Shown piece after piece: positions 1 through 64,000 of a stretch of DNA of 64,000 nucleotides. The stretch covers positions 1 to 64,000 of the forward strand of contig JAGRES010000034.1 in the NCBI GenBank assembly GCA_020446425.1, given 5' to 3'. The notes beneath the pieces are model-generated. The model was not told where the DNA came from, searched no databases, and saw only the letters and a program-made list of their open reading frames with translations. The stretch's first letter is position 1; each line of letters opens with the position of its first letter. The translations under genes and the position numbers were made by a program. The DNA comes from Sphingobium sp. (GTDB lineage Bacteria; Pseudomonadota; Alphaproteobacteria; Sphingomonadales; Sphingomonadaceae).

Positions 1-92
1 AACGACAGACCATCGAATATCGGCGCTTGCAACACCGCAAGCTCGCCGCGTAACATCAACCCCCAGACGAGGCCCGCACTCCGCTAATCTAA

Positions 93-290
93 GCCGCGAG
101 TTGTGCCGAATGTTCTGACGACGGACACGAGCAGGTTTTCACGCCTTCTCCCGAGAGGCTTCTCTGGGCCGACAACGTAATTGCCGCTTTTGCGGACGAA
201 ACAGCAGATGGCGTCGCTCTGGTAGACGGCCGCATGGTCGACAAGGCGCATCTCCGCCTTGCAGAGCAATTACGCAACCAGGCCGTCTGA
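93..290 (+). pseudogene. 3' remnant of a CitE-like (HpcH/HpaI family) CoA-ester lyase
   Basis: The frame ending in TGA at 288-290 is open only from 93; stops at 51-53 and 90-92 interrupt it and no plausible start or upstream domain is seen in any frame back to position 1. Its last ~50 residues read as the C-terminal tail of a CitE-type lyase: the FTPSPE motif (about 138-155), then DGRMVDKAHLRLAEQL just before the stop. The intact paralogue at 38801-39631 ends with the same pattern (FTPTPEE, then DGKMIDAPHLKQAMKL), which supports the call within this window. CitE-type lyases often neighbour MaoC-type dehydratases and family III CoA-transferases, as here, so the whole gene was probably once the first member of this operon. 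A frameshifted gene starting left of the window remains possible. Confidence 0.6.
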
Positions 291-314
291 CCGAGAATAT
301 ATGAGGTGATAATG

Positions 315-1181
315 ATGGCCAATGCGCAAATTGACAGCGATTATTTACGGCAATGGATCGGACGTAGCGAGACGCTGGAGGATCACATCCACCCTTCCGG
401 CGTGGCGCAATGGAATGCGACATTCGATGGGTACAGAGACGAAAACCCGAGTAATTGGATACCGCGTCTGGCTCATTGGATGTACTTCACCCCGACAGCG
501 AAACAATCGGACCTGGGAATAGATGGCCACCCGAAACTCGGCGGTTTTCTGCCTCCTGTTCCCCTGCCGCGCCGCATGTGGGCTGGGGGGCGCCTCGTCT
601 TCCGCCGGGAATTGATGACCGGCAGCCGCATCACCCGTAAAACTACGATCGAAGATGTCGCGCCTAAGGAAGGCCGTCAGGGGCGGCTCGTGTTTCTGAA
701 ATTGCGTCACGATATATCGGACAATGAAGGTATCGCCATCGAGGAGCAGCAGGACATAGTCTATCGTGAACCTTCGCCAGCACCTGCAGGCGCGACCGGC
801 CCCACCGGGCCAGTTTATGAAGGCCCCGCTGCCGACTGGGAAGACTGCGTAACGCCGAATGAGGCAATGCTGTTCCGCTATTCCGCGCTTACATTCAATG
901 CCCACCGCATACATTATGATTTACCCTATGCGCGCGAGGAGGAAGGCTATCCCTCGCTTGTTGTCCAGGGACCACTTACCGCCTCACTTCTTATGAATTG
1001 CGCCATCCGATGGCTGCGCCGGTCACCGGTAAGCTTCTCCTTTCGGGGTGTAAGTCCGTTATTCGTTAATGAGCCGATCAGGTTATGTGCAAAAAAAGAA
1101 GTGCACGGTCTTTCCTTATGGGCGCTCGGGCCAAATGATCGCGTTGGGATGACAGCGACCGCATCGCTGTCGGACAACTGA
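315..1181 (+). CDS. MaoC/FAS1-like acyl-CoA dehydratase (mesaconyl-CoA hydratase-like)
   Basis: A 288-residue double hot-dog protein of the family that includes mesaconyl-C4-CoA hydratase and HTD2-type dehydratases. The N-terminal half (about 10-150) looks like a FAS1-like dehydratase domain. The C-terminal half carries the recognisable stretch SALTFNAHRIHYD (residues about 190-202) followed by EGYPSLVVQGPL, the hydratase-2-like active-site region, with the His kept. The expected role is hydration/dehydration of an enoyl-CoA in the cytoplasm. A GTG at 306 and ATGs at 312 and 315 compete; GAGGTGA at 303-309 gives 5 nt spacing to the ATG at 315, so I chose that. The CoA-transferase gene follows after 3 nt, so the two are co-transcribed. 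The substrate is not evident. Confidence 0.8.
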   Translation: MANAQIDSDYLRQWIGRSETLEDHIHPSGVAQWNATFDGYRDENPSNWIPRLAHWMYFTPTAKQSDLGIDGHPKLGGFLPPVPLPRRMWAGGRLVFRRELMTGSRITRKTTIEDVAPKEGRQGRLVFLKLRHDISDNEGIAIEEQQDIVYREPSPAPAGATGPTGPVYEGPAADWEDCVTPNEAMLFRYSALTFNAHRIHYDLPYAREEEGYPSLVVQGPLTASLLMNCAIRWLRRSPVSFSFRGVSPLFVNEPIRLCAKKEVHGLSLWALGPNDRVGMTATASLSDN

Positions 1182-1184
1182 GCG

Positions 1185-2333
1185 ATGACACCCAAGGCGC
1201 TGGAGGGAATTACCGTTGTGGCGCTGGAGCAAGCTGTTGCCGCTCCCCTCACAACAAGCCGCCTCGCCGATGCGGGCGCCCGGGTCATTAAACTGGAGCG
1301 CCCCGAGGGTGACTTCGCAAGACATTATGACGAGCATGCAAAAGGCAGCAGCAGTTATTTCGTCTGGCTGAACCGCAACAAGCAATCATGCCGGGTCGAC
1401 CTGCGCAATAATGAGGATTTGAATCTGGTGCGCCGTATGATCGCCGACGCCGATATCTTCATCCAGAACCTCGCCCCCGGCGCAACCGGCAGGCTGGGCC
1501 TGGACAGCGCAACGCTGCGCGCCGCCCATCCTCGCCTCATCACCTGCGACATCAGCGGCTATGCACCGGACACTCCCTTTGCCAAGCGCAAGGCGTATGA
1601 CCTGATGGTGCAGGCCGAAAGCGGGCTTGCCTCCATCACCGGAACGATGGAAAGCGGCCCGAGCCGCGTCGGCGTTTCCATCTGCGATATTGCCACAGGC
1701 ATGACCGCCCATGCCCAGATATTGGAAGCGCTGATTGCGCGCGGCGCAACTGGACAGGGGCGCGCAATATCGGTCTCGCTATTCGATGTTACGACCGAGA
1801 TGATGAATATCCCCTATATCTCGGCGCACCATGGACGGACACCGCCAACACGGATGGGTCTCGCACACCCTCTGATTGCGCCCTACGGCGTCTATGATAC
1901 ACGCGACGGCCCTATATTGATCGCGGTGCAAAACGACGCGGAATGGGGCAATTTCTGTCGCGCGATATTACGGCAGGCCAGCTTGGCCAGCGACGAGCGT
2001 TTTCGCAGTAATTCATTACGTGTCACGAACCGGGTGGCGATGGATGAGGCGATAGCGGCAATTTTGCAGAACCTGTCCAGCGCTGAAGCCATTGAGCGTC
2101 TGGAGCAAGGACGGATCGCTTATGCGCGAGTGTCCGAACTAACCGAACTGATTTCCCATCCGGCCGTGGCGACGATGCCAGTTTCGGCTGCGGGCTGTTC
2201 TATTGAAATGGTCGCTCCACCAGCAATCGTGAACGGGCAGAGACCGGAAGCGGGAGTGGTTCCAGAACTCGGTGCTCATGATGAACTGTTGCGCGCGGAG
2301 TTCGGGACGCCAAGGTATGAAAATGCCGGATAG
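1185..2333 (+). CDS. Family III (CaiB/BaiF) CoA-transferase
   Basis: A 382-residue protein with the full family III fold. It opens with GITVVALEQAVAAPLTTSRLADAG (shortened here to its pattern: the usual V-D/E-x-A-P-x-x-x-L-A-D-x-G nucleotide-binding start), then WLNRNKQS (61-68) and the catalytic-aspartate region AYDLMVQAESG with Asp139. Family III enzymes move CoA between two carboxylic acids through an aspartyl-CoA anhydride, so it probably activates the pathway acid at no ATP cost. The length matches the family (about 380-410). The start is 3 nt after the stop of the dehydratase gene. It is one of two family III transferases in the island (the other is at 12042-13253); they are not close copies. 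Confidence 0.88.
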   Translation: MTPKALEGITVVALEQAVAAPLTTSRLADAGARVIKLERPEGDFARHYDEHAKGSSSYFVWLNRNKQSCRVDLRNNEDLNLVRRMIADADIFIQNLAPGATGRLGLDSATLRAAHPRLITCDISGYAPDTPFAKRKAYDLMVQAESGLASITGTMESGPSRVGVSICDIATGMTAHAQILEALIARGATGQGRAISVSLFDVTTEMMNIPYISAHHGRTPPTRMGLAHPLIAPYGVYDTRDGPILIAVQNDAEWGNFCRAILRQASLASDERFRSNSLRVTNRVAMDEAIAAILQNLSSAEAIERLEQGRIAYARVSELTELISHPAVATMPVSAAGCSIEMVAPPAIVNGQRPEAGVVPELGAHDELLRAEFGTPRYENAG

Positions 2334-2395
2334 GGACGACAGCCGCCTCCGCATGAAACAAACAAGACCCATCAAGCGAAAGGAGGCAGCCGGCG

Positions 2396-3277
2396 ATGCC
2401 TATTGATCCGAACAAACTGCTGGCATTTAAAATTCCTGAAGTCCGGCAGAAGATTACAGCGGAAAACGCAGCTTTCTATGCGCTCACGATAGGGCTAGGC
2501 CAGGATGCTCTGGATCGTAGGCAGCTCGATTTCGTCTGTGCGGATGCGCCCGCATTCAGGCCATTTCCCAGCCTTTTTCTTGTCGTCGCTCACCCGGGAT
2601 TCTGGCTGGCCGACCCGGAAAGCGGCGTCGATCCACGAGCCGTATTGCATGCCAGCCAATCGCTGCGCCTCATGGCTCCATTGCCAGTTGGCGACACGGT
2701 CGTCAGCCGGTCTCGCATTACCCGCTTAATCGACAAGGGAGAGGGCAAGGCCGCCTTGCTCGACACGCAGACGCTGATCGAAGATGAACGAGGCACCCTC
2801 CTTGCCCAGCTCGACCGCACGACTTTCGTGCGCGGAGGTGGGGGCTTTGGCGGGGACAATCCCGCTCCGGCCCCTACTCCCGCTCGTCCGGCAGCGGACA
2901 GTGCGCCCGACCATGTTGTCACCCTGACCACGCGGCCCGAGCAGGCACTTTACTATCGCATGAACGGAGACGCGAATCCGCTTCATAGCGACCCGGAGGC
3001 TGCCGCAAAGGCGGGCTTCGAAAGGCCAATTCTTCATGGTCTTTGCACCGCCGGCATAGTGTGCCACGCATTGTTGCGAGCCGCAGCCGATTATGATGCT
3101 GCGCGCCTGTCGTCATTGACCATGCGTTTTTCAGGCTATGTCTTGCCAGGCGAGAGCATCGTCACCGAAATATGGAACGATGGCCGCTTTCGTGCACGCG
3201 TATCCGAGCGGAATGCGACCGTCATAGAAGATGGCTATGCGGATATTCTCGCAAAAAACGAGCAGCCTGCCACCTGA
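2396..3277 (+). CDS. MaoC-family (R)-specific enoyl-CoA hydratase 2 (double hot-dog, MFE-2 type)
   Basis: A 293-residue hydratase of the type found in the C-terminal half of peroxisomal MFE-2. The hydratase-2 signature YRMNGDANPLHSDP lies at about 187-200 with catalytic Asp192 and His197, followed by AGFERPILHGLCTAG. A Gly/Pro/Ala-rich linker at about 146-168 joins the non-catalytic N-terminal hot-dog to the catalytic C-terminal one. It hydrates trans-2-enoyl-CoAs to (R)-3-hydroxyacyl-CoAs, which matches the MFE-2-like SDR at 5766-6674 as the next enzyme. A near-perfect AAAGGAGG Shine-Dalgarno stands about 10 nt before the ATG. The 62-nt gap from the previous gene has no obvious terminator, so it may still belong to the same transcript. 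Confidence 0.88.
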   Translation: MPIDPNKLLAFKIPEVRQKITAENAAFYALTIGLGQDALDRRQLDFVCADAPAFRPFPSLFLVVAHPGFWLADPESGVDPRAVLHASQSLRLMAPLPVGDTVVSRSRITRLIDKGEGKAALLDTQTLIEDERGTLLAQLDRTTFVRGGGGFGGDNPAPAPTPARPAADSAPDHVVTLTTRPEQALYYRMNGDANPLHSDPEAAAKAGFERPILHGLCTAGIVCHALLRAAADYDAARLSSLTMRFSGYVLPGESIVTEIWNDGRFRARVSERNATVIEDGYADILAKNEQPAT

Positions 3278-3304
3278 CCCAACAGGCCAAGAACAGAATG
3301 AGAC

Positions 3305-3319
3305 ATAGGCCAAACCTAT
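3305..3319. promoter_or_regulatory. Putative LysR operator, ATAGG-CCAAA-CCTAT
   Basis: An exact ATAGG-N5-CCTAT palindrome, about 190 bp before the 3507-10331 operon and just after the hydratase gene. The inner T...A distance is 11 nt, the classic LysR T-N11-A spacing. The rest of the 229-bp gap (3278-3506) has no gene. The same motif recurs at seven other places in the island. Confidence 0.65.
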
Positions 3320-3506
3320 ATGAAGCATGGGCTTTTACCCGATAGCTCAATCCTGCCGAAACCGCCATCAGTCTTCACAGGGGCGCAGAATCCTGAAGTC
3401 AGACCACTGGTGCGCCCTCGAAGCTCATGACTGAAGAAATGAGGATGGTTTTGAAGGCATTTATATTCGCCCCCCCAAGCGAGGTAGAACTCCGGGGCAG
3501 GCTGAA

Positions 3507-4574
3507 ATGAACGACCAGCACGATATGTCGGAAGCGGTCGGTATGATCCGGGAGAGCGCCGCAGGTATTGCAGATCGCAATGACCTCGGCAGAATCCGCA
3601 AATTGCGTTACTCCGTCCCCGGTTTCGACCGGACGACATGGCGCGACATGTGCGAAATGGGTTGGCTGGCTCTTCGTCTGCCCGAAGAGAGCGGCGGCAT
3701 CGGGCTTGGCATGACCGCTTGCTGTGCGCTTATGGAAGAACTCGGCCGGGCATTGCTCCCCGAACCGATGATCGGCGCGATGCTTGCTGTTCAGGCGCTT
3801 GATGAGGCTCACCTCCCGAGCGTCATATCTGGTGAAAAAATTGTCCTTCCCGTGTGGCAGGAGGCACGCTCCAGCCTGTCAGTGGGGAATTCGGTCAAGT
3901 TCGAAGACGGCAGGATCAGCGGCACCAGGCAGTATGTCGCAATGGCGGCCGGAGCAGACGCTTTCCTCGTGGCCGTGGTGAATGGCTGGGTATTGGTCGA
4001 AGCGAATAGCCCCGGACTGTCACTTGAGATCGTGCAAACCCAGGACGGCGGCCATTATGGCACGCTGACTTTTGACCAGGTTCCGGCGTCAACCATCTCA
4101 ACGACAGCTCCCTCGGTGCCACTCGCCGAAGCTGCGCTGGCCACAGCCGCCTATCTGCTGGGCAGCATCGACGAAACCATCGAGCGTACGTTGGACTATC
4201 TGCGTACACGCGTTCAGTTCGGCAAAGCCATTGGCAGCTTTCAGGCGCTTCAACACCGGATGGTCGACCTCAAGTTGGAAGCGGCGCTGACCCGCGCCAG
4301 TGTCGGCGATGCGGCCCGGATATGGGATAACAGCGCCGGTTCAGCCCGGGCGCATGCTGCCGTTTCCCGCGCGAAGGCAAGGGCCTCCACAACCGCCATG
4401 CGGGTTACGCGGGAGGCGATACAGCTCCATGGCGGCATCGGTTATACCGACGAACATAACATTGGCCTTTATCTGCGCAAGGCGATGGTGATGGCGCCCG
4501 CATATGGCGACGCCAAATTCCACCGCCAGCGTTTCGCCGAACTCACCAAAGAATTGTCGGAGACGGCAGAATGA
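3507..4574 (+). CDS. Acyl-CoA dehydrogenase, probable non-catalytic subunit of a heteromeric pair
   Basis: A 355-residue protein with the acyl-CoA dehydrogenase fold: N-terminal helical domain (LRLPEESGGIGLG about 52-64), middle beta domain, and C-terminal domain with RTRVQFGKAIGSFQALQHR and IQLHGGIGYTDEHN. It is shorter than classical dehydrogenases (about 380-400). I see no Glu where MCAD (YEG) or isovaleryl-CoA dehydrogenase (LER) keeps its base. In actinobacterial steroid side-chain degradation such short subunits pair with a catalytic partner (FadE26/FadE27, FadE28/FadE29), so an alpha2beta2 enzyme with the next gene is the likely form (inference). It is the first gene of a six-gene operon and its stop overlaps the next start (ATGA at 4571). 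Confidence 0.82.
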   Translation: MNDQHDMSEAVGMIRESAAGIADRNDLGRIRKLRYSVPGFDRTTWRDMCEMGWLALRLPEESGGIGLGMTACCALMEELGRALLPEPMIGAMLAVQALDEAHLPSVISGEKIVLPVWQEARSSLSVGNSVKFEDGRISGTRQYVAMAAGADAFLVAVVNGWVLVEANSPGLSLEIVQTQDGGHYGTLTFDQVPASTISTTAPSVPLAEAALATAAYLLGSIDETIERTLDYLRTRVQFGKAIGSFQALQHRMVDLKLEAALTRASVGDAARIWDNSAGSARAHAAVSRAKARASTTAMRVTREAIQLHGGIGYTDEHNIGLYLRKAMVMAPAYGDAKFHRQRFAELTKELSETAE

Positions 4575-5734
4575 ATCTCGATCGCTACCGGCTTGACGAC
4601 TATAATGCACTCAGTGACGGTGAATTCCGGACGCTCGTCAGCGAATTCTTGAACAACCACCATCCTAAGGGCATCATCAATCCGCCCAAGCGCCTGCACT
4701 GGGATGAGGCCGAGCCCTGGTACATGATCCTGTCGCAGGCGGGATGGCTCGCCCCAGCCTGGCCACGCGAGCATGGCGGCATGGGCCTCTCCGCCGCCAA
4801 ACAGCTCATTTACATGGATGAGTTCGAGCGTTTTGGTGCCGCGCGTACTCCTGATCATGGCATCATGCTGCTGGGCCCACTACTCATCCGTTATGGCTCC
4901 GATGAGCAGCGTGCCCATTTCCTTCCCAAAATTTTGTCGGGCGAGCACATCTGGTGTCAGGGCTATAGCGAGCCTAATGCCGGTTCCGATCTTGCGTCAC
5001 TGCGCACTGAGGCCGTTCTCGACGGTGACGAATGGGTCGTGAACGGGCAAAAAATCTGGACGACGCTCGCGGGAGACGCCGACTGGATCTTCATGCTCGT
5101 ACGCACGGATAAGACGGTGAAGAAGCAGGAAGGCATCAGCTTCCTGCTGGTGCCGATGGATGCACCTGGCGTTACTGTCCGCGCCATTCACAATCTCGAT
5201 CTTCAAGACGAGTTTTCCGAAGTGTTCTTCGATGATGTGCGCGTTCCCAAAACCAACCTTGTTGGGGAAGTCAACAAGGGGTGGACCATGGCCAAGGCCC
5301 TTCTGGGCTTCGAGCGCATATTCCTGGGTTCTCCGCGTCAAGCCGCCCATGCTCTTTCACGCCTGCGCTTGCTGGCCGACCATGTCGGAGTGCGCGGAGA
5401 GCCTGACTTTGAGGATCGTTACACTCAACTTCGTCTTGATCTGGCGGATCATGAGTCTCTTTTCGAGGAGAGCGCCGACCGGCTGAGGCGTGGCGAGACA
5501 CTGGGTGCGGACGTCTCCTTCCTCAAGCTCAACCAGACCTCGCTCTTTCAGCGCATAACCGAGTTGATGCTGGATATCGCGGGTGAGGACGGCGGCTTGC
5601 TAGAACCCATTGGCGACAACCGCGATCTCAATCCAATGGGACTATTTCTGACCGCACGCGCTGCGACGATTTATGGCGGCGCGTCCGAAGTCCAGCGCAA
5701 TATCATCGCCAAGGCAGTGCTCGACCTGCCGTGA
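4571..5734 (+). CDS. Acyl-CoA dehydrogenase, probable catalytic subunit of the pair
   Basis: A 387-residue FAD-dependent acyl-CoA dehydrogenase that introduces the alpha,beta double bond. Visible markers are the N-terminal PREHGGMGL, the FAD/substrate loop QGYSEPNAGSDLASL and NGQKIWTT, and the C-terminal YGGASEVQRNII. The MCAD-type Glu is Gly here (YGG). A Glu in GFERIFLG (Glu248) sits where isovaleryl-CoA dehydrogenase keeps its base, so it is the likely catalytic residue. It overlaps the previous gene by 4 nt, which usually means coupled translation of partner subunits. Electrons would go to an electron-transfer flavoprotein, not encoded here. Confidence 0.87.
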   Translation: MNLDRYRLDDYNALSDGEFRTLVSEFLNNHHPKGIINPPKRLHWDEAEPWYMILSQAGWLAPAWPREHGGMGLSAAKQLIYMDEFERFGAARTPDHGIMLLGPLLIRYGSDEQRAHFLPKILSGEHIWCQGYSEPNAGSDLASLRTEAVLDGDEWVVNGQKIWTTLAGDADWIFMLVRTDKTVKKQEGISFLLVPMDAPGVTVRAIHNLDLQDEFSEVFFDDVRVPKTNLVGEVNKGWTMAKALLGFERIFLGSPRQAAHALSRLRLLADHVGVRGEPDFEDRYTQLRLDLADHESLFEESADRLRRGETLGADVSFLKLNQTSLFQRITELMLDIAGEDGGLLEPIGDNRDLNPMGLFLTARAATIYGGASEVQRNIIAKAVLDLP

Positions 5735-5765
5735 CGACCCTATTCTGCATCAAGGAGCCCTTTGA

Positions 5766-6674
5766 ATGACATTGGACGGTAAAGTAGCGATTGTGACGGG
5801 CGCAGGCGGAGGCATTGGCCGTGCGATCGCTATTGCAATGGCCGAAGCGGGCGCGGCGGTGGTCATCAATGACGTCGGTGTCTCCCTGACCGGCGAAGGC
5901 GGCTCCGCCACCCCGGCCGAGGAAACCAAGGCGACGATCGAGGCGGCGGGCGGCCGCGCGACTATCAACACCGACAGCGTAGCCAGCTGGGAAGCCGCGC
6001 AAAACATCGTGAAATCGGCGGTCGATGCCTTTGGTCGGCTCGATATCGTCGTCAACAACGCCGGCATCCTGCGCGATGCATTCTTCCACAAGATGACGCC
6101 GCAAGACTGGACGTCGGTGATAGATGTACATCTCCACGGCAGCTTCTTCGTCAGCCGCGCAGCCGCAGAGATTTTCCGTGAGCAGGAAAGCGGCGCCTTC
6201 GTGCACATGACCAGCACGTCGGGTCTGATCGGCAATAATGCGCAGGCCAATTATTCGGCGGCGAAGATGGGCATATTGGGCCTGTCCAAGACCATCGCTC
6301 TCGACATGCAACGCTACAATGTCCGGTCCAACTGCGTCGCGCCATTCGCCTGGGGACGCATGACAGCGAATATCAAGGCGGAAACGCCGGACCAGATCAA
6401 GCGTGTCGAAACACTAAAGCAAATGACGCCGGAAAAGAATGCGCCTCTCGTAGTCGCGCTCGCCTCCGATGCCGCCAGCGCGGTTAACGGCCAGGTGTTC
6501 GCCGTGCGCCGTAACGAGATTTTCCTGATGAGCCAGAGCCGCCCGATCCGTTCGGTGCAGCGCGAGAGCGGCTGGACACCGGAACTGGTGCATGAACATG
6601 CCTTGCCCGCATTACTGCCCTCGATGCTGCCGCTCGACCGCAGCCAGGATGTCTTCACCTGGGATCCGGCGTGA
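5766..6674 (+). CDS. SDR-family (R)-3-hydroxyacyl-CoA dehydrogenase (MFE-2 type)
   Basis: A 302-residue short-chain dehydrogenase with TGAGGGIG (11-18), VINDVG (the acidic residue favours NAD), NNAG (about 95-98), and the catalytic YSAAK (Tyr163, Lys167). The long loop after strand 2 (GVSLTGEGGSATPAEE) and the extended C-terminus are typical of the dehydrogenase unit of peroxisomal MFE-2 / 17beta-HSD type 4. It should oxidise (R)-3-hydroxyacyl-CoA, pairing with the hydratase-2 at 2396-3277. It has an AAGGAG ribosome site before the ATG. It lies within the operon, 31 nt after the dehydrogenase pair and 20 nt before a third dehydrogenase. Confidence 0.86.
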   Translation: MTLDGKVAIVTGAGGGIGRAIAIAMAEAGAAVVINDVGVSLTGEGGSATPAEETKATIEAAGGRATINTDSVASWEAAQNIVKSAVDAFGRLDIVVNNAGILRDAFFHKMTPQDWTSVIDVHLHGSFFVSRAAAEIFREQESGAFVHMTSTSGLIGNNAQANYSAAKMGILGLSKTIALDMQRYNVRSNCVAPFAWGRMTANIKAETPDQIKRVETLKQMTPEKNAPLVVALASDAASAVNGQVFAVRRNEIFLMSQSRPIRSVQRESGWTPELVHEHALPALLPSMLPLDRSQDVFTWDPA

Positions 6675-6694
6675 TCCCCCGGAATATATGAGAA

Positions 6695-7870
6695 ATGACA
6701 ATGATTCTTAGTCCCTATGACAATGACGAATATGCCGATGTCCGCGAAGGCGTACGCCGCCTGTGCGCCGACTTTCCCGGAGACTATTGGCGCAAGCTCG
6801 ATGAGACGCGCTCCTACCCTACCGAGTTTGTCAACGCGCTGACCGAGGCGGGTTATCTCTCCGTCCTTATCCCGGAGGAATATGGCGGCTCGGGCCTGGG
6901 TCTTTCTGCTGCTGCGGCTGTGCTGGAAACCATTCAGGCGGAAGGCTGCAACGGCGGCGCATGCCACGCGCAGATGTACACGATGGGCACGATCCTGCGC
7001 CATGGCTCGGAAGAGCAGAAGCAGAAATACCTGCCTGGCATCGCCAGCGGCAAGTTACGCCTGCAGGCGTTCGGCGTCACCGAACCGACCAGCGGCACGG
7101 ATACGACGGCGCTGCGCACCTTCGCGAAGCGCGAAGGCGATGAATATGTTGTCAACGGCCAGAAAATCTGGACCAGCCGCGCCGAGCACAGCGACATCAT
7201 GCTGCTGCTGGCGCGCACCACGCCACGCGATGAGACGAAGAAGAAGACCGAGGGCCTGTCGACCTTCATTGTCGATATGCGCGAGGTTGTCGGAAAGAGC
7301 CTCACCATCCAGCCGATCCGCACGATGATGAACCACGCCACCTGCGAGGTCTTCTTCGAGGACATGCGTATCCCTGCGGAAAATCTGCTGGGAGAGGAAG
7401 GCAAGGGCTTCCGCTACATCCTGTCCGGCATGAACGCCGAGCGCACGCTGATTGCGGCGGAATGTGTGGGCGACGCCAAATGGTTCACCCGCAAATCGGC
7501 CGAATATGCGAATGAACGCCAGGTTTTCGGGCGGCAGATCGGCGCCAATCAGGGCATTCAGTTCCCGATCGCGCGCGCCTATGCCAACATGCGCGCAGCC
7601 GAACTGATGGTGCGCGAGGCCGCGCGTCTTTACGAGGCGGGTGAGCCGATGGGCGCTGAAGCGAATATGGCGAAGATGCTGGCCGCCGACGCTTCCAACG
7701 AAGCGGCCAATGTCTGCATCCAGACCCATGGCGGCTTCGGCTTCGCCGAGGAATATGACGTGGAGCGCAAGTTCCGCGAAACACGCCTCTATCAGGTCGC
7801 GCCGATCTCGACCAACCTCATCCTCTCCTTCCTTGCCGAGCATGTTCTCGGCATGCCGCGGAGCTATTGA
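6695..7870 (+). CDS. Acyl-CoA dehydrogenase (third of the operon)
   Basis: A 391-residue acyl-CoA dehydrogenase with IPEEYGGSGLGLSAAA, FGVTEPTSGTDTT, NGQKIWTS, RQVFGRQIGANQGIQFP and THGGFGFAEEYDVERKFRETRLYQVAPIS. The MCAD base position is occupied by the neutral APIS segment. A Glu at 249 in GMNAERTLIA matches the isovaleryl-CoA dehydrogenase base position, so the enzyme should still be catalytic, possibly on a branched or bulky acyl-CoA. Unlike the first two it is full length and probably homotetrameric. Its TGA overlaps the ATG of the thiolase gene. A second ATG two codons in (6701) is an equally possible start. Confidence 0.88.
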   Translation: MTMILSPYDNDEYADVREGVRRLCADFPGDYWRKLDETRSYPTEFVNALTEAGYLSVLIPEEYGGSGLGLSAAAAVLETIQAEGCNGGACHAQMYTMGTILRHGSEEQKQKYLPGIASGKLRLQAFGVTEPTSGTDTTALRTFAKREGDEYVVNGQKIWTSRAEHSDIMLLLARTTPRDETKKKTEGLSTFIVDMREVVGKSLTIQPIRTMMNHATCEVFFEDMRIPAENLLGEEGKGFRYILSGMNAERTLIAAECVGDAKWFTRKSAEYANERQVFGRQIGANQGIQFPIARAYANMRAAELMVREAARLYEAGEPMGAEANMAKMLAADASNEAANVCIQTHGGFGFAEEYDVERKFRETRLYQVAPISTNLILSFLAEHVLGMPRSY

Positions 7871-9066
7871 TGCGCCGCGCCGCAATTGTCAGCCCGCTAC
7901 GCACCCCTGTAGGCGCATTCGGCGGCGCGTTGAAGGATGTACCGGTCGAAACGCTCGGCAGCATCGTCGTCGACGCTGTACTGGAAAAAACCGGCGTCGA
8001 CCCGGCCCGGATCGAGGACGTCGTCTTCGCTCAGTCCTATGCCAACAGTGAGACCCCCTGCGTTGGGCGCTGGATTGCCTTGCAGGCCGGGCTACCGATC
8101 GAAGTGCCGGGTATCCAGATCGACCGCCGCTGTGGGGGCGGTTTGCAGGCTATCGTGACCGCCGCGATGATGATCGAAAGCGGCGCATGCGACATGGTAC
8201 TCGCTGGCGGCGTCGAGAGCATGAGCCGCATCGAATATTACACGACCGACATGCGCTGGGGCAAACGCTCCGGCACAACGAAATTCTATGACCGACTGGA
8301 TCGTGGGCGCGAACGTTCCCAGCCCGTCGAACGCTTCGGTTATATCTCCGGCATGATCGAAACGGCTGAAACGCTGGCAAGCGAATATGGCATCACCCGT
8401 GAGGAAGCAGATGCGTTCGCTGCCGAAAGCCATCGCCGCGCGACCGCCGCATGGGATGACGGACGTTTCGCCGAAGAGGTAGTTCCCGTGCCAGTGCCGC
8501 AACGCAAAGGCGATCCCATAATCTTCGCCCGTGACGAGGGTATTCGCCCCGGCACAACACCGGAAACCTTGGCCAAGCTGCGCGTCCTCCAGAAGGACGG
8601 TACCGTCACCGCCGGCAATGCCGCGCAGCAAAATGACGCAGCCGCCGCCTGCCTGATCGTCGCCGAAGACAAGCTTGCCGAATTGGGTCTTGAACCGATT
8701 GCTTTTCTGCGCGGCTGGGCGGCGACAGGGTGCGATCCGGCGCGTATGGGTATCGGTCCGGTTCCTGCCACCAAAAAAGTGCTCGCCAAGACCGGGCTGA
8801 GTTTAGACGACATGGACTTGGTGGAAGTCAACGAAGCGTTCGCTGCTCAGGTACTGGCCGTGCTCAAGGGCTGGAACTGGGATGACCGGTCGAAGCTCAA
8901 CGTCAATGGCTCCGGCATTTCCCTTGGTCACCCAATCGGGGCCACAGGCGTACGTATGATGACCACCCTGACCCATGAGATGCGTCGTCGCGGAGCACGT
9001 TATGGCCTTGAAACCATGTGCATCGGCGGCGGCCAGGGCATGGCAGCGATCTTCGAGCGCGCCTGA
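7870..9066 (+). CDS. Thiolase (acetyl-CoA C-acyltransferase)
   Basis: A 398-residue thiolase that cleaves a 3-ketoacyl-CoA with CoA to release acetyl- or propionyl-CoA. Nucleophilic Cys88 lies in DRRCGGGLQA, the catalytic His in GHPIGATG, and the second Cys in MCIGGGQG, all in standard places. The segment around Cys88 (RCGGG) differs from the common CSSG/CASG versions. I chose the ATG at 7870 because it overlaps the previous TGA (TGATG); a TTG one codon earlier is possible but unlikely. Its own stop overlaps the next start in the same way, so the three genes are translationally coupled. It ends the beta-oxidation sequence of dehydrogenase, hydratase, SDR, thiolase. Confidence 0.92.
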   Translation: MRRAAIVSPLRTPVGAFGGALKDVPVETLGSIVVDAVLEKTGVDPARIEDVVFAQSYANSETPCVGRWIALQAGLPIEVPGIQIDRRCGGGLQAIVTAAMMIESGACDMVLAGGVESMSRIEYYTTDMRWGKRSGTTKFYDRLDRGRERSQPVERFGYISGMIETAETLASEYGITREEADAFAAESHRRATAAWDDGRFAEEVVPVPVPQRKGDPIIFARDEGIRPGTTPETLAKLRVLQKDGTVTAGNAAQQNDAAAACLIVAEDKLAELGLEPIAFLRGWAATGCDPARMGIGPVPATKKVLAKTGLSLDDMDLVEVNEAFAAQVLAVLKGWNWDDRSKLNVNGSGISLGHPIGATGVRMMTTLTHEMRRRGARYGLETMCIGGGQGMAAIFERA

Positions 9067-10331
9067 TGCGTGGCGGACGCCCGGGACAGGAAATAGCTCT
9101 CGACAGTATCGACTGGGCAAAGCTCGTTCCCGAAGGCGCGATGGTTGTGTGGGGGCAAGCGTCGGCCGAACCCACCACGCTCACCGCATCCCTCATCGCC
9201 CAGCGCGCGACGATAGGCCATTTCCGTGCCTTTGTCGGTATGAGCTGGGGAGACAGCGTATCGTCCGATCACGGCGATCATGTATCGTTCAGCTCCTATT
9301 GCGGTGCAGGCGCGAACCGCCTGCTGGGCGATGCTCTCGACATCCTGCCGATCCCCTACAGCGACCTTGCGCCGACATTGGCGAAGGACAGGCCCATATT
9401 GCTGCTGAGCCTTGGCCCCGGCAGTGGTCCAGACAGCTTCGGCTATGGCGCGGGCCGTGAATATCTGGCGGACCTGAGCGATACGGCCAGCCTTGTCATC
9501 GCCGAGGTCAACGACCGCTTGCCGCGCAGTTCAAGCCGCGACGGCGAAATACCGCGCGATTGTATCGACCTGTTTATACGCACATCCAACGTCCCTCTTT
9601 CCGCCGCTGCTGCGACTTTCGGCGAGGTCGAACAGAGGATTGCAGCACGCGTCGCGGATCTGATCGAAGATGGTTCAACATTGCAGATCGGCCTGGGCGG
9701 CATCCCTGCCGCCGTCTTGCATGCACTGCGCGGGCATCGCGATCTGGGGGTACATTCCGGCCTTATAGGCGACGAGATCGCCGATCTGGCGAAAGCAGGC
9801 GTCATCACAAATGAGCGTAAGACAATTGATCGTGGATTGACTGTCACCGGCCTGCTCGCGGGCGGACGAAAGCTGATGGACTGGGCAGACGATAATATGC
9901 ACCTGGCGCTGCGTCCTACCAGCTACACACATGACAGCGCGGTCCTTGCGGCCATCGACAAGTTCGTGGCGATCAACTCGGCGATAGAAATCGACCTGAC
10001 TGGCCAGGTTAATGCTGAAGTGGCCGGCGGCCGCTATGTCGGCGCGGTCGGCGGCGCCGGCGCCTTTTTGCGCGGGGCGCATGAATCGAAGGGAGGGCTA
10101 CCCATCATCGCTCTGCCATCCACAGTCAAAGGAAGATCACGGATCGTTGCGCGATTGTCAGGCCCGGTTAGCACGGCGCGTGTTGATGCAGGCATTTTCG
10201 TGACTGAGCATGGCGTTGCCGACCTGCGCGGCCTCAGCCTTCGCAAGCGGCGCGAAGCCATGCTGGCTATCGCTGATCCCACTTGCACTGCCGTGATCGA
10301 GCAGGAACTGGCACGCACCGCAGCCACATAA
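9066..10331 (+). CDS. Family I CoA-transferase / acetyl-CoA hydrolase-like, catalytic Glu apparently replaced
   Basis: A 421-residue protein of the 4-hydroxybutyrate CoA-transferase / acetyl-CoA hydrolase family. It has GLGGIPAAVLHAL (about 209-221), then LGVHSGLIGDEIADL, and the C-terminal FVTEHGVADLRGLSLRKR. In characterised members the segment after GIGGIP usually reads H-[ST]-E-M, and I believe that Glu is the residue that carries CoA. Here it reads HSG (Gly232). Unless a nearby acid (Glu237) takes over, it may not be an ordinary transferase. Start: ATG at 9066 overlapping the thiolase TGA; an in-frame ATG at 9018 lies inside the thiolase and is unlikely. It is the last gene of the operon. 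Confidence 0.8.
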   Translation: MRGGRPGQEIALDSIDWAKLVPEGAMVVWGQASAEPTTLTASLIAQRATIGHFRAFVGMSWGDSVSSDHGDHVSFSSYCGAGANRLLGDALDILPIPYSDLAPTLAKDRPILLLSLGPGSGPDSFGYGAGREYLADLSDTASLVIAEVNDRLPRSSSRDGEIPRDCIDLFIRTSNVPLSAAAATFGEVEQRIAARVADLIEDGSTLQIGLGGIPAAVLHALRGHRDLGVHSGLIGDEIADLAKAGVITNERKTIDRGLTVTGLLAGGRKLMDWADDNMHLALRPTSYTHDSAVLAAIDKFVAINSAIEIDLTGQVNAEVAGGRYVGAVGGAGAFLRGAHESKGGLPIIALPSTVKGRSRIVARLSGPVSTARVDAGIFVTEHGVADLRGLSLRKRREAMLAIADPTCTAVIEQELARTAAT

Positions 10332-10454
10332 GAGCATTAGCTTCGCTTCCGGCAGCTTCGGCGCTTCATTCGTAAAATGGGCAATATCCCCGCGCCCGAA
10401 GACGACATAGCGATGAAGGGCTTTACACATGATATTCGGTCGACTTCACCCTTC

Positions 10455-10469
10455 ATAGGGCAAGCCTAT
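10455..10469. promoter_or_regulatory. Putative LysR operator, ATAGG-GCAAG-CCTAT, between convergent genes
   Basis: An exact copy of the island palindrome, but in the 168-bp gap between the 3' ends of the CoA-transferase gene (10331) and the LysR gene (10500). No promoter would normally be expected there. A 26-codon frame opens at 10481 but runs into the LysR 3' end and is not convincing. It may be a relic of a lost gene or a second binding site. Confidence 0.5.
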
Positions 10470-10499
10470 ACCAATAGAAAATGACCGACATGACAGGCC

Positions 10500-11477
10500 T
10501 CAGCTTTGTGCAGGGAGGCGAGCCTCGAGATGATGCCGCTCGATCATCTCGGCTATTATAGTGGTAAGCATATGCTCCACTGTAATGCTGGCGCGCGACA
10601 CTGATCGTGAACGTTTCCTGATAAGGTAAGCCGTTCTGCGTATCGTCGGCTTGATGATCTCAACCAACGCCAGCGAACCGTTTGCGACTTCGTTGATCAC
10701 CGCCGCATGCGGCAAAATAGTATACGCACTCGCCCGGTCAGCCATAGCGATGATCTGCGGAAGGGAATCTATCTCCGTCACAACATCCAGACGAACGCCG
10801 TTGCTCTTTGCAAATCGCTCGATCACCTCGCGCGCGCCATGAGGACGGCTCGGCAGCACAAGTGGCAACGCCTGTACTTCGGCGAGTGTAATGGGCTTTT
10901 CAGCTTTTCCGTTCGGCAGTATCACGCCGTCCCAATTATCGGGTGCGGTGACCAGGAAAAGATCCTCGCTTAATACTGGCTGTGCCGTAACATGAGACGT
11001 ATCTGGCACCTCGTAGACACAGCCCAGCTCGATCCGCTCGTTCAGGATCCATTCCATGATATAACCCGACAGCGCCTCTGCTATATGCAACCGCACTTGC
11101 GGAAATTCCGCCTGGATAGTTTCAGCCAATGGAACACTCAAAAGCAGGCCCATTGAGGGAGGAAAAGCGATCGACACAGGGCCACGCGCTTCTCCGCCCA
11201 GGTGACGGACATCTTCGACAGCCAACTCCACATTGTGCAAGATATCGCGTGCATGCCGGGAAAGCGCGACCCCGGCCTCCGTGAGATGCACACCCCTGGC
11301 GCCGCGAATAATGAGCTGTGTATCAAGCTTCTTTTCCAAGCGCGATACATGCTCGGACAGAGAAGGCTGAGCTAAGCCGAGTACAGCCGCCGCTGAGGAA
11401 ATGGATCCCTGCTCGGCAATCGCTATGAAATAGTGAAGCTGCCGAAGATCAATAGGAGGTATTCGTCCTTCATCCAT
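10500..11477 (-). CDS. LysR-family regulator, candidate master regulator of the island
   Basis: A 325-residue LysR-type protein. The winged-helix HTH covers about residues 13-70 (LRQLHYFIAIAEQGSIS, then AAAVLGLAQPSLSEHVSRLEKKL); the remainder is the effector-binding domain (about 100-310), most like the NAC/CynR-type group. Such proteins bind T-N11-A palindromes and usually activate catabolic operons when a pathway intermediate binds. An ATAGG-N5-CCTAT-like site (11476-11490) overlaps its own start codon, which suggests autoregulation, and exact copies of the site stand before other operons of the island. It is transcribed away from the 12042-16843 operon. The assignment of regulator to motif is inference. 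Confidence 0.88.
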   Translation of the reverse strand: MDEGRIPPIDLRQLHYFIAIAEQGSISSAAAVLGLAQPSLSEHVSRLEKKLDTQLIIRGARGVHLTEAGVALSRHARDILHNVELAVEDVRHLGGEARGPVSIAFPPSMGLLLSVPLAETIQAEFPQVRLHIAEALSGYIMEWILNERIELGCVYEVPDTSHVTAQPVLSEDLFLVTAPDNWDGVILPNGKAEKPITLAEVQALPLVLPSRPHGAREVIERFAKSNGVRLDVVTEIDSLPQIIAMADRASAYTILPHAAVINEVANGSLALVEIIKPTIRRTAYLIRKRSRSVSRASITVEHMLTTIIAEMIERHHLEARLPAQS

Positions 11478-11490
11478 AGTATCTACCTAT
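11476..11490. promoter_or_regulatory. LysR operator-like site over the regulator's own start codon
   Basis: Reads ATAGT-ATCTA-CCTAT on the plus strand: one mismatch to the ATAGG-N5-CCTAT palindrome. It overlaps the start codon (11475-11477) of the LysR gene. A bound protein there would block its translation start region or promoter clearance, the standard layout for negative autoregulation in LysR systems. Confidence 0.5.
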
Positions 11491-12041
11491 ACCCTTCGAG
11501 AGATATTTGCAGCATTTTTTCACCTGAGATTTCCCAGCCTCGTCAAAAAACGAGAGACAACATGAATATTTGAAAAAAATTCATTCATTGTGGTGAGGAA
11601 ACATGTCGCCAGCAACAGGGCCTCTTGCCAGCAAGAGCAGGTTAGCGCCGATTCTGCGGTTTTTGCTCGTTTAGCAAGCCTCACGAGCCAGGCGCGCCCA
11701 CTGGTTTTTGCCCGCCCATCCAGATCGTCACTGACCGACTCGGCTTCGATGCCTGCGAAACCTGTATGTGGCGCCCTTTGCGCCTCCGGATCGAGCCTGC
11801 CAAGGTCATTGCTGTACGAATAGCCGAGCGCTGCACAATCACCTCTCCATGAAGCCGTTGTTCGGTCTTTTTGTCAGGCCTCAAGTTCAAATGAGCAAGT
11901 CAAACATATAGGATTAGCCTATGGATATTGTAGGCCCCTGATCCAGATGTTTGCGCAGTCAGCCGCTATATTGCATCGGTCATTCACCACTTTTTCGAGT
12001 GGGTATGCAGCTCAGGGACACGCAAGAGAGAATCTGGCCAG
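11478..12041. other. 564-bp divergent intergenic region
   Basis: This gap separates the LysR gene from the second CoA-transferase operon. It carries operator-like sites at both ends (11476-11490 and 11908-11922). In the middle (about 11600-11890) several frames stay open for about 60-75 codons, but none has a ribosome site or a recognisable domain; a decayed gene or transposase cannot be excluded. No tRNA or strong terminator was seen. Confidence 0.5.
11908..11922. promoter_or_regulatory. Putative LysR operator, ATAGG-ATTAG-CCTAT
   Basis: An exact palindrome copy about 120 bp before the CoA-transferase start at 12042 and 430 bp from the LysR start. The position suits an activator site for the 12042-16843 operon. 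Confidence 0.65.
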
Positions 12042-13253
12042 ATGGGAGGAGCACTGAACGGTTACAGAGTCTTGGACTTTGGTCGCTACATTTCGGGCCC
12101 TTTTTGCGCGGCCCTGCTCGCCGATATGGGGGCGGAGGTCATTCGCATCGAACCAAATGCTGGCAGCGACGACAGATATGTTATGCCTATCGGCCAGGAC
12201 AATAGCGGCGGCGGTGCCGTTCACCATCATGTCAATCGCAACAAGCAGTCCATTGCCATCGACTTAGCGAGACCGGAAGGGCGTAAGCTTGTCGAGCGCC
12301 TGATAGCGGGAGCGGACGTGGTAGTCGCAAATATCCCTCCCAAAGCATTGGCAAAGGCCGGTCTCGACTACGACACCCTGCGCTCCATCAAACCTGATAT
12401 CATATTGACCACAGTCAACGCCTATGGCCTGAATAGCCCTTATGAGAACGAGATTGGTTTCGACTGTACCGGTCAGGCTCTGAGCGGCGCGATGTCGCTG
12501 ACCGGAACACCGGATCAGCCCTATCGGTCAGCGGTCTCTTATGTAGATTATTCCACCGCCATTTCCGCTGCTCTCGGTACAGTTGCCGCATTGCTGAAAC
12601 GCGAACGGACCGGAGAGGGAGAGCATGTCCATTGCTCCCTCCTCAAAACGGCACTGACGATCACCAACTCCATGCTGATCGAGGAGGCATCCGGCGCGCG
12701 CAGCCGCATTGCAACCGCCAATCGCAGCCCCATTTCCGGGCCTTCCGACCTATTCCGAACTCGGGACGGCTGGATCATGATCCAAATTATCGGCAATGCT
12801 ATGTTTCGCCGCTGGACAGAGTTGGTGGAAGCACCGGAACTTGTCAACGACCCTCGTTTTGCCGATGATCAGTCCCGCGGCGACAATGGAGAAGTTCTGA
12901 GCGCCATAACCTCCGCATGGACAGAGAACAAAACCATCGACGAATGCCTGAAACTCGCGGCAGCGCACCGTTTGCCGGTCACGCCCATGCTTTCACCGGC
13001 CCAGGCCCTGACCGCTTCAGAGGCCATTGAAAGTGGGATGTTCCAGTATGTGCCGACCCAGAACGGCCAGCAACTACCCATCGTTTCCTCGCTTTGCGAT
13101 TTTGCGAACGACGACAACAAATCACCCGCGCCGGCTCCTGCACTCGGCGCGCATACGACCGCGATCCTGACGAAAGCAGGTATAGACGCCGAAACCATTG
13201 ATCGGCTGTTCTCCGACGGTACGATTTCCGAAACCCCAGCACCTGTCGATTGA
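12042..13253 (+). CDS. Family III (CaiB/BaiF) CoA-transferase
   Basis: A 403-residue family III CoA-transferase. It begins GYRVLDFGRYISGPFCAALLADMGAE in the usual pattern (quoted in part: LDFGRYISGPFCA), followed by HHHVNRNKQSIAIDL and the catalytic segment GFDCTGQALSGAM with Asp141. The length is normal. It is the first gene of the second operon, 12 nt before an ATP-dependent acyl-CoA synthetase gene, so the pathway can load CoA in two ways: ATP-driven entry and CoA recycling from product to substrate. A weak GGGAGGAGCA-like ribosome site overlaps the beginning of the frame (the ATG is followed by GGAGGAGC), so a slightly later start is possible though none is obvious. Confidence 0.88.
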   Translation: MGGALNGYRVLDFGRYISGPFCAALLADMGAEVIRIEPNAGSDDRYVMPIGQDNSGGGAVHHHVNRNKQSIAIDLARPEGRKLVERLIAGADVVVANIPPKALAKAGLDYDTLRSIKPDIILTTVNAYGLNSPYENEIGFDCTGQALSGAMSLTGTPDQPYRSAVSYVDYSTAISAALGTVAALLKRERTGEGEHVHCSLLKTALTITNSMLIEEASGARSRIATANRSPISGPSDLFRTRDGWIMIQIIGNAMFRRWTELVEAPELVNDPRFADDQSRGDNGEVLSAITSAWTENKTIDECLKLAAAHRLPVTPMLSPAQALTASEAIESGMFQYVPTQNGQQLPIVSSLCDFANDDNKSPAPAPALGAHTTAILTKAGIDAETIDRLFSDGTISETPAPVD

Positions 13254-13265
13254 GGCTATTACAGT

Positions 13266-15209
13266 ATGACCGCATTGGAAAAGACTGATTTGTGGATCCC
13301 AACACCGGATGACATTGCCGATGCACAGGTGATGGCGCTGGCCCGGGCCATGAATTTGCCGGATTATGATGCGCTACATCGTTATTCGATAGAGGACCCG
13401 GCTGGCTATTGGCAGAAGGCGCTGGCTTTCCTGGATCTCAAATGGTCCAAACAGCCAACATCTTATGGCGATTTCAGCCGTGGCCCCGAATTCCCTTCGT
13501 GGTTCCCTGGCGGCGAACTGAACTGGGTCGACAGCATTCTGAAGTTCGGCGACGACGCAGCGTCGGCTGATCGCACGGCGATCGTTGCGGAACGGGAGAA
13601 TGGCGACATAAAGAAGGTGAGCTTCGCTGAGCTGTCCGGTCAGATCCGTGCTTTCGCAGCGGGCCTTTCGGCACAGGGCGTGAAACGCGGCGACCGTATC
13701 GGCCTGTTCACGGAAAATGGCATCGAAGCTACCGTCACGCTCCTGTCCATCGCGTATCTGGGCGGCATTGTTGTGCCGTTATTCAGCGGTTTCGGCACGG
13801 ATGCCATCGTTTCACGCCTGGGCTCCTGCGGCGCACGAGGACTTGTCGCGTCTACCGGGTTCGACAGGCGTGGGCGGCGGGTGGACGTGATGTCGACGGT
13901 GGCGGAAGCGCTTCAGCAACTCCCTTCGATCGACCTGCTCATCTGGAAGGGGAATGACGGCGAAGCCTTGCCCGATAACGGGTTGGACTGGCAGTCCATT
14001 CTTAATAGTGGGGCACCCTCACGGCCCTCCGAGCGCATGTCACCCAACGACCCGTTCATGGTGATCTACACCTCGGGCACCACCGGCAAGCCGAAAGGCG
14101 CCGTGCACACTCATGGTAGCTTCCCGGTGAAGATCGCGCATGACGCCGCCGTTCATTTCGACGTCGGCGCAGGCGATGTCTTCTGCTGGCCCGCCGATAT
14201 GGGCTGGATAGCGGGCACGCTGGTGCTCTCTGTTGCGCTGCTGCGTGGCGCGACCCTCGTCTGCTATGATGGCGCGCCAGACTTTCCCGACTGGTCGCGG
14301 CTTTCGAAGATCGTTGAGCGGCACAAGATCACTCACTTCGGATCTGCACCAACGCTGATCCGGGGGCTGGCTGCCAATATGCCGCTGTCAGTCAGCGGTG
14401 ACACCTCGACCGTTCAGCTGCTCATTACGGCGGGTGAAGGCATAGACCCCGATCATTTCCTGTGGTTCCACCGCAATTTCGGCAATGGGCGCGCGCCGGT
14501 GATTAATTATACCGGCGGCACAGAAGTATCCGGCGCTTTGTTGGCGAGTGTCGTTGTGCGGCCCATTCCGCCAGCATCGTTCAACACTACATCCCCGGCC
14601 GTGAAAGTTGATGTGGTCGATGCGAATGGCCAGCCTATCACAGATCAGATTGGCGAGCTGGCGATCCTCGCACCCTTCGTCGGCATGACGCACTCTTTCT
14701 GGCAGGACGACGAACGCTACCTCGATAGTTACTGGCGCACCATTCCGGGCATGTGGATCCATGGCGATCTTGCCATGCATACCGGCAACGGCGAGTTCTT
14801 CATGCTGGGCCGTTCGGACGACACGATCAAGGTCGCAGGCAAGCGTTTGGGACCGGCAGAGGTTGAGGAAGTAATCCTGGAGCTGCCGACCATCAGCGAA
14901 GCGGCCGCTATTGGCGTGGAAGACGCCGTAAAGGGGCAAAAGCTGGTGGTGTTTGTCATTACGGCCTCTGCCTATGATGGCGACGAAGCAGCTCTCGTGG
15001 CCGCGATCCGCAAACAGGTCGATGATAATCTCGGCAAGCCATTCCGCCCGAGCGCGGTGCATATCGTGAAGCAATTGCCTAAAACGCGCAGTTCCAAAGT
15101 GATGCGCCGCCTGATACGCAGTGTCTATTGCGACCGGCCATTGGGCGATCTGTCCGCGCTGGACAATCCCTTGGCGCTGGATGAAATTCGCCGCGTAGTT
15201 CCAGCCTAA
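13266..15209 (+). CDS. AMP-forming acyl-CoA synthetase (acetoacetyl/acetyl-CoA synthetase-like)
   Basis: A 647-residue ANL-superfamily ligase. The phosphate loop YTSGTTGKPKG is at 268-278, then WPADMGWIAGT, the ITAGEG and NYTGGTE motifs, GDLAMHTGNGEFFMLGR with the DDTIKVAGKR hinge, and catalytic Lys611 in RSSKVMRR. The domain order (N-terminal ACAS_N-like, AMP-binding, C-terminal lid) and length are those of acetyl/propionyl/acetoacetyl-CoA synthetases rather than of shorter fatty-acyl ligases. It probably activates the free acid substrate to its CoA ester. It lies 12 nt after the CoA-transferase and 30 nt before the atypical SDR. The substrate cannot be read from the sequence. Confidence 0.88.
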   Translation: MTALEKTDLWIPTPDDIADAQVMALARAMNLPDYDALHRYSIEDPAGYWQKALAFLDLKWSKQPTSYGDFSRGPEFPSWFPGGELNWVDSILKFGDDAASADRTAIVAERENGDIKKVSFAELSGQIRAFAAGLSAQGVKRGDRIGLFTENGIEATVTLLSIAYLGGIVVPLFSGFGTDAIVSRLGSCGARGLVASTGFDRRGRRVDVMSTVAEALQQLPSIDLLIWKGNDGEALPDNGLDWQSILNSGAPSRPSERMSPNDPFMVIYTSGTTGKPKGAVHTHGSFPVKIAHDAAVHFDVGAGDVFCWPADMGWIAGTLVLSVALLRGATLVCYDGAPDFPDWSRLSKIVERHKITHFGSAPTLIRGLAANMPLSVSGDTSTVQLLITAGEGIDPDHFLWFHRNFGNGRAPVINYTGGTEVSGALLASVVVRPIPPASFNTTSPAVKVDVVDANGQPITDQIGELAILAPFVGMTHSFWQDDERYLDSYWRTIPGMWIHGDLAMHTGNGEFFMLGRSDDTIKVAGKRLGPAEVEEVILELPTISEAAAIGVEDAVKGQKLVVFVITASAYDGDEAALVAAIRKQVDDNLGKPFRPSAVHIVKQLPKTRSSKVMRRLIRSVYCDRPLGDLSALDNPLALDEIRRVVPA

Positions 15210-15239
15210 AACGAGCGACATTACCGAGAGGATTGCATA

Positions 15240-16022
15240 ATGGATTTGGGAATCGCCGGACAGAAAGTGCTCATTACCGGCGCATCGCAGGGCATAGGCG
15301 CCGGTTTGGCACAGGTATTCGCCGAAGAAGGATGCGCGGTTTATCTGGTGGCGCGGTCGGCTGACAAGCTCGCCAATGTCGCGGCGGAGCTGAAGTCAGA
15401 GCTGAATGCACAAGTCGAAACGCTCGCGCTCGACCTGACCGCTCCCGATGCGATGGAAAGGGTTGTCGAATTCGCCGGTACGCCGGACATCCTCGTCAAC
15501 AATGCAGGCGCAATCCCGGGCGGCAATCTGTGGCAGGTCGACGACGCGAAATGGCGCGAGGGCTGGGAGCTGAAGGTCTTCGGCTATATCAACATGATGC
15601 GCACCTTCTATCCGCTGATGCAGGAAAGGGGCTCTGGCGTCATCCTCAACAATATCGGCAATGGCGGCGAGAATTTCGATTTTGACTATGTGTGTGGCAC
15701 CACCGGCAATGCCGCGCTGATGGCTTTCACACGGGCAATCGGCGGGCGCAGCATGGATCACGGCATCCGCGTCATCGGCGTCAACCCCGGCCCGGTGGCC
15801 ACGGACCGTATCTTCAAGGTGCTCCGCACCCGCGCGCTCGATCGCTACGGCACCGAAGACGCCGCCGACGAGCTGACGGCGGCCTATCCGGGCGGGCGGA
15901 TCGCCACCGTGCGCGAGACGGCCGACATGTTTGCCTTTCTCGCCTCGCCGCGCTCGGCCTATACATCCGGCACGATTATCACCATCGACGGCGGCATAAC
16001 GTCACGCCGCGCAATCGGTTGA
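15240..16022 (+). CDS. SDR-fold protein lacking the YxxxK catalytic motif
   Basis: A 260-residue protein with a clear Rossmann SDR fold: TGASQGIG (14-21), ARSADKL, LDLT, NNAG, and a closing GTIITIDGG. Where SDRs have YxxxK, aligned on the following AALMAFT segment, this protein has GTTGN in DYVCGTTGNAALMAFT. The usual catalytic Ser region reads NNIGNGG. The classical Tyr/Lys/Ser set is therefore missing. I have a general recollection that a subgroup of SDRs in aromatic and steroid catabolic clusters shares a similar CGxxGNAALMAFT segment, so this is probably a conserved feature rather than decay. It may be a dehydrogenase with different chemistry or a CoA-ester hydratase/lyase-like enzyme. 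It is third in the operon, 11 nt before the crotonase. Confidence 0.8.
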   Translation: MDLGIAGQKVLITGASQGIGAGLAQVFAEEGCAVYLVARSADKLANVAAELKSELNAQVETLALDLTAPDAMERVVEFAGTPDILVNNAGAIPGGNLWQVDDAKWREGWELKVFGYINMMRTFYPLMQERGSGVILNNIGNGGENFDFDYVCGTTGNAALMAFTRAIGGRSMDHGIRVIGVNPGPVATDRIFKVLRTRALDRYGTEDAADELTAAYPGGRIATVRETADMFAFLASPRSAYTSGTIITIDGGITSRRAIG

Positions 16023-16033
16023 AGGGAAAACCT

Positions 16034-16843
16034 ATGTCAGACCGCTATGAGGGCTATAAGTGGCTGAAATTCGATCGCCCAAGCGACGGCGTTCTGCGCA
16101 TCACGCTTGATCGGCCAGACCGGCTCAATGCGCTCGATCATGACGGCCATCGCGAGCTGGCCTATGTCTGGAACAGCATTCACGAGGACGATTCAGTTCG
16201 CGCCGTAATCCTGCGTGGCGCTGGGCGGGCTTTCTCGGCGGGCGGGGATTTTTCCGTGGTCGAAGATCTCAATGCTGACCATGAAGCACGCGTGCGCATG
16301 TTCAAGGAAGCGCGCGACCTGGTCTACAACATCGTCAACTGTTCCAAACCGATCGTTTCCGCCATCCACGGCGCGGCAGTCGGTGCTGGTCTTGTCGCCG
16401 CGCTGCTCGCCGACATTCCCGTCGCGACGAAGGGCGCGAAGATTGTTGACGGCCACACCAAATTGGGTGTTGCGGCGGGCGACCATGCGGCGATCATCTG
16501 GCCGCTTCTGTGCGGCATGGCCAAGGCCAAATATCACCTGATGCTGTGCGAGCCGGTTACCGGCGAAATGGCCGAGCAGATGGGCCTTGTCGCGCTCTCC
16601 GTCGAAGACGATGAACTTGAGGCGAAGACGCTGGAAATCGCTGCGAAACTTGCGGGAGGAGCGCAAAGCGCGATCCGCTTCACTAAATATGCACTGAACA
16701 ACTGGCTGCGAATGGCGGGCCCTTCGTTCGACGCTTCGCTGGCGCTCGAAATGCTCGGCTTTGGTGGCGCCGAGGCGAAGGAAGGCCTCGCTTCCTATCA
16801 GGAAAAGCGGCCACCATCCTTCCCGCAAAAATCGTCATTCTGA
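16034..16843 (+). CDS. Enoyl-CoA hydratase/isomerase (crotonase) family protein
   Basis: A 269-residue crotonase. The two oxyanion-hole segments are [12 protein letters not shown] (about 60-71) and [10 protein letters not shown] (about 112-121). The region that normally holds the second catalytic Glu reads [17 protein letters not shown], so an Asp replaces the usual Glu, which points to a hydrolase, isomerase or C-C bond enzyme as readily as a hydratase. The frame extends upstream into the SDR gene; I placed the start at the ATG at 16034, 11 nt after the SDR stop with GAAGGGAAAA as ribosome site. It ends the operon and overlaps the convergent NTF2-like gene by 9 nt at the 3' ends. Confidence 0.85.
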
Positions 16844-17416
16844 GGGAGAGGCGTCTTTCAGCGGCTTAGCCACAACTTCATAATAGGCCGGAAGGTCGAG
16901 ATAGGCTGTAACCTCCTGGGCCTTCCCATCGCGCATCTTGAGTAGCCAGACATAGCTGTTGCGATAAGGTGCGCCGTCAATCGCGGTGGCACTGCTGTCG
17001 AAATTAAGGATCACCATGTCGCCATCGCTCCATAAACCGCGGAGCACGGGTGTGATCGGTGTGGCCAACCGGCGTGCGAAAGGCCGCATGGCGGTTTGAA
17101 ACTCCCGCCGGCTGTTAAAAGTGCGTGCGTCGGGCCCCGAGCCCTTGATCGTCCAGCGGGCATCATCGGCGAGAATATCCATGAAATCGCCGGTCCCCTT
17201 TTCCCAGTGCGCGAAAGCCGTGCGCACTGCGTCGAGATTCCGTTGTTCTTCCGCTGTATGCGATGTCTCAGCCATCTCTGCGCTTTCCGCCAGCTTAGCG
17301 TGTGAATTTGCAACCGGTACAAGACTGCCGGCAAAGAGCGCTGCTGCGGCGAAGCACTTCAACAAACCTGAGGGCCTGACCAAATGCATGAGCGCTTGTT
17401 CTCGCATAGCGATCAT
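16835..17416 (-). CDS. Exported NTF2-like (SnoaL/ketosteroid-isomerase fold) protein, N-type
   Basis: About 193 residues. An N-terminal hydrophobic segment (LLKCFAAAALFAGSLVPVA) followed by SHA gives a Sec signal peptide; the mature part is one NTF2-like domain with GSGPDARTFNSRREF and DGAPYRNSYVWLLKM. The frame runs further upstream, but the start is best at 17416 (or 17407), just after the stop of the upstream gene at 17424. Its domain matches the N-terminal half of the 337-residue fused protein at 21035-22048. With its neighbour it forms a two-gene unit divergent from a TonB receptor. This fold is used by isomerases, hydratases and cyclases and also by non-enzymatic binders; the function here is unknown. 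It probably acts in the periplasm. Confidence 0.78.
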   Translation of the reverse strand: MIAMREQALMHLVRPSGLLKCFAAAALFAGSLVPVANSHAKLAESAEMAETSHTAEEQRNLDAVRTAFAHWEKGTGDFMDILADDARWTIKGSGPDARTFNSRREFQTAMRPFARRLATPITPVLRGLWSDGDMVILNFDSSATAIDGAPYRNSYVWLLKMRDGKAQEVTAYLDLPAYYEVVAKPLKDASPSE

Positions 17417-17423
17417 GCTCCGG

Positions 17424-17975
17424 TCATTTTGCTTTCTGCGGCGGAAGCGCCGACCCATGCTCCCTGATGATCTTCCACCCTTCCGCACCCTTGCGCAAAA
17501 CAAAGTTTCCGATCACATCAGCTGTCTGGACGCCGTCGGCTGCCTGGATATTAACCCTGTAGATCACGGTAGCCGCCGCCAAGTCACCACTGAGTACCAG
17601 ATGAGGCCCGTCGATGACGCTGGTAGTGAAATTCGTGCCGCCAAGCATCTTGCCCCAGACCGCGCCATGGCTCTCGGCAGAGCGATGGACCGTCTTGTTC
17701 GGATCAAGCTCGTCGAACAATATGACGTCGGAGGGCGATCGGCTGTAGAAAAAGCCAACCTTGCTTTGAAAGTCGAACGGCGGATCACCGGCCTTATGGC
17801 TCCAACCCTGTTCAAGCCATTGCACCAGCTTTTGCTTCAGCGCGTGCTCCGCGTCGTGCGTCTCTGCGCGAACGGGTGTTGAAAACAAAAACAATACCAA
17901 TGCAAAGAATAGGGCAAAGCGTACAATATGCGAATGCCGTCGACCCGGAATCTGTTCCAATAGAACATTCTTCAA
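17424..17975 (-). CDS. Exported NTF2-like protein, C-type
   Basis: A 183-residue protein with a Sec signal peptide (FALFFALVLFLFSTPVRA, cleavage after about residue 37) and one NTF2-like domain. Markers are WLEQGWSHKAGDPPFDF, ILFDELDPNKTVHRS and GWKIIREHGSALP. These match the C-terminal half of the fused protein at 21035-22048 (PGDPPFNF, LFDDIDPQKRVARS, GWKIIREQGSGLS). The gene for the N-type partner follows after 7 nt. The pair and its fusion suggest that the two domains work as a heterodimer in the periplasm (inference). It is divergent from the TonB receptor at 18238 and shares its control region. Confidence 0.8.
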   Translation of the reverse strand: MKNVLLEQIPGRRHSHIVRFALFFALVLFLFSTPVRAETHDAEHALKQKLVQWLEQGWSHKAGDPPFDFQSKVGFFYSRSPSDVILFDELDPNKTVHRSAESHGAVWGKMLGGTNFTTSVIDGPHLVLSGDLAAATVIYRVNIQAADGVQTADVIGNFVLRKGAEGWKIIREHGSALPPQKAK

Positions 17976-18074
17976 AACACGATCCTCTCATGCATATTAT
18001 ATTTAATGCACAAATTATTTGGTAAAATGTGCAATTAAATCACAAATTATATGAAAAATTCAGTATCTCAATAT

Positions 18075-18080
18075 TATAAT
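18075..18080 (+). promoter_or_regulatory. TATAAT in an AT-rich divergent promoter region (17976-18237)
   Basis: The 262-bp gap between the NTF2-like pair and the TonB receptor is strikingly AT-rich between about 17990 and 18120 and contains a perfect TATAAT. Which direction it serves is unclear. A TTGACG at 18142-18147, directly after the operator pair, is a candidate -35 box for the TonB gene. Confidence 0.3.
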
Positions 18081-18097
18081 AGTAAAAAATACTATGT

Positions 18098-18134
18098 ATA
18101 GGATTTGCATATGAATCCATAAGGTAAAACCTAT
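18098..18134. promoter_or_regulatory. Tandem pair of LysR operator-like sites
   Basis: Two imperfect copies of the island palindrome lie 22 bp apart, about two helix turns: ATAGG-ATTTG-CATAT (18098-18112, one mismatch) and TAAGG-TAAAA-CCTAT (18120-18134, two mismatches). LysR tetramers commonly bind such a recognition plus activation site pair on the same DNA face. It lies 104 bp upstream of the TonB receptor start and ends 7 bp before a TTGACG. Confidence 0.5.
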
Positions 18135-18237
18135 CCCGATATTGACGATTTTCTGATTTACATGGGAATTTACTTTCTTGGCGCACTGAAACTTTTTCCA
18201 CATCAACAAATTAGCAGGGTGCGCGGGGAGAGGGTAA

Positions 18238-20373
18238 ATGACGAAGTACGTCACTACGGCATCGGCCGCTGCAATTGCTCTTGCGTTGACGCCATCTTGT
18301 GGCTGGGCACAAGCTACATCTTCCAACGATTCCGGGCTGGACGAAATCGTTGTCACCGCCACCAAGAGAGGCGATGCTCAGAACGTTCAGGATGTACCGT
18401 TCGCCGTAACGGCCTTCGGCCCCAAGCAACTGGAATCGCAGAATTTTCAAGGCATAGAATCGCTCAGCTATGTGATGCCTAATGTCGAGCTGGACGCCAA
18501 TAACTCCGCGCCCGGATTTGCCAATTTCGCCATTCGCGGTCAGGGCATTGGCGGCACCATTCCCACGCTCGAAAGTGCGGTCGGCGTGTTTGTCGACGGT
18601 GTGTATCTGGGCACGAATTCCGGCGTGGTCTTCGACAATTTCGACTTGGCGGGTATCGAGATCTTACGCGGTCCGCAGGGTGTTCTTTTCGGCAAGAACG
18701 TGACCGGCGGCGCTGTCCTGATCCGTACGACCAAGCCCACCAATACGCTAACCGCGAATGCGCAGGTACAGCTTGAAAGCGGCCCTCAGGTTACCGCCAA
18801 TGCAACGGTGTCCGGCCCTATTGTCCCGGATCGTCTGGCCGCGAAGCTTGCCGTCTATTACAGCCGCGACGAAGGCTATTACACCAATCGCGCAGACAAT
18901 AGCAGCTTCGGCAAGCAGCGTACGACGATCATCCGTCCTGCTCTGACCTGGACACCGACAGACACAGTGGACCTCACCATACGCTATGAGCATGGCCGGA
19001 TCACCGGGGACGGCGGCCCATCGCACAATCTTCTGGACGGGCGCAATACCTTCGTCGTCAACATCGACAATAGGGGGTTCACGGACTCGAAATGGGATCA
19101 GGTCATCGGTGAACTGAACTGGGATGTCGGTTTCGGTGACGGCACCATCACCAATATCGCGGCCTATCGCGACTTTTCAGGCGACACCGACCTGGATTTC
19201 GACGCAACACCGTTCAACCTATTCAATTCACGTCAGAAGACCCTCATAGACCAGTTCAGCAATGAATTGCGCTACGCTGGCACATTCGGCCCGGTTAAAC
19301 TGACGACCGGATTATATTATTTCCAGTCGAACCTTTTCTATCTGGAGCATCGCCGTATCATCGGCAACAGCCTTCAGGGCGGCGGCAAGCAGGACATGAA
19401 AACCTACGGCATATTCACTGCTGTCGACTGGAATTTGACCGATAAACTCATCCTGAACGCCGGTATTCGCTATACCTATGAAAAGAAGGATGTTCTTGTT
19501 TCCTCCATTCGCGCGGGCGGATGCGACATAGATGCCAATACCTGCGTCTATTCGCTCACCAGCAAGGCAAACTGGGATGCTTTTACCCCCAAGCTAGGCT
19601 TCCAATATTATCCGTCGCCGGATGTTCAGCTTTATGGGTTCTATGCCCGGGGCTTTCGCGCCGGCGGGTACAATCTGCGTAACACCAATCCGCTGGTGCC
19701 GCCCGGGCCAATCGACAATGAAGATCAGGATACTTTCGAGGTGGGTCTGAAATCGGAATTCGGGGGTATTGCGCGCCTGAACCTCTCAGCGTTCGTCAAC
19801 AAGGTGAAAGGCGCCCAGCGCTCGGTACAGACGCCCTTCCCCGGCGTCGGCGTCGCGCAGGTCATCGTGAACGCAGCGGACGCGACGATCAAGGGGTTCG
19901 AGGCGGAGCTGACCCTGACGCCCGCGCGCGGTCTGGTCATCTCCACCTTCGCCGGATATCTGCACGGCAAATATGACAAGATCCTATACGACATCAGCGG
20001 CAACCAGACTGTCGGTCCGGAGGATCTGGCGCTCAAGCTCATCCGCCTGCCACCCTGGTCTTATGGCGGGAGCATCAGCTACGAAATGCCGGTCGAGGAT
20101 GGAAAGCTGACGCCGCGCGTCTCGTTCAGCCACCGCGACAAGGCCTTTTCGACCGAGAATAATGTCGGATACTTCAACCCGGTCGATCAGCTCGATTTCG
20201 ACATTTCCTACTCGCCCAATCGCAACCTGACCTTGTCATTCTATGGCAAGAATATGCGCGATAATGTCGCATATGGGCTCGTTTCGCCCAATGGCGTCTT
20301 CATGCCCGGGTCGACTTTCGGCGACCTGAAGGAAGGCCGGGTCTATGGCGGGGCGATACGCTGGACCTACTGA
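18238..20373 (+). CDS. TonB-dependent outer-membrane receptor
   Basis: A 711-residue receptor. A signal peptide ending at about residue 24 (GWAQA) is followed by the TonB-box-like DEIVVTATK, the plug domain (about 45-165, with VFVDGVYLG and EILRGPQGVLFGKN), and a 22-strand-type barrel ending in the aromatic GGAIRWTY, as needed for BamA recognition. It probably imports the island's substrate across the outer membrane using energy from TonB/ExbBD, which are not in this window. It is of a different type from the two tandem receptors at 24533-29553. It has its own control region with the operator pair and is followed by a strong terminator. Confidence 0.92.
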   Translation: MTKYVTTASAAAIALALTPSCGWAQATSSNDSGLDEIVVTATKRGDAQNVQDVPFAVTAFGPKQLESQNFQGIESLSYVMPNVELDANNSAPGFANFAIRGQGIGGTIPTLESAVGVFVDGVYLGTNSGVVFDNFDLAGIEILRGPQGVLFGKNVTGGAVLIRTTKPTNTLTANAQVQLESGPQVTANATVSGPIVPDRLAAKLAVYYSRDEGYYTNRADNSSFGKQRTTIIRPALTWTPTDTVDLTIRYEHGRITGDGGPSHNLLDGRNTFVVNIDNRGFTDSKWDQVIGELNWDVGFGDGTITNIAAYRDFSGDTDLDFDATPFNLFNSRQKTLIDQFSNELRYAGTFGPVKLTTGLYYFQSNLFYLEHRRIIGNSLQGGGKQDMKTYGIFTAVDWNLTDKLILNAGIRYTYEKKDVLVSSIRAGGCDIDANTCVYSLTSKANWDAFTPKLGFQYYPSPDVQLYGFYARGFRAGGYNLRNTNPLVPPGPIDNEDQDTFEVGLKSEFGGIARLNLSAFVNKVKGAQRSVQTPFPGVGVAQVIVNAADATIKGFEAELTLTPARGLVISTFAGYLHGKYDKILYDISGNQTVGPEDLALKLIRLPPWSYGGSISYEMPVEDGKLTPRVSFSHRDKAFSTENNVGYFNPVDQLDFDISYSPNRNLTLSFYGKNMRDNVAYGLVSPNGVFMPGSTFGDLKEGRVYGGAIRWTY

Positions 20374-20401
20374 CCGGATAACATACTCGGACGACAAGGA
20401 T

Positions 20402-20441
20402 GGGGCGGCGTTTGGGAACACTGAACGCCGCCCCTTTTTTT
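20402..20441 (+). terminator. Rho-independent terminator of the TonB receptor gene
   Basis: An 11-bp perfect stem (GGGGCGGCGTT at 20402-20412 with AACGCCGCCCC at 20424-20434), an 11-nt loop and seven T residues (20435-20441), 28 nt after the receptor stop. Confidence 0.9.
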
Positions 20442-20510
20442 ACTGCCTGCCTGGCCTCGCATTGCTGTTCGCGCCGCTGTCCACAGCGGGTGGTTCCACG
20501 AAATATCGAC

Positions 20511-20545
20511 AAAAGAAACCCCGCGAGTGCTAAGCACTCGCGGGG
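20511..20545 (-). terminator. Rho-independent terminator of the small NTF2-like gene
   Basis: A 12-bp perfect stem (20519-20530 with 20534-20545) and a 3-nt loop. Read on the minus strand it is followed by TTTCTTTT, so it ends transcripts from the gene at 20579-20935. Confidence 0.85.
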
Positions 20546-20578
20546 CTGGATAGGATGGGAAACCGTAACTGCGGCAAA

Positions 20579-20935
20579 TTAAAGCGCGGAAAAGTCCCCA
20601 TAAACGCGATATTCGCCTATTCCCTCTTCGCCCCTGTCAAAAACGACGCAGGCGGGAGCCTCCACAGCAGAACCGTCCTTGCGGAAGAAAGTGCAACCGA
20701 CCTCGACATAAGTACGGCCATTATCTCCAGTCTGCGTTCTCTCGATCACATGCTTCATGCCTGAGATGCTCTGGAAAAAGCTATCGAGAAAGCCGTGAAT
20801 AGCCTCCTTGCCCTCCACCGCCGGGAGATTGCACAGGCGGAACGACCCAGCTTGCGCAAAATGCCGGACCACATTATCTGCCTGCAGGGAATCCAGATCA
20901 GCGAAAATCTGCACGATATTCTGGTCTGTCACCAT
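20579..20935 (-). CDS. Small cytoplasmic NTF2-like (SnoaL / limonene-epoxide-hydrolase-type) protein
   Basis: About 118 residues with no signal peptide. The fold is suggested by the N-terminal IFADLDSLQADNVVRHFA, central VEGKEAIHGFLDSFFQSI and the final GIGEYRVYGDFS, which resemble the SnoaL_2 / limonene-1,2-epoxide hydrolase group. The frame can begin at 21007, but the ATG at 20935 has GGAG 4 nt upstream and starts just at the domain, so I chose it. It is the third NTF2-like gene in 6 kb, but it is cytoplasmic and not closely similar to the exported pair. It lies 99 nt downstream of the fused protein gene on the same strand and may be co-transcribed with it. The substrate is unknown. Confidence 0.7.
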   Translation of the reverse strand: MVTDQNIVQIFADLDSLQADNVVRHFAQAGSFRLCNLPAVEGKEAIHGFLDSFFQSISGMKHVIERTQTGDNGRTYVEVGCTFFRKDGSAVEAPACVVFDRGEEGIGEYRVYGDFSAL

Positions 20936-21034
20936 CCAACTCCATTCATGTTGTTTCCGAAAATTCGGTGCTGCCATCACAATATGACCGCAGCACCGGC
21001 CCACCATAAGGGCATGTCGATATCGTCTTCGGTC

Positions 21035-22048
21035 CTATTTGGGCGTTGACACCTTGGAGAGGCCAGACCCCTGCTCGCGGATGATCTTCCAGCCGTCTGC
21101 GGTACGGCGGAATGTCACCATGCTGAGGATGCGGCTTTTCAGAATTTCTTTGCCCAGATCGACAGTGATATTGTAGAAAACCGGCGCAACGGCGATGTCG
21201 CCAGAGACCAGCACGTCATTAATGGGCTCGACCTTGTTACTGAAATTCCATCCCTGAAGCATCTCATCCCAGATCGCGCCATATGCGCCCGGGGATCGGG
21301 CCACACGTTTTTGCGGGTCGATATCGTCGAACAGATAAACGTCCTTGGACTCCCAGTCGTAGAATTTCGACAACTGCCGCTTGAAGTTGAACGGCGGGTC
21401 CCCCGGCATGTGGCGCCAGCCGACTTCCAACCACTCGGTCGCCAGACGCTTGATCTCGATCTTGTCAGCCTCGATGCTCCCGGCATCCGGGATTACCGCG
21501 CCCCCGCCGGCATATTCGCCAGCGGCGGTTTCGGCGCTGGCAGGAACACGTAGCTTCATGGCATCGAAGGCCTGAAGGTCATAATACATGGTCAATTTGG
21601 TGACCATGCCCTTGTCCATCTCGAACAGCCAGGCATAGCTGTTGTTGTAAGGCGCGCCGTCCTTGCCCATGGCGGTAAGGTCGAAATGCGCCACCACCGT
21701 ATCGCCATCGGCGTAAATGCCGTTGACCTTTACGCGTGGCGGAGCGGCAAACCGGGAAAGGAACGGTTTCGCCACCTGATCCATGAAAGCTTGCTTCCCG
21801 TTCCAGGTACCTGCCGATGGGCCGGAGCCGGGAATTACGAGAACAGCGTCGTCAGTCAGCAAATTGAAAACTTCACCGTGGCCGGCCGCCCATTTGTCAT
21901 AGGCCTTGGTGATGATGTCGCGATTGGACATAGTCTCAGCCGAGCTTTTGGCCGCCTGAGCTGGAGTGAAGCTCTGCACACTCACCAAGCCTATGGCTAC
22001 CGCAGCCACGGCCGCCCGCATCTGGCCCTTTGCGCATTTTCCGAACAT
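21035..22048 (-). CDS. Exported protein with two fused NTF2-like domains
   Basis: A 337-residue protein with a Sec signal (AAVAAVAIGLVSVQSF, cleavage after PAQA at about 32). Domain 1 (about 38-165) has IPGSGPSAGTWNGKQAF and DGAPYNNSYAWLFEM; domain 2 (about 195-335) has MPGDPPFNFKRQLSKFY and GWKIIREQGSGLS. Domain 1 matches the product of 16835-17416 and domain 2 that of 17424-17975, so this is a natural fusion of the neighbouring split pair. A Gly/Ala-rich linker joins the halves at about 180-190. It is divergent from the quinohemoprotein gene, with an exact operator copy between them (22139-22153). A periplasmic role beside that dehydrogenase is likely; the activity is not known. Confidence 0.82.
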   Translation of the reverse strand: MFGKCAKGQMRAAVAAVAIGLVSVQSFTPAQAAKSSAETMSNRDIITKAYDKWAAGHGEVFNLLTDDAVLVIPGSGPSAGTWNGKQAFMDQVAKPFLSRFAAPPRVKVNGIYADGDTVVAHFDLTAMGKDGAPYNNSYAWLFEMDKGMVTKLTMYYDLQAFDAMKLRVPASAETAAGEYAGGGAVIPDAGSIEADKIEIKRLATEWLEVGWRHMPGDPPFNFKRQLSKFYDWESKDVYLFDDIDPQKRVARSPGAYGAIWDEMLQGWNFSNKVEPINDVLVSGDIAVAPVFYNITVDLGKEILKSRILSMVTFRRTADGWKIIREQGSGLSKVSTPK

Positions 22049-22138
22049 GTCTCAGCCTCTCCTTTATCGCTTTCATCATAATATGAACCATAGGAAACAG
22101 TTTGGCCAAATCGCGGCAAAAGCAAAACCCGTCGCTGC

Positions 22139-22153
22139 ATAGGATAAACCTAT
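22139..22153. promoter_or_regulatory. Putative LysR operator, ATAGG-ATAAA-CCTAT
   Basis: An exact palindrome copy, midway between the divergent starts of the fused NTF2-like gene (22048, 90 bp away) and the quinohemoprotein gene (22251, 97 bp away). A single bound activator could serve both directions. Confidence 0.65.
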
Positions 22154-22250
22154 ACACCTGCTTGGGCAGAGCGATGGCCGCCTTCTTTCGTTGCTTGCGC
22201 ACCCTTACAAAACATAGATTGGCCAAAAGCGAGAGAGGGGACCCAGATTG

Positions 22251-24347
22251 ATGAAAATGACCAGTAAGGCGCTGCGTTCCTCCTGCTTATATGGCCTCTC
22301 GCTTCTGGCGCTGTCGAGTTGCGGAGGCCCCACATCCAACGGCGGAAACTGGATCGGCTATGGCCGCACGGCCAGCGAGGACAGGTACAGTCCCGGCGAC
22401 GCGATCAACGAGCAAACGATCAACCGGCTAGGGCTGGACTGGGCGCTCACGCTGGACGAGCCCGGCGGGCTGGAAGCAACGCCGCTTGCCGTTGGGGGCA
22501 TATTATATTTCACGGCCGCGAACGGAACGGTATACGCCGCCGATGTCATCAACAAGCGCGTGCTCTGGAAATATGATCCGCAAGCGTGGAAAGTGGCACC
22601 GCGCATGTTGCGAGGCTTCGAACCGATAAATCGAGGTCTGGCCTATGAGAACGGCAAGCTGTTTCTGGGTTCATTCGATGGCCGGCTGATTGCAATCAAT
22701 GCGCGAACCGGCAAGGAGTTATGGCAAACATCCACGCTTGACCGGCCTGGCTCGCGCATCACGATCACCGGCGCGCCGCGGGTATTCAAGGGCAAAGTCG
22801 TAATCGGCCAGGGCGGCGCGGATTGGGGGGCGCGCGGCTATGTGAGCGCCTACGACGCCAATACCGGGGAAATGCTGTGGCGGTTCTATACCGTACCGGG
22901 GAAGCCTGGCACGGATGGCGATAACCCTGCAATGCAGATGGCGGCGAAAACCTGGTCCGGCGAGTGGTGGCGCTGGGGCGGCGGCGGCACTCCCTGGAAT
23001 GCGATGACATTCGACGAGGAAATGAACCGCCTCTATATCGGCACGGGCAACAGCTCCGTCTACGACCCGAAACTGCGAAGCCCGGGCGGAGGAGACAATC
23101 TGTTCCTGGCATCAATAGTCGCGGTGGATGCCGATACCGGTGACTATATCTGGCACTATCAGCTCAATCCTCGGGAAGCATGGGACTATAAGGCGACGAT
23201 GGACATCGTGCTCGCCGATCTTCAAATAGATGGCCAAGAGCGAAAGGTGCTGATGCAGGCTCCCACCAATGGTTTCTTCTATGTGATTGATCGCTCCAAC
23301 GGCAAGCTTATTTCAGCCGAGAAGTTTGGCAAGGCCAACTGGGCCGACCGCATAGACATCAAGACCGGCAGGCCGGTGGAGCGCCCGGACATTCGTTATG
23401 AGAAAGGCCCGGTAACGATCTGGCCCGGCACCATCGGCGCCCATAACTGGCAGGCCATGGCCTTTAGCAAGAAAGCCGGGCTCGTCTACATCCCATACAT
23501 GCAGCTGCCCACAACCTTCAACTCGACTGCCGAGGACAAGGCGGAGTTGCCGTCGCTCACGCTCGACAAGCCCAAGATGCGGTTCGGGATCGGTGCGACC
23601 TTCCGCTCCGCCATTGTCGACCCGGATGATGGCAAGGGCGCGCTCATTGCATGGGATCCCGTTCGTCAGAAGCAGGTATGGCGCGTCGACCGCGAGTATA
23701 TATGGAATGGCGGCATTCTGGCGACGGCGGGGAATATCGTTTTCCAGGGTACAGCCGATGGCCAGCTCGAAGCCTATTCCGCAGACCGTGGCAAGAAATT
23801 ATGGTCATTCGGTGCGGGTAACGGCATCATTGCCCCGCCCATCAGCTTTGCGGCCAATGGTCATCAATATATCGCGGTTCTTGCCGGCTATGGCGGCGCA
23901 TCTGCGGCCGGTGGCAAATTATTCGATACCGGATGGCGATATGGCATACACCCCAGCCGCCTACTGGTTTTCCGGCTGGACGGTGCGGAGAAGCTTCCCG
24001 ATACGCCGCCCCCAGTTGACTCGACACCGCCTGTCGACGACGAGAAAATCGTCATCGACGCCGCCGCCGCCACACGAGGCGCGAAGCTCTACAGCGAAAC
24101 GTGCCGCATCTGCCATGGCGCTGGCGCGGCCGCGACAGGCCCCACCGCACCAGACCTCAGAGCATCCGGCATCACGCTCGATTTGAACGCGTTCAAAATG
24201 GTGCTCAACGGCGCATTGGTTGAACGCCAGATGCCAAAATATGACGATCTTTCCGAAGATGAGATGCGGGACCTGTTCATGTATATCCGCAGCGAAGCCC
24301 GCCACCCCGGAAAGGCGGGTGAAAAGAAGCTGAGCAACGGCGCCTGA
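22251..24347 (+). CDS. Lipoprotein PQQ-dependent quinohemoprotein alcohol dehydrogenase
   Basis: A 698-residue protein with a lipobox (LALSSC, Cys24), so it is anchored to a membrane facing the periplasm. An eight-bladed PQQ propeller (about 30-570) shows repeated W-motif blades such as YAADVINKRVLWKYD and AINARTGKELWQT, the catalytic-Asp region NPREAWDYKATMD, and GTGNSSVYD. A C-terminal cytochrome c domain carries CRICH (Cys618, Cys621, His622). This is the type II quinohemoprotein layout: it oxidises alcohols or aldehydes and passes electrons to the heme. The adjacent Cys-Cys pair common in this family is absent (RGFEPINRG stands in that region). ATG at 22251 and TTG at 22248 are both possible starts. 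It shares a promoter region with the fused NTF2-like protein. Confidence 0.87.
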   Translation: MKMTSKALRSSCLYGLSLLALSSCGGPTSNGGNWIGYGRTASEDRYSPGDAINEQTINRLGLDWALTLDEPGGLEATPLAVGGILYFTAANGTVYAADVINKRVLWKYDPQAWKVAPRMLRGFEPINRGLAYENGKLFLGSFDGRLIAINARTGKELWQTSTLDRPGSRITITGAPRVFKGKVVIGQGGADWGARGYVSAYDANTGEMLWRFYTVPGKPGTDGDNPAMQMAAKTWSGEWWRWGGGGTPWNAMTFDEEMNRLYIGTGNSSVYDPKLRSPGGGDNLFLASIVAVDADTGDYIWHYQLNPREAWDYKATMDIVLADLQIDGQERKVLMQAPTNGFFYVIDRSNGKLISAEKFGKANWADRIDIKTGRPVERPDIRYEKGPVTIWPGTIGAHNWQAMAFSKKAGLVYIPYMQLPTTFNSTAEDKAELPSLTLDKPKMRFGIGATFRSAIVDPDDGKGALIAWDPVRQKQVWRVDREYIWNGGILATAGNIVFQGTADGQLEAYSADRGKKLWSFGAGNGIIAPPISFAANGHQYIAVLAGYGGASAAGGKLFDTGWRYGIHPSRLLVFRLDGAEKLPDTPPPVDSTPPVDDEKIVIDAAAATRGAKLYSETCRICHGAGAAATGPTAPDLRASGITLDLNAFKMVLNGALVERQMPKYDDLSEDEMRDLFMYIRSEARHPGKAGEKKLSNGA

Positions 24348-24477
24348 GCTTCACCAGCGACCGCTACTCATACCGCAAAGCCCGCTTCACGACCCCTTGG
24401 TCTAGTGTGATTTTTTAACAAAGCCGCTTTCCGCTTTTGTCATCACACCCAATCACCGACATAACCCTAAAATAGAA

Positions 24478-24507
24478 AACGGGCGGAAGCTCTCGCCTCC
24501 GCCCGTT
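24478..24507 (-). terminator. Terminator between convergent quinohemoprotein and TonB genes
   Basis: A 10-bp stem (24478-24487 with 24498-24507) and a 10-nt loop. On the minus strand it is followed by a T-rich stretch, so it mainly ends the TonB gene at 24533-26839. The 24348-24532 gap holds no gene. Confidence 0.75.
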
Positions 24508-24532
24508 CCTCTCTGGACGAGGTGCAGTCCGT

Positions 24533-26839
24533 TCAGAACTTGAACCCGAGGGTTACGCCATAGGTTGTCGGCGCACCGGCATAACGGCCACCTTCAACGA
24601 TAATCAGCGTGGGCGCCGACCAATAATAGGTGTTCGTGACGTTACGTCCGAACACACTGACTTTCCATCGGTCGTCAATGTCACGAATGCCAGCTCGCAG
24701 GTCCAGCGTCTGGTAGGCGTCGATATCGGAAATCGTCAGCTCACCCAACGCACCATAGGAGAAGGATTGATGACGCGCCGTAGCGCCAACAGAAGCCATC
24801 AAGCCATCGGACACGGGGAACTCATAGTCGAGATTTGCCGAACCGGTCAGCTTTGGCGAGAATGGCAGCACTTCCCCCTTCATTTCAGTCAACGTGCCGA
24901 CAAAGTTGTAGTTGACGAAACTGCTGGTGATCTTGGTGCTGATATATGTTCCGTCCACGCTGAACGTCAGGCCATCGGTGGGCTGAACAGTAAGCTGTAG
25001 TTCCGCACCATAGATACGGGATTTCGGAACATTGACCAGCGCGCTTGCCGCCACGTTCACCAGTCTCGGATCGAGTGTACGTCCACGCACCTGCTTGTTG
25101 GTGTAATCATTATAGAAGGCTGCAGTATTGAGCTGCACCCTGCCGTCGAGCAGAGTGAACTTGCCACCCAGCTCATAGGCGAGAACATCTTCCTGAACCG
25201 CAGGCACCAGCGACTTGTAGGTCGTCGAGAGCACCGCGCCGAACGCACCGCTCTTATATCCGTGACTGACGCTCGCATAGAGAAGAGTATCGCGATTGAG
25301 CTTCCAGTTAGCAGCGGCGCGCCAAGAGAAGTTATCTTCCTTCAGCTTCGGATTATAATATCCGACCGTAACATTGTCCGGCTGAACGGTTACACAACCG
25401 CCAACCGCAATGGTGCCAGGAACACGAGCGGTGAAATAATCCGCAGTGCTCTGGTTGTCGGCCGTCGTACAACCGATCAGCTCACGCCGGTAATTGGTAT
25501 AGCGCGCACCAACCTGCAGGTTGAGGCCGTTATCGAGATCATATTCGATGTTGCCATATACCGATTCAGAGCTTCCCGTCTGGCGGTTGCGTCCCGATGC
25601 AAGGGTATACCCCCCCTTGCCGAGAATGCCGTCCGTAAAAATAGCGGTCTGCACTTCATTGACCTTGTCATCGGTGATGTTGCCGCCAACAATCCACCGC
25701 AGTGGGCCGCTCGTGCCCGACAGCCGCAATTCCTGGAAGAAGGTTCGCATATAACCGTCAACGAGAATTGTGGTAGCAGTGTACGGCGTACCATCACCTT
25801 CAACCGCGGATTCCGTTGTGTAGCGGTTGTAGGACGTGATCGACTTCAGCTGGATATCCGGTGTCAGATCGACATCGAGGGTCAACGACGTCTGGAAGTT
25901 CTTGTTATCCTTTTTGAACGGATAGTTCGCATCCCAATCGGCCGCACGATTATTATGGGGTGCGCGCGGATAATTGTAGACCTCCGGCGCAACAGCCAGG
26001 AAGAATGCATTGCCACCCGGTGACGACGTCGGGCCGATATATTGAACGGCCTGCGTATCGGACTGATCATGCGCGGCGTTGACATTCAGACGGGCAGAAA
26101 TCGTGTCGGAAGGCTCCCAGTCCAACAAGAGGCGGCCAGATACTATGTCCTTCTTACCCAGCTCGTCGTCGCGCGTATAGTTGCGCTGCCAGGCTCCGCC
26201 ATGGTCGGTCTGGAAGGACAGCCGGAAGCCAAGCGTATCGCCAAGCGGTCCCGAAAAATATCCGTTGGTGCTGAACTCGTCGAAGCGGGCATAGGTCACG
26301 TCTATACCCCCCGAAAGCTCTTCGGTCGGCGCGTTCGGAATGATGTTGATCGCACCTGCCGTGGAGTTGATCCCGTACAGAATGCCCTGCGGCCCCTTGA
26401 TCGTCTCGACGCGCTGGGCATCGAGCATCGAGAAGGAGGTCAGCGAGCCATATGGCAGGGGAACTTCGTCGACATATACTGTAACGGCTGGCGAAGCAGC
26501 GAGGCCATAGTCGTAAAAGCCGATACCGCGCATCGTATAAACGGGCACGCCATAAGCGCTCTTGGCGTAGGTAAAGCCGGGAACCGCCTTGACCAGATCG
26601 TCAGGGCTCGTGATCCCGAGAGATTGCAATTGTTCACTGGACGTTGCGCTGATTGTCAGGCCGACATCGTTGAGACGCTGGCTGCGCTTTTGGGCGGTAA
26701 CGATGATCTCGCCCATCGCCAGCTCAGGCGCTGCGTTGGCGCCGTCCGCCGCATCCCCTTCCTGACCATGCGCCACTTGGGCAGTCACCATCAGGCAGGC
26801 GCCCGCATATAACATGGTTTTCATACTAAAGTTGCTCAT
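24533..26839 (-). CDS. TonB-dependent outer-membrane receptor (tandem copy 1)
   Basis: A 768-residue receptor. Signal peptide (KTMLYAGACLMVTAQVAHG), TonB box MGEIIVTAQKR, plug with VYTMRGIGFYDYGLAASPAV and ETIKGPQGILYGINSTAG, then a barrel ending in VTLGFKF. The frame starts earlier (26857), but the ATG at 26839 is preceded by AGGGGAGA at good spacing and begins directly before the signal peptide. It is clearly paralogous to the next receptor upstream (27139-29553), with matching plug blocks and barrel blocks. It probably imports a related or alternative ligand. Its upstream region has only a degenerate version of the island operator. Confidence 0.9.
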   Translation of the reverse strand: MSNFSMKTMLYAGACLMVTAQVAHGQEGDAADGANAAPELAMGEIIVTAQKRSQRLNDVGLTISATSSEQLQSLGITSPDDLVKAVPGFTYAKSAYGVPVYTMRGIGFYDYGLAASPAVTVYVDEVPLPYGSLTSFSMLDAQRVETIKGPQGILYGINSTAGAINIIPNAPTEELSGGIDVTYARFDEFSTNGYFSGPLGDTLGFRLSFQTDHGGAWQRNYTRDDELGKKDIVSGRLLLDWEPSDTISARLNVNAAHDQSDTQAVQYIGPTSSPGGNAFFLAVAPEVYNYPRAPHNNRAADWDANYPFKKDNKNFQTSLTLDVDLTPDIQLKSITSYNRYTTESAVEGDGTPYTATTILVDGYMRTFFQELRLSGTSGPLRWIVGGNITDDKVNEVQTAIFTDGILGKGGYTLASGRNRQTGSSESVYGNIEYDLDNGLNLQVGARYTNYRRELIGCTTADNQSTADYFTARVPGTIAVGGCVTVQPDNVTVGYYNPKLKEDNFSWRAAANWKLNRDTLLYASVSHGYKSGAFGAVLSTTYKSLVPAVQEDVLAYELGGKFTLLDGRVQLNTAAFYNDYTNKQVRGRTLDPRLVNVAASALVNVPKSRIYGAELQLTVQPTDGLTFSVDGTYISTKITSSFVNYNFVGTLTEMKGEVLPFSPKLTGSANLDYEFPVSDGLMASVGATARHQSFSYGALGELTISDIDAYQTLDLRAGIRDIDDRWKVSVFGRNVTNTYYWSAPTLIIVEGGRYAGAPTTYGVTLGFKF

Positions 26840-27093
26840 ACTTCTCTCCCCTTTCAAAGCAATTCTGTTTTAACGATTCCGATGACACGCAAGTCGGCCC
26901 GGTAACCGGTGGAAAGATTTCAGACGGTCATGCGTTGTTGGCCGACCCGCGAGAATCCCGTTCCACGAATATTCAACTGTCATGGGGAAAAGGGTTTGGC
27001 AAAGCACAGGCAGGCGGCACCTATATGACCTATCGCCCTGTACTATAGCCACTGCGTATGGCTGGCCTTTTCAGGATGCCGTCTGGGAAAAAA
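26840..27093. other. Intergenic region between the two tandem TonB receptor genes
   Basis: Contains the ribosome site of the downstream receptor and, at 27020-27033, two CCTAT half-sites in the same orientation (CCTATATGACCTAT). This resembles half of the island operator but is not a palindrome. No gene was seen. Confidence 0.4.
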
Positions 27094-27121
27094 GGTGCCA
27101 AGCAACTTACGGCTTGGCACC
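27094..27121 (-). terminator. Terminator of TonB receptor copy 2
   Basis: A 10-bp perfect stem (27094-27103 with 27112-27121), an 8-nt loop, and on the minus strand six T residues. It lies 17 nt after the receptor stop and separates the two tandem receptor transcripts. Confidence 0.88.
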
Positions 27122-27138
27122 CGATTAGAGTTCCGGTC

Positions 27139-29553
27139 TCAGTATTTGAAGCTGACGCTAACGCCGTAAGTCACGGGTCGAGCCGCATAGCGCACATTAT
27201 TGTCAAACGCGTGGACCGTGTTCAGCCAGTAATATTTGTTGGTGACATTCTTGCCCCAGAACTGAACCCGCCACTTGTCGTCAAGAGCGCCTATCCCTGC
27301 CCTGAGGTCAAGTATCGTATAGGCATTGAGCGTGGTGTCTCCAGCACTTCCAAGGGCGCCAGCCGACTTGCTGCGATAACTGAGTGTAGCACCGAGTGAG
27401 GCTTTCAGGCTGTCCGACACATCCCACTCATATTCCGCGATACCGGTAGCCGCCCATTTGGAATTATAGGGGATATCGGTACCCGCGAAGTTCACGGCAT
27501 TGCCACTATCGTCGATACCGATGAACCGATCAATGCGGGCGTCGGTGAACGTTCCGGACGCGGTGAGGCTGAGGCCCGGAACCGGGCGAACCGCAAGTTC
27601 AAGCTCCGCCCCGCGGATGCTGGACTTGGGAATATTCGTCAGCTTATCGAGAACACCATAGGGCGCGATGAAGATGCCGGAACGGATCTGCTTGTCGGAA
27701 TAGTCGTAATAATAGGCCGCTGCGGTGATGCTTGCGCGATTGTTGAGCAGCCTTTTCTTCACACCGACTTCCGCGGCGAGCAGGCGTTCCTGGGTTACTG
27801 GAGCCATCTGTTCAACGCGCGTGGCGACGACGTTGGGGAAGCTGCCTGTCTTATACCCCTGAGACAGGTTGGCATAGATCAGCGTCGTTGGTGTGGGCTT
27901 GTAATCCAAGCCTATCCGCCACGAAAAATTATGCTCCTTCAACACATCCTGAAACCCGGTGATCGGGATCGGGTTGCCGAAATCCGGCCCGGGGTTCGGA
28001 TTGGGCTCAGCAGTCGTACAGGCTCCCGGGGCAAGCAGCGGAATGCCGCGCGCCGCATATCCGTTCAGCCCGTCGACGATCGCCGCCCATTTGCCATCGC
28101 CCTGATCGTTGGTGCACTGGTCGACCGCGCGCTTGGTATGCGTGTAGCGCCCGCCCAGCTTCACCGTGAGGTCGGGGTCGATATCATATTCCAGATTACC
28201 GAATGCAGCGTAGTTATCCATCTTCTGGTTGGAGAAATAGCTGTTCCCGATCCAGCCCGCCCCGGCAGGGAACAGGGCTATGAAGAAGTCGATGGTCGAC
28301 GCATCGGGATAGAAAGAGTTGGCATATTCATCGACCTTGCTGTGTTCGTAATTCCCGCCGATCATCCAGCGAAGCGGCTCTCCCGCATCGTTGGAGATAC
28401 GCAGCTCTTGCGTGAAGGAAGTGATATCGCCATCGACCGCATCCTGATCGAAGGCAGCCACCGCATAACCGTCCGTATCCACCTGATTACGCCGTTTATA
28501 GGCGGTATAGGCGGTGATGGAGGTCAGCAGAATATCGTCCGAGAACTCATATGTGCCGCGCAGCGCGATTTGGCCCATCCGCTCGTCCCCTTTCGGGAGG
28601 CCCGGCGTCCAGTCAGCCGCCCTTGCCTTTTGCGGAGACAGCGGCAATGTCGAGAGGATAGCGGCGTTATTGTTGGGATTGCCGGTCACGAACGCAGATA
28701 CAGCGGGCAGCACTATCGGATCGAATTCGAAAGCCTGGGGCGCCTGCGGGTCGGACTTGTTGATCCAGCCGTTGACGTTCAGTTCAAACCGGAGCCTGTC
28801 CGAAGCGTCCATATCCAGCAGTAGCCGGGCCGCCATCTTGCGCGTCTTTCCAAGGCTGTCGTTGCGGGTGTAGCTATATTGCCAGTCCCCGGAATGCTCG
28901 CCTGAGAAAGAGAGGCGTGCGCGAACCGCATCGCTCAAAGGCCCGCTGATATAGCCTTCCGCCGTAAAATCGTCGAAACGCGCATAGCCGACCGTTAAAC
29001 CTGCCTCGAAATCGGCGGTGGGTTTCTTGGCGATATAGTTGATCGCGCCGCCCGTCGAATTCTGTCCGAACAAAATGCCCTGCGGCCCCTTGAGAACCTC
29101 CAGCCGTTCCAGGTCCATACCCGCGCCGGTCGTCAAGGCCGGGAAAGCTAGCGGGACCTCGTCCACATAGACGGAGACCGCCGGATAGGCCGCCAGGGAA
29201 TTCTCGTAAAACCCGACGCCGCGAAGCGTGTAAACAGGTGTGGACGTATCCGTCTGGGAGAAGGTGAGGCCCGGCGTTGAGTTGGCCAAGTCCGCTACAT
29301 TGCGAATGCCCCTGTTCTGCAGGTCTTCGCCGCCAATTGCGGTAATCGAAATACCGACCCGGCTCGCCGATTCCGAGCGCTTCTGCGCGGTGACGACAAT
29401 ATCGCCGATAGCCATGTCGGCCTCAGCATCGGGCTGAACGCCCTGTCCCTCGGCCTGCGCCATTGCACTGGACATTGCCAATGCCAGCCCCCCGCAACCG
29501 GCAAGCGATCCCAATAATATTCGATGAAACTGAAAACGACGGCTCGTCGACAT
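27139..29553 (-). CDS. TonB-dependent outer-membrane receptor (tandem copy 2)
   Basis: An 804-residue receptor. The frame can start at 29655, but the ATG at 29553 has AGAGGGG 7 nt upstream and begins the signal peptide (LLGSLAGCGGLALAMSSAMAQ). TonB box IGDIVVTAQKR, plug with VYTLRGVGFYENSLAAYPAV and EVLKGPQGILFGQNSTGG, barrel ending VSVSFKY. Compared with copy 1 it has longer extracellular loops; a Pro/Asn/Gly-rich insertion (NPNPGPDFGNP) lies in the barrel. It is downstream of the second LysR gene on the same strand, with a 190-bp gap. The ligand is unknown; a hydrophobic catabolic substrate is likely from context. Confidence 0.9.
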   Translation of the reverse strand: MSTSRRFQFHRILLGSLAGCGGLALAMSSAMAQAEGQGVQPDAEADMAIGDIVVTAQKRSESASRVGISITAIGGEDLQNRGIRNVADLANSTPGLTFSQTDTSTPVYTLRGVGFYENSLAAYPAVSVYVDEVPLAFPALTTGAGMDLERLEVLKGPQGILFGQNSTGGAINYIAKKPTADFEAGLTVGYARFDDFTAEGYISGPLSDAVRARLSFSGEHSGDWQYSYTRNDSLGKTRKMAARLLLDMDASDRLRFELNVNGWINKSDPQAPQAFEFDPIVLPAVSAFVTGNPNNNAAILSTLPLSPQKARAADWTPGLPKGDERMGQIALRGTYEFSDDILLTSITAYTAYKRRNQVDTDGYAVAAFDQDAVDGDITSFTQELRISNDAGEPLRWMIGGNYEHSKVDEYANSFYPDASTIDFFIALFPAGAGWIGNSYFSNQKMDNYAAFGNLEYDIDPDLTVKLGGRYTHTKRAVDQCTNDQGDGKWAAIVDGLNGYAARGIPLLAPGACTTAEPNPNPGPDFGNPIPITGFQDVLKEHNFSWRIGLDYKPTPTTLIYANLSQGYKTGSFPNVVATRVEQMAPVTQERLLAAEVGVKKRLLNNRASITAAAYYYDYSDKQIRSGIFIAPYGVLDKLTNIPKSSIRGAELELAVRPVPGLSLTASGTFTDARIDRFIGIDDSGNAVNFAGTDIPYNSKWAATGIAEYEWDVSDSLKASLGATLSYRSKSAGALGSAGDTTLNAYTILDLRAGIGALDDKWRVQFWGKNVTNKYYWLNTVHAFDNNVRYAARPVTYGVSVSFKY

Positions 29554-29743
29554 TCCAAATCCCCTCTTTTGGCACCGTCGCTTCGTTTCGAATACGATCG
29601 GCGTCTTCTCGTTTTGCCGGGAGCAGCATGAGGTCGACAGGCCCTCCCGAAACAAGAAGAGCTTAGCCTTTTTGGAACAGCCGATAATCCGGCTTTATGA
29701 CAATGGGTTATTAAGCTGGCAGGATATAATGACCCGACAGGCG

Positions 29744-30709
29744 TTACTTGACTCCGACCAGCCGGCGGGGGACGGAAGCATAACTCCGGGTGTCCTGCAA
29801 AGGATGACAACCTTCGGCGCCGAACGTCCGCACTGCTTCTATAAATGCCCGCTGGGCCGCGGTTGCATGCCGCTGCCGCGGGTAATAGGCGCAAATTTCC
29901 AGTTTCGGCAGCGTCCAGTCCTGCAGCAAGGGCACCAGCAACCTTCTGTCTATGTGAGGCTCCATCCATTCTCTTGTCCAGACTGTAACACCCAGCCCGT
30001 CCAGTGCGGAGGCCAGGGCGACACCGCAGTCATTGACGGCCAGCGCGCCGGAAACGGCAATATCTTCGACAGCTTCGCCGTTGGTGAAGCACCAATTATC
30101 TGGCTTCTGCTGACCAGCCTGCCGCCATGTAATCAGGCGATGATTAGCCAAATCCGCCGGATGTGCAGGCGTACCGTTCTTCTGGATGTAGGAAAGCGAC
30201 GCGACCGCAATTCTGCTCAACGTCGGACCAGCCGATATTGCAATCATGTCACGGTCGACAAACTGGCGCATACCAAAGGCAATATCGACACCCTCTTTCA
30301 CAAGGTCGACCGGCGTTTCGCAGCAAACAATCTCAACGGAAACATCCGGGTTGCTCCGCTGAAAAATCGTAACAATGGGCTGCACAACTTGCGCCACGAC
30401 AATCTGGGGGGCGCATAACCGCAATTTCCCTCCCACCATTTCGCGAAGATTGGTGGCCTTGCTCAGAACATCATCGAACTGCTCCATAAGCGGCACGATC
30501 CGCTCCAGCAGCCATTCTCCCGCTTCGGTGGGAGCAACGCTGCGCGTTGTGCGATTCAACAGGCGGATGCCCATCCTATCCTCAAGGCCGCGGATGATCT
30601 GGCTGAGCGCCGAGGGAGACACACCCATCATGAGTGCCGCCTGTGTGAAGCTTCTTTTTTCTGCGACATGAGCGAAAGCCTGCAGTTCCGCAAATTGGCT
30701 GCCTCGCAT
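29744..30709 (-). CDS. LysR-family regulator (second in the island)
   Basis: A 321-residue LysR protein of the CrgA/DsdC-like subgroup: HTH at about 4-60 (ELQAFAHVAEKRSFTQAAL, then SPSALSQIIRGLEDRMG), then an effector domain. ATG at 30709 is preceded by GGGAG at 9 nt; an upstream TTG (30715) is less likely. It is divergent from the amidase gene and precedes the TonB receptor on the same strand, so it may control either. An exact island operator lies in its upstream region (30834-30848), so it may itself belong to the regulon of the first LysR. Confidence 0.88.
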   Translation of the reverse strand: MRGSQFAELQAFAHVAEKRSFTQAALMMGVSPSALSQIIRGLEDRMGIRLLNRTTRSVAPTEAGEWLLERIVPLMEQFDDVLSKATNLREMVGGKLRLCAPQIVVAQVVQPIVTIFQRSNPDVSVEIVCCETPVDLVKEGVDIAFGMRQFVDRDMIAISAGPTLSRIAVASLSYIQKNGTPAHPADLANHRLITWRQAGQQKPDNWCFTNGEAVEDIAVSGALAVNDCGVALASALDGLGVTVWTREWMEPHIDRRLLVPLLQDWTLPKLEICAYYPRQRHATAAQRAFIEAVRTFGAEGCHPLQDTRSYASVPRRLVGVK

Positions 30710-30833
30710 GACCAAATTCTCCCGTCAGAACATTCTCAAAGCGAGCCCGTAACACCGACATAGATCGCGATTGGGCGAGCCGCCTGGTCAGGATAGCACT
30801 TGCTGCCGCCTTCATCCCGCAAATTGATAACCG

Positions 30834-30848
30834 ATAGGCTTTCCCTAT
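30834..30848. promoter_or_regulatory. Putative LysR operator, ATAGG-CTTTC-CCTAT
   Basis: An exact palindrome copy between the divergent second LysR gene (start 30709) and the amidase gene (start 30957), about 110-125 bp from each. On the minus strand its spacer (GAAAG) fits the common nnAAR pattern seen in the other copies. Confidence 0.65.
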
Positions 30849-30956
30849 GGGTCGCTCAGGCGTTTGGCCAAATCCGTGCCGGAGCATTATGGCTGCTTCT
30901 CTTCAAAGCCCTGTAATGTCTTACGTCATGCACTTTGGGCCTGCTCCCTATAAAAG

Positions 30957-32543
30957 ATGCCCGATTTGACAAGGACACAAAGAGCGGAGCTTGTTTTGAG
31001 AGGGAACGAAAAAACTGTTTCTGTGCAAGGTATTGAACTGGATCGCCGCGGACTGCTGGGCGGTGTTCTGACCGTCGGGCTGGCTGGGATCGCACCCGGC
31101 GCGGCGTTCAGCGCGACCGGGCGCAAACCTCGTGACAGCGATCTGACCATGCTCACCGCCAGCGAAGCCGCATCGCGGATAAGGACGGGCGATCTAAAGG
31201 CTGAATCCTATGTTTCGGCCCTGATATCCCGGGCAGACCGGCAAGCAGCACTTAATATCTTCATCTCCTGTGACAATGCGGCGCTGCTGGAAAATGCCCG
31301 CAATATCGACAAGCGCCGGGCAAATGGCGCCGTGCTGGGTCCGCTCGCCGGCATTCCCCTGCTTGTGAAGGACAATATCGAAACGAAGAGCCTTACGACC
31401 AGCGCCGGTACGCTCGGTCTGAAAGACAACCGGCCTCAGTTGAATGCGGCTGTATTGGAGCGATTATATGGCGCCGATGCACTGCTGTTCGGCAAGACCA
31501 ATATGGACGAGCTCGCATTTGGCGTATCCAGCAATAACAAAGCATATGGCCCGGTACGCAACCCCTATGATCTTGAGCGTACCGCAGGCGGCAGCAGCGG
31601 AGGCACGGCTGCCGGTATAGCCGCGCATATTTCTCCGATTGGTCTGGGCACCGATACCGGGGGGTCCACACGTATACCGTCGTCATTGTGCGGAATAGCA
31701 GGCCTGCGGCCCAGCAGCGGACGCTATCCGCGCGGCGGCGTGGTTCCTTTCAGCAGAACCCGTGATGAAATCGGTATATTGGGCCGTTCACTGGACGACC
31801 TCATGTTAATGGACTCACTCATTGTCCCCGAACCCCGGCAACCCATTGCATCGCTAAAGGGCCTCAGGCTGGGGCTGCCAAAGCGCTATTTCTGGTGGGC
31901 CATGACACCGGAAACGCAAATATTGATGGATGAGACCATCCGCCGATTAAAGGCAGCGGGGGTTGTTTTCGTAGATGTTGAACTACCCGGGCTGGAAGAC
32001 CTGCTAGCCGCTATTGGACCCATTCTGGCCTATGAAATGAACGCGACCATCGGACACTATCTGCGTTCGACCGGCAGCCCGCTTACCGTCGAACAACTCT
32101 TCGGCCAGGTCCGCAGCCCGGATGTGTTAGGAGCATATAAGCAAACCGCCGCACTGAATATCAGCAATTCGGCATATATTCAGGCACTGAATGTCGCGCG
32201 ACCGCGTTTGCAGATATTATATGACGAATGCTTCCGCACCAGCGGCGTTGCGGCTCTCATGTTTCCGGCCACGCCATGCCCGGCTCCCCTTCTAAGCGCC
32301 AATACCGTTACCTTGGGTGGCGAGGATGTACATGTGATGCACGCCATGTTCCACAACGCCAACCCCGCATCGGCAGCAGGTATACCGGGCCTGGTACTGC
32401 CCGCCGGACTAACCAAGGCCGGTTTGCCGGTCGGGATCGAGTTGGATGGCCCGACCGGCTCAGACAGCAGGTTGCTGGCGATCGGCTCCTTGATCCAGAA
32501 AAGCCTGCCACCAATCCCGTTTTCCAAAGTCGATGGAATGTGA
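30957..32543 (+). CDS. Amidase-signature family hydrolase, probably Tat-exported
   Basis: A 528-residue amidase. The Ser-cisSer-Lys triad is visible: Lys138 in LLVKDNIE, Ser213 in GGSSGGTAAG, Ser237 in DTGGSTRIP. It hydrolyses an amide bond, substrate unknown. Residues 29-52 (DRRGLLGGVLTVGLAGIAPGAAFSA) combine twin arginines, a hydrophobic core and an AxA-like end, so export by Tat is likely. A start at GTG 31023 would put the twin arginines close to the N-terminus, as is usual for Tat signals; the ATG at 30957 gives an unusually long leader. It is divergent from the second LysR with an island operator between. It may trim a conjugated (amide-linked) substrate in the periplasm. Confidence 0.85.
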   Translation: MPDLTRTQRAELVLRGNEKTVSVQGIELDRRGLLGGVLTVGLAGIAPGAAFSATGRKPRDSDLTMLTASEAASRIRTGDLKAESYVSALISRADRQAALNIFISCDNAALLENARNIDKRRANGAVLGPLAGIPLLVKDNIETKSLTTSAGTLGLKDNRPQLNAAVLERLYGADALLFGKTNMDELAFGVSSNNKAYGPVRNPYDLERTAGGSSGGTAAGIAAHISPIGLGTDTGGSTRIPSSLCGIAGLRPSSGRYPRGGVVPFSRTRDEIGILGRSLDDLMLMDSLIVPEPRQPIASLKGLRLGLPKRYFWWAMTPETQILMDETIRRLKAAGVVFVDVELPGLEDLLAAIGPILAYEMNATIGHYLRSTGSPLTVEQLFGQVRSPDVLGAYKQTAALNISNSAYIQALNVARPRLQILYDECFRTSGVAALMFPATPCPAPLLSANTVTLGGEDVHVMHAMFHNANPASAAGIPGLVLPAGLTKAGLPVGIELDGPTGSDSRLLAIGSLIQKSLPPIPFSKVDGM

Positions 32544-32671
32544 ACACTGCAATAGCCTTACCCCCCACTCCACAGGACCGTATTACCGTTGATATCTTGC
32601 TTCCTCGCGAGCGGCTCGCACAGAAGCTGGCGATGGATGTAGTTCTGTGCGAGTGGCGAGCGTGGCCATAA
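32540..32671 (+). CDS. Small open reading frame after the amidase gene
   Basis: A 43-codon frame starting with a GTG that overlaps the amidase stop and ending at TAA 32669-32671. The peptide (ITVDILLPRERLAQKLAMDV in its middle) is amphipathic and not low-complexity, but I do not recognise it and it has no good ribosome site of its own. It could be a translationally coupled small protein or chance. Confidence 0.2.
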   Translation: MNTAIALPPTPQDRITVDILLPRERLAQKLAMDVVLCEWRAWP

Positions 32672-32677
32672 TATGGA

Positions 32678-32702
32678 AAGGGCGGGAACTTGCCCCGCCC
32701 TT
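32678..32702. terminator. Stem-loop between the convergent amidase and malate synthase genes
   Basis: A 9-bp stem (AAGGGCGGG at 32678-32686 with CCCGCCCTT at 32694-32702) and a 7-nt loop. It has only a short T stretch on each side, so it is probably a modest bidirectional terminator. Confidence 0.55.
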
Positions 32703-32764
32703 ATCTCCTGTATCATGGAGGAGCCGAAGAATTACCCGGTCCCTCCCATAAGGCGCGCCCTCTA

Positions 32765-34888
32765 TCAGGCGGGTTCGCCAACCTTTGCGTCCTGCGCCTT
32801 CAGCTTCAGGCGATAGGCGTGAAGCAGCGGCTCGGTATAGCCCGACGGCTGTTCAACGCCCTTGAACACGAGGTCACGCGCTGCCTGGTAAGCCAGACTG
32901 GTTTCCTCGTTGCCGGACATCGGCCGATAGAGCGGATCACCAGCATTTTGCGCATCGACTTTCTTCGCCATGCGCGCAAAGGCAGCATCAATGTCTGCTT
33001 CACTGACAACCCCGTGCAGCAGCCAGTTCGCCATATGCTGCGAGCTGATGCGCAGGGTCGCGCGGTCTTCCATCAGGCCGATATCATTGATGTCGGGGAC
33101 TTTGGAACAGCCCACGCCCTGATCGACCCAGCGCACCACGTAGCCCAATATGCCCTGCGCGTTATTGTCCAGCTCGTTACGGATTTCCTCGTCGGACCAG
33201 TTGACACCTGCCGCGACCGGAATGTTGAGCAGCCTGTCGAGGCTGGCGACACCTTCCGCCTTGCGCTCTGCCTGGCGACCGAACACATCGACCATATGAT
33301 AGTGGGTGGCGTGCAGCGTCGCAGCCGTCGGCGAAGGCACCCAGGCCGTGTTCGCGCCGGTTTTCGGGTGACCGATTTTCTGGTCAAGCATGTCCGCCAT
33401 CCGGTCGGGCGCGGCCCACATGCCTTTGCCGATCTGCGCCTTGCCGGAAAGCCCGCAGGCAAGGCCGATCTGCACATTGCGATCTTCATAGGCCGTTATC
33501 CAGTCGGACGTCTTCATATCGCCCTTGCGGATCATCGGCCCGGCGCGCATCGACGTGTGCATCTCGTCGCCGGTGCGATCGAGGAAGCCGGTGTTGATGA
33601 ACATGATGCGATGCTTCACCGCCTCAATGCAGGCCGCGAGATTGGCCGAAGTACGGCGTTCCTCGTCCATCACACCGACCTTGAGCGTGTGACGCTCCAT
33701 ACCCAGCATATCTTCGATTGCGTCGAACAGGCGGTTGGTGAAGGCGCATTCCTCCGGCCCGTGCATTTTCGGTTTGACGATATACATGCTGCCGGTGCGG
33801 CTGTTCTTGTACTTGCTGTTGCCCTTCAGGTCATGCAGCGCAATCAGCGAAGTAACGACACCGTCGATGATCCCTTCCGGCGCTTCGCTACCATCGGGAA
33901 GCTGTACGGCGGGGTTGGTCATCAAATGGCCGACATTACGCACAAACAGCAGGCTGCGGCCTGGAAGCGTAAAAGTGCTGCCGTCGGGCGCGGTATATTC
34001 GCGGTCGCCGTTCATGCGGCGGGTCATCATCACCCCGCCCTTCTCGAACGTATCCTCAAGGTCGCCCTTCATCAGGCCGAGCCAGTTGGAATAGGCGAGC
34101 ACCTTATCCTCGGCATCGACCGCCGCGACGCTGTCCTCAAGGTCGCAGATCGTGGTGAGCGCCGCTTCCATGACAATATCGGCGAGCCCCGCCGGATCGG
34201 TCTTGCCGATAGCGCTGTCCCGGTCGATCACCAACTCGATATGCAGGCCATTATGCTTGAGCAGGATATTGTCACCCGCCGTTCCAGCAAACTGCGAGGG
34301 GTATGCTAGCTCTGGCCTGCCGCCCTGCCAGTCTTTCCAGCTACCCGAAGCCAAAGGCACGGCCTTGTCGAGGAATTCACGGCCCCATGCGATTACCTGC
34401 GCACCGCGCGCAGCGTCATAGCCTTTGCCTTCGGGTGCGCCCGGAATGGCATCCGTGCCATAAAGCGCATCATACAGGCTGCCCCAGCGCGCATTGGCTG
34501 CGTTAAGCAGGAAACGCGCATTGAGGATCGGCACCACAAGCTGCGGCCCCGCCATGGTGGCGAGCTCTGCGTCGATATTGGCGCTGGTTACGGCAAAGGG
34601 CGCGGGTTCGGGCACCAGATAACCGATCTCGCGCAGGAAGGCCTGATAGTTGCCGCTGTCCAACGGCTGGCCCGCGCGCTCCATGTGCCAGGCGTCGATC
34701 TTCGTCTGCAGATCTTCGCGCTTTGCGAGCAGCGCAGCATTCTCCGGTGCGAACCGTGACAATATGTCCGCCATGCCCGACCAGAAGCTGTCCTTATCAA
34801 CACCGGTCCCGGGCAATGCCTGTTCCTCGATGAACCGCACCAGCTCGTCAGCAACCTTCAGCCCAGCACGATCAGTCATCGCCTGCAT
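32765..34888 (-). CDS. glcB: Malate synthase G
   Basis: A 707-residue protein close to the usual length (about 720) of isoform G. It condenses glyoxylate with acetyl-CoA to malate and CoA. Visible segments are [30 protein letters not shown] near the N-terminus (in part), [15 protein letters not shown] (Mg-binding acidic region), [13 protein letters not shown], and [15 protein letters not shown] followed by [13 protein letters not shown] and [10 protein letters not shown]. The start is one of several ATGs; GGAGG followed by TTATG favours 34888. No isocitrate lyase is in the window, so glyoxylate may come from glycolate or purines. It is divergent from a LysR gene with a strong palindrome between them. 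Confidence 0.95.
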
Positions 34889-34924
34889 CATAACCTCCAA
34901 TGAAAATTCGATCTCGAAAACCCG

Positions 34925-34951
34925 CTACCGCAAAAGAGTTATTTGCGGTAG
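34925..34951. promoter_or_regulatory. 27-bp palindrome between glcB and a divergent LysR gene
   Basis: CTACCGCAAA (34925-34934) and its exact inverted copy TTTGCGGTAG (34942-34951) flank a 7-nt centre. It lies 37 bp from the glcB start and 40 bp from the LysR start, in a 102-bp gap. It is an obvious candidate operator for the neighbouring LysR protein and is unrelated to the ATAGG-type motif. Confidence 0.6.
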
Positions 34952-34990
34952 ACGATAAAATCTCAAAACAGTCGTTCCTGTGGTGAAAAG

Positions 34991-35887
34991 ATGATGGACC
35001 CCGATCATGAACTGTTCGTGCAGGTAATATATGCAGGCAGCCTGTCAGCCGCAGGCCGGGCCTGCAATATCTCGCCCGCCATGGTGTCCAAGCGCATATC
35101 GCGCCTGGAAGAGCGGCTGGGCACACGCCTGCTCCATCGCACCACGCGAAGGCTGGCGCCTACCCCTGCCGGTGAACGGTTATTTGAGGACATGCAACGC
35201 ATCCTGGCGGCAATCCGCGCAGCGGAAAAGCGCGCCAGCGGCGAGCCGGGCACAGTTTCCGGCCCGTTGCGTGTCTCGGCACCCACAAGTTTCGGGCGGC
35301 TGCATATCGCGCCCTATCTCGGCGCCTTTCTGAAAGCCTATCCCGCGATCGAACTCGAACTGGACCTGTCGGACACCTACACCGATCTGATCGCCGCACG
35401 CACCGACCTGGCCATACGCATAGGAAACCCCGAAGCCCACAGTCTCCACCATCATATTCTGACGGGCAACCGGCGCTTTTTGTGCGCGGCTCCCGATTAT
35501 ATTGAGAAATTCGGTGCGCCGGACGATGCCGATGCGCTGAAACGGCATCGGCTGCTTGCCGCGCTCGGGCAAATGCCTTGGCGGCTGAGCGGCCCGGATG
35601 GGCCGGTGCTGATCGAAGGGGAAAGCCATGTGCGGACCAACAGCAGCGAGGTCGTACGCGAGCTTGCAATCTCGGGCGTGGGTATCGCGTTGCGGTCCTT
35701 GTGGGATGTCGCCCACGATCTGAAAACACGGCGGCTTGTACGCGTCTTGCCGCAATTGGAGGGCGCAAGCGACATTGTGATTTTCGCAGCCTATATTCCT
35801 ACCCCAAGCGTCAACCCGGCGGTGGAGGCTTTCGTACAGTTTCTGGAAGAAATCTATTCGCCCGTACCGCCATGGGAAGAGCGGTGA
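34991..35887 (+). CDS. LysR-family regulator divergent from glcB
   Basis: A 298-residue LysR protein of the CrgA-like subgroup. The HTH is at about 5-62 (FVQVIYAGSLSAAGRACNIS, then SPAMVSKRISRLEERLGTRL), followed by the effector domain with PLRVSAPTSFGRLHIAPYL. The divergent position and the palindrome at 34925-34951 suggest that it controls glcB and itself. No effector can be read from the sequence. The gap after it (35888-36078, 191 bp) has no recognised gene or terminator. Confidence 0.88.
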   Translation: MMDPDHELFVQVIYAGSLSAAGRACNISPAMVSKRISRLEERLGTRLLHRTTRRLAPTPAGERLFEDMQRILAAIRAAEKRASGEPGTVSGPLRVSAPTSFGRLHIAPYLGAFLKAYPAIELELDLSDTYTDLIAARTDLAIRIGNPEAHSLHHHILTGNRRFLCAAPDYIEKFGAPDDADALKRHRLLAALGQMPWRLSGPDGPVLIEGESHVRTNSSEVVRELAISGVGIALRSLWDVAHDLKTRRLVRVLPQLEGASDIVIFAAYIPTPSVNPAVEAFVQFLEEIYSPVPPWEER

Positions 35888-36078
35888 ACCGTCAGCATTG
35901 GCTAGCGTGCTTGCTTCCTTGACCCAGACACACCTGCCGCAATCGAGACTTGATGTGGACACCAGCATCAATTGCTGCTCCTATACGCCTCCAAACTGGC
36001 CTGAGCCCATAGCTGTAGCCGCAACCTCTCGGCGACAGCGGGCGGTGCGTTCTGGCATGATCCAATGAGGGAACCAGT

Positions 36079-36765
36079 GTGATCGACCTTTATTACGCCG
36101 CGACGCCCAATGGCTGGAAGATATCTATCATGCTGGAAGAAACGGGCCTGCCATACCGGCTCGTGCCCGTCCGCTTTGAAAGCGGCGATCAATATACCGA
36201 AGACTTTCGCAGGATCAGCCCGAACGGTCGCATACCAGCCATTGTCGATCATGACGCCCCGGACGGTCCGCTTGCCATGTTCGAGAGCGGCGCCATTCTG
36301 ATCTATCTCGCGGAAAAGTCGGGGATGCTTTTGCCGCGCGAATTGCACAAACGCTTCGCCGTTATTCAATGGGTAATGTGGCAGATGGCTGGCCTCGGGC
36401 CGATGGCTGGCCAGAACGGACATTTCCTGCTCTACGCGCCTGAAAAACTTCGCTATGCAATAGAGCGCTATGGCAAGGAAGTACGCCGCCTGTATGGCGT
36501 ATTGGACCGCCAACTCGGGGAAACCGGCGACCATATTGCGGGAGCCTATTCCATTGCTGATATCGCCTGTTTTCCCTGGATCATGACACATAAAAAGCAG
36601 GGCCTGACGCTGGATGACTTTCCCAACGTAAAACGCTGGTTCGCCATGCTGCGCGCCAGGGACACCCTGCAGCGCGGGCTGGCGGTCGGCGGCGGCATGA
36701 CGCGGTCCGCCGAAACCTTGAGTGAAAAGGAAAAGGCGCGCTTTTTCGGATATGAGGAGAGGTAA
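36079..36765 (+). CDS. Nu-class glutathione S-transferase / disulfide reductase (YfcG-like)
   Basis: A 228-residue GST. The N-terminal thioredoxin-like domain begins IDLYYAATPNGWKISIMLEE, with the TPNGWK motif typical of the Nu/Ure2p-like group (YfcG, YghU), the cis-Pro in NGRIPAIVDHD, and the glutathione-binding ESGAILIYLAEK. The C-terminal helical domain has YSIADIACFPW. These proteins mostly reduce disulfides with glutathione. The start is GTG at 36079, after GAGGGAACCA. The kappa/HCCA-isomerase-like gene follows after 3 nt, so the two form a glutathione-linked operon, possibly part of the catabolism of the island or a detoxification unit. Confidence 0.85.
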   Translation: MIDLYYAATPNGWKISIMLEETGLPYRLVPVRFESGDQYTEDFRRISPNGRIPAIVDHDAPDGPLAMFESGAILIYLAEKSGMLLPRELHKRFAVIQWVMWQMAGLGPMAGQNGHFLLYAPEKLRYAIERYGKEVRRLYGVLDRQLGETGDHIAGAYSIADIACFPWIMTHKKQGLTLDDFPNVKRWFAMLRARDTLQRGLAVGGGMTRSAETLSEKEKARFFGYEER

Positions 36766-36768
36766 TCC

Positions 36769-37392
36769 ATGCAGATCGAATTCTTTTTTGACTGCTCAAG
36801 CCCATGGACATATCTCGCTTTCGAGCAGATCCAGCGGATCGTTCCCCAATTCGACGCGCAAATCATCTGGCGCCCCATTCTGGTCGGAGGCATCTTCAAC
36901 GCCGTGAATCCCGGTGTCGAGTTCTTCAAGAAGAAGGACCAGCTTCCGCCGCGCAAGATCGACTATATAATGAAGGACATGGCGGATTGGGCGCATCATA
37001 TCGGCGTAACCATCCACTTCCCGCCAGCAGGTCACCCGGTAAACAGTGTCAAGGTGATGCGTGGTTGCCTGCTGCTCGAACCCGAGGGCAAGCTCATTCC
37101 GTTCGCGCGCGCCGCGTTCCAGGCCTATTTTGGCGAACAGCGCCTCATTTCCGATGATAGCGTGATCGCCGATTTGTGCAGGCAGGTGGACGTTGATCCT
37201 GCCTGGCTGCTGGCCCGCGTGGCCGAGCAGGACGTCAAGGACGCGCTGCGCGCCAATGTCGATGAAGCCATATCGCGAGGGGCCTTTGGTTCTCCAACGA
37301 TGTATCTGGACCGCGACGATATGTATTTCGGTGTCGACCGGATCCAGTTGCTGAGTGCCGCCATGGAGCGCAAGAGCGGCATGGGCGCCTGA
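36769..37392 (+). CDS. 2-hydroxychromene-2-carboxylate isomerase / kappa-GST family (DsbA-like) protein
   Basis: A 207-residue DsbA-fold protein. It opens with IEFFFDCSSPWTYLA; the Ser at 10/11 takes the place of the DsbA CxxC and is the glutathione-activating residue in HCCA isomerases (NahD) and kappa GSTs. The later WRPILVGGIFN, NSVKVMRG and RGAFGSPTMYLD are also typical. Such enzymes use glutathione to isomerise aromatic pathway intermediates. No other naphthalene-type genes are near, so the exact substrate is open. It has an AGGAGAGG ribosome site and lies directly downstream of the GST gene; it ends 10 nt from the convergent pabB. Confidence 0.82.
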   Translation: MQIEFFFDCSSPWTYLAFEQIQRIVPQFDAQIIWRPILVGGIFNAVNPGVEFFKKKDQLPPRKIDYIMKDMADWAHHIGVTIHFPPAGHPVNSVKVMRGCLLLEPEGKLIPFARAAFQAYFGEQRLISDDSVIADLCRQVDVDPAWLLARVAEQDVKDALRANVDEAISRGAFGSPTMYLDRDDMYFGVDRIQLLSAAMERKSGMGA

Positions 37393-37402
37393 CTCTAAAG
37401 GC

Positions 37403-38767
37403 TCATCCCTCGGGATAGCCGACGGCCAGAAGCGGCGCGATCTTGGTTCTCAGCTCCGCATATTCGCCCTCTGCGCTGCTGTCCGCAACGATACCGCCGC
37501 CTGCCTGCGCAATGATACGCTCGGGCGTGGTCACAAGAGAGCGAATGATGATCGAGCTGTCCATCGCGCCGTCAGCGCCGATCCAGAACAAACATCCATA
37601 ATTGGGACCGCGTGGCATGCCTTCGATGGCGTCGATAATTTCCATCGCGCGGCGTTTGGGAGCTCCGGTGATAGACCCCCCCGGCATCACGGCCGCCAGC
37701 ATATCAACCGCGCTCTTGCCCGGAGCAAGTTGCGCGGTGACAACCGAAACCAGATGCCAGACCGACGCAAATCCCTCCAATGCCACCAGTTGCGGTACCT
37801 TGACCGACCCCGGTACAGCCACCATCGAGAGATCGTTGCGCAGCAGGTCGCATATCATCAGATTTTCCGCCCGGTCCTTTTCGGAGGATGCGAGCTTGAG
37901 CGCATTTTCCTCGTCCTGCTGCGGGTCGGCATGGCGCGGCGCGGTGCCCTTGATCGGGCGCGTTTCGATAGCTCCATCGCTGTTCAGCTGGACAAACCTC
38001 TCCGGCGAAGCACTCAGCAGATAGCTGCCCTCACCCAGATCGAGGAAAGCCGCAAAAGGTGCGGCGGAGAGAGAACGCAGTTTCAGATAAACCGCGCCTT
38101 CATCGAAACCGGCGGGGCGCTGCGCCACAAAACGGGTGCTGATATTGGCCTGATAGATATCGCCATCGACGATCAGGCGTTTCACTTCAGCGATCTTTTC
38201 AGCGTAGGCGGAATAAGGCGTCTGTTCCCGCCAGTTCAGTGAGATGGCAGGGGGCAGAGATAGCGTCTCCTTTGGCGCGGCCAGAGTGTCGGCCAGCCGT
38301 GCGGTGCGATCTGCCGCCGACGTATCCTTACGATCTGCCGCGAATATCCACGCCCTGCGCGCCAGCAGATCGAATCCGATAACCAGATCGTACCGCCGCA
38401 CTACAAAGGCAGGAATATCGGGGTCCGGCCGATGACGGCTAACCAGATCGTGGCCGGACAGGCCGGTCTCATAGGACATCATGCCGACCAGTCCGCCCTT
38501 GAACGGAAGGTCCCACTGGGCAAGATGATGTGACGCATTCAGCAGCCCGGAAAGGGCGTCGAGCGCGCGGCCCATGGAAGGCTCGCGCACTATGACTTCT
38601 TCGGCAGGATCAACGCAAAGATAGGCCGTGCCCGCACGAGCTTCCTCCCGTGCGACGCTGTCCAGAAAGGCGATCCCGGGCAAATGCGCAAGACGCGCAA
38701 AGGCTGCCTCCGGCTCGATCCAGTCGATTTCCTCGGTCAGCGACCCAACAGGCTCATATGTCTGCAT
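37403..38767 (-). CDS. pabB: Aminodeoxychorismate synthase component I
   Basis: A 454-residue chorismate-utilising enzyme that makes 4-amino-4-deoxychorismate for folate synthesis. Motifs are GGLVGMMSYE, YQANISTRF, SASPERF, ETRPIKGTAPR, ENLMICDLLRNDLS and GSITGAPKRRAMEIID. The Lys in PIKGT marks PabB rather than anthranilate synthase (PIAGT). No pabA or pabC lies beside it. It is on the minus strand, 33 nt downstream of the CitE-type lyase gene, and may be co-transcribed with it. The long plus-strand frame over 37355-38242 is a shadow. Confidence 0.93.
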   Translation of the reverse strand: MQTYEPVGSLTEEIDWIEPEAAFARLAHLPGIAFLDSVAREEARAGTAYLCVDPAEEVIVREPSMGRALDALSGLLNASHHLAQWDLPFKGGLVGMMSYETGLSGHDLVSRHRPDPDIPAFVVRRYDLVIGFDLLARRAWIFAADRKDTSAADRTARLADTLAAPKETLSLPPAISLNWREQTPYSAYAEKIAEVKRLIVDGDIYQANISTRFVAQRPAGFDEGAVYLKLRSLSAAPFAAFLDLGEGSYLLSASPERFVQLNSDGAIETRPIKGTAPRHADPQQDEENALKLASSEKDRAENLMICDLLRNDLSMVAVPGSVKVPQLVALEGFASVWHLVSVVTAQLAPGKSAVDMLAAVMPGGSITGAPKRRAMEIIDAIEGMPRGPNYGCLFWIGADGAMDSSIIIRSLVTTPERIIAQAGGGIVADSSAEGEYAELRTKIAPLLAVGYPEG

Positions 38768-38800
38768 GCGTGATATTTCGACCGGGCGGCAATGGAGAGG

Positions 38801-39631
38801 CTATTGCTGTTGCAACAGCTTCATCGCCTGTTTGAGATGCGGCGCATCTATCATCTTCCCATCGACCTGCAGCGCACCGGCGCCCGGATTGGCGGCAAAG
38901 GCATCGACAATGGCCTGCGCCTTCCCGATTTCTTCGGGCGTGGGCGTGAAGGCCGCATTGATGGCGGAAATCTGGCTGGGGTGGATCGCCATCATCCCGG
39001 TAAAACCATCGCGTCGCCCCCGCGCCGCATAAGCAGCCAGCCCTTCCAGATCAGCTATGGCGGGGTAAACCGTTTCAATGGCCTGGACACCAGCCGCATG
39101 CGCCGCGAACAATGTCAGCGAGCGCGCAACCTGATACGGCGGCGTATAAAGCCCGTCATCCTCACGCGATGTCGCTGCGCCGATAGCGGCGGGTAAATCC
39201 TCAGCGCCCCATGTCAAACCCGCCAGACAGCCGGAAACCTCTCGATAGCTGCCCAGCTCGAAAATGGCAGCCGGAGTCTCGGTCGCAATAGGCAGGATGG
39301 GAATGGCGGCGCCATGCATCATTTGCAACAATGCCCTGACACTTGCAGTTCCTTCTGCCTTGGGCAGCATGATGGCATCCGGCGCTATTGGCAGAATCGC
39401 CTCCAAATCGGCCTGGGTTTCGCCGCCACCCAGCGGGTTCACTCTCACTATGGTCGCAACGGTACGCTCACCGGCCAGATATTCGGCAACTGCTTCCCGC
39501 GCCATCGGCTTGCGGTCCGATACGACGGAATCTTCCAGATCGAGTATGATGGCGTCCGCGCCGCTGCCCGCGGCTTTGGCAAAACGCTCGGGACGATCGG
39601 CGGGCACAAAGAGTAATGACCGAAGTTTCAT
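38801..39631 (-). CDS. CitE-like (HpcH/HpaI family) CoA-ester lyase
   Basis: A 276-residue TIM-barrel enzyme of the malyl-CoA/citramalyl-CoA/citrate lyase beta group. Key segments are RSLLFVPADRPERF (CoA-binding Arg), IILDLEDSV (Mg-binding Glu/Asp), VRVNPLGGGE, IMLPKAEG, TWGAEDLPAAIG and the tail FTPTPEEIGKAQ, then DGKMIDAPHLKQAMKL. It could cleave (S)-citramalyl-CoA or malyl-CoA, or act as a thioesterase on such CoA esters; which one is not decidable from sequence. It is an intact paralogue of the remnant at 93-290. The 143-bp gap to the E2 gene (39632-39774) is empty. Confidence 0.85.
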   Translation of the reverse strand: MKLRSLLFVPADRPERFAKAAGSGADAIILDLEDSVVSDRKPMAREAVAEYLAGERTVATIVRVNPLGGGETQADLEAILPIAPDAIMLPKAEGTASVRALLQMMHGAAIPILPIATETPAAIFELGSYREVSGCLAGLTWGAEDLPAAIGAATSREDDGLYTPPYQVARSLTLFAAHAAGVQAIETVYPAIADLEGLAAYAARGRRDGFTGMMAIHPSQISAINAAFTPTPEEIGKAQAIVDAFAANPGAGALQVDGKMIDAPHLKQAMKLLQQQ

Positions 39632-39774
39632 CCCGCGCGTTCCTTTTGCTGTGACGGCTGTTGAACAGGAGCCATCGTCAGAGAGCGCGAGCTTGGCTGC
39701 AGTCGTTTCATGCTGGCGCGCGCTTACATATATCGCCTATAAAACAGGTCCGGCTTTGTCCAGCGCGTGATATC

Positions 39775-41010
39775 CTAATCCATGAAAATCAGGGCAGGAT
39801 GCTCCAACAGGCGTTTCAGCGCCTGAATGAAAAGCGCCGCGTCATAGCCATCGACGATGCGATGATCGAATGACGACGAGATGTTCATCACCTTGCGCAC
39901 CGATATGAAACTGCCCTGCACTACCGGCTTTTCCATAATCTTGTTCGGGCCAATGATAGCGACTTCCGGATGATTGATGACCGGCGTAGTCGCCACACCG
40001 CCAAGCGGACCGAGCGAAGTGATGGTAATCGTGGAACCGCTCAGCTCCTCGCGGCTGGCTGAGCCGTCACGCGCGGCGGCGGAAACGCGGCCCAGTTCGC
40101 TGGCGACATCGTTGAGCGCGCGCGCCTCGGCATGGCGGATCACCGGTACCATCAGGCCGCCGGGCGTTTGTGTCGCAATACCGACATGCACGCCTTCATA
40201 TTTGCTGAGCACGCCTGCATCATCATCGTAGCGTGCGTTGATGTGCGGAAAATCAGGCAATACCTTCACCAGCGCACGAACGAGGAAAGGCAGCAGGGTA
40301 AGCTTGGGTTCGCCATTTTTGCGATGCGCGTTCATATCCTGCCGCAGCGCCTCCAGCTCTGTGACGTCCACTTCCTCGACATAGGCGATATGCGGGATGC
40401 GGCGCTTGGCTTCCTGCATTCTCTCCGCAATCTTGCGGCGCAGGCCAATGACCTTTTCCTCCTGCACGCCTGTCCGGCGCACAAGCGAAGAGGCGGAACC
40501 GCCTCCGCCAAGCGATGCGATATGCGCTTCCAGATCCTGCCGCAGAATGCGCCCTTTGGGGCCACTGCCGGCTATTTCTGTCAGGGGAACCCCGGCTTCC
40601 TTGGCTCTGGCGCGTGTCGCCGGAGCAGCCAGCGGCGCGCGCTTCTTGTCCTTTTTCGGTGTCGGCTCGGCCTCAGCTTGTGCATCCACGGCCTCTGGCT
40701 GCGGTTGAGCAACGGCTTCTACCTTCTCTTCCGCTGGCGCTGAGACAGCTTCGGCCTGCTCGCCTTCGCCCTCGACCTCCAGCTCGACCAGCACGGAGCC
40801 CACCGGCATCATATCGCCTACCGCGCCATGAATCGCCGTCACCACGCCATCGACCGGCGAGGTCATATCGACAGTCGCCTTGTCCGTCATGACGTCGACA
40901 AGGCTCTGGTCTTCCTTGATCGCATCGCCCACCGCGACATGCCACACGACGATCTCGGCTTCCGCCACGCCTTCGCCGACATCGGGCAAACGGAAATGAT
41001 ATTGGCCCAT
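39775..41010 (-). CDS. bkdB: Branched-chain 2-oxoacid dehydrogenase E2 (lipoamide acyltransferase)
   Basis: A 411-residue E2. One lipoyl domain (1-75, lipoylated Lys44 in MTDKATVDM), an Ala/Glu/Pro-rich linker, a peripheral-subunit-binding domain (about 130-165, ATRARAKEAGVPL and GPKGRILRQDL), and the acyltransferase domain ending with the catalytic DHRIVDGYDAA (His383). It transfers branched acyl groups from E1 to CoA during valine, leucine and isoleucine breakdown. Its start overlaps the E1beta stop, so translation is coupled. The order E1alpha-E1beta-E2 and the Lrp-type regulator favour BCKDH over pyruvate dehydrogenase. Confidence 0.9.
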   Translation of the reverse strand: MGQYHFRLPDVGEGVAEAEIVVWHVAVGDAIKEDQSLVDVMTDKATVDMTSPVDGVVTAIHGAVGDMMPVGSVLVELEVEGEGEQAEAVSAPAEEKVEAVAQPQPEAVDAQAEAEPTPKKDKKRAPLAAPATRARAKEAGVPLTEIAGSGPKGRILRQDLEAHIASLGGGGSASSLVRRTGVQEEKVIGLRRKIAERMQEAKRRIPHIAYVEEVDVTELEALRQDMNAHRKNGEPKLTLLPFLVRALVKVLPDFPHINARYDDDAGVLSKYEGVHVGIATQTPGGLMVPVIRHAEARALNDVASELGRVSAAARDGSASREELSGSTITITSLGPLGGVATTPVINHPEVAIIGPNKIMEKPVVQGSFISVRKVMNISSSFDHRIVDGYDAALFIQALKRLLEHPALIFMD

Positions 41011-42032
41011 CAGCTATTCTCCATCGTGCGTTTCAGGGCCTGGGCAAGCCGTTTGGGGCCGGGGAAATAATCCCATTCAAAGGCATGCGGATAGGGCGTG
41101 TCCCAGCCGGTCACGCGCTCGATCGGGCTCTTGAGCGCCCAGAAGCAGCGCTCCTGCACCAGGGCCGACAATTCACCGCCTATGCCCGCATAGCGCGATG
41201 CTTCATGCAATATCACGCAGCGCCCGGTCTTGGCCACCGACTGCTCGATCGTGTCAATGTCGAGCGGTACGATCGAGCGCAGGTCAATCAGCTCGGCGTC
41301 CACGCCCGCTTCTTCTATGCCTGCCTTGGCGACATATACCATCGTGCCATAGGCCAGCACCGTCACGTCGCTGCCCGGCCGCACTACCTCGGCCTTACCC
41401 AGCGGAACGGTATAATGCCCCTCCGGCACTTCGGCCTTGGGGTCACCGCTATTGGCCCAGGTGCTCAGCTTCTGATCTGGATGCCCGTCGAACGGCCCGT
41501 TATAGAGACGCTTGGGCTCCAGAAAGATCACCGGGTCGTCGCATTCGATAGAGGCCAGCAACAAGCCCTTGGCGTCATAGGGGTTGGACGGGATAACGGT
41601 CTTGAGGCCGGTGACATGCGCGAACAACGCCTCGGGCGACTGGCTGTGCGTCTGCCCGCCAAAAATGCCGCCACCATAGGGTGAGCGTACCGTGATCGGC
41701 GCGGTGAATTCACCCCCAGAGCGATAGCGCAGCCGTGCGGCCTCGGAAATAAGCTGGTCGAATGCGGGCAGGATATAATCCGCAAACTGGATCTCTACGA
41801 CCGGGCGCAGGCCATAGGCCCCCATACCGACCGCCGTCGCGATAATACCGCCCTCGGAGATTGGTGTGTCGAAGCAACGCTTGAGGCCATACTTCTTTTG
41901 AAGCCCCTCGGTCACGCGGAATACGCCACCGAAATACCCCACATCCTCACCAAATATCAGTGTATCGGGGTCTTGATCGAGCTTTACATCAAGCGCAGAG
42001 TTGAGCGCCTGGATCATGTTCATCAGCGCCAT
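41010..42032 (-). CDS. bkdA2: Branched-chain 2-oxoacid dehydrogenase E1 subunit beta
   Basis: A 340-residue transketolase-type beta subunit: FGEDVGYFGGVFRVTEGLQ, the GGIIATAVGMGAYGLRPVVE segment (shown in part), FLEPKRLY, and the C-terminal domain with DLRSIVPLDIDTIEQSVAKTG. It forms an alpha2beta2 thiamine-diphosphate enzyme with the upstream gene and decarboxylates branched 2-oxoacids. It lies 2 nt after E1alpha and overlaps E2 by 1 nt. The length matches the family. Confidence 0.92.
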   Translation of the reverse strand: MALMNMIQALNSALDVKLDQDPDTLIFGEDVGYFGGVFRVTEGLQKKYGLKRCFDTPISEGGIIATAVGMGAYGLRPVVEIQFADYILPAFDQLISEAARLRYRSGGEFTAPITVRSPYGGGIFGGQTHSQSPEALFAHVTGLKTVIPSNPYDAKGLLLASIECDDPVIFLEPKRLYNGPFDGHPDQKLSTWANSGDPKAEVPEGHYTVPLGKAEVVRPGSDVTVLAYGTMVYVAKAGIEEAGVDAELIDLRSIVPLDIDTIEQSVAKTGRCVILHEASRYAGIGGELSALVQERCFWALKSPIERVTGWDTPYPHAFEWDYFPGPKRLAQALKRTMENS

Positions 42033-42034
42033 GA

Positions 42035-43264
42035 TCAGCCCTCCATCACTTGCTTGCGCTGCTCGATGATGCGCCAGTCGGGTTCAGCGAATACATCCTC
42101 AAACATTTCGCTCACCGGCGGCTTGGACTTACCCAATGTGCCTATAGCCTCGCCTTGCTTGATCGCGGCTTTCACCTCTTCGGCGAGGCTCTCGATTAGC
42201 GCCGTATGACGCCCCTCATCCCATTCGCCCAAAGCGATAAGATGCTGTTTCAACCGCTCGACAGGGTCTCCCAGCGGCCACGCGCTCGCCTCGTCTGCCG
42301 GACGATATTTGGTGGGGTCATCGCTGGTGGAATGTCCCTCGACGCGGTAAGTGAACAACTCGATCAGCGTCGCGCCCATATTGGCGCGGGCACGCTGCGC
42401 CGCCCACTCGGTGGCCGCCCAGACAGCAAGAAAATCATTGCCGTCTACGCGCAGGCTAGGCAGCCCATAAGCAATACCCTTGGCCGCGAAGGTCGTCTCG
42501 TTCGCGCCGGCGATACCGGAGAAGCTGGAAATCGCCCATTGATTATTGGTGACGCACAATATGCAGGGCGCATGATAGACACTGGCGAACGTCAGCGCCT
42601 CGTGGAAGTTGCCCTCAGCCGTCGTACCATCGCCCACATAGGCGATGGCGATCTTGTCATCATTCTTGTAGGCCGACGCCATCGCCCATCCGACCGCATG
42701 ACCATAACGGCTGCCGAGATTGCCAGAGAGCGAATAGAAACCATAGTCCTTGGCCGAAAACAGGATTGGCAGCTGACGCCCCTGCAACGGATCTTTCTCG
42801 TTCGAGAATATGTGATTGGCATAGGCGGCAAGTGGATAATCCCGCGCCATCAGCCATGCGAGCATGCGATAGGTCGGGAAACACATATCGCCTTTGCCCA
42901 GCATCAGCGATTGTGCGACGCCAATCGCCTCCTCGCCCGTTGACTTCATGTAAAAGCTGGTCTTGCCCTGCCTGTGTGCGCGAAAAAAGCGCTCGTCCAC
43001 TGCCCGACTAAGCAGCATGGCCCGCAAACCCTTATGTAGCACCTCAATGGGAATATGCGGGGCCCATGGGCCAACGGCATGCCCTTCATCGTCCAGCACG
43101 CGGATCAACCCATAGGGCAGATCGCGCATATTGGCTTCCTTCTCACGCGTATCCGGGCGGCGTATTTCGCCTGGGGCCGACAGGTGCAGGTCGCCGAAGC
43201 TGGGCGTGTCGCCGGGTCGGCCAAGCGGCTCCGGCACATAAAGATCGAGACGATTGGCGGCCAT
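42035..43264 (-). CDS. bkdA1: Branched-chain 2-oxoacid dehydrogenase E1 subunit alpha
   Basis: A 409-residue alpha subunit with the thiamine-diphosphate motif region YVGDGTTAEGNFHEALTFAS, NNQWAIS, and the regulatory-loop-like RVEGHSTSDDPTKYR. The extended N-terminus (about 60 residues before the core) is typical of bacterial BCKDH alpha chains. The frame opens at 43291, but AGGAAGG lies 9 nt before the ATG at 43264, which I chose. It is the first gene of the bkd operon, divergent from an Lrp-type regulator. No E3 (lipoamide dehydrogenase) gene follows, so E3 is presumably shared from elsewhere. Confidence 0.92.
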   Translation of the reverse strand: MAANRLDLYVPEPLGRPGDTPSFGDLHLSAPGEIRRPDTREKEANMRDLPYGLIRVLDDEGHAVGPWAPHIPIEVLHKGLRAMLLSRAVDERFFRAHRQGKTSFYMKSTGEEAIGVAQSLMLGKGDMCFPTYRMLAWLMARDYPLAAYANHIFSNEKDPLQGRQLPILFSAKDYGFYSLSGNLGSRYGHAVGWAMASAYKNDDKIAIAYVGDGTTAEGNFHEALTFASVYHAPCILCVTNNQWAISSFSGIAGANETTFAAKGIAYGLPSLRVDGNDFLAVWAATEWAAQRARANMGATLIELFTYRVEGHSTSDDPTKYRPADEASAWPLGDPVERLKQHLIALGEWDEGRHTALIESLAEEVKAAIKQGEAIGTLGKSKPPVSEMFEDVFAEPDWRIIEQRKQVMEG

Positions 43265-43387
43265 ATGGAGCATCCTTCCTACATCTCTCATTATAACCTA
43301 TTTCCACGGATTATTTTTGCTTATTAATCTACAAATAATTCAAGATTGAGTATATTGTTCCTGATCTAGTGCTATACAGAGAATATT

Positions 43388-43840
43388 ATGGACGAATTTG
43401 ACCGCAGGATATTACGCGCTTTGCAACGCGATGCATCCATAACCATGTCCGATCTGGCCGAATCAGTCGGTCTGTCTCAGACGCCATGCTGGCGGCGGGT
43501 CAAAGCGCTGGAGGAAAGCGGCGTGATCGAACGGCGTGCCGTCCTGTTATCGCCGGACAAAATGGGTTTTGTGGCCCATGTCATTGCCCATATCCGCCTG
43601 AAGCAGCATGACGAGGAAACGTTGGACGCATTTGAAGAGGCGGTCGGCGATCATCCGGAAATAGTCGCCTGCTTCGTTACCGGCGGCGAATATGACTATA
43701 TCATCCGCATGCTGGTGCGCAGTATCGCGCATTATGAAGAGTTTCTCAAAAAGGTGCTGCTGCACCTTCCAGGCGTCGGCCATGTGAACAGCAATTTCGC
43801 ATTGAAAAAGGTAAAATTGACGACCGACCTGCCGATCTGA
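43388..43840 (+). CDS. Lrp/AsnC-family regulator, probably of the bkd operon
   Basis: A 150-residue Lrp-type protein: HTH at about 1-60 (DEFDRRILRALQRDASI, then SDLAESVGLSQTPCWRRVKALEESGVI) and an RAM ligand domain. In pseudomonads BkdR, an Lrp homologue divergent from bkd, activates the operon with branched-chain amino acids; the layout here is the same. The 123-bp gap to bkdA1 is AT-rich, as Lrp targets are. It has no good Shine-Dalgarno; the ATG is preceded by AGAGAATATT. It ends 8 nt from the convergent carbonic anhydrase gene. Confidence 0.88.
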   Translation: MDEFDRRILRALQRDASITMSDLAESVGLSQTPCWRRVKALEESGVIERRAVLLSPDKMGFVAHVIAHIRLKQHDEETLDAFEEAVGDHPEIVACFVTGGEYDYIIRMLVRSIAHYEEFLKKVLLHLPGVGHVNSNFALKKVKLTTDLPI

Positions 43841-43848
43841 AGGGCGTT

Positions 43849-44379
43849 TCAGCCCACCTGCTTCAGCTCTTTGGAGAATCGCGCCGCCTTGGCCATATAA
43901 TGGTCAGCCGATTGCTTCAGGCCCGCCAATGTGGCTTCGTCCAGCTTGCGTACCGCCTTGGCCGGAACACCGACGATCAGGCTGCCCGGTTCGAACGTCT
44001 TGCCTTCGGTCACCAAAGCGCCTGCACCGACAATGCAGTTTTCGGGGATGACCGCCCTGTTCAGGATCGTTGCTCCCATACCAACCAGACTGTTGTCGCC
44101 TATGGTGCAGCCATGCAGCATGACATGATGTCCGATGGTGCAGCCTTCCCCAACTGTACACGGCACACCTTCGTCGCTGTGCATTACGGTCTGTTCCTGG
44201 ATGTTGCTGCGCGCGCCCACTTTGATCGGCGTATTATCGGCGCGAATGACCACGCCGAACCATATGCTCGCATCCGCCGCCAGATGCACATCGCCTATCA
44301 GGTCCGCCGATGGCGCAACCCATGCTGACCCATCCTCGGGAAGGATCGGCGCTTTGCCGTCAAATTCATAAAGTGGCAT
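43849..44379 (-). CDS. Gamma-carbonic anhydrase family protein
   Basis: A 176-residue left-handed beta-helix protein built of hexapeptide repeats, close to the YrdA/PaaY/gamma-CA group. The metal ligands are His67, His84 and His89 (VMHSDEGVPC, then GHHVMLHG), in the expected spacing. It may hydrate CO2 or act on another small thioester. The start ATG is at 44379. It lies 54 nt downstream of the Crp-family gene on the same strand. The activity of this subfamily is often weak or unproven. Confidence 0.87.
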   Translation of the reverse strand: MPLYEFDGKAPILPEDGSAWVAPSADLIGDVHLAADASIWFGVVIRADNTPIKVGARSNIQEQTVMHSDEGVPCTVGEGCTIGHHVMLHGCTIGDNSLVGMGATILNRAVIPENCIVGAGALVTEGKTFEPGSLIVGVPAKAVRKLDEATLAGLKQSADHYMAKAARFSKELKQVG

Positions 44380-44433
44380 TTATGTGGCCTCAGACTGGAG
44401 TGGGCGATCTCTATACGGCATCCACTGCGGTCA

Positions 44434-45174
44434 TCAACAGCTGTTGGCATCAGCGACGTCGGGATAGATACCCTGCAGAACCGTACCGAAATGATCGGCA
44501 ACCTGCTGATTGCAATCGCAGCTCATCCTGCCAAGCAGTTCACGATCATTTACATGAATATTGCCCCGACCGGTTGAAATGGCGCCAGACTCGCGCATGC
44601 GCCGCATGACGCGGCTGACATAGGTGCGGCCAACGCCCAGAAGCGAAGCGAGCTGGTCCTGCGTCATGGTGACGCTATGCGAGCCTGTGCGGTCTACCGC
44701 CGCCACCAGCCATTTGGCCGCCCGTTGCTCAATAGTATGTGAGGCATTGCATGCAACAGATTGAAATATCTGTGAAACAAGGCAATCCGCATAGCGGCTG
44801 AACATATAGCTCATATGCGGGTTCTGGAGCTTGATTTCCTCCAGGTCAGTGCAGCTGATGCGATAAAATTCGCCGCCATGCATGATGCACGACCGTGCAT
44901 AGGCCGGCAATCGTCCCTTGCTGACTATACCGCCAACGGCCCCTTCCCGCCCCGTGATCGCTGTCTCCACCGCCGAACCGTCTGCCATGACGACATGGAA
45001 TGAGGCGACCGAAGAAAATCGGGGGAAATAGGCATAACGGACATTATCGCCGGGATGATAAAGGACATGACCGGATTCATAATGCATACTGTCAGCCCGC
45101 GTCGCGATAAGGGCGCGCTCATTGGGCCGCAGGGCATCCAATAAATTACTGCCGGTCAATTCTTCTCGCACCAT
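44434..45174 (-). CDS. Crp/Fnr-family transcriptional regulator
   Basis: A 246-residue regulator. The N-terminal cyclic-nucleotide-binding-like barrel (about 20-130) has GHVLYHPGDNVRYAYFPRFS; the C-terminal winged helix has TQDQLASLLGVGRTYVSRVM. It has no FNR-type N-terminal cysteine cluster, but several Cys occur near the C-terminus (SCDCNQ). This subgroup is common in alphaproteobacteria beside light- or stress-linked genes. It is divergent from heme oxygenase and bacteriophytochrome, with TGTGCA repeats in the gap, so it may regulate them. The effector is unknown. Confidence 0.85.
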   Translation of the reverse strand: MVREELTGSNLLDALRPNERALIATRADSMHYESGHVLYHPGDNVRYAYFPRFSSVASFHVVMADGSAVETAITGREGAVGGIVSKGRLPAYARSCIMHGGEFYRISCTDLEEIKLQNPHMSYMFSRYADCLVSQIFQSVACNASHTIEQRAAKWLVAAVDRTGSHSVTMTQDQLASLLGVGRTYVSRVMRRMRESGAISTGRGNIHVNDRELLGRMSCDCNQQVADHFGTVLQGIYPDVADANSC

Positions 45175-45192
45175 ATCGAACTCCTAACCTTG

Positions 45193-45238
45193 TGTGCACT
45201 AGTGCGCTTACCCCGGCCGCTTAATGTGCAAATGTGCA
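45193..45238. promoter_or_regulatory. TGTGCA repeats between the Crp-family gene and the heme oxygenase gene
   Basis: Three TGTGCA copies (45193-45198, 45225-45230, 45233-45238); the last two belong to a direct repeat ATGTGCA-A-ATGTGCA. The perfect 10-bp palindrome GCACTAGTGC is at 45196-45205. TGTG half-sites recall Crp-type operators, but the classical spaced TGTGA-N6-TCACA is not formed. Confidence 0.4.
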
Positions 45239-45408
45239 GTTAACGGGTTTGTTCCCAATCAATCAGAAAACGAGCTGGGCAAATATGATGGCAGGCTTCT
45301 CGGTCTTGTATGTTTTGACGGACAATAAACAGCACATCGCATTTTGGGGCGGTCAGGGCCTGACAGGTGCAATTTCGCCTTTAACACCGGCCTTCCGGTG
45401 GGCAATGG

Positions 45409-46005
45409 TTGGCTGAGATAGTGCAAAATATCGACATTAGGTCGTCCCTGAAGGAAGCGACCGCCGCACTGCACGATCATGTTGACCGGCAATTCTCCCT
45501 GTTCGACGTGCGCACACAAGACGGCTACAGCCGAATCCTGTTGGCGCACCATTCCGCCGCCATCTGGTATCAGCCGCTTTTCTCCGAATTCGTATCGGCC
45601 CATGTGCATGTGCACGCCCCCGATTTTCTGGGGATGCTCTCATATGACATCGCTGCTGCCGGATTACACCCACCGGAACATAGTGATCAGTGGAGAGTAT
45701 CCGCCAATCCCAGCCCTGCCACCATGACCGGGCTATGCTATGCCGTCAGTGGTTCGCGCCTTGGCACAACTGCACTATACCACAAATGGTCGCAGAGCAT
45801 GCCCAGAGCGCACCCTATTCACAGCAGCCACTTTTTCCGTGACCGGGAGGGCCTGCAATTGTGGCGTGATTTTCTGCAATGGAGCGCCACGCTTGATTTC
45901 AGCCGGCAGGAAGTAACCGAGGCAATCAGCGGGGCCGTCGCGACTTTTGAGCTGTTCAGCTCTGCCGCTCTGCGAGCAGAAGCAATCCAGCTGTCAGCAG
46001 ATTAG
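45409..46005 (+). CDS. bphO: Biliverdin-producing heme oxygenase
   Basis: A 198-residue heme oxygenase that opens heme to biliverdin, the chromophore of the phytochrome encoded next. The N-terminal SLKEATAALHDHVDRQFSLF holds the proximal His (His22); the helical layout and length match bacterial BphO/HmuO. The distal-helix region is less typical (NPSPATMTGLCYAVSGSRLG instead of a simple GxxLG run). There is no ATG at the proper place: TTG at 45409, preceded by GGTGGG, or GTG at 45421 must be the start. The phytochrome gene follows after 7 nt, so the two form a bphOP operon. Confidence 0.88.
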   Translation: MAEIVQNIDIRSSLKEATAALHDHVDRQFSLFDVRTQDGYSRILLAHHSAAIWYQPLFSEFVSAHVHVHAPDFLGMLSYDIAAAGLHPPEHSDQWRVSANPSPATMTGLCYAVSGSRLGTTALYHKWSQSMPRAHPIHSSHFFRDREGLQLWRDFLQWSATLDFSRQEVTEAISGAVATFELFSSAALRAEAIQLSAD

Positions 46006-46012
46006 GACATCA

Positions 46013-48562
46013 ATGAACGTTGACCTGACCAATTGTGACCGCGAGCCGATCCATATCATAGGCCGGATCCAGAGCTTTGGCGTACTGCTGGCTTTGTCGC
46101 CGGATTGGATCATTGCGTTCGCATCCCAAAACATATCAAACTGTTGTGAAAGCGATGCCAGTTCCCTGATCGGTTGCCCTGTGCGGGACGTCATAACCGA
46201 CGCTGCCATCCACGCGCTGAGAACCCGCCTGCAATTGCTGTCCACCCCTGAGTCCGTGGAGCGCGTGTTCGCTCTCGACCTGTTCGGCAATGGCCAGCTG
46301 ATGGATGTGGCAGTCCATTTTTCTAGCAAATATATCGTGTTGGAGGCAGAATCCGCGTCAACTGACGCGGCGCACCACTATGTGAATTATGTCCGCCCCA
46401 TGACGGACCGCATCAAGCAGGGCGGCAGCACCCAACAAATGTGCGAGATCGCAGCCCGGCAACTCCGTGCACTTACCGGCTTCGACCGTGTGATGGTCTA
46501 TCGTTTTTCGGACGACGGATCGGGAGAAGTGATAGCGGAAAGCCGCGCGCAGAATATCGACGGGTTCATGGGGCTGCATTTCCCAGCGAGTGACATTCCA
46601 GCCCAGGCGCGCCGTCTCTATACGCAAAACCTGCTGCGCATCATCAGCGATATTGATGCCCCCACATATGAGATCGTGCCTACGACCGACGCCTATGGCG
46701 ACCCGCTCGACCTGACCATGAGCACATTGCGCGCGATATCCCCTATTCATGTCGAATATCTGCGTAACATGGGCGTCCGTGCCTCGATGTCCGTCTCGAT
46801 TATGCGGGATGGCAATTTATGGGGCCTGTTCGCCTGCCATCATTATAAACCCCTGTCCCTCTCTTACCCCGTTCGCACAGCTACAGAACTGTTCGGCGAA
46901 TTGTTCGCCTATATGCTCGATCAGTCGGAAAACAGCCGCAGCCGCGACATGAACCAGTTGGCCGCGCAGTTGCACACCACGTTGATGTCGCGACTGGCCG
47001 AAGGCGGTGATCTGGCGAATGACTTTGAAGTGTTCGGCAATGAAATCCGCAAGGTCATTCCACATGACGGCATTGTCGGATGGATCAACGGGGAATTCAT
47101 GTCGCGTGGCGACGTCCCTGCCCAGAGTGATTTCATGGGACTGGTGCGTTTGCTGAATACTACCGGCACGGGCAGCATATGGTGCACGGATCACATCGCC
47201 GCTTTTTATCCGGCGGGCGAACTATTTGCCGAGAAGTGCGCCGGTTTGCTTGCGTTACCGGTGTCGCGCTCTCCGCGCGATTATATCGTGCTTTTCCGGT
47301 CGGAGATAACGCGGTCGGTGCGCTGGGCGGGAAACCCCGAAAAATCGGTTACGCTGGGCCCCAATGGTGACAGGCTGACACCACGCAAGAGCTTCGAGGA
47401 GTGGAAGCAGGTCGTCAAGGGCCACAGCACCCCATGGACCGACGATCAAAAGCAATGCGCGGAGCATCTGCGTGTCACTTTGCTCGAGGTCGTTCTGAGG
47501 CTGACCGAAAGCGCCAGCCGCGAGCGCGAGGAAGCCGGCAAGCGGCAGGAAATATTGATCGCGGAACTCAACCATCGGGTGCGCAACATATTGAACCTGA
47601 TCCGCAGCCTGATCAACCAAAGCCAGCCGGGGGATCCTGTAGTCAGTGACTATGCTGACCTGCTGGGCAGCAGGATTGAAGCTCTGGCACGCGCCCATGA
47701 CCAGCTTACCAAAAATGACTGGGCTCCCACCCGCTTGCGTGACCTGATCGCGGTGGAGAGCCGTTCCTGGCTGAACGACAGTGACGATCGTCTTGTCATC
47801 ACAGGGGTCGGCGCGATCATACAGCCCCGCGCGCTCACGACCATGGCCTTGGTATTCCATGAACTTATCACCAACAGCTGCAAATACGGCGCCTTGTCCG
47901 TTCCATCCGGGAAGGTGAGCCTGACGTTTGAACGAGAGGAAGATGACGCGCTGAGCATCCAATGGGTAGAAAGCGGCGGCCCTACAGTTAAGCCCCCTTC
48001 ACGCCGCGGATTTGGCTCGACGATTATCGAACGCTCCATACCCTATGAACTCAAGGGAGAGGCCGAAATCGAATATGATCCTGATGGGGTCGTCGCTACA
48101 TTGAAGCTGCCCGCCGATAGTGTTGCGCGCTTTGTAGAGCATGACGATCACGTTCCTGCCACTGCTCCGGTCACAGAAGAGAAGCAGCCCCCTGCAACAT
48201 TCACGCCTCCTGCCAGTGCTCTGGTGGTTGAGGATAATGTCCTCATCAGCATCGAGACGGAGGAATTGCTGTTGAGCTGCGGCGTTAAAACCGTCCATCT
48301 GGCCGCGTCCGTCAAAGAGGCCCTCGCCATATTGGATAGAGCCGAGGTTGATTTCGCTCTGCTCGACGTCAATCTGGGGACTGAAACCAGCGCGCCCGTA
48401 GCCGTCCGTCTGAATGAAATGAATATCCCCTTTATCGTAGCCAGTGGATATGGTGACAGCAAGGCGGAGGACGATGCCTATGCGGGAGCGGAGGTACTCA
48501 CCAAGCCCTATAACAATATCAGCCTGCGTTCGGCGCTGGCGGCCATCCCGAAGCCGGACTGA
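46013..48562 (+). CDS. bphP: Bacteriophytochrome histidine kinase with C-terminal receiver (PAS-GAF-PHY-HWE-REC)
   Basis: 849 residues. The biliverdin-binding Cys8 (TNCDREPIH) precedes a PAS domain; GAF (about 140-310) has DRVMVYRF and FPASDIPAQARRLYTQN; PHY (about 325-500) has the tongue motif PRKSF. An HWE/HisKA_2 kinase follows with phospho-acceptor His521 in ELNHRVRN and FHELITNSCKYGAL; a receiver domain (about 735-849) has acceptor Asp785 in LLDVNLG and TKPY. It senses red/far-red light and phosphorylates itself. Such HWE kinases with a receiver often feed the alphaproteobacterial general stress response. The frame extends back into bphO (45947); the ATG at 46013 puts Cys8 at its usual place. 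Confidence 0.93.
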   Translation: MNVDLTNCDREPIHIIGRIQSFGVLLALSPDWIIAFASQNISNCCESDASSLIGCPVRDVITDAAIHALRTRLQLLSTPESVERVFALDLFGNGQLMDVAVHFSSKYIVLEAESASTDAAHHYVNYVRPMTDRIKQGGSTQQMCEIAARQLRALTGFDRVMVYRFSDDGSGEVIAESRAQNIDGFMGLHFPASDIPAQARRLYTQNLLRIISDIDAPTYEIVPTTDAYGDPLDLTMSTLRAISPIHVEYLRNMGVRASMSVSIMRDGNLWGLFACHHYKPLSLSYPVRTATELFGELFAYMLDQSENSRSRDMNQLAAQLHTTLMSRLAEGGDLANDFEVFGNEIRKVIPHDGIVGWINGEFMSRGDVPAQSDFMGLVRLLNTTGTGSIWCTDHIAAFYPAGELFAEKCAGLLALPVSRSPRDYIVLFRSEITRSVRWAGNPEKSVTLGPNGDRLTPRKSFEEWKQVVKGHSTPWTDDQKQCAEHLRVTLLEVVLRLTESASREREEAGKRQEILIAELNHRVRNILNLIRSLINQSQPGDPVVSDYADLLGSRIEALARAHDQLTKNDWAPTRLRDLIAVESRSWLNDSDDRLVITGVGAIIQPRALTTMALVFHELITNSCKYGALSVPSGKVSLTFEREEDDALSIQWVESGGPTVKPPSRRGFGSTIIERSIPYELKGEAEIEYDPDGVVATLKLPADSVARFVEHDDHVPATAPVTEEKQPPATFTPPASALVVEDNVLISIETEELLLSCGVKTVHLAASVKEALAILDRAEVDFALLDVNLGTETSAPVAVRLNEMNIPFIVASGYGDSKAEDDAYAGAEVLTKPYNNISLRSALAAIPKPD

Positions 48563-48582
48563 CACTTATGGGAATGGGAATT

Positions 48583-48658
<76 letters not shown>

Positions 48659-48734
48659 GAGGCGCTCGCCTATAAGCGAGGCTGCGGAGCATGGCAACGG
48701 CATTTCGACGCCCACACACCGGGCATTCAAAGTT

Positions 48735-50069
48735 TCAGGAAGAGATGCCGACAGTCAGAAAACCCGGCAGCGGCCCGTTCCATGGCCCGTCATCGGAAGT
48801 GCCGTCAATGTCCTTGTGGCGTTTTGGCGCCGTGTCATCCCGGCGGGTATTTTCTTCGCGCCGTGGCCGTGCCTGCCTGTCGCTCTTGCCACGTTCACGC
48901 CTACCGCGTGAAGGGCTTGCCGGAGCCTCTTCGGCCTCACCGGTTTCCTCGGCGGCAGAACCAGCAGCATAATCAATTGAAGTGCCGATCAGCTTCTGGA
49001 TATTGTCTATCGCTTCTGCATCGTCCTTCGTCACGAAGGTATAGGCCGCACCCTTCGCCCCTGCTCGTCCGGTACGGCCGATGCGATGGACATAATCGTC
49101 GGGGTGCCAGGGCGCGTCGAAATTGAACACATGGCTGACGCCCTTGATGTCGAGTCCGCGTGCGGCGACGTCGGATGCCACCAGCAGGTTGATCTCGCCC
49201 GTCTTGAACCGGTCCAGCTCGGCGATACGTGCTGCCTGGTCGATATCGCCATGAATTTCACCCGAGGCAAAGCCGTGACGCTTCAGGCTCTTGTTGAGCT
49301 CACGCACCGTGGTCTTGCGATTGCAGAAGATGATCGCGTTGGTGACATCTTCTGCCTGCAGCAATCCGCGAAGCTTTTCCCGCTTCTTGCGCGTATCGAC
49401 CTTCACCAGCCATTGCGTAATGTTCGACGACGCCGTCGCTGGACGCGCTACCTCAACATATTTCGGATTGGACAGGAACTTGTCGCTCAGCTTCTTGATC
49501 GGCGGCGGCATCGTCGCCGAAAACAACAGGGTCTGGCGCGTGGCGGGCAGCTTGGTGCAGATATTCTCGATATCGGGAATGAAGCCCATATCAAGCATGC
49601 GGTCCGCTTCGTCGATCACCAGCAAACCGCAACCGGTCAGCAATATATTACCGCGCTCGAACAGGTCCATCAGACGCCCCGGCGTCGCGATCAGAACGTC
49701 CACACCTTTTTCCAGCGCCTTGACCTGATCGCCCATGGAAACGCCACCAATCAGCAGCGCCATCGAAAGTTTATGGTGCTTGCCATATTTCTCGAAATTT
49801 TCGGCGACCTGCGCTGCAAGCTCGCGGGTCGGCTCAAGGATCAGCGAACGCGGCATGCGCGCACGCGAACGGCCATGCGCCAATATGTCGATCATCGGCA
49901 GAACGAAGCTGGCGGTCTTGCCCGTTCCGGTCTGGGCTATGCCGATCAGGTCCTTCATCATTAGCACGGGCGGGATCGCCTGCGCCTGAATTGGCGTGGG
50001 CGTGTCATATCCAGCCTCTGTAACGGCTTTCAATAATTCATCGGATAGGCCGAGATCGGCAAAAGTCAT
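48735..50069 (-). CDS. rhlE: DEAD-box RNA helicase, RhlE type
   Basis: A 444-residue RNA helicase. The Q motif (TPIQAQAIP), Walker A AQTGTGKT (45-52), [20 protein letters not shown], and the [10 protein letters not shown] box in the second RecA domain are all present. The C-terminal tail after about residue 375 is charged and disordered ([18 protein letters not shown]), suited to RNA binding. It unwinds short RNA duplexes in ribosome assembly or RNA turnover. The long plus-strand frame over it (49086-49964) is a shadow. The gap to the next gene (50070-50201) holds nothing clear. Confidence 0.94.
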
Positions 50070-50201
50070 TCAGTTGTCCGGAATTGAGATGCGGGCAGTT
50101 GCCCCGCCCTGAACTGCCGCGCCATTGCGGAAAAAGTACGTGTTTGTCAAGGAATTCCGGTAAAGACGACGCGTATGAGCGCCCCTTAACGGGAAACAGC
50201 G

Positions 50202-50786
50202 CTATTTCTTTTCCAGCACCAGCTTTTTGAGATCGGTAATCTCGCAGTCCGCCCCGCTGCGCGCCAAAACGCGATCGCGCCCGGCGCACAGCGCGCCATC
50301 GTCGTTGGGGCGGATATAAAAACCGGAATAGAGGTCCTCCGGACCGCACCCTCTGCCCAGCCGGGCACGCAGGCGGCTACGGTCATCCAGCATCAGGTCA
50401 ACGCCTCGGGCGGTCGTAATCGAGGCGGCTCGCAACTGCCTGATCTTGATGCATTTCGGGCCCTTGCGCTCAACCCATTCCATATTTTCGGCAGGACCGG
50501 GCGCTCGCTCCTGCATAGCCGTAGGAGGCGGTGGCGGTGGCGGCCTGTTCATCATTGGCACGCGAATGATGACCCGGCGTTCGATGGTCATTTGCGCAAA
50601 CAACGGATGCCGCTCCCCCGCTTCAGCGGCGGGAAACTCCTGCTCCGTATCAGGCTTGTCGGACACGAGAGAAGCCGCTGGAACAACCCATGTCGCCGAC
50701 ATTGCAAGAAGCGAGAGCGAAATCACCAGAACCCTTTTGATTGTAACAATTTTCGGCCATGACTGGCCTGAGTTGATACAATGCAT
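50202..50786 (-). CDS. Conserved sphingomonad-type hypothetical protein with N-terminal membrane/signal segment
   Basis: About 194 residues. A hydrophobic segment (VLVISLSLLAMSATWVV) suggests a signal peptide or anchor, then a poly-proline run (RPPPPPPPTAMQ at about 80-91) and a compact C-terminal region with three or four Cys (KCIKIRQL, LGRGCGPEDLYSGFYIRP, LCAGRDRV, ADCEIT). I know no function; proteins with this C-terminal pattern are, as far as I recall, typical of Sphingomonadaceae. The start is uncertain: ATG at 50786 has no clear ribosome site, and the frame extends to 50888, overlapping the divergent FAD-enzyme gene. Confidence 0.6.
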   Translation of the reverse strand: MHCINSGQSWPKIVTIKRVLVISLSLLAMSATWVVPAASLVSDKPDTEQEFPAAEAGERHPLFAQMTIERRVIIRVPMMNRPPPPPPPTAMQERAPGPAENMEWVERKGPKCIKIRQLRAASITTARGVDLMLDDRSRLRARLGRGCGPEDLYSGFYIRPNDDGALCAGRDRVLARSGADCEITDLKKLVLEKK

Positions 50787-50833
50787 AATCGGATAAGCTT
50801 GAACAACAGGTGAATTAGGCCAATATCCCGTCC

Positions 50834-52276
50834 ATGCTCTCCCCCCATTCATCGCATCTTGACCTGTTCGCCCGGATTCTCGGGCCAAAGGGCCTGATCA
50901 CAGATGGGGATGATATTGCGCCATGGCTGACGGATTGGCGCAAACGCTATCATGGCGAGGCGGCAGCCATCCTTTCACCGGCCAATACGCAAGAGGTAGC
51001 CGAATGCGTTGCTGTGGCGCATCAGCATGGCATCGCGCTTGTTCCGCAAGGTGGCAATACCTCGATGGTAGGCGGAGCGACCCCGCCCGCTGACGGCAGC
51101 GCCCTGATACTATCGCTGCGCAGAATGAACGCCATTCGCTCCCTCTCACCCGAGGCCAATCTGGCGATATGCGAGGCGGGCCTCATTCTCTCGACGCTCC
51201 ACGATGCGGCAAACGCAGCAGGGCGCCGCTTTCCACTCAGCCTGGGTGCGAAAGGTTCCGCCACCATCGGCGGCCTGATCTCGACCAATGCAGGAGGCAC
51301 ACAGGTGCTTCGGCACGGAACCATGCGCGGCCTTGTCGAGGGGATCGAGGCGGTCCTGCCCGACGGAAGCATTTATGACGGCCTCTCGGTCCTCAAGAAA
51401 GACAATCGCGGATATGACCTGAAGCAGTTGCTGATCGGGGCCGAGGGCACGCTGGGTATCATCACCGCGGCGACATTGCGGCTCGCGCCCGCCATCACCC
51501 GGCGTTCCACCGCGTGGGTTGGCGTGAACAGCCCTCAGGATGCGCTGGCACTGCTCAATTCGCTCCAACTGAGGCTGGGCAATGTCGTCGAAGGCTTCGA
51601 GATTATGGCCGACGACTGTATGGGGCATGTGCTTTCTCATTTGCCCGGCGCGCGAATGCCCATCGGTACCGCTTGCGCATGGCATATCCTCATCGAGGCA
51701 GATCTGAGCAGTTATGGCCAGGAGGGCACAGACCCTCTGGAGGATGCGCTGGCGGCGGGCGCCGCTGAAGGTGGCCTGATTGACGCCGCGCTGGCGCAAA
51801 ACGAGACACAGGCTGAAGCCTTCTGGCGCATGCGCGACAGTATCTCGGAAGCGGAAAGAGCGACAGGTCCGGCTCTGCAATTCGATATCAGCGTGCCTGT
51901 GGCCGCCATGCCCGATTTCATGGTCACGGCGGCGCAGGCCGCCCAAAAGGCGTTTCCGGGCACAACCGCTTCGTCCTTCGGACATCTTGGCGATGGCAAC
52001 GTACATTTCCATGTGCGCGCGCCAGCCGGCACAACGGACGGCCCTGCCTGGATTGCCGAGCATGGCAAGGCAATCACAGCCTTTGTTCACGACGCTGTGA
52101 TCGCGGCAGGCGGTTCGATTTCCGCCGAACATGGCATCGGCCAGATGAAGCGTGCGGAGCTGGGCCGCCTCTCTTCCCCTGCCCGGCTCGGCGCGATGCG
52201 CGCCATTAAACATGCGCTCGACCCCGATGGCATCATGAACCCGGGGAAACTCATCCCGCTTGCATCGGAGGGGTGA
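50834..52276 (+). CDS. FAD-linked D-2-hydroxyacid dehydrogenase (GlcD / D-2-hydroxyglutarate dehydrogenase type)
   Basis: A 480-residue VAO-fold flavoprotein. The FAD-binding domain (about 35-215) has LVPQGGNTSMVGGATP and SLGAKGSATIGGLISTNAGG; the C-terminal domain has FGHLGDGNVHFHV and EHGIGQMKRAEL, with the usual His ligands. It oxidises a D-2-hydroxy acid (glycolate, D-lactate or D-2-hydroxyglutarate) and passes electrons to an acceptor. GlcE/GlcF partners are absent here, which favours a stand-alone D-2-hydroxyglutarate/D-lactate dehydrogenase. It is followed after 69 nt by the sapC-like gene. Confidence 0.9.
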   Translation: MLSPHSSHLDLFARILGPKGLITDGDDIAPWLTDWRKRYHGEAAAILSPANTQEVAECVAVAHQHGIALVPQGGNTSMVGGATPPADGSALILSLRRMNAIRSLSPEANLAICEAGLILSTLHDAANAAGRRFPLSLGAKGSATIGGLISTNAGGTQVLRHGTMRGLVEGIEAVLPDGSIYDGLSVLKKDNRGYDLKQLLIGAEGTLGIITAATLRLAPAITRRSTAWVGVNSPQDALALLNSLQLRLGNVVEGFEIMADDCMGHVLSHLPGARMPIGTACAWHILIEADLSSYGQEGTDPLEDALAAGAAEGGLIDAALAQNETQAEAFWRMRDSISEAERATGPALQFDISVPVAAMPDFMVTAAQAAQKAFPGTTASSFGHLGDGNVHFHVRAPAGTTDGPAWIAEHGKAITAFVHDAVIAAGGSISAEHGIGQMKRAELGRLSSPARLGAMRAIKHALDPDGIMNPGKLIPLASEG

Positions 52277-52345
52277 GACCTTTATCGCAACCCACCATGT
52301 CCGCAGTCAGCGCACGCTGACCGCCCTGCCCTAATGGAGAGTATC

Positions 52346-53125
52346 ATGGCCACCGCGCCTAAAGCCAATTTGCCTATCTTTTACAATGACTTGGTTCCAC
52401 TCAATAGCAACGAGCACGAGAAGTTCCGGGTCCGCCCGAGCGAATCGGCACCGTTTCTCAAGAACCAGCATGCGGTACCGCTGACCATCGACGAATTTGT
52501 CGCGGCACAGCGCTTTGTCCCCATTATCTTCTCGGCGGGCGACGAACCTGTTCCTCTTGCCCTTATGGGCTTGAACGAAGGCATCAACACTTTCCTTGAC
52601 GACGATGGAAAGCTGCGTGGCCCGGCCTATGTTCCGGCCTATGTCCGCCGCTATCCGTGGATGCTAGCGAAGCTGCGTCCCGACAGCGATGAACTGTCGC
52701 TCTGCTTCGACCCCAGCTCCGATATCGTCGGTGAATATGAGGATGGCGATGCGCTGCTCGTCGACAAGCAGCCCAGCGAAGTTACCAAGGGCATCCTGAA
52801 ATTCTGCGAGGATTTCGAGCAGTCGGCGCATCGCACGGGCCTGTTCATGAAAGAATTGGCGGAAATGGACCTTTTGATGGATGGCGAAGTTTCCATCCAG
52901 ATGCCCGGTAACGAGAAACCGTTCGTCTATCGCGGCTTCCGCATGGTCAATGAGGAGAAGCTGCGCGACATGCGTGGCGACCAGCTTCGCAAGATCAGCC
53001 AGAACGGCATGCTGCCGCTGATTCACGCGCATCTCTTCTCGTTGCAGCTGATGCGGGAGATTTTCCAGCACCAGATCGAGCAGGGCAAGATGCCGGAAGT
53101 ACCGGCGCCGGAAGCCGTCAACTAA
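52346..53125 (+). CDS. SapC-family protein
   Basis: A 259-residue protein of the SapC family, named after a protein near S-layer secretion genes in Campylobacter; the molecular role is not established. Typical segments are FYNDLVPLNSNEH, FVPIIFSAGDEPVPLALMGL, PAYVRRYPWML and a C-terminal helical SLQLMREIFQHQIE. No signal peptide or membrane segment is visible. The ATG at 52346 is chosen over 52334 because GGAGA stands at correct spacing before it. Confidence 0.87.
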   Translation: MATAPKANLPIFYNDLVPLNSNEHEKFRVRPSESAPFLKNQHAVPLTIDEFVAAQRFVPIIFSAGDEPVPLALMGLNEGINTFLDDDGKLRGPAYVPAYVRRYPWMLAKLRPDSDELSLCFDPSSDIVGEYEDGDALLVDKQPSEVTKGILKFCEDFEQSAHRTGLFMKELAEMDLLMDGEVSIQMPGNEKPFVYRGFRMVNEEKLRDMRGDQLRKISQNGMLPLIHAHLFSLQLMREIFQHQIEQGKMPEVPAPEAVN

Positions 53126-53165
53126 TTCATCTGATACCAACAGATATTAAGCAAGAATTCGGTGC

Positions 53166-53191
53166 GGCGCGTCCTTAATAGAGGGCGCGCC
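53166..53191 (+). terminator. Terminator of the sapC-like gene
   Basis: A 10-bp stem with one G-T pair (53166-53175 with 53182-53191) and a 6-nt loop, followed by a weakly T-rich stretch, 40 nt after the stop. Confidence 0.6.
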
Positions 53192-53280
53192 GTTCGCTAT
53201 TTCAGACTTACGGTTAAAACATCCATATCGGACCGGTATCAGTGGTTGAAAAATTCCGCTTCCTATCTTAATTATAAGAC

Positions 53281-53387
53281 ATGCCGCGCCTGTTCCCCTT
53301 TCGGGTGCGTGCATGGACGCCTTCCCCTTCGAAGGCGTCTCCTCCCTGAACCTGGCCACCCTGTGCTCTGCACGGGGTGGTTTTTTT
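53281..53387 (+). ncRNA. Candidate small RNA with an anti-Shine-Dalgarno-like loop
   Basis: In the 313-bp gap 53126-53438. A TTATAAG box ends at 53279, with a TTGAAA at 53247-53252 (slightly long spacing). Then follow a 9-bp perfect stem (53316-53324 with 53331-53339), a single-stranded stretch TCCTCCCTGAACC at 53340-53352, and a strong terminator (53356-53366 with 53370-53380, one G-T pair, seven T residues). CU-rich unpaired CCTCC segments are typical of alphaproteobacterial trans-acting sRNAs that block ribosome sites. It resembles my memory of the suhB/MmgR (alpha-r8) family, but I cannot confirm that. A short protein is not encoded. Confidence 0.6.
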
Positions 53388-53438
53388 ATGGTCGTTGAAA
53401 AGGACGGTTTTCTAACGGATGCGGCGGACGTTGGGCGT

Positions 53439-54362
53439 TTATTCGGCCGCTTGCGACCATATTTGAGAGCGGATTTCCTGCTCCAGCCGCGCCACAAGTT
53501 CGCTCATCATCTCGAGAATTTTCCCGAGTCCTTTTCCGGGCTGGTTCAACCCCGAGTCGAGATATAGATCGCGGGAGATTTCGATCTGCAGGGCATGGCG
53601 GCCCACAACAGGTTTGGCGTGACGCTCTATCAGATGATAGCCGGGATAGGGCGTATTGAGCGCGGGCGCATAGCCATGGGCCCTTATGACAGCGCACGCC
53701 GTTTCCGCCAGCCTGGTAGCGGCGCTCGCGCCAAACCGGTCGCCGATCACAACATCGGGGCGCTTCTCGCCCGCCTTGGCCGGCAGAGGCGGCATGGAGT
53801 GAATATCGAGCAGCAGCACTTCTGGGTGGACCGAATGCAGCTCGTCCAGTCGCGCCCCGATCCGGTGATGATAGGGACGGTGATGATTTTCGATCCGCTC
53901 GGAAACCTGAGCCCATGCAATCGGGCCTTTCCACAAATCACCAGATCGTGGCAAAAACCGTGGAATGAGTCCAAGGCCACCCCGTTGCTTGGCGGTTCGG
54001 ACCAGGGATATGTGCCCCGGCATATCGGATATGATGACCGGGTCGATATCGCGCTCGTCCCGGTTGAGATCTATCATCGCGCGCGGAGTACGTGCAATTA
54101 GCGCCGGATAATCCTGATCCAGCAATTTCCCCACGAGCAAGTCGGCATATCTGTCTTCCAGACGCTGCAATATCGTCAGGTCAACCCGGCTGTGCTGCAG
54201 AATGAAATCGGGATAAGCACGGCCCGCATGAGGCACCGAAAGCAGGATGGGAACATCGAATCGCTTGGCCCCATATTCATCAAATGAGGGTTCCAATGCG
54301 TTATCCTGCCCGCCTTTTTCCGCTCCGGCGGGCGCAGTTGCATCGGATTTTATGCGATTCAT
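53439..54362 (-). CDS. N-formylglutamate amidohydrolase family protein
   Basis: A 307-residue Zn hydrolase of the N-formylglutamate amidohydrolase family (HutG type), which releases formate and glutamate at the end of one histidine-degradation route. Recognisable segments are LLSVPHAGRAYP, LEDRYADLL, ARTPRAMIDLNRDERDID, YHHRIGARLDEL, LLLDIHSMPP, and HALQIEISRDLY. No other hut genes are adjacent. It is divergent from the cpdR-like gene. The start at 54362 gives about 35 poorly structured residues before the core; a later start is possible. Confidence 0.87.
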   Translation of the reverse strand: MNRIKSDATAPAGAEKGGQDNALEPSFDEYGAKRFDVPILLSVPHAGRAYPDFILQHSRVDLTILQRLEDRYADLLVGKLLDQDYPALIARTPRAMIDLNRDERDIDPVIISDMPGHISLVRTAKQRGGLGLIPRFLPRSGDLWKGPIAWAQVSERIENHHRPYHHRIGARLDELHSVHPEVLLLDIHSMPPLPAKAGEKRPDVVIGDRFGASAATRLAETACAVIRAHGYAPALNTPYPGYHLIERHAKPVVGRHALQIEISRDLYLDSGLNQPGKGLGKILEMMSELVARLEQEIRSQIWSQAAE

Positions 54363-54496
54363 GCCTTAAATTTGCTCCGCCTATCCACTTGTTAAGTGCT
54401 TATCCATAAAAGATAAGCATATTCCAACGCCATTGACAGCCCGTAATGGGGCTGCCAGCACGTGGAGTAACGAATAAAACAGGGGTGGCGGGGTCG

Positions 54497-54871
54497 ATGA
54501 TCCGTATTTTGTTGGCTGAAGATGATGAAGCCATGCGCCAGTATCTGGCGCGCGCACTGGAAAAGTCGGGCTATGAAGTCCTGTCGGTCGATCGCGGCAC
54601 GGAGGCTATTCCCCTGCTGGAGACGCAGAGCTTTGATCTGCTGCTCACAGACATTGTTATGCCTGAAATGGATGGTATCGAGCTGGCGCAGCATGCCGCC
54701 AAGATGGCGCCGGATATGCGCGTGATGTTCATCACCGGCTTTGCCGCAGTGACCCTGAAGGCTGGCAAGGCCGTGCCGCAGGCCAAGGTATTGTCCAAAC
54801 CGTTCCACTTGCGCGATCTGGTTCTCGAAGTCGACCGCATGTTTGGCCTCGATAGCGCCAGCGGTCTCTAA
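54497..54871 (+). CDS. cpdR: Single-domain response regulator, CpdR-like
   Basis: A 124-residue receiver domain without an output domain. It has LLAEDDEAMR (acidic pocket), acceptor Asp52 in LLLTDIVMPEMDG, VMFITGFA and LSKPF. Similarity in pattern and length to Caulobacter CpdR is strong; CpdR controls ClpXP adaptor loading and so the turnover of cell-cycle proteins. The frame opens at 54446, but the ATG at 54497 begins the domain exactly and has AGGGGTGGCGGGG upstream. It is convergent with dctA, 4 nt apart. Confidence 0.85.
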   Translation: MIRILLAEDDEAMRQYLARALEKSGYEVLSVDRGTEAIPLLETQSFDLLLTDIVMPEMDGIELAQHAAKMAPDMRVMFITGFAAVTLKAGKAVPQAKVLSKPFHLRDLVLEVDRMFGLDSASGL

Positions 54872-54875
54872 TCAC

Positions 54876-56222
54876 TTAATCCGCGATAATCGCTTCGACA
54901 TCACTGGTGGGCGGCAAATCCTCGCCCGCCATGGCCGCGTTCAGGCGCACGCGATCCAGCTTGCCCTCCCATGCGGCAACGACAATGGTGGCCACCGCAT
55001 TGCCGACAAAGTTGGTGAGACTGCGGCATTCGCTCATGAACCGGTCGACGCCTAATATCAGCGCCATACCCGCGACTGGCACGGAGGGTACAATCGAAAG
55101 CGTCGCCGCCAGCGTGATGAACCCCGCGCCGGTTACACCAGCTGCCCCCTTGCTGCTGATCATCGCAACCAACAGCAAGGCGACCTGCTCTCCCAATGAC
55201 AGGTCGACGCCGGTGGCCTGGGCAATGAACAAAGCCGCAAGCGTCATATAAATATTGGTACTATCCAGATTGAAGCTGTATCCGGTCGGCACGACCAGAC
55301 CGACGATCGTTTTGCCACACCCGGCGCGTTCCATCTTCTCGATCAGGCTGGGCAGCGCCGTTTCCGAGGAGGATGTGCCGAGGACCAGCAATAATTCCGA
55401 TTTGAGATAGGCGATCAGGCGCAGGATACGAAATCCTGCAAGCCGGGCTATCGCACCCAGGACAATCAGAACGAAGAGCAAAGATGTGAGATAGAATGTC
55501 GCCACCAGCCCGGCGAGGTTTGCGAGCGCGCCCACGCCATATTTGCCGATGGTGAACGCCATAGCCCCGAAAGCGCCAATGGGCGCGGCATACATCAGGA
55601 TCGAGACAAGCTTGAACACCGCATGCGTCGCGGAATCGAACAGCGTCATCAATGGCTGCGCCTTGTCACCAATCATCGTCAACGCAATGCCGAACAGGAT
55701 CGAGACGAACAGGACCTGCAATATATGCCCGTCAGCCACAGCAGCAACGAGCGTTGTCGGAATGATTTCGATCAGAAAGCCCGTAATGCTGCTGTCATGG
55801 GCCTGAGTGGCATAATTCGCCACCTTCGACAGATCGAGCGAGGCGGGGTCGATATTCATGCCCTCACCCGGCCGTACGACATTGGCGACGATCAGACCGA
55901 CGATCAGGGCCAGCGTCGAGACCGTGATGAAATAGGCAAAGGCCTTGCCCGCGACACGGCCCACACCGCCCAGCTCACGCATACCGGCGATGCCGGTGAC
56001 GATAGTGAGGAAGATGACCGGCGCGATGATCATCTTGACCAGGCGAATGAAGGCGTCGCCCAGCGGCTTCATCGCCTCTCCGGTAGCCGGTGCCAATGCG
56101 CCCAGCGTGACGCCCGCGACGATGGCGATCAGCACTTGCGCATAGAGATGCGTGTACCAACTTCCAGCGCGTTTCTTGTCCGTTTCCGGATGCTCGCCAG
56201 CTTGCGCTATTCCCACTCCCAA
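54876..56222 (-). CDS. dctA: C4-dicarboxylate/cation symporter (DAACS family)
   Basis: A 448-residue inner-membrane transporter with eight to nine hydrophobic segments. Family motifs are the Ser-rich hairpin [14 protein letters not shown], then [30 protein letters not shown] and the substrate-binding region [23 protein letters not shown] (in part). It imports succinate, fumarate or malate with protons or sodium. Compared with E. coli DctA (about 428) it has a short N-terminal extension. No DctBD sensor pair is adjacent. Confidence 0.92.
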
Positions 56223-56354
56223 TTCCCCTGTTTCACCTGTTCAAAGGCGGCTCCCAAATTCCGCCTCTAGCCGCTAATCAGGGCTTGCACAAATCGAGTA
56301 TCGAGGCTAACAGCGCGTCTCCTGCAGCGGATATCCGCCGCCAGGGACCCGTGT

Positions 56355-56429
56355 GGGCGTGTAGCTCAGTGGTAGAGCACTGTGTTGACATCGCAGGGGT
56401 CGCAAGTTCAATCCTTGCCACGCCCACCA
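56355..56429 (+). tRNA. tRNA-Val, anticodon GAC
   Basis: A 75-nt cloverleaf with encoded CCA. Acceptor GGGCGTG pairs with CACGCCC; D-arm GCTCAGTGGTAGAGC; anticodon loop TTGACAT gives GAC; T-arm GCAAGTTCAATCCTTGC. It stands alone between dctA and the bc1 operon. Confidence 0.95.
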
Positions 56430-56512
56430 TTCCCTCTCTCACATTTATGATAAAACACAGGCCACGCGTCGGTTTGGTGCGCCGATCTCCGGTTGCCTTG
56501 CGCGCAAAAGAA

Positions 56513-56536
56513 AAGGCGGACCCGAAGGCCCGCCTT
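56513..56536 (-). terminator. Terminator of the cytochrome bc1 operon
   Basis: On the minus strand a 10-bp stem (one G-T pair) with a TTCG tetraloop, followed by TTTTCTTTT, 30 nt after the cytochrome c1 stop. Confidence 0.85.
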
Positions 56537-56565
56537 ATTCTGTTCAAACGCGTCTCAGCGCTGGA

Positions 56566-57411
56566 TCAATGCTTCTTGTCCGCCCAGATGTTCCGGTAGG
56601 ACATATAAGCCAGAGCAGTAGCGATCAGCAGGAAGAAGATCACGGCAACGCCGGACTGCTTGCGAATCTCCATCTTCGGCTCTGCGGTCCAGGCCAAGAA
56701 CGCAGCTACGTCCTTCGACATCTGGTCAACCGTCGGCTTGGGCTGTCCCTCATCATAGGTCACCTGACCATCGGCGGTGAGTGGCGGTGCCATCGCCAGG
56801 TTGAGGTTGGCGAAATAAGGGTTGTAGTGCAGACCTGCCGGGGTCTTGCTGTCCGGGAACTTCTCAAGAAGCTCGGCGGGCTGTCCCTGATAGCCGGTCA
56901 GCAGCGAATAGACATAGGCGGTGCCATTGTGACGCGCCTTAGTCATCAGCGAGAGATCTGGCGGAATGGCGTTGTTGTTCGCCGCAGCTGCTGCAACATT
57001 GTTGGCGAACGGCTTGGGGAACTTGTCAGCCGGAGCCGGATCACGCGTCGACATTTCGCCGGTCTTGGGATCGACGTCGGGCGTCTTGATCGCCCAGCTC
57101 TTGGCGATCGCCTTCACTTCGGCCTCGCTGTAGCCCAGTGCTTCCAGGTCACGGAAAGCGACGAACTTCAGGCTGTGACAAGCCGAGCAGACTTCCTTGA
57201 ACACCTGGAAACCGCGCTGCAGCTGCTGCTTGTCATAATGGCCAAGCGGGCCATCGAAGCTGTAGCTGACATGCTTGGGATGCTCGTGAAATTCATGCTC
57301 TGCTGTCGGAGCAGGAGGCTCGCTGACATATGCCACCGCGCCCATGATGAAGGAGACGAGAAGCCAGCCGGAGAAGAACAGGCCGACGAGAAATGCACCT
57401 ATGCGAACCAT
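56566..57411 (-). CDS. petC: Cytochrome bc1 complex, cytochrome c1
   Basis: A 281-residue cytochrome c1. Heme motif CSACH (Cys75, Cys78, His79), the typical DLSLMTKARHNGTAYVYSLLTGY, the axial Met region NLNLAMAPPLT, and a C-terminal anchor (VAVIFFLLIATALAYMSY). The N-terminal hydrophobic segment (GAFLVGLFFSGWLLVSFIMGAV) is a signal or second anchor. It passes electrons from the Rieske protein to a soluble cytochrome c on the periplasmic side. It is the last gene of petABC, 14 nt after petB. Confidence 0.95.
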   Translation of the reverse strand: MVRIGAFLVGLFFSGWLLVSFIMGAVAYVSEPPAPTAEHEFHEHPKHVSYSFDGPLGHYDKQQLQRGFQVFKEVCSACHSLKFVAFRDLEALGYSEAEVKAIAKSWAIKTPDVDPKTGEMSTRDPAPADKFPKPFANNVAAAAANNNAIPPDLSLMTKARHNGTAYVYSLLTGYQGQPAELLEKFPDSKTPAGLHYNPYFANLNLAMAPPLTADGQVTYDEGQPKPTVDQMSKDVAAFLAWTAEPKMEIRKQSGVAVIFFLLIATALAYMSYRNIWADKKH

Positions 57412-57425
57412 TTTCTTGCGTCCCC

Positions 57426-58715
57426 TTATTCGGCTGCAACAGCGGCGGTTTCAGCGCCGTCATAGTCTTTGCCCAGCACCGCCTCGGTGATCGAACCGGG
57501 GAGCGGATCGGGCCTCTCGAAGGCCGCCACAAGCGGCAGGATGATAAGGAAGTGCGCGAAATAATAAGCCGAAGCCACCTGCGAGATCATCACATAGGGC
57601 TCCTCGGCTGGCGCACCGCCGCAATAGCCCAGGATCAGCACGTCGATGACGAGGATCCAGAAGAACTTCTTGAACATCGGGCGATAGTTGCCCGAACGCA
57701 CCGGCGAGGTATCCAGCCAGGGCAGGAAGAAGAGCAGCAGGATCGAGGCGAACATCGCCAGCACACCCAGCAGCTTCGCCGGAATGAAGAAGAAGTCGAA
57801 AGTGAAGGCGCGCAGGATCGCGTAGAACGGCCAGAAATACCATTCGGGAACGATATGCGCAGGCGTCGAAAGCGGGTTGGCCTCGATATAGTTATCGGGG
57901 TGGCCCATCATGTTCGGCGCGAAATAGACCGCAAGCGCGAATAGGATGAAGAAGATGCCCGCCCCGAAACCATCTTTCGCGGTGTAATAGGGGTGGAACG
58001 GCACCGTGTCCTGCGGCCCCTTCACTTCAACACCGGTCGGATTGGTCGAACCCGGAATATGCAGTGCCCAGATATGCAGGATGATAACACCCGCAATCAC
58101 GAACGGCAGCAGATAGTGCAGCGAGAAGAAGCGGTTGAGCGAGGCATTGCCGGGGGCAAAACCGCCGAGCAGCCAGGTCTGGATCGGTTCACCGACAATC
58201 GGAATAGCGCCGAACAGGCCGGTAATCACCTTTGCGCCCCAATAGGACATCTGACCCCAGGGCAGCACATAGCCCATGAAGGCGGTCGCCATCATCAGCA
58301 GGAAGATGACAAGGCCGAGCAGCCACACCATTTCGCGCGGCGCCTTATAAGAACCGAAATAGAGGCCACGGAAAATGTGGAGATAGACGACGATGAAGAA
58401 GAAGCTTGCGCCGTTGGCATGCGCATAACGCATCAGCCAGCCCGCGTTCACATCGCGCATCACATGTTCGACCGTGCCGAAGGCAACCAGGTCATTGGCA
58501 CCATAATGCATCGCCATGATGATGCCGGTGACAATCTGTATCATCAGCGCAAGGCCGGAAAGAACACCGAAGTTCCAGAAATAATTGAGGTTGCGCGGAA
58601 CCGGGTAACCGGCGCCAACCGCATTGTAGACGAGACGCGGCAAAGGCAGACGCTCGTCGATCCACTTCATCAGTGGAACCTTGGGGGTGTATTCATTTGC
58701 CCAGGGAAAACTCAT
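57426..58715 (-). CDS. petB: Cytochrome bc1 complex, cytochrome b
   Basis: A 429-residue integral membrane cytochrome b with eight expected helices. The heme-ligand His are in [22 protein letters not shown] (in part) and [22 protein letters not shown] (in part); the Qo-site [13 protein letters not shown] motif is intact. It oxidises ubiquinol and pumps charge through the Q cycle. The gene sits between petA (11 nt) and petC (14 nt). Length and motifs are normal. Confidence 0.96.
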
Positions 58716-58726
58716 CTGTCTGTTCC

Positions 58727-59296
58727 TCAGCCTACGAGAATGGCGGTGTCAGAAGTGAAGCTGTACGGCGGCACTTCGAGGTTTTTCGGCGCGGGGCCTT
58801 TGCGGATACGCGCGGCGGTATCATAGTGCGAACCGTGGCAGGGGCAGAAATAGCCGCCATACTCACCCTTGTTCTCACCCTCGCCCGCACCCAGCGGCAC
58901 GCAGCCCAGGTGGGTGCAGACACCCATCGTGATCAGCCACTGGGTCTTGCCATCCACCGTGCGTTCTTCCAGCGTCTGCGGATCGCGCAGGGTGGAAGCA
59001 TCGACCGCATCGGCCTCTGCAATTTCCTTTTCCGTCAGCTGGCGTACGAACAGCGGCTGGCTGCGGAAAGTGGTCTTGATCGCCTGACCCGGCTGAATGC
59101 CGGAAAGGTCGACCTCGGTCGTAGAGAGCGCCAGAACATCCGCGCTGGGGTTCATCTGGTTGATGAGGGGCAGAACGGCAACAACGCCGCCGACACCCGC
59201 AAAACTCACCGCAGCAATGTTGATGAAATCGCGGCGACGGACGCCTTCGCCTTCTGCCGTTCCGTCCGCGCTTGCCGTATTTTCTAGCGTCGCCAT
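58727..59296 (-). CDS. petA: Cytochrome bc1 complex, Rieske iron-sulfur subunit
   Basis: A 189-residue Rieske protein. Cluster ligands CTHLGC (Cys127, His129, Cys132) and CPCHGSH (Cys151, Cys153, His154). The N-terminal [19 protein letters not shown] is a twin-arginine-type anchor, as in other Rieske proteins that go through Tat. It takes electrons from ubiquinol to cytochrome c1. First gene of the operon; the 231-bp gap to trmL (59297-59527) must hold its promoter. Confidence 0.96.
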
Positions 59297-59527
59297 CTAT
59301 AACCAACCCTTGTTTACCCACCGATTCACGGGAACCCGCATCGGCTGATGTGCGCCGAAATGCCCCGAACCCGCGGCATTTTCAAGAGGTTTGACGCTGG
59401 TCCGCAACGGTTTGGCGCTCGCCCCCCTTGGCGCTGTCGCGCGCCTGATAGCCTCCAAAGCACCGATTTGCCAACAGCAATTTGACTTGGCGGTGACAAA
59501 CTCGGCCACCATAGCTATGCCGCAGCC

Positions 59528-59986
59528 ATGCGCCTCGCCCTTCATCAGCCCGATATCGCCGGAAATGTGGGCACTATCATGCGGCTCGCCGCCTGTTTTT
59601 CCATACCCCTCGACATCGTAATGCCCTGCGGATTTCCGGCCTCCGACAAGCAGCTCAGACGATCGGCCATGGACTATGCCGAAGCGGCCGAAATTCACAC
59701 GCATATCAATTCGGATGCCTTTTTCGCCGTGCAATCCGATGCAGGCCATCGTGTCGTACTACTAACCAGTCATGGCGACACCCGCCTGCCCGACATGGAA
59801 TTCACGCCCCAAGACACGCTGTTGCTGGGCTCGGAAAGTGCGGGCGTACCCGATCATATTCATAAAGCCGTTGCATTTCGGATCAATATTCCGATGGCGC
59901 CGGGCTTTCGGTCCTTGAATATTGCCGTCGCTGCAGGCATCGCCCTGTCGGAAGCATTGAGACAGACAGGACTCTACCCCGCATGA
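59528..59986 (+). CDS. trmL: tRNA (cytidine(34)-2'-O)-methyltransferase
   Basis: A 152-residue SPOUT-fold methyltransferase with LALHQPDIAGNVGTIMRLAA at the N-terminus, GSESAGVPDHI, and the knot segment FRSLNIAVAAGIALSEALRQ. TrmL methylates the wobble nucleotide of leucine tRNAs in E. coli. The length matches (about 157). Its stop overlaps the start of hemF (ATGA). Confidence 0.92.
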   Translation: MRLALHQPDIAGNVGTIMRLAACFSIPLDIVMPCGFPASDKQLRRSAMDYAEAAEIHTHINSDAFFAVQSDAGHRVVLLTSHGDTRLPDMEFTPQDTLLLGSESAGVPDHIHKAVAFRINIPMAPGFRSLNIAVAAGIALSEALRQTGLYPA

Positions 59987-60840
59987 AGCCGCTCGACGAT
60001 CAGCAACAACAGGCACGAAGCTGGTTTGAGGAACTGCGTGACCGTATTTGCGCCGAATTCGAGGCGATTGAGCGCGAGGCCGGCAGCGATTCGTCCTTCA
60101 CTTACACGCCGTGGGACCGTGACGGCGAGGGAGACGGCGAAGGCGGTGGCGGCGTGCGCGGCGTTATGAAGGGCAAGGTGTTTGAAAAGGTCGGCGTCAA
60201 TGTATCGACCGTGGGCGGCAGCTTCTCACCCGAATTCGCGAAAAGCATCAATGGCGCTGGCGAGGATAATCCGGAGTTCTTCGCCACCGGTATCAGCCTA
60301 GTCGCGCACATGGCCAATCCGCACGTTCCAGCGGTGCATATGAATACCCGCTTCCTCGTCACCACAAAGCGCTGGTTCGGTGGCGGGGCGGACCTTAACC
60401 CGCCGATACCCTATGATCAGGACACGTCGGATTTCCACGCGACGCTGCGCGCAGCGTGCGATGCGCATAATTCCACCTATTATCCCCGCTTCAAAAAATG
60501 GGCGGACGATTATTTCTACATTCCCCACCGCAAGGTGCATCGCGGCGTCGGCGGCATCTTCTACGATCACCTCGAATGCCCGGATGATGCGGAATTCGAC
60601 GCCAATTTCACGTTTACCCGCGCGGTTGGCGAGGCGTTTCTCGCCGCCTTCCCGCCGATCGTGCGCCGCCGCATGGACCATGAATGGACAGAGGCCGACA
60701 AGGCGCAACAGCTGGAATGGCGCGGACGCTATGCCGAGTTTAACCTCGTCTATGATCGCGGCACGCTGTTCGGTCTCAAGACAGGCGGCAATATCGACGC
60801 GATCCTGATGAGCCTGCCGCCACTGGCGACGTGGAGCTGA
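59983..60840 (+). CDS. hemF: Oxygen-dependent coproporphyrinogen III oxidase
   Basis: A 285-residue HemF with the family blocks VNVSTVGGSFSPEFA, GISLVAHMANPHVPAVHMN, RWFGGGADLNPPIPYDQD, HRKVHRGVGGIFYDHL and RGTLFGLKTGGNIDAILMS (all near full conservation). It makes protoporphyrinogen IX in heme synthesis using O2, so the organism is aerobic. Expression is probably coupled with trmL through the 4-nt overlap. Confidence 0.96.
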   Translation: MKPLDDQQQQARSWFEELRDRICAEFEAIEREAGSDSSFTYTPWDRDGEGDGEGGGGVRGVMKGKVFEKVGVNVSTVGGSFSPEFAKSINGAGEDNPEFFATGISLVAHMANPHVPAVHMNTRFLVTTKRWFGGGADLNPPIPYDQDTSDFHATLRAACDAHNSTYYPRFKKWADDYFYIPHRKVHRGVGGIFYDHLECPDDAEFDANFTFTRAVGEAFLAAFPPIVRRRMDHEWTEADKAQQLEWRGRYAEFNLVYDRGTLFGLKTGGNIDAILMSLPPLATWS

Positions 60841-60847
60841 CGGAGCG

Positions 60848-61432
60848 ATGGCGCTGATCCCAGTTGACGGACGCCAGATCGCAACCATCGTCACGCATCT
60901 GGAAATGTCCCAGCGCCCCAAGCCCAAGCCGATGGTTACCACGCCACTGCGCATGAAGCGATGGAACGAACCCGACCTGCAAAAATACCGGATATTATTC
61001 CGCCGCGTCGGTGAGCCCTGGCTCTGGTTTTCGCGGCTTGTGCTGAATGACGATGAACTGCGCACGGTCATCCACGACGACAAGGTACATATCTATGCCA
61101 TATGCGACCCCAAAGCGATTGAGGTCGGCCTGCTCGAGCTGGATTTCCGCAAATCGGGTGAATGCACCATTGCCTTTCTGGGGCTGGTTCCGCAACTCAC
61201 GGGCCTGGGCCTGGGCGAATGGCTGATGTCTCAGGCGTTGATGATAGGATGGCAAAACAGCGTGGATAAAATGAAGGTGCAGACTTGCACTCTGGACGAC
61301 AGCCGCGCCCTACCCCTCTATGTAAGAGCCGGGTTCAAACCTGTTCGCAGAATGGTAGAAACTTTCGACGACCCGCGCCTGCTGGGTTTGTTCGGCAAGG
61401 AAGCCGCTCCGCATATTCCCTTGATAGGTTAG
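60848..61432 (+). CDS. GNAT-family N-acetyltransferase
   Basis: A 194-residue GNAT protein. The acetyl-CoA-binding motif A appears as FLGLVPQLTGLGLGEWLMSQAL (in part), followed by VQTCTLDDSRALPLYVRAGF, the standard motif B pattern. The substrate cannot be predicted. It lies 7 nt after hemF and is likely in the same transcript; it ends 26 nt before the convergent membrane-protein gene. Confidence 0.88.
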   Translation: MALIPVDGRQIATIVTHLEMSQRPKPKPMVTTPLRMKRWNEPDLQKYRILFRRVGEPWLWFSRLVLNDDELRTVIHDDKVHIYAICDPKAIEVGLLELDFRKSGECTIAFLGLVPQLTGLGLGEWLMSQALMIGWQNSVDKMKVQTCTLDDSRALPLYVRAGFKPVRRMVETFDDPRLLGLFGKEAAPHIPLIG

Positions 61433-61458
61433 GCCTCTGATCGGTCAGGCGAATATGC

Positions 61459-62205
61459 TCACTGCGTCAGTTGACGATAGAGACGCGAGATCATCACGAT
61501 CATGACAAGCTGACCCAGCGCCAGTGCTGTGGCCGCGCCCACGGCGCTGGTCAGCAGGCCAAGCTCCTTGCCCCCAATCATAAAGCCCACAAGCCCGAGC
61601 AGCATTTCACATACCAGCCGTCCCAGCATGATCGGGATGGTGATGATTATCAGGAACCCCAGCAAACGCAGCATTTGGCCTTGCGTAATGGCCCAGCTCC
61701 GTTTGAGCGTATCAATAACCCCGGCGGGCTGGTCGATCACGACGCAGTTCAGCATCAACAGGCGTATCGACAACAGAACCGCAACGACAAACATCACCGC
61801 CACCGCCAGCGGTTGCGACACCACCACCAATAGTAACGCGGGAACCACCGCGACCAGCCCGATAATGATCGACGCGCCCAGTGCGACGCCAAGACGGCGA
61901 AATCCCATAATCAGCGCCTCGCGCACGCTGATCGCGGACTTGAGCGCCATGGCATAAAGGCTGAGTATTCCGCCCATGGCGATGAGCGAGCATGAAATGA
62001 TGACCAGTATTGTCCAACCCGGCATTTCCGGCTTGGGCAGATTGGGGTCCAGCGAAGGGGTTCGGAGCTCCGGCGGTATAACCATCATCATCAGCGCCAG
62101 CGGAACGGCGATGAACAGCAGACTGACGGGCACGAGAAGCGCCGCCTCCCGCCTCAGAAAAACCTGCGTGTCCTGCCACGCCGCACTTATTGAAAGAGAC
62201 TTCAT
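61459..62205 (-). CDS. Polytopic membrane protein of unknown function
   Basis: A 248-residue protein with about six hydrophobic segments (near residues 22-42, 66-86, 105-128, 130-150, 175-200, 215-240). Segment spacing and the DTLKRSWAITQGQMLRLLGF block recall the membrane domain found in some glycerophosphodiester-phosphodiesterase-like proteins, but no catalytic domain is present. I do not recognise a function. It is divergent from lipB. Confidence 0.7.
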   Translation of the reverse strand: MKSLSISAAWQDTQVFLRREAALLVPVSLLFIAVPLALMMMVIPPELRTPSLDPNLPKPEMPGWTILVIISCSLIAMGGILSLYAMALKSAISVREALIMGFRRLGVALGASIIIGLVAVVPALLLVVVSQPLAVAVMFVVAVLLSIRLLMLNCVVIDQPAGVIDTLKRSWAITQGQMLRLLGFLIIITIPIMLGRLVCEMLLGLVGFMIGGKELGLLTSAVGAATALALGQLVMIVMISRLYRQLTQ

Positions 62206-62308
62206 GGTACCTAAACGCCCTTTTAGCCGTCAACTTTGGCATACCCACCAGCAGGCCAGTGCATAATATGCCACTTGATAGCTGCGCGCGGTCAAGTCAA
62301 GAAAGGCC

Positions 62309-62992
62309 ATGCACAGTGCTCCCCTTCCCGATGATATAGAATGGCGCGTCGAACCCGGCCACCTGCCCTACCCCGATGCGCTCAACGATATGGAGGCGCG
62401 TGCAGCGGCCATCGTTGCCAGTGAAGCGCGGGAGCGCGTCTGGCTGATCGAGCATCCGCCGCTCTATACGGCCGGAACCAGCGCCGATAGCAGCGAGCTG
62501 CTGGATTCGAGGTTTCCCGTCTATGATGCGGGGCGTGGCGGACGTTATACCTATCATGGGCCGGGTCAGCGCGTGGGCTATCTCAACATCGACCTGGGCA
62601 AACGCGGCAAGGACATCCGCAATTTCGTGCATAATCTCGAAGGCTGGGTGATAGATACGCTCGCCGACTTCGGGGTCGCCGCCCGGCGGGCAGAAGGACG
62701 CATCGGCATATGGACGGACGATCTCGATGGCCGCGAAGCCAAGATCGGCGCGATAGGGGTACGCGTACGCCGCTGGGTCACGCTGCACGGTTTTTCCGTC
62801 AATATCGACCCCGACCTCAGCCATTTCTCCGGCATCGTGCCCTGTGGCATCAGCGAATATCCGGTGACCAGCCTGAAGGCATTGGGAAAAACAGCCTCGA
62901 TGGCGGATTTCGACGAGGCATTGAGGGCGCATTTCCCCGCATTCATCGCACGTTTGCGCCGCTGCCCCGACAATCAGTGCAGTAGCGCTTGA
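62309..62992 (+). CDS. lipB: Octanoyl-(acyl carrier protein) transferase
   Basis: A 227-residue LipB that moves octanoate from ACP to lipoyl domains, such as the E2 at 39775-41010. Motifs are [20 protein letters not shown], catalytic Lys145 in [20 protein letters not shown], and the nucleophilic Cys179 in GIVPCGI. The upstream ribosome site is AGAAAGG. Alternative starts are not needed. Confidence 0.95.
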
Positions 62993-63044
62993 GCATGGCG
63001 AAGCGCGCGGCTAGTGTTACTCCTTCATATTTCAGGAGAAGTTG

Positions 63045-63356
63045 ATGCCTAGCCCCTTATCCAGCACACGCATGTTGACGGCAGCTCTCGGCCTTGCGCT
63101 TGCTCTTTCTGCCTGCGGAGACAGCAAGGAAAGCGCCAACAGCGTCGATGTGCAGATGAAGGACCTGGAAACAGTGGACGGCACCATCAACGACGCGATG
63201 ACCGACCTGGATGGCGTGCAGACCGAGGGCACGGCGATGGCCGAAACGGGTAACAACAGCACCGCCGCAGCCACACCCACGGAAACGACTTCGGCGGCGG
63301 CCAAGGCGGAAGCCGAGGGTACAACAGCGGACGCGGAAGTGGTGGCTGAGCAATGA
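63045..63356 (+). CDS. Small lipoprotein of unknown function
   Basis: 103 residues. A signal with lipobox ALALSAC (Cys24) is followed by a low-complexity, Thr/Ala/Glu-rich acidic mature part without a fold I recognise. The ATG at 63045 has AGGAG 6 nt upstream; TTG at 63042 is less likely. Its stop overlaps the start of the next gene (ATGA), so the two are co-translated. Confidence 0.75.
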   Translation: MPSPLSSTRMLTAALGLALALSACGDSKESANSVDVQMKDLETVDGTINDAMTDLDGVQTEGTAMAETGNNSTAAATPTETTSAAAKAEAEGTTADAEVVAEQ

Positions 63357-64000
63357 GACGCAACGCTTTCAAGGGCATAGCCATGGCGGCGTGCGCTCTG
63401 GCGGCAACACATGTTCATGCGCAGATATTCTATGCACCGCCTGACCTGTCGACCCCGCCGGTTACGGGCGCAGAGCCGGAGCTGGGCCTGAACCTGCCCG
63501 GCGCCTCGGCCATCGAATTGAAGGCGGGGCTGCTCTGGCATTTCCGGGTGGCGATGAATGTCGCGGCCCTGCAATGCGATTTCGAGCCCGTGCTGCTGAC
63601 GGTGAGCAATTACAACGCCACGCTGGCGCATCATGAAAATGAGCTGAGCAGCGCATTCGACACGCTGACCGGCTATTTCCGTCGCACCAGAGGCGGCGGC
63701 GGCCGGGCGGCGACCAATGCGTTCGATCAGTATAACACCAGGGTCTATTCCTCTTATTCGACCGTGCACGCGCAAAAGGACTTCTGTCAGGTGATGGGGC
63801 AGTCCGGGCGTGACGCCATATTCGCCGACCGGGGCGGCCTGTATCAGGTCGCGCAGCGCCGTATGGGGGAAATCAACCGCGCGCTGACACCTACGGGCGA
63901 GCAATATTTCACCAACCCCGCCTATAATTATCGCACCACCCTGCCCTCCTTTTCCAAGAAATGCTGGAAGCGCGACGATCTGCGCGACAAATGCGTGGAG
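63353..64000 (+). CDS. Exported hypothetical protein, cut by the window end
   Basis: 216 codons are visible with no stop before 64000. A signal peptide (MAACALAATHVHAQ) is followed by a mature part with Cys at about residues 75, 141 and three more near the visible end (KKCWKRDD, DKCVE), suggesting disulfides, and a Gly/Arg stretch (RRTRGGGGRAA). I do not recognise the family; it looks like a conserved sphingomonad periplasmic protein. It overlaps the lipoprotein gene by 4 nt, so the two probably act together in the envelope. Confidence 0.7.
   Translation, partial: MRRNAFKGIAMAACALAATHVHAQIFYAPPDLSTPPVTGAEPELGLNLPGASAIELKAGLLWHFRVAMNVAALQCDFEPVLLTVSNYNATLAHHENELSSAFDTLTGYFRRTRGGGGRAATNAFDQYNTRVYSSYSTVHAQKDFCQVMGQSGRDAIFADRGGLYQVAQRRMGEINRALTPTGEQYFTNPAYNYRTTLPSFSKKCWKRDDLRDKCVE

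Follow-up and report, generated by a model that had tools for sequence, protein, structure and literature searches.

The 15-bp palindrome ATAGG-N5-CCTAT very probably serves as the binding site for a LysR-type protein encoded in the same catabolic island (10500-11477 of the 64-kb stretch of DNA analysed, hereafter the window). As a whole, the proposal that this protein reads the motif as its primary operator, with an additional half-site at +22, and would thereby control catabolic targets and repress its own gene, is given a probability of roughly 87% from sequence comparisons. Such a regulon would be ordinary in kind, and it is strongly evidenced. Most Sphingobium and Paracoccus members of the clade carry the lysR gene together with the motif, and the protein encoded at 10500-11477 is therefore by far the most likely to read it.

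Copies of the palindrome and neighbouring genes

All five exact copies listed in the preliminary description (3305, 10455, 11908, 22139 and 30834, all in the first 31 kb) were recovered, as were its three near copies, with one mismatch each at 11476 and 18098 and two at 18120. The view that every copy is intergenic holds for the exact ones (5/5 noncoding, against a noncoding share of 9.6% in positions 1-31000 by our gene list) but not for 11476, which overlaps the lysR start codon; likewise, the right half of the window is free of exact copies but contains one with a single mismatch (61424). Two other one-mismatch copies, 12176 and 26291, are intragenic and look like chance matches. Among 5-N5-5 inverted repeats in the window, the one built on ATAGG is the commonest (five copies), and allowing up to two mismatches yields 35 matches, compared with 14.5 ± 3.6 in shuffled sequences (0/100 reach 35). 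Across the 2.73-Mb genome, enrichment at the island is evident for exact sites, but the excess is small once a mismatch is allowed. The exact motif occurs seven times and the reversed control pattern four; five of the seven lie within the 31 kb (binomial P about 4e-9, uncorrected for how the stretch was chosen). The remaining two, within a 1841-aa ORF (C14:79795) and within a 334-aa ORF lacking Pfam matches, located between gyrB and a HerA-like helicase gene (C8:141233), were treated as chance. With one mismatch the counts are 68 and 57; since one- and two-mismatch counts stay near the control, no further targets in this genome are named among the matches listed. The sites and the genes around them are as follows.

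3305..3319, plus strand: candidate exact operator, 187 bp ahead of the acyl-CoA dehydrogenase operon 3507-10331; half-site ATGGG at +22, on the operon side
3507..10331, plus strand: beta-oxidation operon (small and large acyl-CoA dehydrogenase, SDR, third acyl-CoA dehydrogenase, thiolase, CoA hydrolase/transferase)
10455..10469, no strand assigned: candidate exact operator flanked by two converging genes and preceding neither, with no gene to drive in the window
10500..11477, minus strand: LysR-type regulator, proposed operator reader (HTH_1 and LysR_substrate domains); motif near the gene in most clade members
11476..11490, minus strand: candidate operator with one mismatch that overlaps the start codon of lysR; at the equivalent position, -13, S. 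subterraneum also carries a site with one mismatch
11908..11922, plus strand: candidate exact operator, 119 bp ahead of the CoA-transferase/acyl-CoA ligase operon 12042-16843; half-site GTAGG at +22
12042..16843, plus strand: second CoA operon (family III CoA-transferase, AMP-binding acyl-CoA ligase, SDR, enoyl-CoA hydratase)
18098..18134, plus strand: candidate pair of imperfect operators in tandem, offset by 22 bp, 103 bp ahead of the TonB receptor 18238-20373
18238..20373, plus strand: TonB-dependent receptor
20579..22048, minus strand: two SnoaL/NTF2-like genes (20579-21007 and 21035-22048)
22139..22153, plus strand: candidate exact operator between the NTF2-like gene 21035-22048 (minus) and the quinohemoprotein dehydrogenase 22248-24347 (plus)
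22248..24347, plus strand: PQQ quinohemoprotein alcohol dehydrogenase with C-terminal cytochrome c; in-frame ATG at 22251
30834..30848, plus strand: candidate exact operator between the second LysR gene 29744-30715 (minus) and the amidase 30957-32543 (plus)
30957..32543, plus strand: amidase

The window sites are T-N11-A inverted repeats placed upstream of presumptive targets, 10455 being the exception in place; target-side sites end 94-187 bp ahead of start codons. Co-control of the entire island, as originally envisaged, is consistent with the sites ahead of 3507, 12042, 18238, 22048/22248 and 30715/30957, but such sites do not stand before every unit: none with at most one mismatch precedes the TonB receptor at 24533-26857, gene 27139-29655 has none of its own, and 10455 has no gene to drive in the window. 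Lying on the same strand as the 29744 LysR gene and downstream of it, 27139-29655 could be reached by read-through from 30834. The genes at 306-3277 start close to the contig edge. The N-terminal stretch of the longer NTF2-like protein (21035-22048) is read as an export signal.

Comparison of upstream regions of orthologous genes showed that sites are kept in four matching gaps of the S. subterraneum genome, which together hold five sites with at most one mismatch where 0.012 would be expected (P 2e-12). Exact sites are found in the gap equivalent to that of 3305, with a changed spacer (692169), and ahead of the gene orthologous to operon 12042, matching 11908 (699857); a one-mismatch site lies between the orthologues of the NTF2-like/quinohemoprotein pair, matching 22139 (706003). 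Arms are more conserved than spacers (47/50 and 10/25 positions; Fisher 7e-7), a comparison that is partly circular, as the arms served to call the sites, and that is superseded by the gap count. No amidase homologue was present among the window-protein matches in the S. subterraneum regions compared. In that genome the motif also points to an unlinked TonB receptor/quinohemoprotein pair (C4:221083/224253).

Beyond the arms, only three elements recur: a Y/R pair at the flanks, the tendency in the spacer and a third, degenerate half-site (nnAGG) 22 bp beyond the palindrome, missing from 30 control sites. The half-site scores 4.86 in the genome under study, 4.64 in S. subterraneum and 4.91 in the other five, as compared with about 3.2 in shuffles and 3.03 at the 30 control sites. 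LysR proteins contact DNA as a two-dimer layout, which the +22 element fits; it is less conserved than the primary site beside it, as in LysR operators generally. At the lysR promoters of genomes G411 and G408 the secondary half-sites are on the wrong side. The nnAAR spacer noted in the preliminary description is seen in three of the five exact window sites as written and in four when either strand is read. An earlier verdict that the spacer rule fails was dropped on recount: over several genomes the spacer occurs at 11/29 sites, against a flank background of 7.5% (P 4e-6) and 4/31 control sites, a tendency that is real but met by under half of the sites.

Site 10455 deserves separate consideration. 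Its exact counterpart in S. subterraneum (698708) precedes a SnoaL-like gene (698159-698509, minus strand) that is missing from the 10455 gap in the window. Since S. subterraneum keeps this gene at the equivalent place, 10455 is probably an orphan operator left behind when the SnoaL gene was lost or moved. One could suppose instead that 10455 still functions, the LysR protein reading it as a remote operator that forms a loop with 11476/11908 or acts as a roadblock; both arms are indeed perfect, and an exact site persists at the same place in S. subterraneum. We consider this unlikely, however, in that the S. subterraneum counterpart serves a gene absent from this gap and the secondary half-site at 10455 is weak (3 and 2 of 10).

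Association of the motif with one LysR clade

The protein encoded at 10500-11477 is a LysR-type regulator (PF00126, HTH_1, E 1.4e-20; PF03466, LysR substrate, E 2.7e-32). The nearest NCBIfam models by score are NAC (170 bits; cut-off 309) and CynR (161 bits; cut-off 277); both scores being under cut-off, neither name applies. OxyR identity was also rejected (91 bits against an equivalog cut-off of 329; one cysteine, no redox pair).

Orthologues of this lysR at 51% identity or more occur in 6/94 genomes of the genus. In these six, 16/25 exact sites are no more than 20 kb from lysR; the 88 members without the orthologue carry a mean of 1.23 exact sites (maximum 5). At distances of up to 12 kb from the orthologue are found 2/2 exact sites in G411, 2/4 in G303, 1/1 in G408, 1/1 in G475 and 5/10 in S. 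subterraneum; for the first four genomes the clustering has P about 6e-13, with a 12-kb limit picked after the sites had been seen. A site with at most one mismatch is located upstream of lysR itself in all six: exact at -67 in G411 and -88 in G303, with one mismatch at -67 in G408, at -83 in G475 and at -13 in S. subterraneum and the genome under study, where 11476 is likely to mediate autoregulation. The G475 site falls inside the coding sequence as annotated on pEP1, whose annotated start we take to be too early.

The association reaches a Paracoccus plasmid; the plasmid loci were taken from 8 of the 254 plasmid records that matched LysR. P. ferrooxidans pFER4, whose LysR is 44% identical, has three exact sites in 21 kb, the nearest 959 bp upstream of lysR and ahead of an SDR gene. 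In the lysR surroundings of eight other clade members, ATAGG forms the commonest 5-mer inverted repeat at any gap of 3-9 (13 copies, in 6/8 loci), the exceptions being AntQ-1 and P. versutus; an exact nearby site is missing in 2/9 clade members. In AntQ-1, whose LysR (53%) groups inside the clade, 25 kb yielded no site of at most one mismatch; its best near-gene match has three mismatches, one arm intact, 57 bp ahead of the annotated start. For P. versutus (48%), exact sites are absent from 21 kb; a site with one mismatch lies 7.1 kb off and two with two mismatches stand upstream at 74 and 206 bp, close to chance level; neither genome has a site with at most one mismatch upstream of its lysR. 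Among more distant loci, La6, Palleronia and Shinella (40%) had no such site up to 3 kb from lysR, and G803 (46%) had none in the 3.9 kb covered. The clade tree omits five of 14 distant LysR control loci (L093, L095, L099, L100 and L103); the one-mismatch scan took these in, and the distances to lysR exclude them. From a set of seven loci the motif scan left out L054-L058 (22-36% identity). The earlier suggestion that this LysR recognises the motif is thus favoured by co-occurrence in most clade members, but AntQ-1 and P. versutus do not conform.

Could another regulator, such as OxyR or the second LysR (29744-30715), read the sites, the 10500 gene being a mere neighbour? The outer arms equal the OxyR element ATAG-N7-CTAT (accessible part of PMC5002191), 30834 precedes the 29744 gene, and the S. 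subterraneum site 710772 is near yet another LysR gene. This appears improbable. The sites cluster at the 10500 orthologue in loci whose other genes differ, and genus members devoid of the orthologue show no such excess. OxyR works through a disulphide pair, according to the same text, and the 10500 protein has a single cysteine. The 29744 gene encodes a LysR of another kind, closest to YafC but scoring under the YafC cut-off. In S. subterraneum, the LysR at 711032 does not group with the clade, and 710772 is also located 64 bp ahead of a TonB receptor.

Still less credible are RNA hairpins (terminators or attenuators) or a small mobile repeat. A 5-bp stem with a 5-nt loop could form at each palindrome, and 10455 sits where a terminator would; but the five exact sites gain little in folding over shuffled sequences (z -0.7 to -1.7), 10455 folds otherwise, nearly all compared sites are upstream of genes, and the flanking Y/R pair, spacer tendency and +22 half-site would go unexplained. 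Chance emergence from AT-rich gaps, to which the modest one-mismatch excess would lend itself, is hardly tenable given the exact-site clustering in six genomes, the sites kept in matching gaps and the +22 half-site.

Proposed regulon and relation to known systems

Under the LysR reading, one dimer would occupy the 15-bp palindrome and the second dimer of the same tetramer the nnAGG half-site at a distance of 22 bp, which lies, more often than not, toward the gene to be activated. The inducer is probably a pathway intermediate. Once induced, the protein would activate the two CoA/beta-oxidation operons, the TonB receptor, and the PQQ dehydrogenase with its NTF2-like neighbours; the amidase at 30957-32543 is a further putative target. 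Through the site over its start codon (11476), lysR would be repressed by its own product.

In the G475 and P. ferrooxidans loci, apart from LysR, 0 of 22 tested window proteins were matched at more than 35% identity. It is conceivable, though we would not give it even odds, that ATAGG-N5-CCTAT-N7-nnAGG is a portable operator, fixed in the LysR clade while the genes beneath it swap; chromosomes and a conjugative plasmid of Sphingobium, and a plasmid of Paracoccus, would then each place different catabolic genes at one and the same operator. The small SnoaL gene would then hop between ready-made operators, leaving orphans such as 10455, and new catabolic regulons could assemble by shuffling of genes under an existing switch. 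The data also suggest that an operator can outlive the gene it once served.

No published operator for this clade was found in the accessible parts of the open PubMed Central papers searched; the present analysis supplies a concrete candidate, second half-site included, and a search key for Sphingobium and Paracoccus catabolic genes. NAC and CynR, the nearest subfamily models, are both under cut-off. OxyR, whose element has its first and second repeats centred at -66 and -44, a spacing of 22 bp, is a cysteine redox sensor, and its element lacks the extra inner G/C pair of the window sites (accessible part of PMC5002191). LigR of Novosphingobium and SYK-6 is likewise a sphingomonad LysR serving several promoters, binding at about -51 to -85, but its motif is TT-N-GC-N6-TTAT and its targets are aromatic ring-cleavage genes (PMC12710314, in part). 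LysR-regulated operators are described as a T-N11-A inverted repeat plus a loosely related secondary site (PMC4834489, in part). ThnR of Sphingopyxis granuli TFA, the tetralin regulator covered in the same text, governs another pathway and binds sites that have been shown experimentally, those described here being predicted from sequence; the accessible part gives no ThnR motif letters for comparison. Like the regulator proposed here, ThnR is one LysR-type activator acting on several sphingomonad catabolic operons, through a T-N11-A primary palindrome, a loosely related secondary site and divergent promoters.

Clustering of the repeat in the window

The preliminary description listed five exact copies of the 15-bp inverted repeat ATAGG-N5-CCTAT, and all five were found where it had placed them. 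The proposed reader is a LysR-type regulator, encoded by the gene at 10500-11477 (minus strand), here called lysR.

Sites in the window, their setting and their counterparts in Sphingobium subterraneum (four of the five pairs from MAFFT alignment of the gaps, the 11908 pair from its position ahead of the orthologous gene)
3305, exact: precedes an acyl-CoA dehydrogenase/SDR/thiolase operon; counterpart 692169
10455, exact: between two converging genes; counterpart 698708
11476, near copy: at lysR; counterpart 699718
11908, exact: precedes a CoA-transferase/ligase operon; counterpart 699857
18098/18120, near copies: precede a TonB receptor
22139, exact: between an NTF2-like gene and a quinohemoprotein; counterpart 706003
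30834, exact: flanked by the genes of a second LysR and an amidase

The window covers the opening 64 kb of contig C30; the genome comprises 2.73 Mb in 36 contigs. A scan of this genome, as the preliminary description had advised, gave seven exact sites versus four matches to a reversed-pattern control, and the exact sites proved enriched at the island: five of the seven lie inside the first 31 kb, versus an expectation of 0.08 under an even spread of seven (binomial P ~4e-9, uncorrected for the choice of this particular stretch). All five are noncoding, in a region (1-31000) with a noncoding share of 9.6%, and ATAGG is the most frequent 5-N5-5 inverted repeat in the window. Allowing one mismatch yielded 68 genome matches versus 57 for the control; thus only exact sites, or near ones that are rightly placed, are informative.

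Sites and lysR orthologues in other genomes

The lysR product shows both the helix-turn-helix and the substrate domain of LysR proteins and reached the cut-off of no NCBIfam model among the best 25 of 36. A relative with 90% identity is in S. subterraneum, a member of the same genus. Orthologues of at least 51% identity are carried by six of 94 genus genomes (the window's own included). With the top five candidates per genome scored, two of 397 family genomes, the window's own and G303, carried lysR at E <=1e-60 among the matches listed; a class sample of 385 genomes contained two others at E 1e-58, G803 (46%) and G724 (42%). A tree of 27 LysR rows placed nine members in one clade (support 100/99).

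Exact sites within 20 kb of lysR/genome total, and site upstream of lysR (G411, G303, G408 and G475 are other genus genomes; their distances were counted from the first aligned residue and may deviate from the true start by up to some 25 bases)
Window's genome: 5/7; -13, one mismatch
S. subterraneum: 5/10; -13, one mismatch
G411: 2/2; -67, exact
G303: 2/4; -88, exact
G408: 1/1; -67, one mismatch
G475: 1/1; -83, one mismatch (within the gene according to the pEP1 annotation, which begins lysR further upstream)

Pooling the six genomes, 16 of 25 exact sites lie within 20 kb of lysR. When the window's genome and the closely related S. subterraneum are set aside, six of eight lie within 12 kb, a limit set after the sites were known, the expectation being 0.04 for 4.5-Mb genomes. 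Exact sites average 1.23 (maximum 5) in the 88 genus members that lack an orthologue, and in a 149-genome family sample the window's genome ranks highest with 7, the others having 0-4. Six fetched regions (~319 kb) contained 16 exact sites versus one control match. Plasmid pFER4 of Paracoccus ferrooxidans, whose LysR is 44% identical, carries three exact sites within 21 kb; the one closest to lysR is 959 bp upstream of it, ahead of the SDR gene that precedes lysR. At the eight other clade loci, ATAGG with gap 5 was the top 5-mer inverted repeat for gaps 3-9 (13 copies, the next having 12); it was found in six of the eight, and some GC-rich words with other gaps in six or seven. When 22 window proteins were compared with the fetched G475 and pFER4 loci, LysR alone exceeded 35% identity, leaving the lysR gene as their common factor.

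The claim that this LysR reads the site gains from the clustering near orthologues and from exact sites near lysR in seven of the nine clade members, and is weakened by the two exceptions. Sphingobium AntQ-1 (53%) has no site at up to one mismatch in 25 kb, and P. versutus has none exact nearby, only a one-mismatch site 7.1 kb away and two-mismatch sites 74 and 206 bp upstream. Two sister-group members, P. turbinis and G724, show a one-mismatch site 42-47 bp upstream; as two one-mismatch control matches also occur in the P. turbinis region, this may be due to chance. No site at up to one mismatch occurs within 3 kb of lysR in La6, Palleronia or Shinella (La6 having one at 9.7 kb and Shinella one at 3.5 kb) or within the 3.9 kb examined in G803, and none was seen in 21 kb scanned for a Burkholderiales relative (31%). 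Among 14 distant Sphingobium LysR loci (1.5 kb each side), one, L102, has an exact site, which also precedes a TonB receptor. We conclude that the motif is a real conserved operator family and, judging from sequence, that it very probably belongs to LysR 10500-11477.

The G411 lysR locus (L107 3364-7322) has an integrase ~3 kb off and a DNA methylase gene 5 kb off, and two lysR relatives are carried by the conjugative plasmids pANTQ-1 and pEP1, suggesting that the switch may be mobile.

A second half-site and the conservation of sites

Twenty-nine sites were scored for a second copy: 7 from the window's genome, 11 from S. subterraneum and 11 from G411, G303, G408, G475 and P. ferrooxidans. The set excludes intragenic one-mismatch sites, the sites on C8 and C14 of the window's genome and two unlinked sites of G303. 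For S. subterraneum, C3:74607 (exact) and two one-mismatch sites where C1 begins were likewise left out. The match peaked at +22 bp, at 4.79 of 10 versus 3.18 ± 0.23 for shuffled sequence, a peak reached by none of 2000 shuffles. Other offsets from 16 to 33 gave at most 3.76; offsets 11 and 13 were also high, but at these the two copies overlap. The signal was present separately in the window's genome (4.86), S. subterraneum (4.64) and the other five (4.91), with 2, 1 and 0 per 3000 shuffles, and absent at 30 exact control sites (3.03). These were taken from the 149-genome family sample and the genus genomes, and their genomes fall in samples where no orthologue was found among the matches listed. 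The window's 18098/18120 pair has the same spacing. At sites with a gene to drive nearby on one side only, read by hand with two ties set aside, the half-site is on that side in eight of ten, with the caveats that P. ferrooxidans 9042 counts only if an overlapping hypothetical ORF is a wrong annotation and that the window's 11476 has a gene 550 bp off on the opposite side; both misses are promoters of lysR itself, in G411 and G408. This hints that the half-site lies toward the gene to be driven. The nnAAR spacer tendency noted earlier is real (11 of 29 sites on either strand, versus 4 of 31 among control sites and a 7.5% rate in flanking sequence), but fewer than half of the sites comply.

The OxyR element has the same outer arms and, in excerpts of PMC5002191, first two repeats spaced by the same 22 bp as site and half-site here. 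LysR 10500-11477 is, however, not an OxyR, and it remains our preferred reader.

In S. subterraneum, the four matching gaps total 819 bp and contain five sites at up to one mismatch, versus 0.012 expected from that genome's own count. Shared pairs are identical at 47 of 50 arm letters, a figure partly circular because sites were called by their arms, and at 10 of 25 spacer letters. That the palindromes are merely hairpins is a weak alternative to an operator family.

The block right after the 3305 site (3339-3372) is largely conserved in S. subterraneum and is perhaps the promoter itself. Positions 1-305 are the end of contig C30, most of the sequence ahead of the CoA genes (306-3277) being absent; an exact S. 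subterraneum site at 689808 lies 132 bp ahead of an ORF containing the orthologue of 1185-2333. Two-mismatch sites at 27010-27024 and 27045-27059, ahead of the TonB receptor 24533-26857, are perhaps a decayed operator; the S. subterraneum orthologue of this receptor has an exact site.

Site 10455 has a counterpart, 698708, located 198 bp ahead of a SnoaL-like gene on the minus strand (698159-698509); the window's 10455 gap lacks this gene. A tblastn search of the window with the protein of this gene found a single relative (44%), the SnoaL_2 protein encoded at 20579-21007, which now stands behind 21035-22048 and hence near the 22139 operator. Site 10455 looks to us like an orphan operator, the less probable alternative being that it still acts from a distance.

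Putative targets and known systems

Target genes recur. The second site near lysR in G411 and G408 precedes an acyl-CoA dehydrogenase 86% identical to that at 6695-7870 in the window. An unlinked exact pair in S. subterraneum (C4:221083 and 224253; L082 9083 and 12253) flanks a TonB receptor adjoining a quinohemoprotein dehydrogenase 41% identical to 22248-24347, likely a second regulon locus. A plausible route would have an alcohol oxidised in the periplasm, imported through a TonB receptor, activated with CoA and passed to beta-oxidation.

At the start of S. subterraneum C1 (L081 456-6491), two exact and two one-mismatch sites occur inside 6.0 kb, beside genes for an FAD oxidoreductase, a SnoaL protein, a LysR-like protein and an acyl-CoA ligase. 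S. subterraneum has a gene orthologous to that of the double NTF2-like protein 21035-22048; window reading frames 16835-17503 and 17424-17975 (minus strand) each correspond to one half of it, which suggests that they are a split copy of 21035-22048.

No report of the motif was found in searches of open PubMed Central papers. The regulon is of an ordinary kind; it has a new, clear-cut operator, together with a second half-site and one probable orphan site. In excerpts of the respective papers, the sphingomonad LysR regulators ThnR (PMC4834489) and LigR (PMC12710314) each serve several catabolic promoters, providing precedents for the arrangement proposed here.
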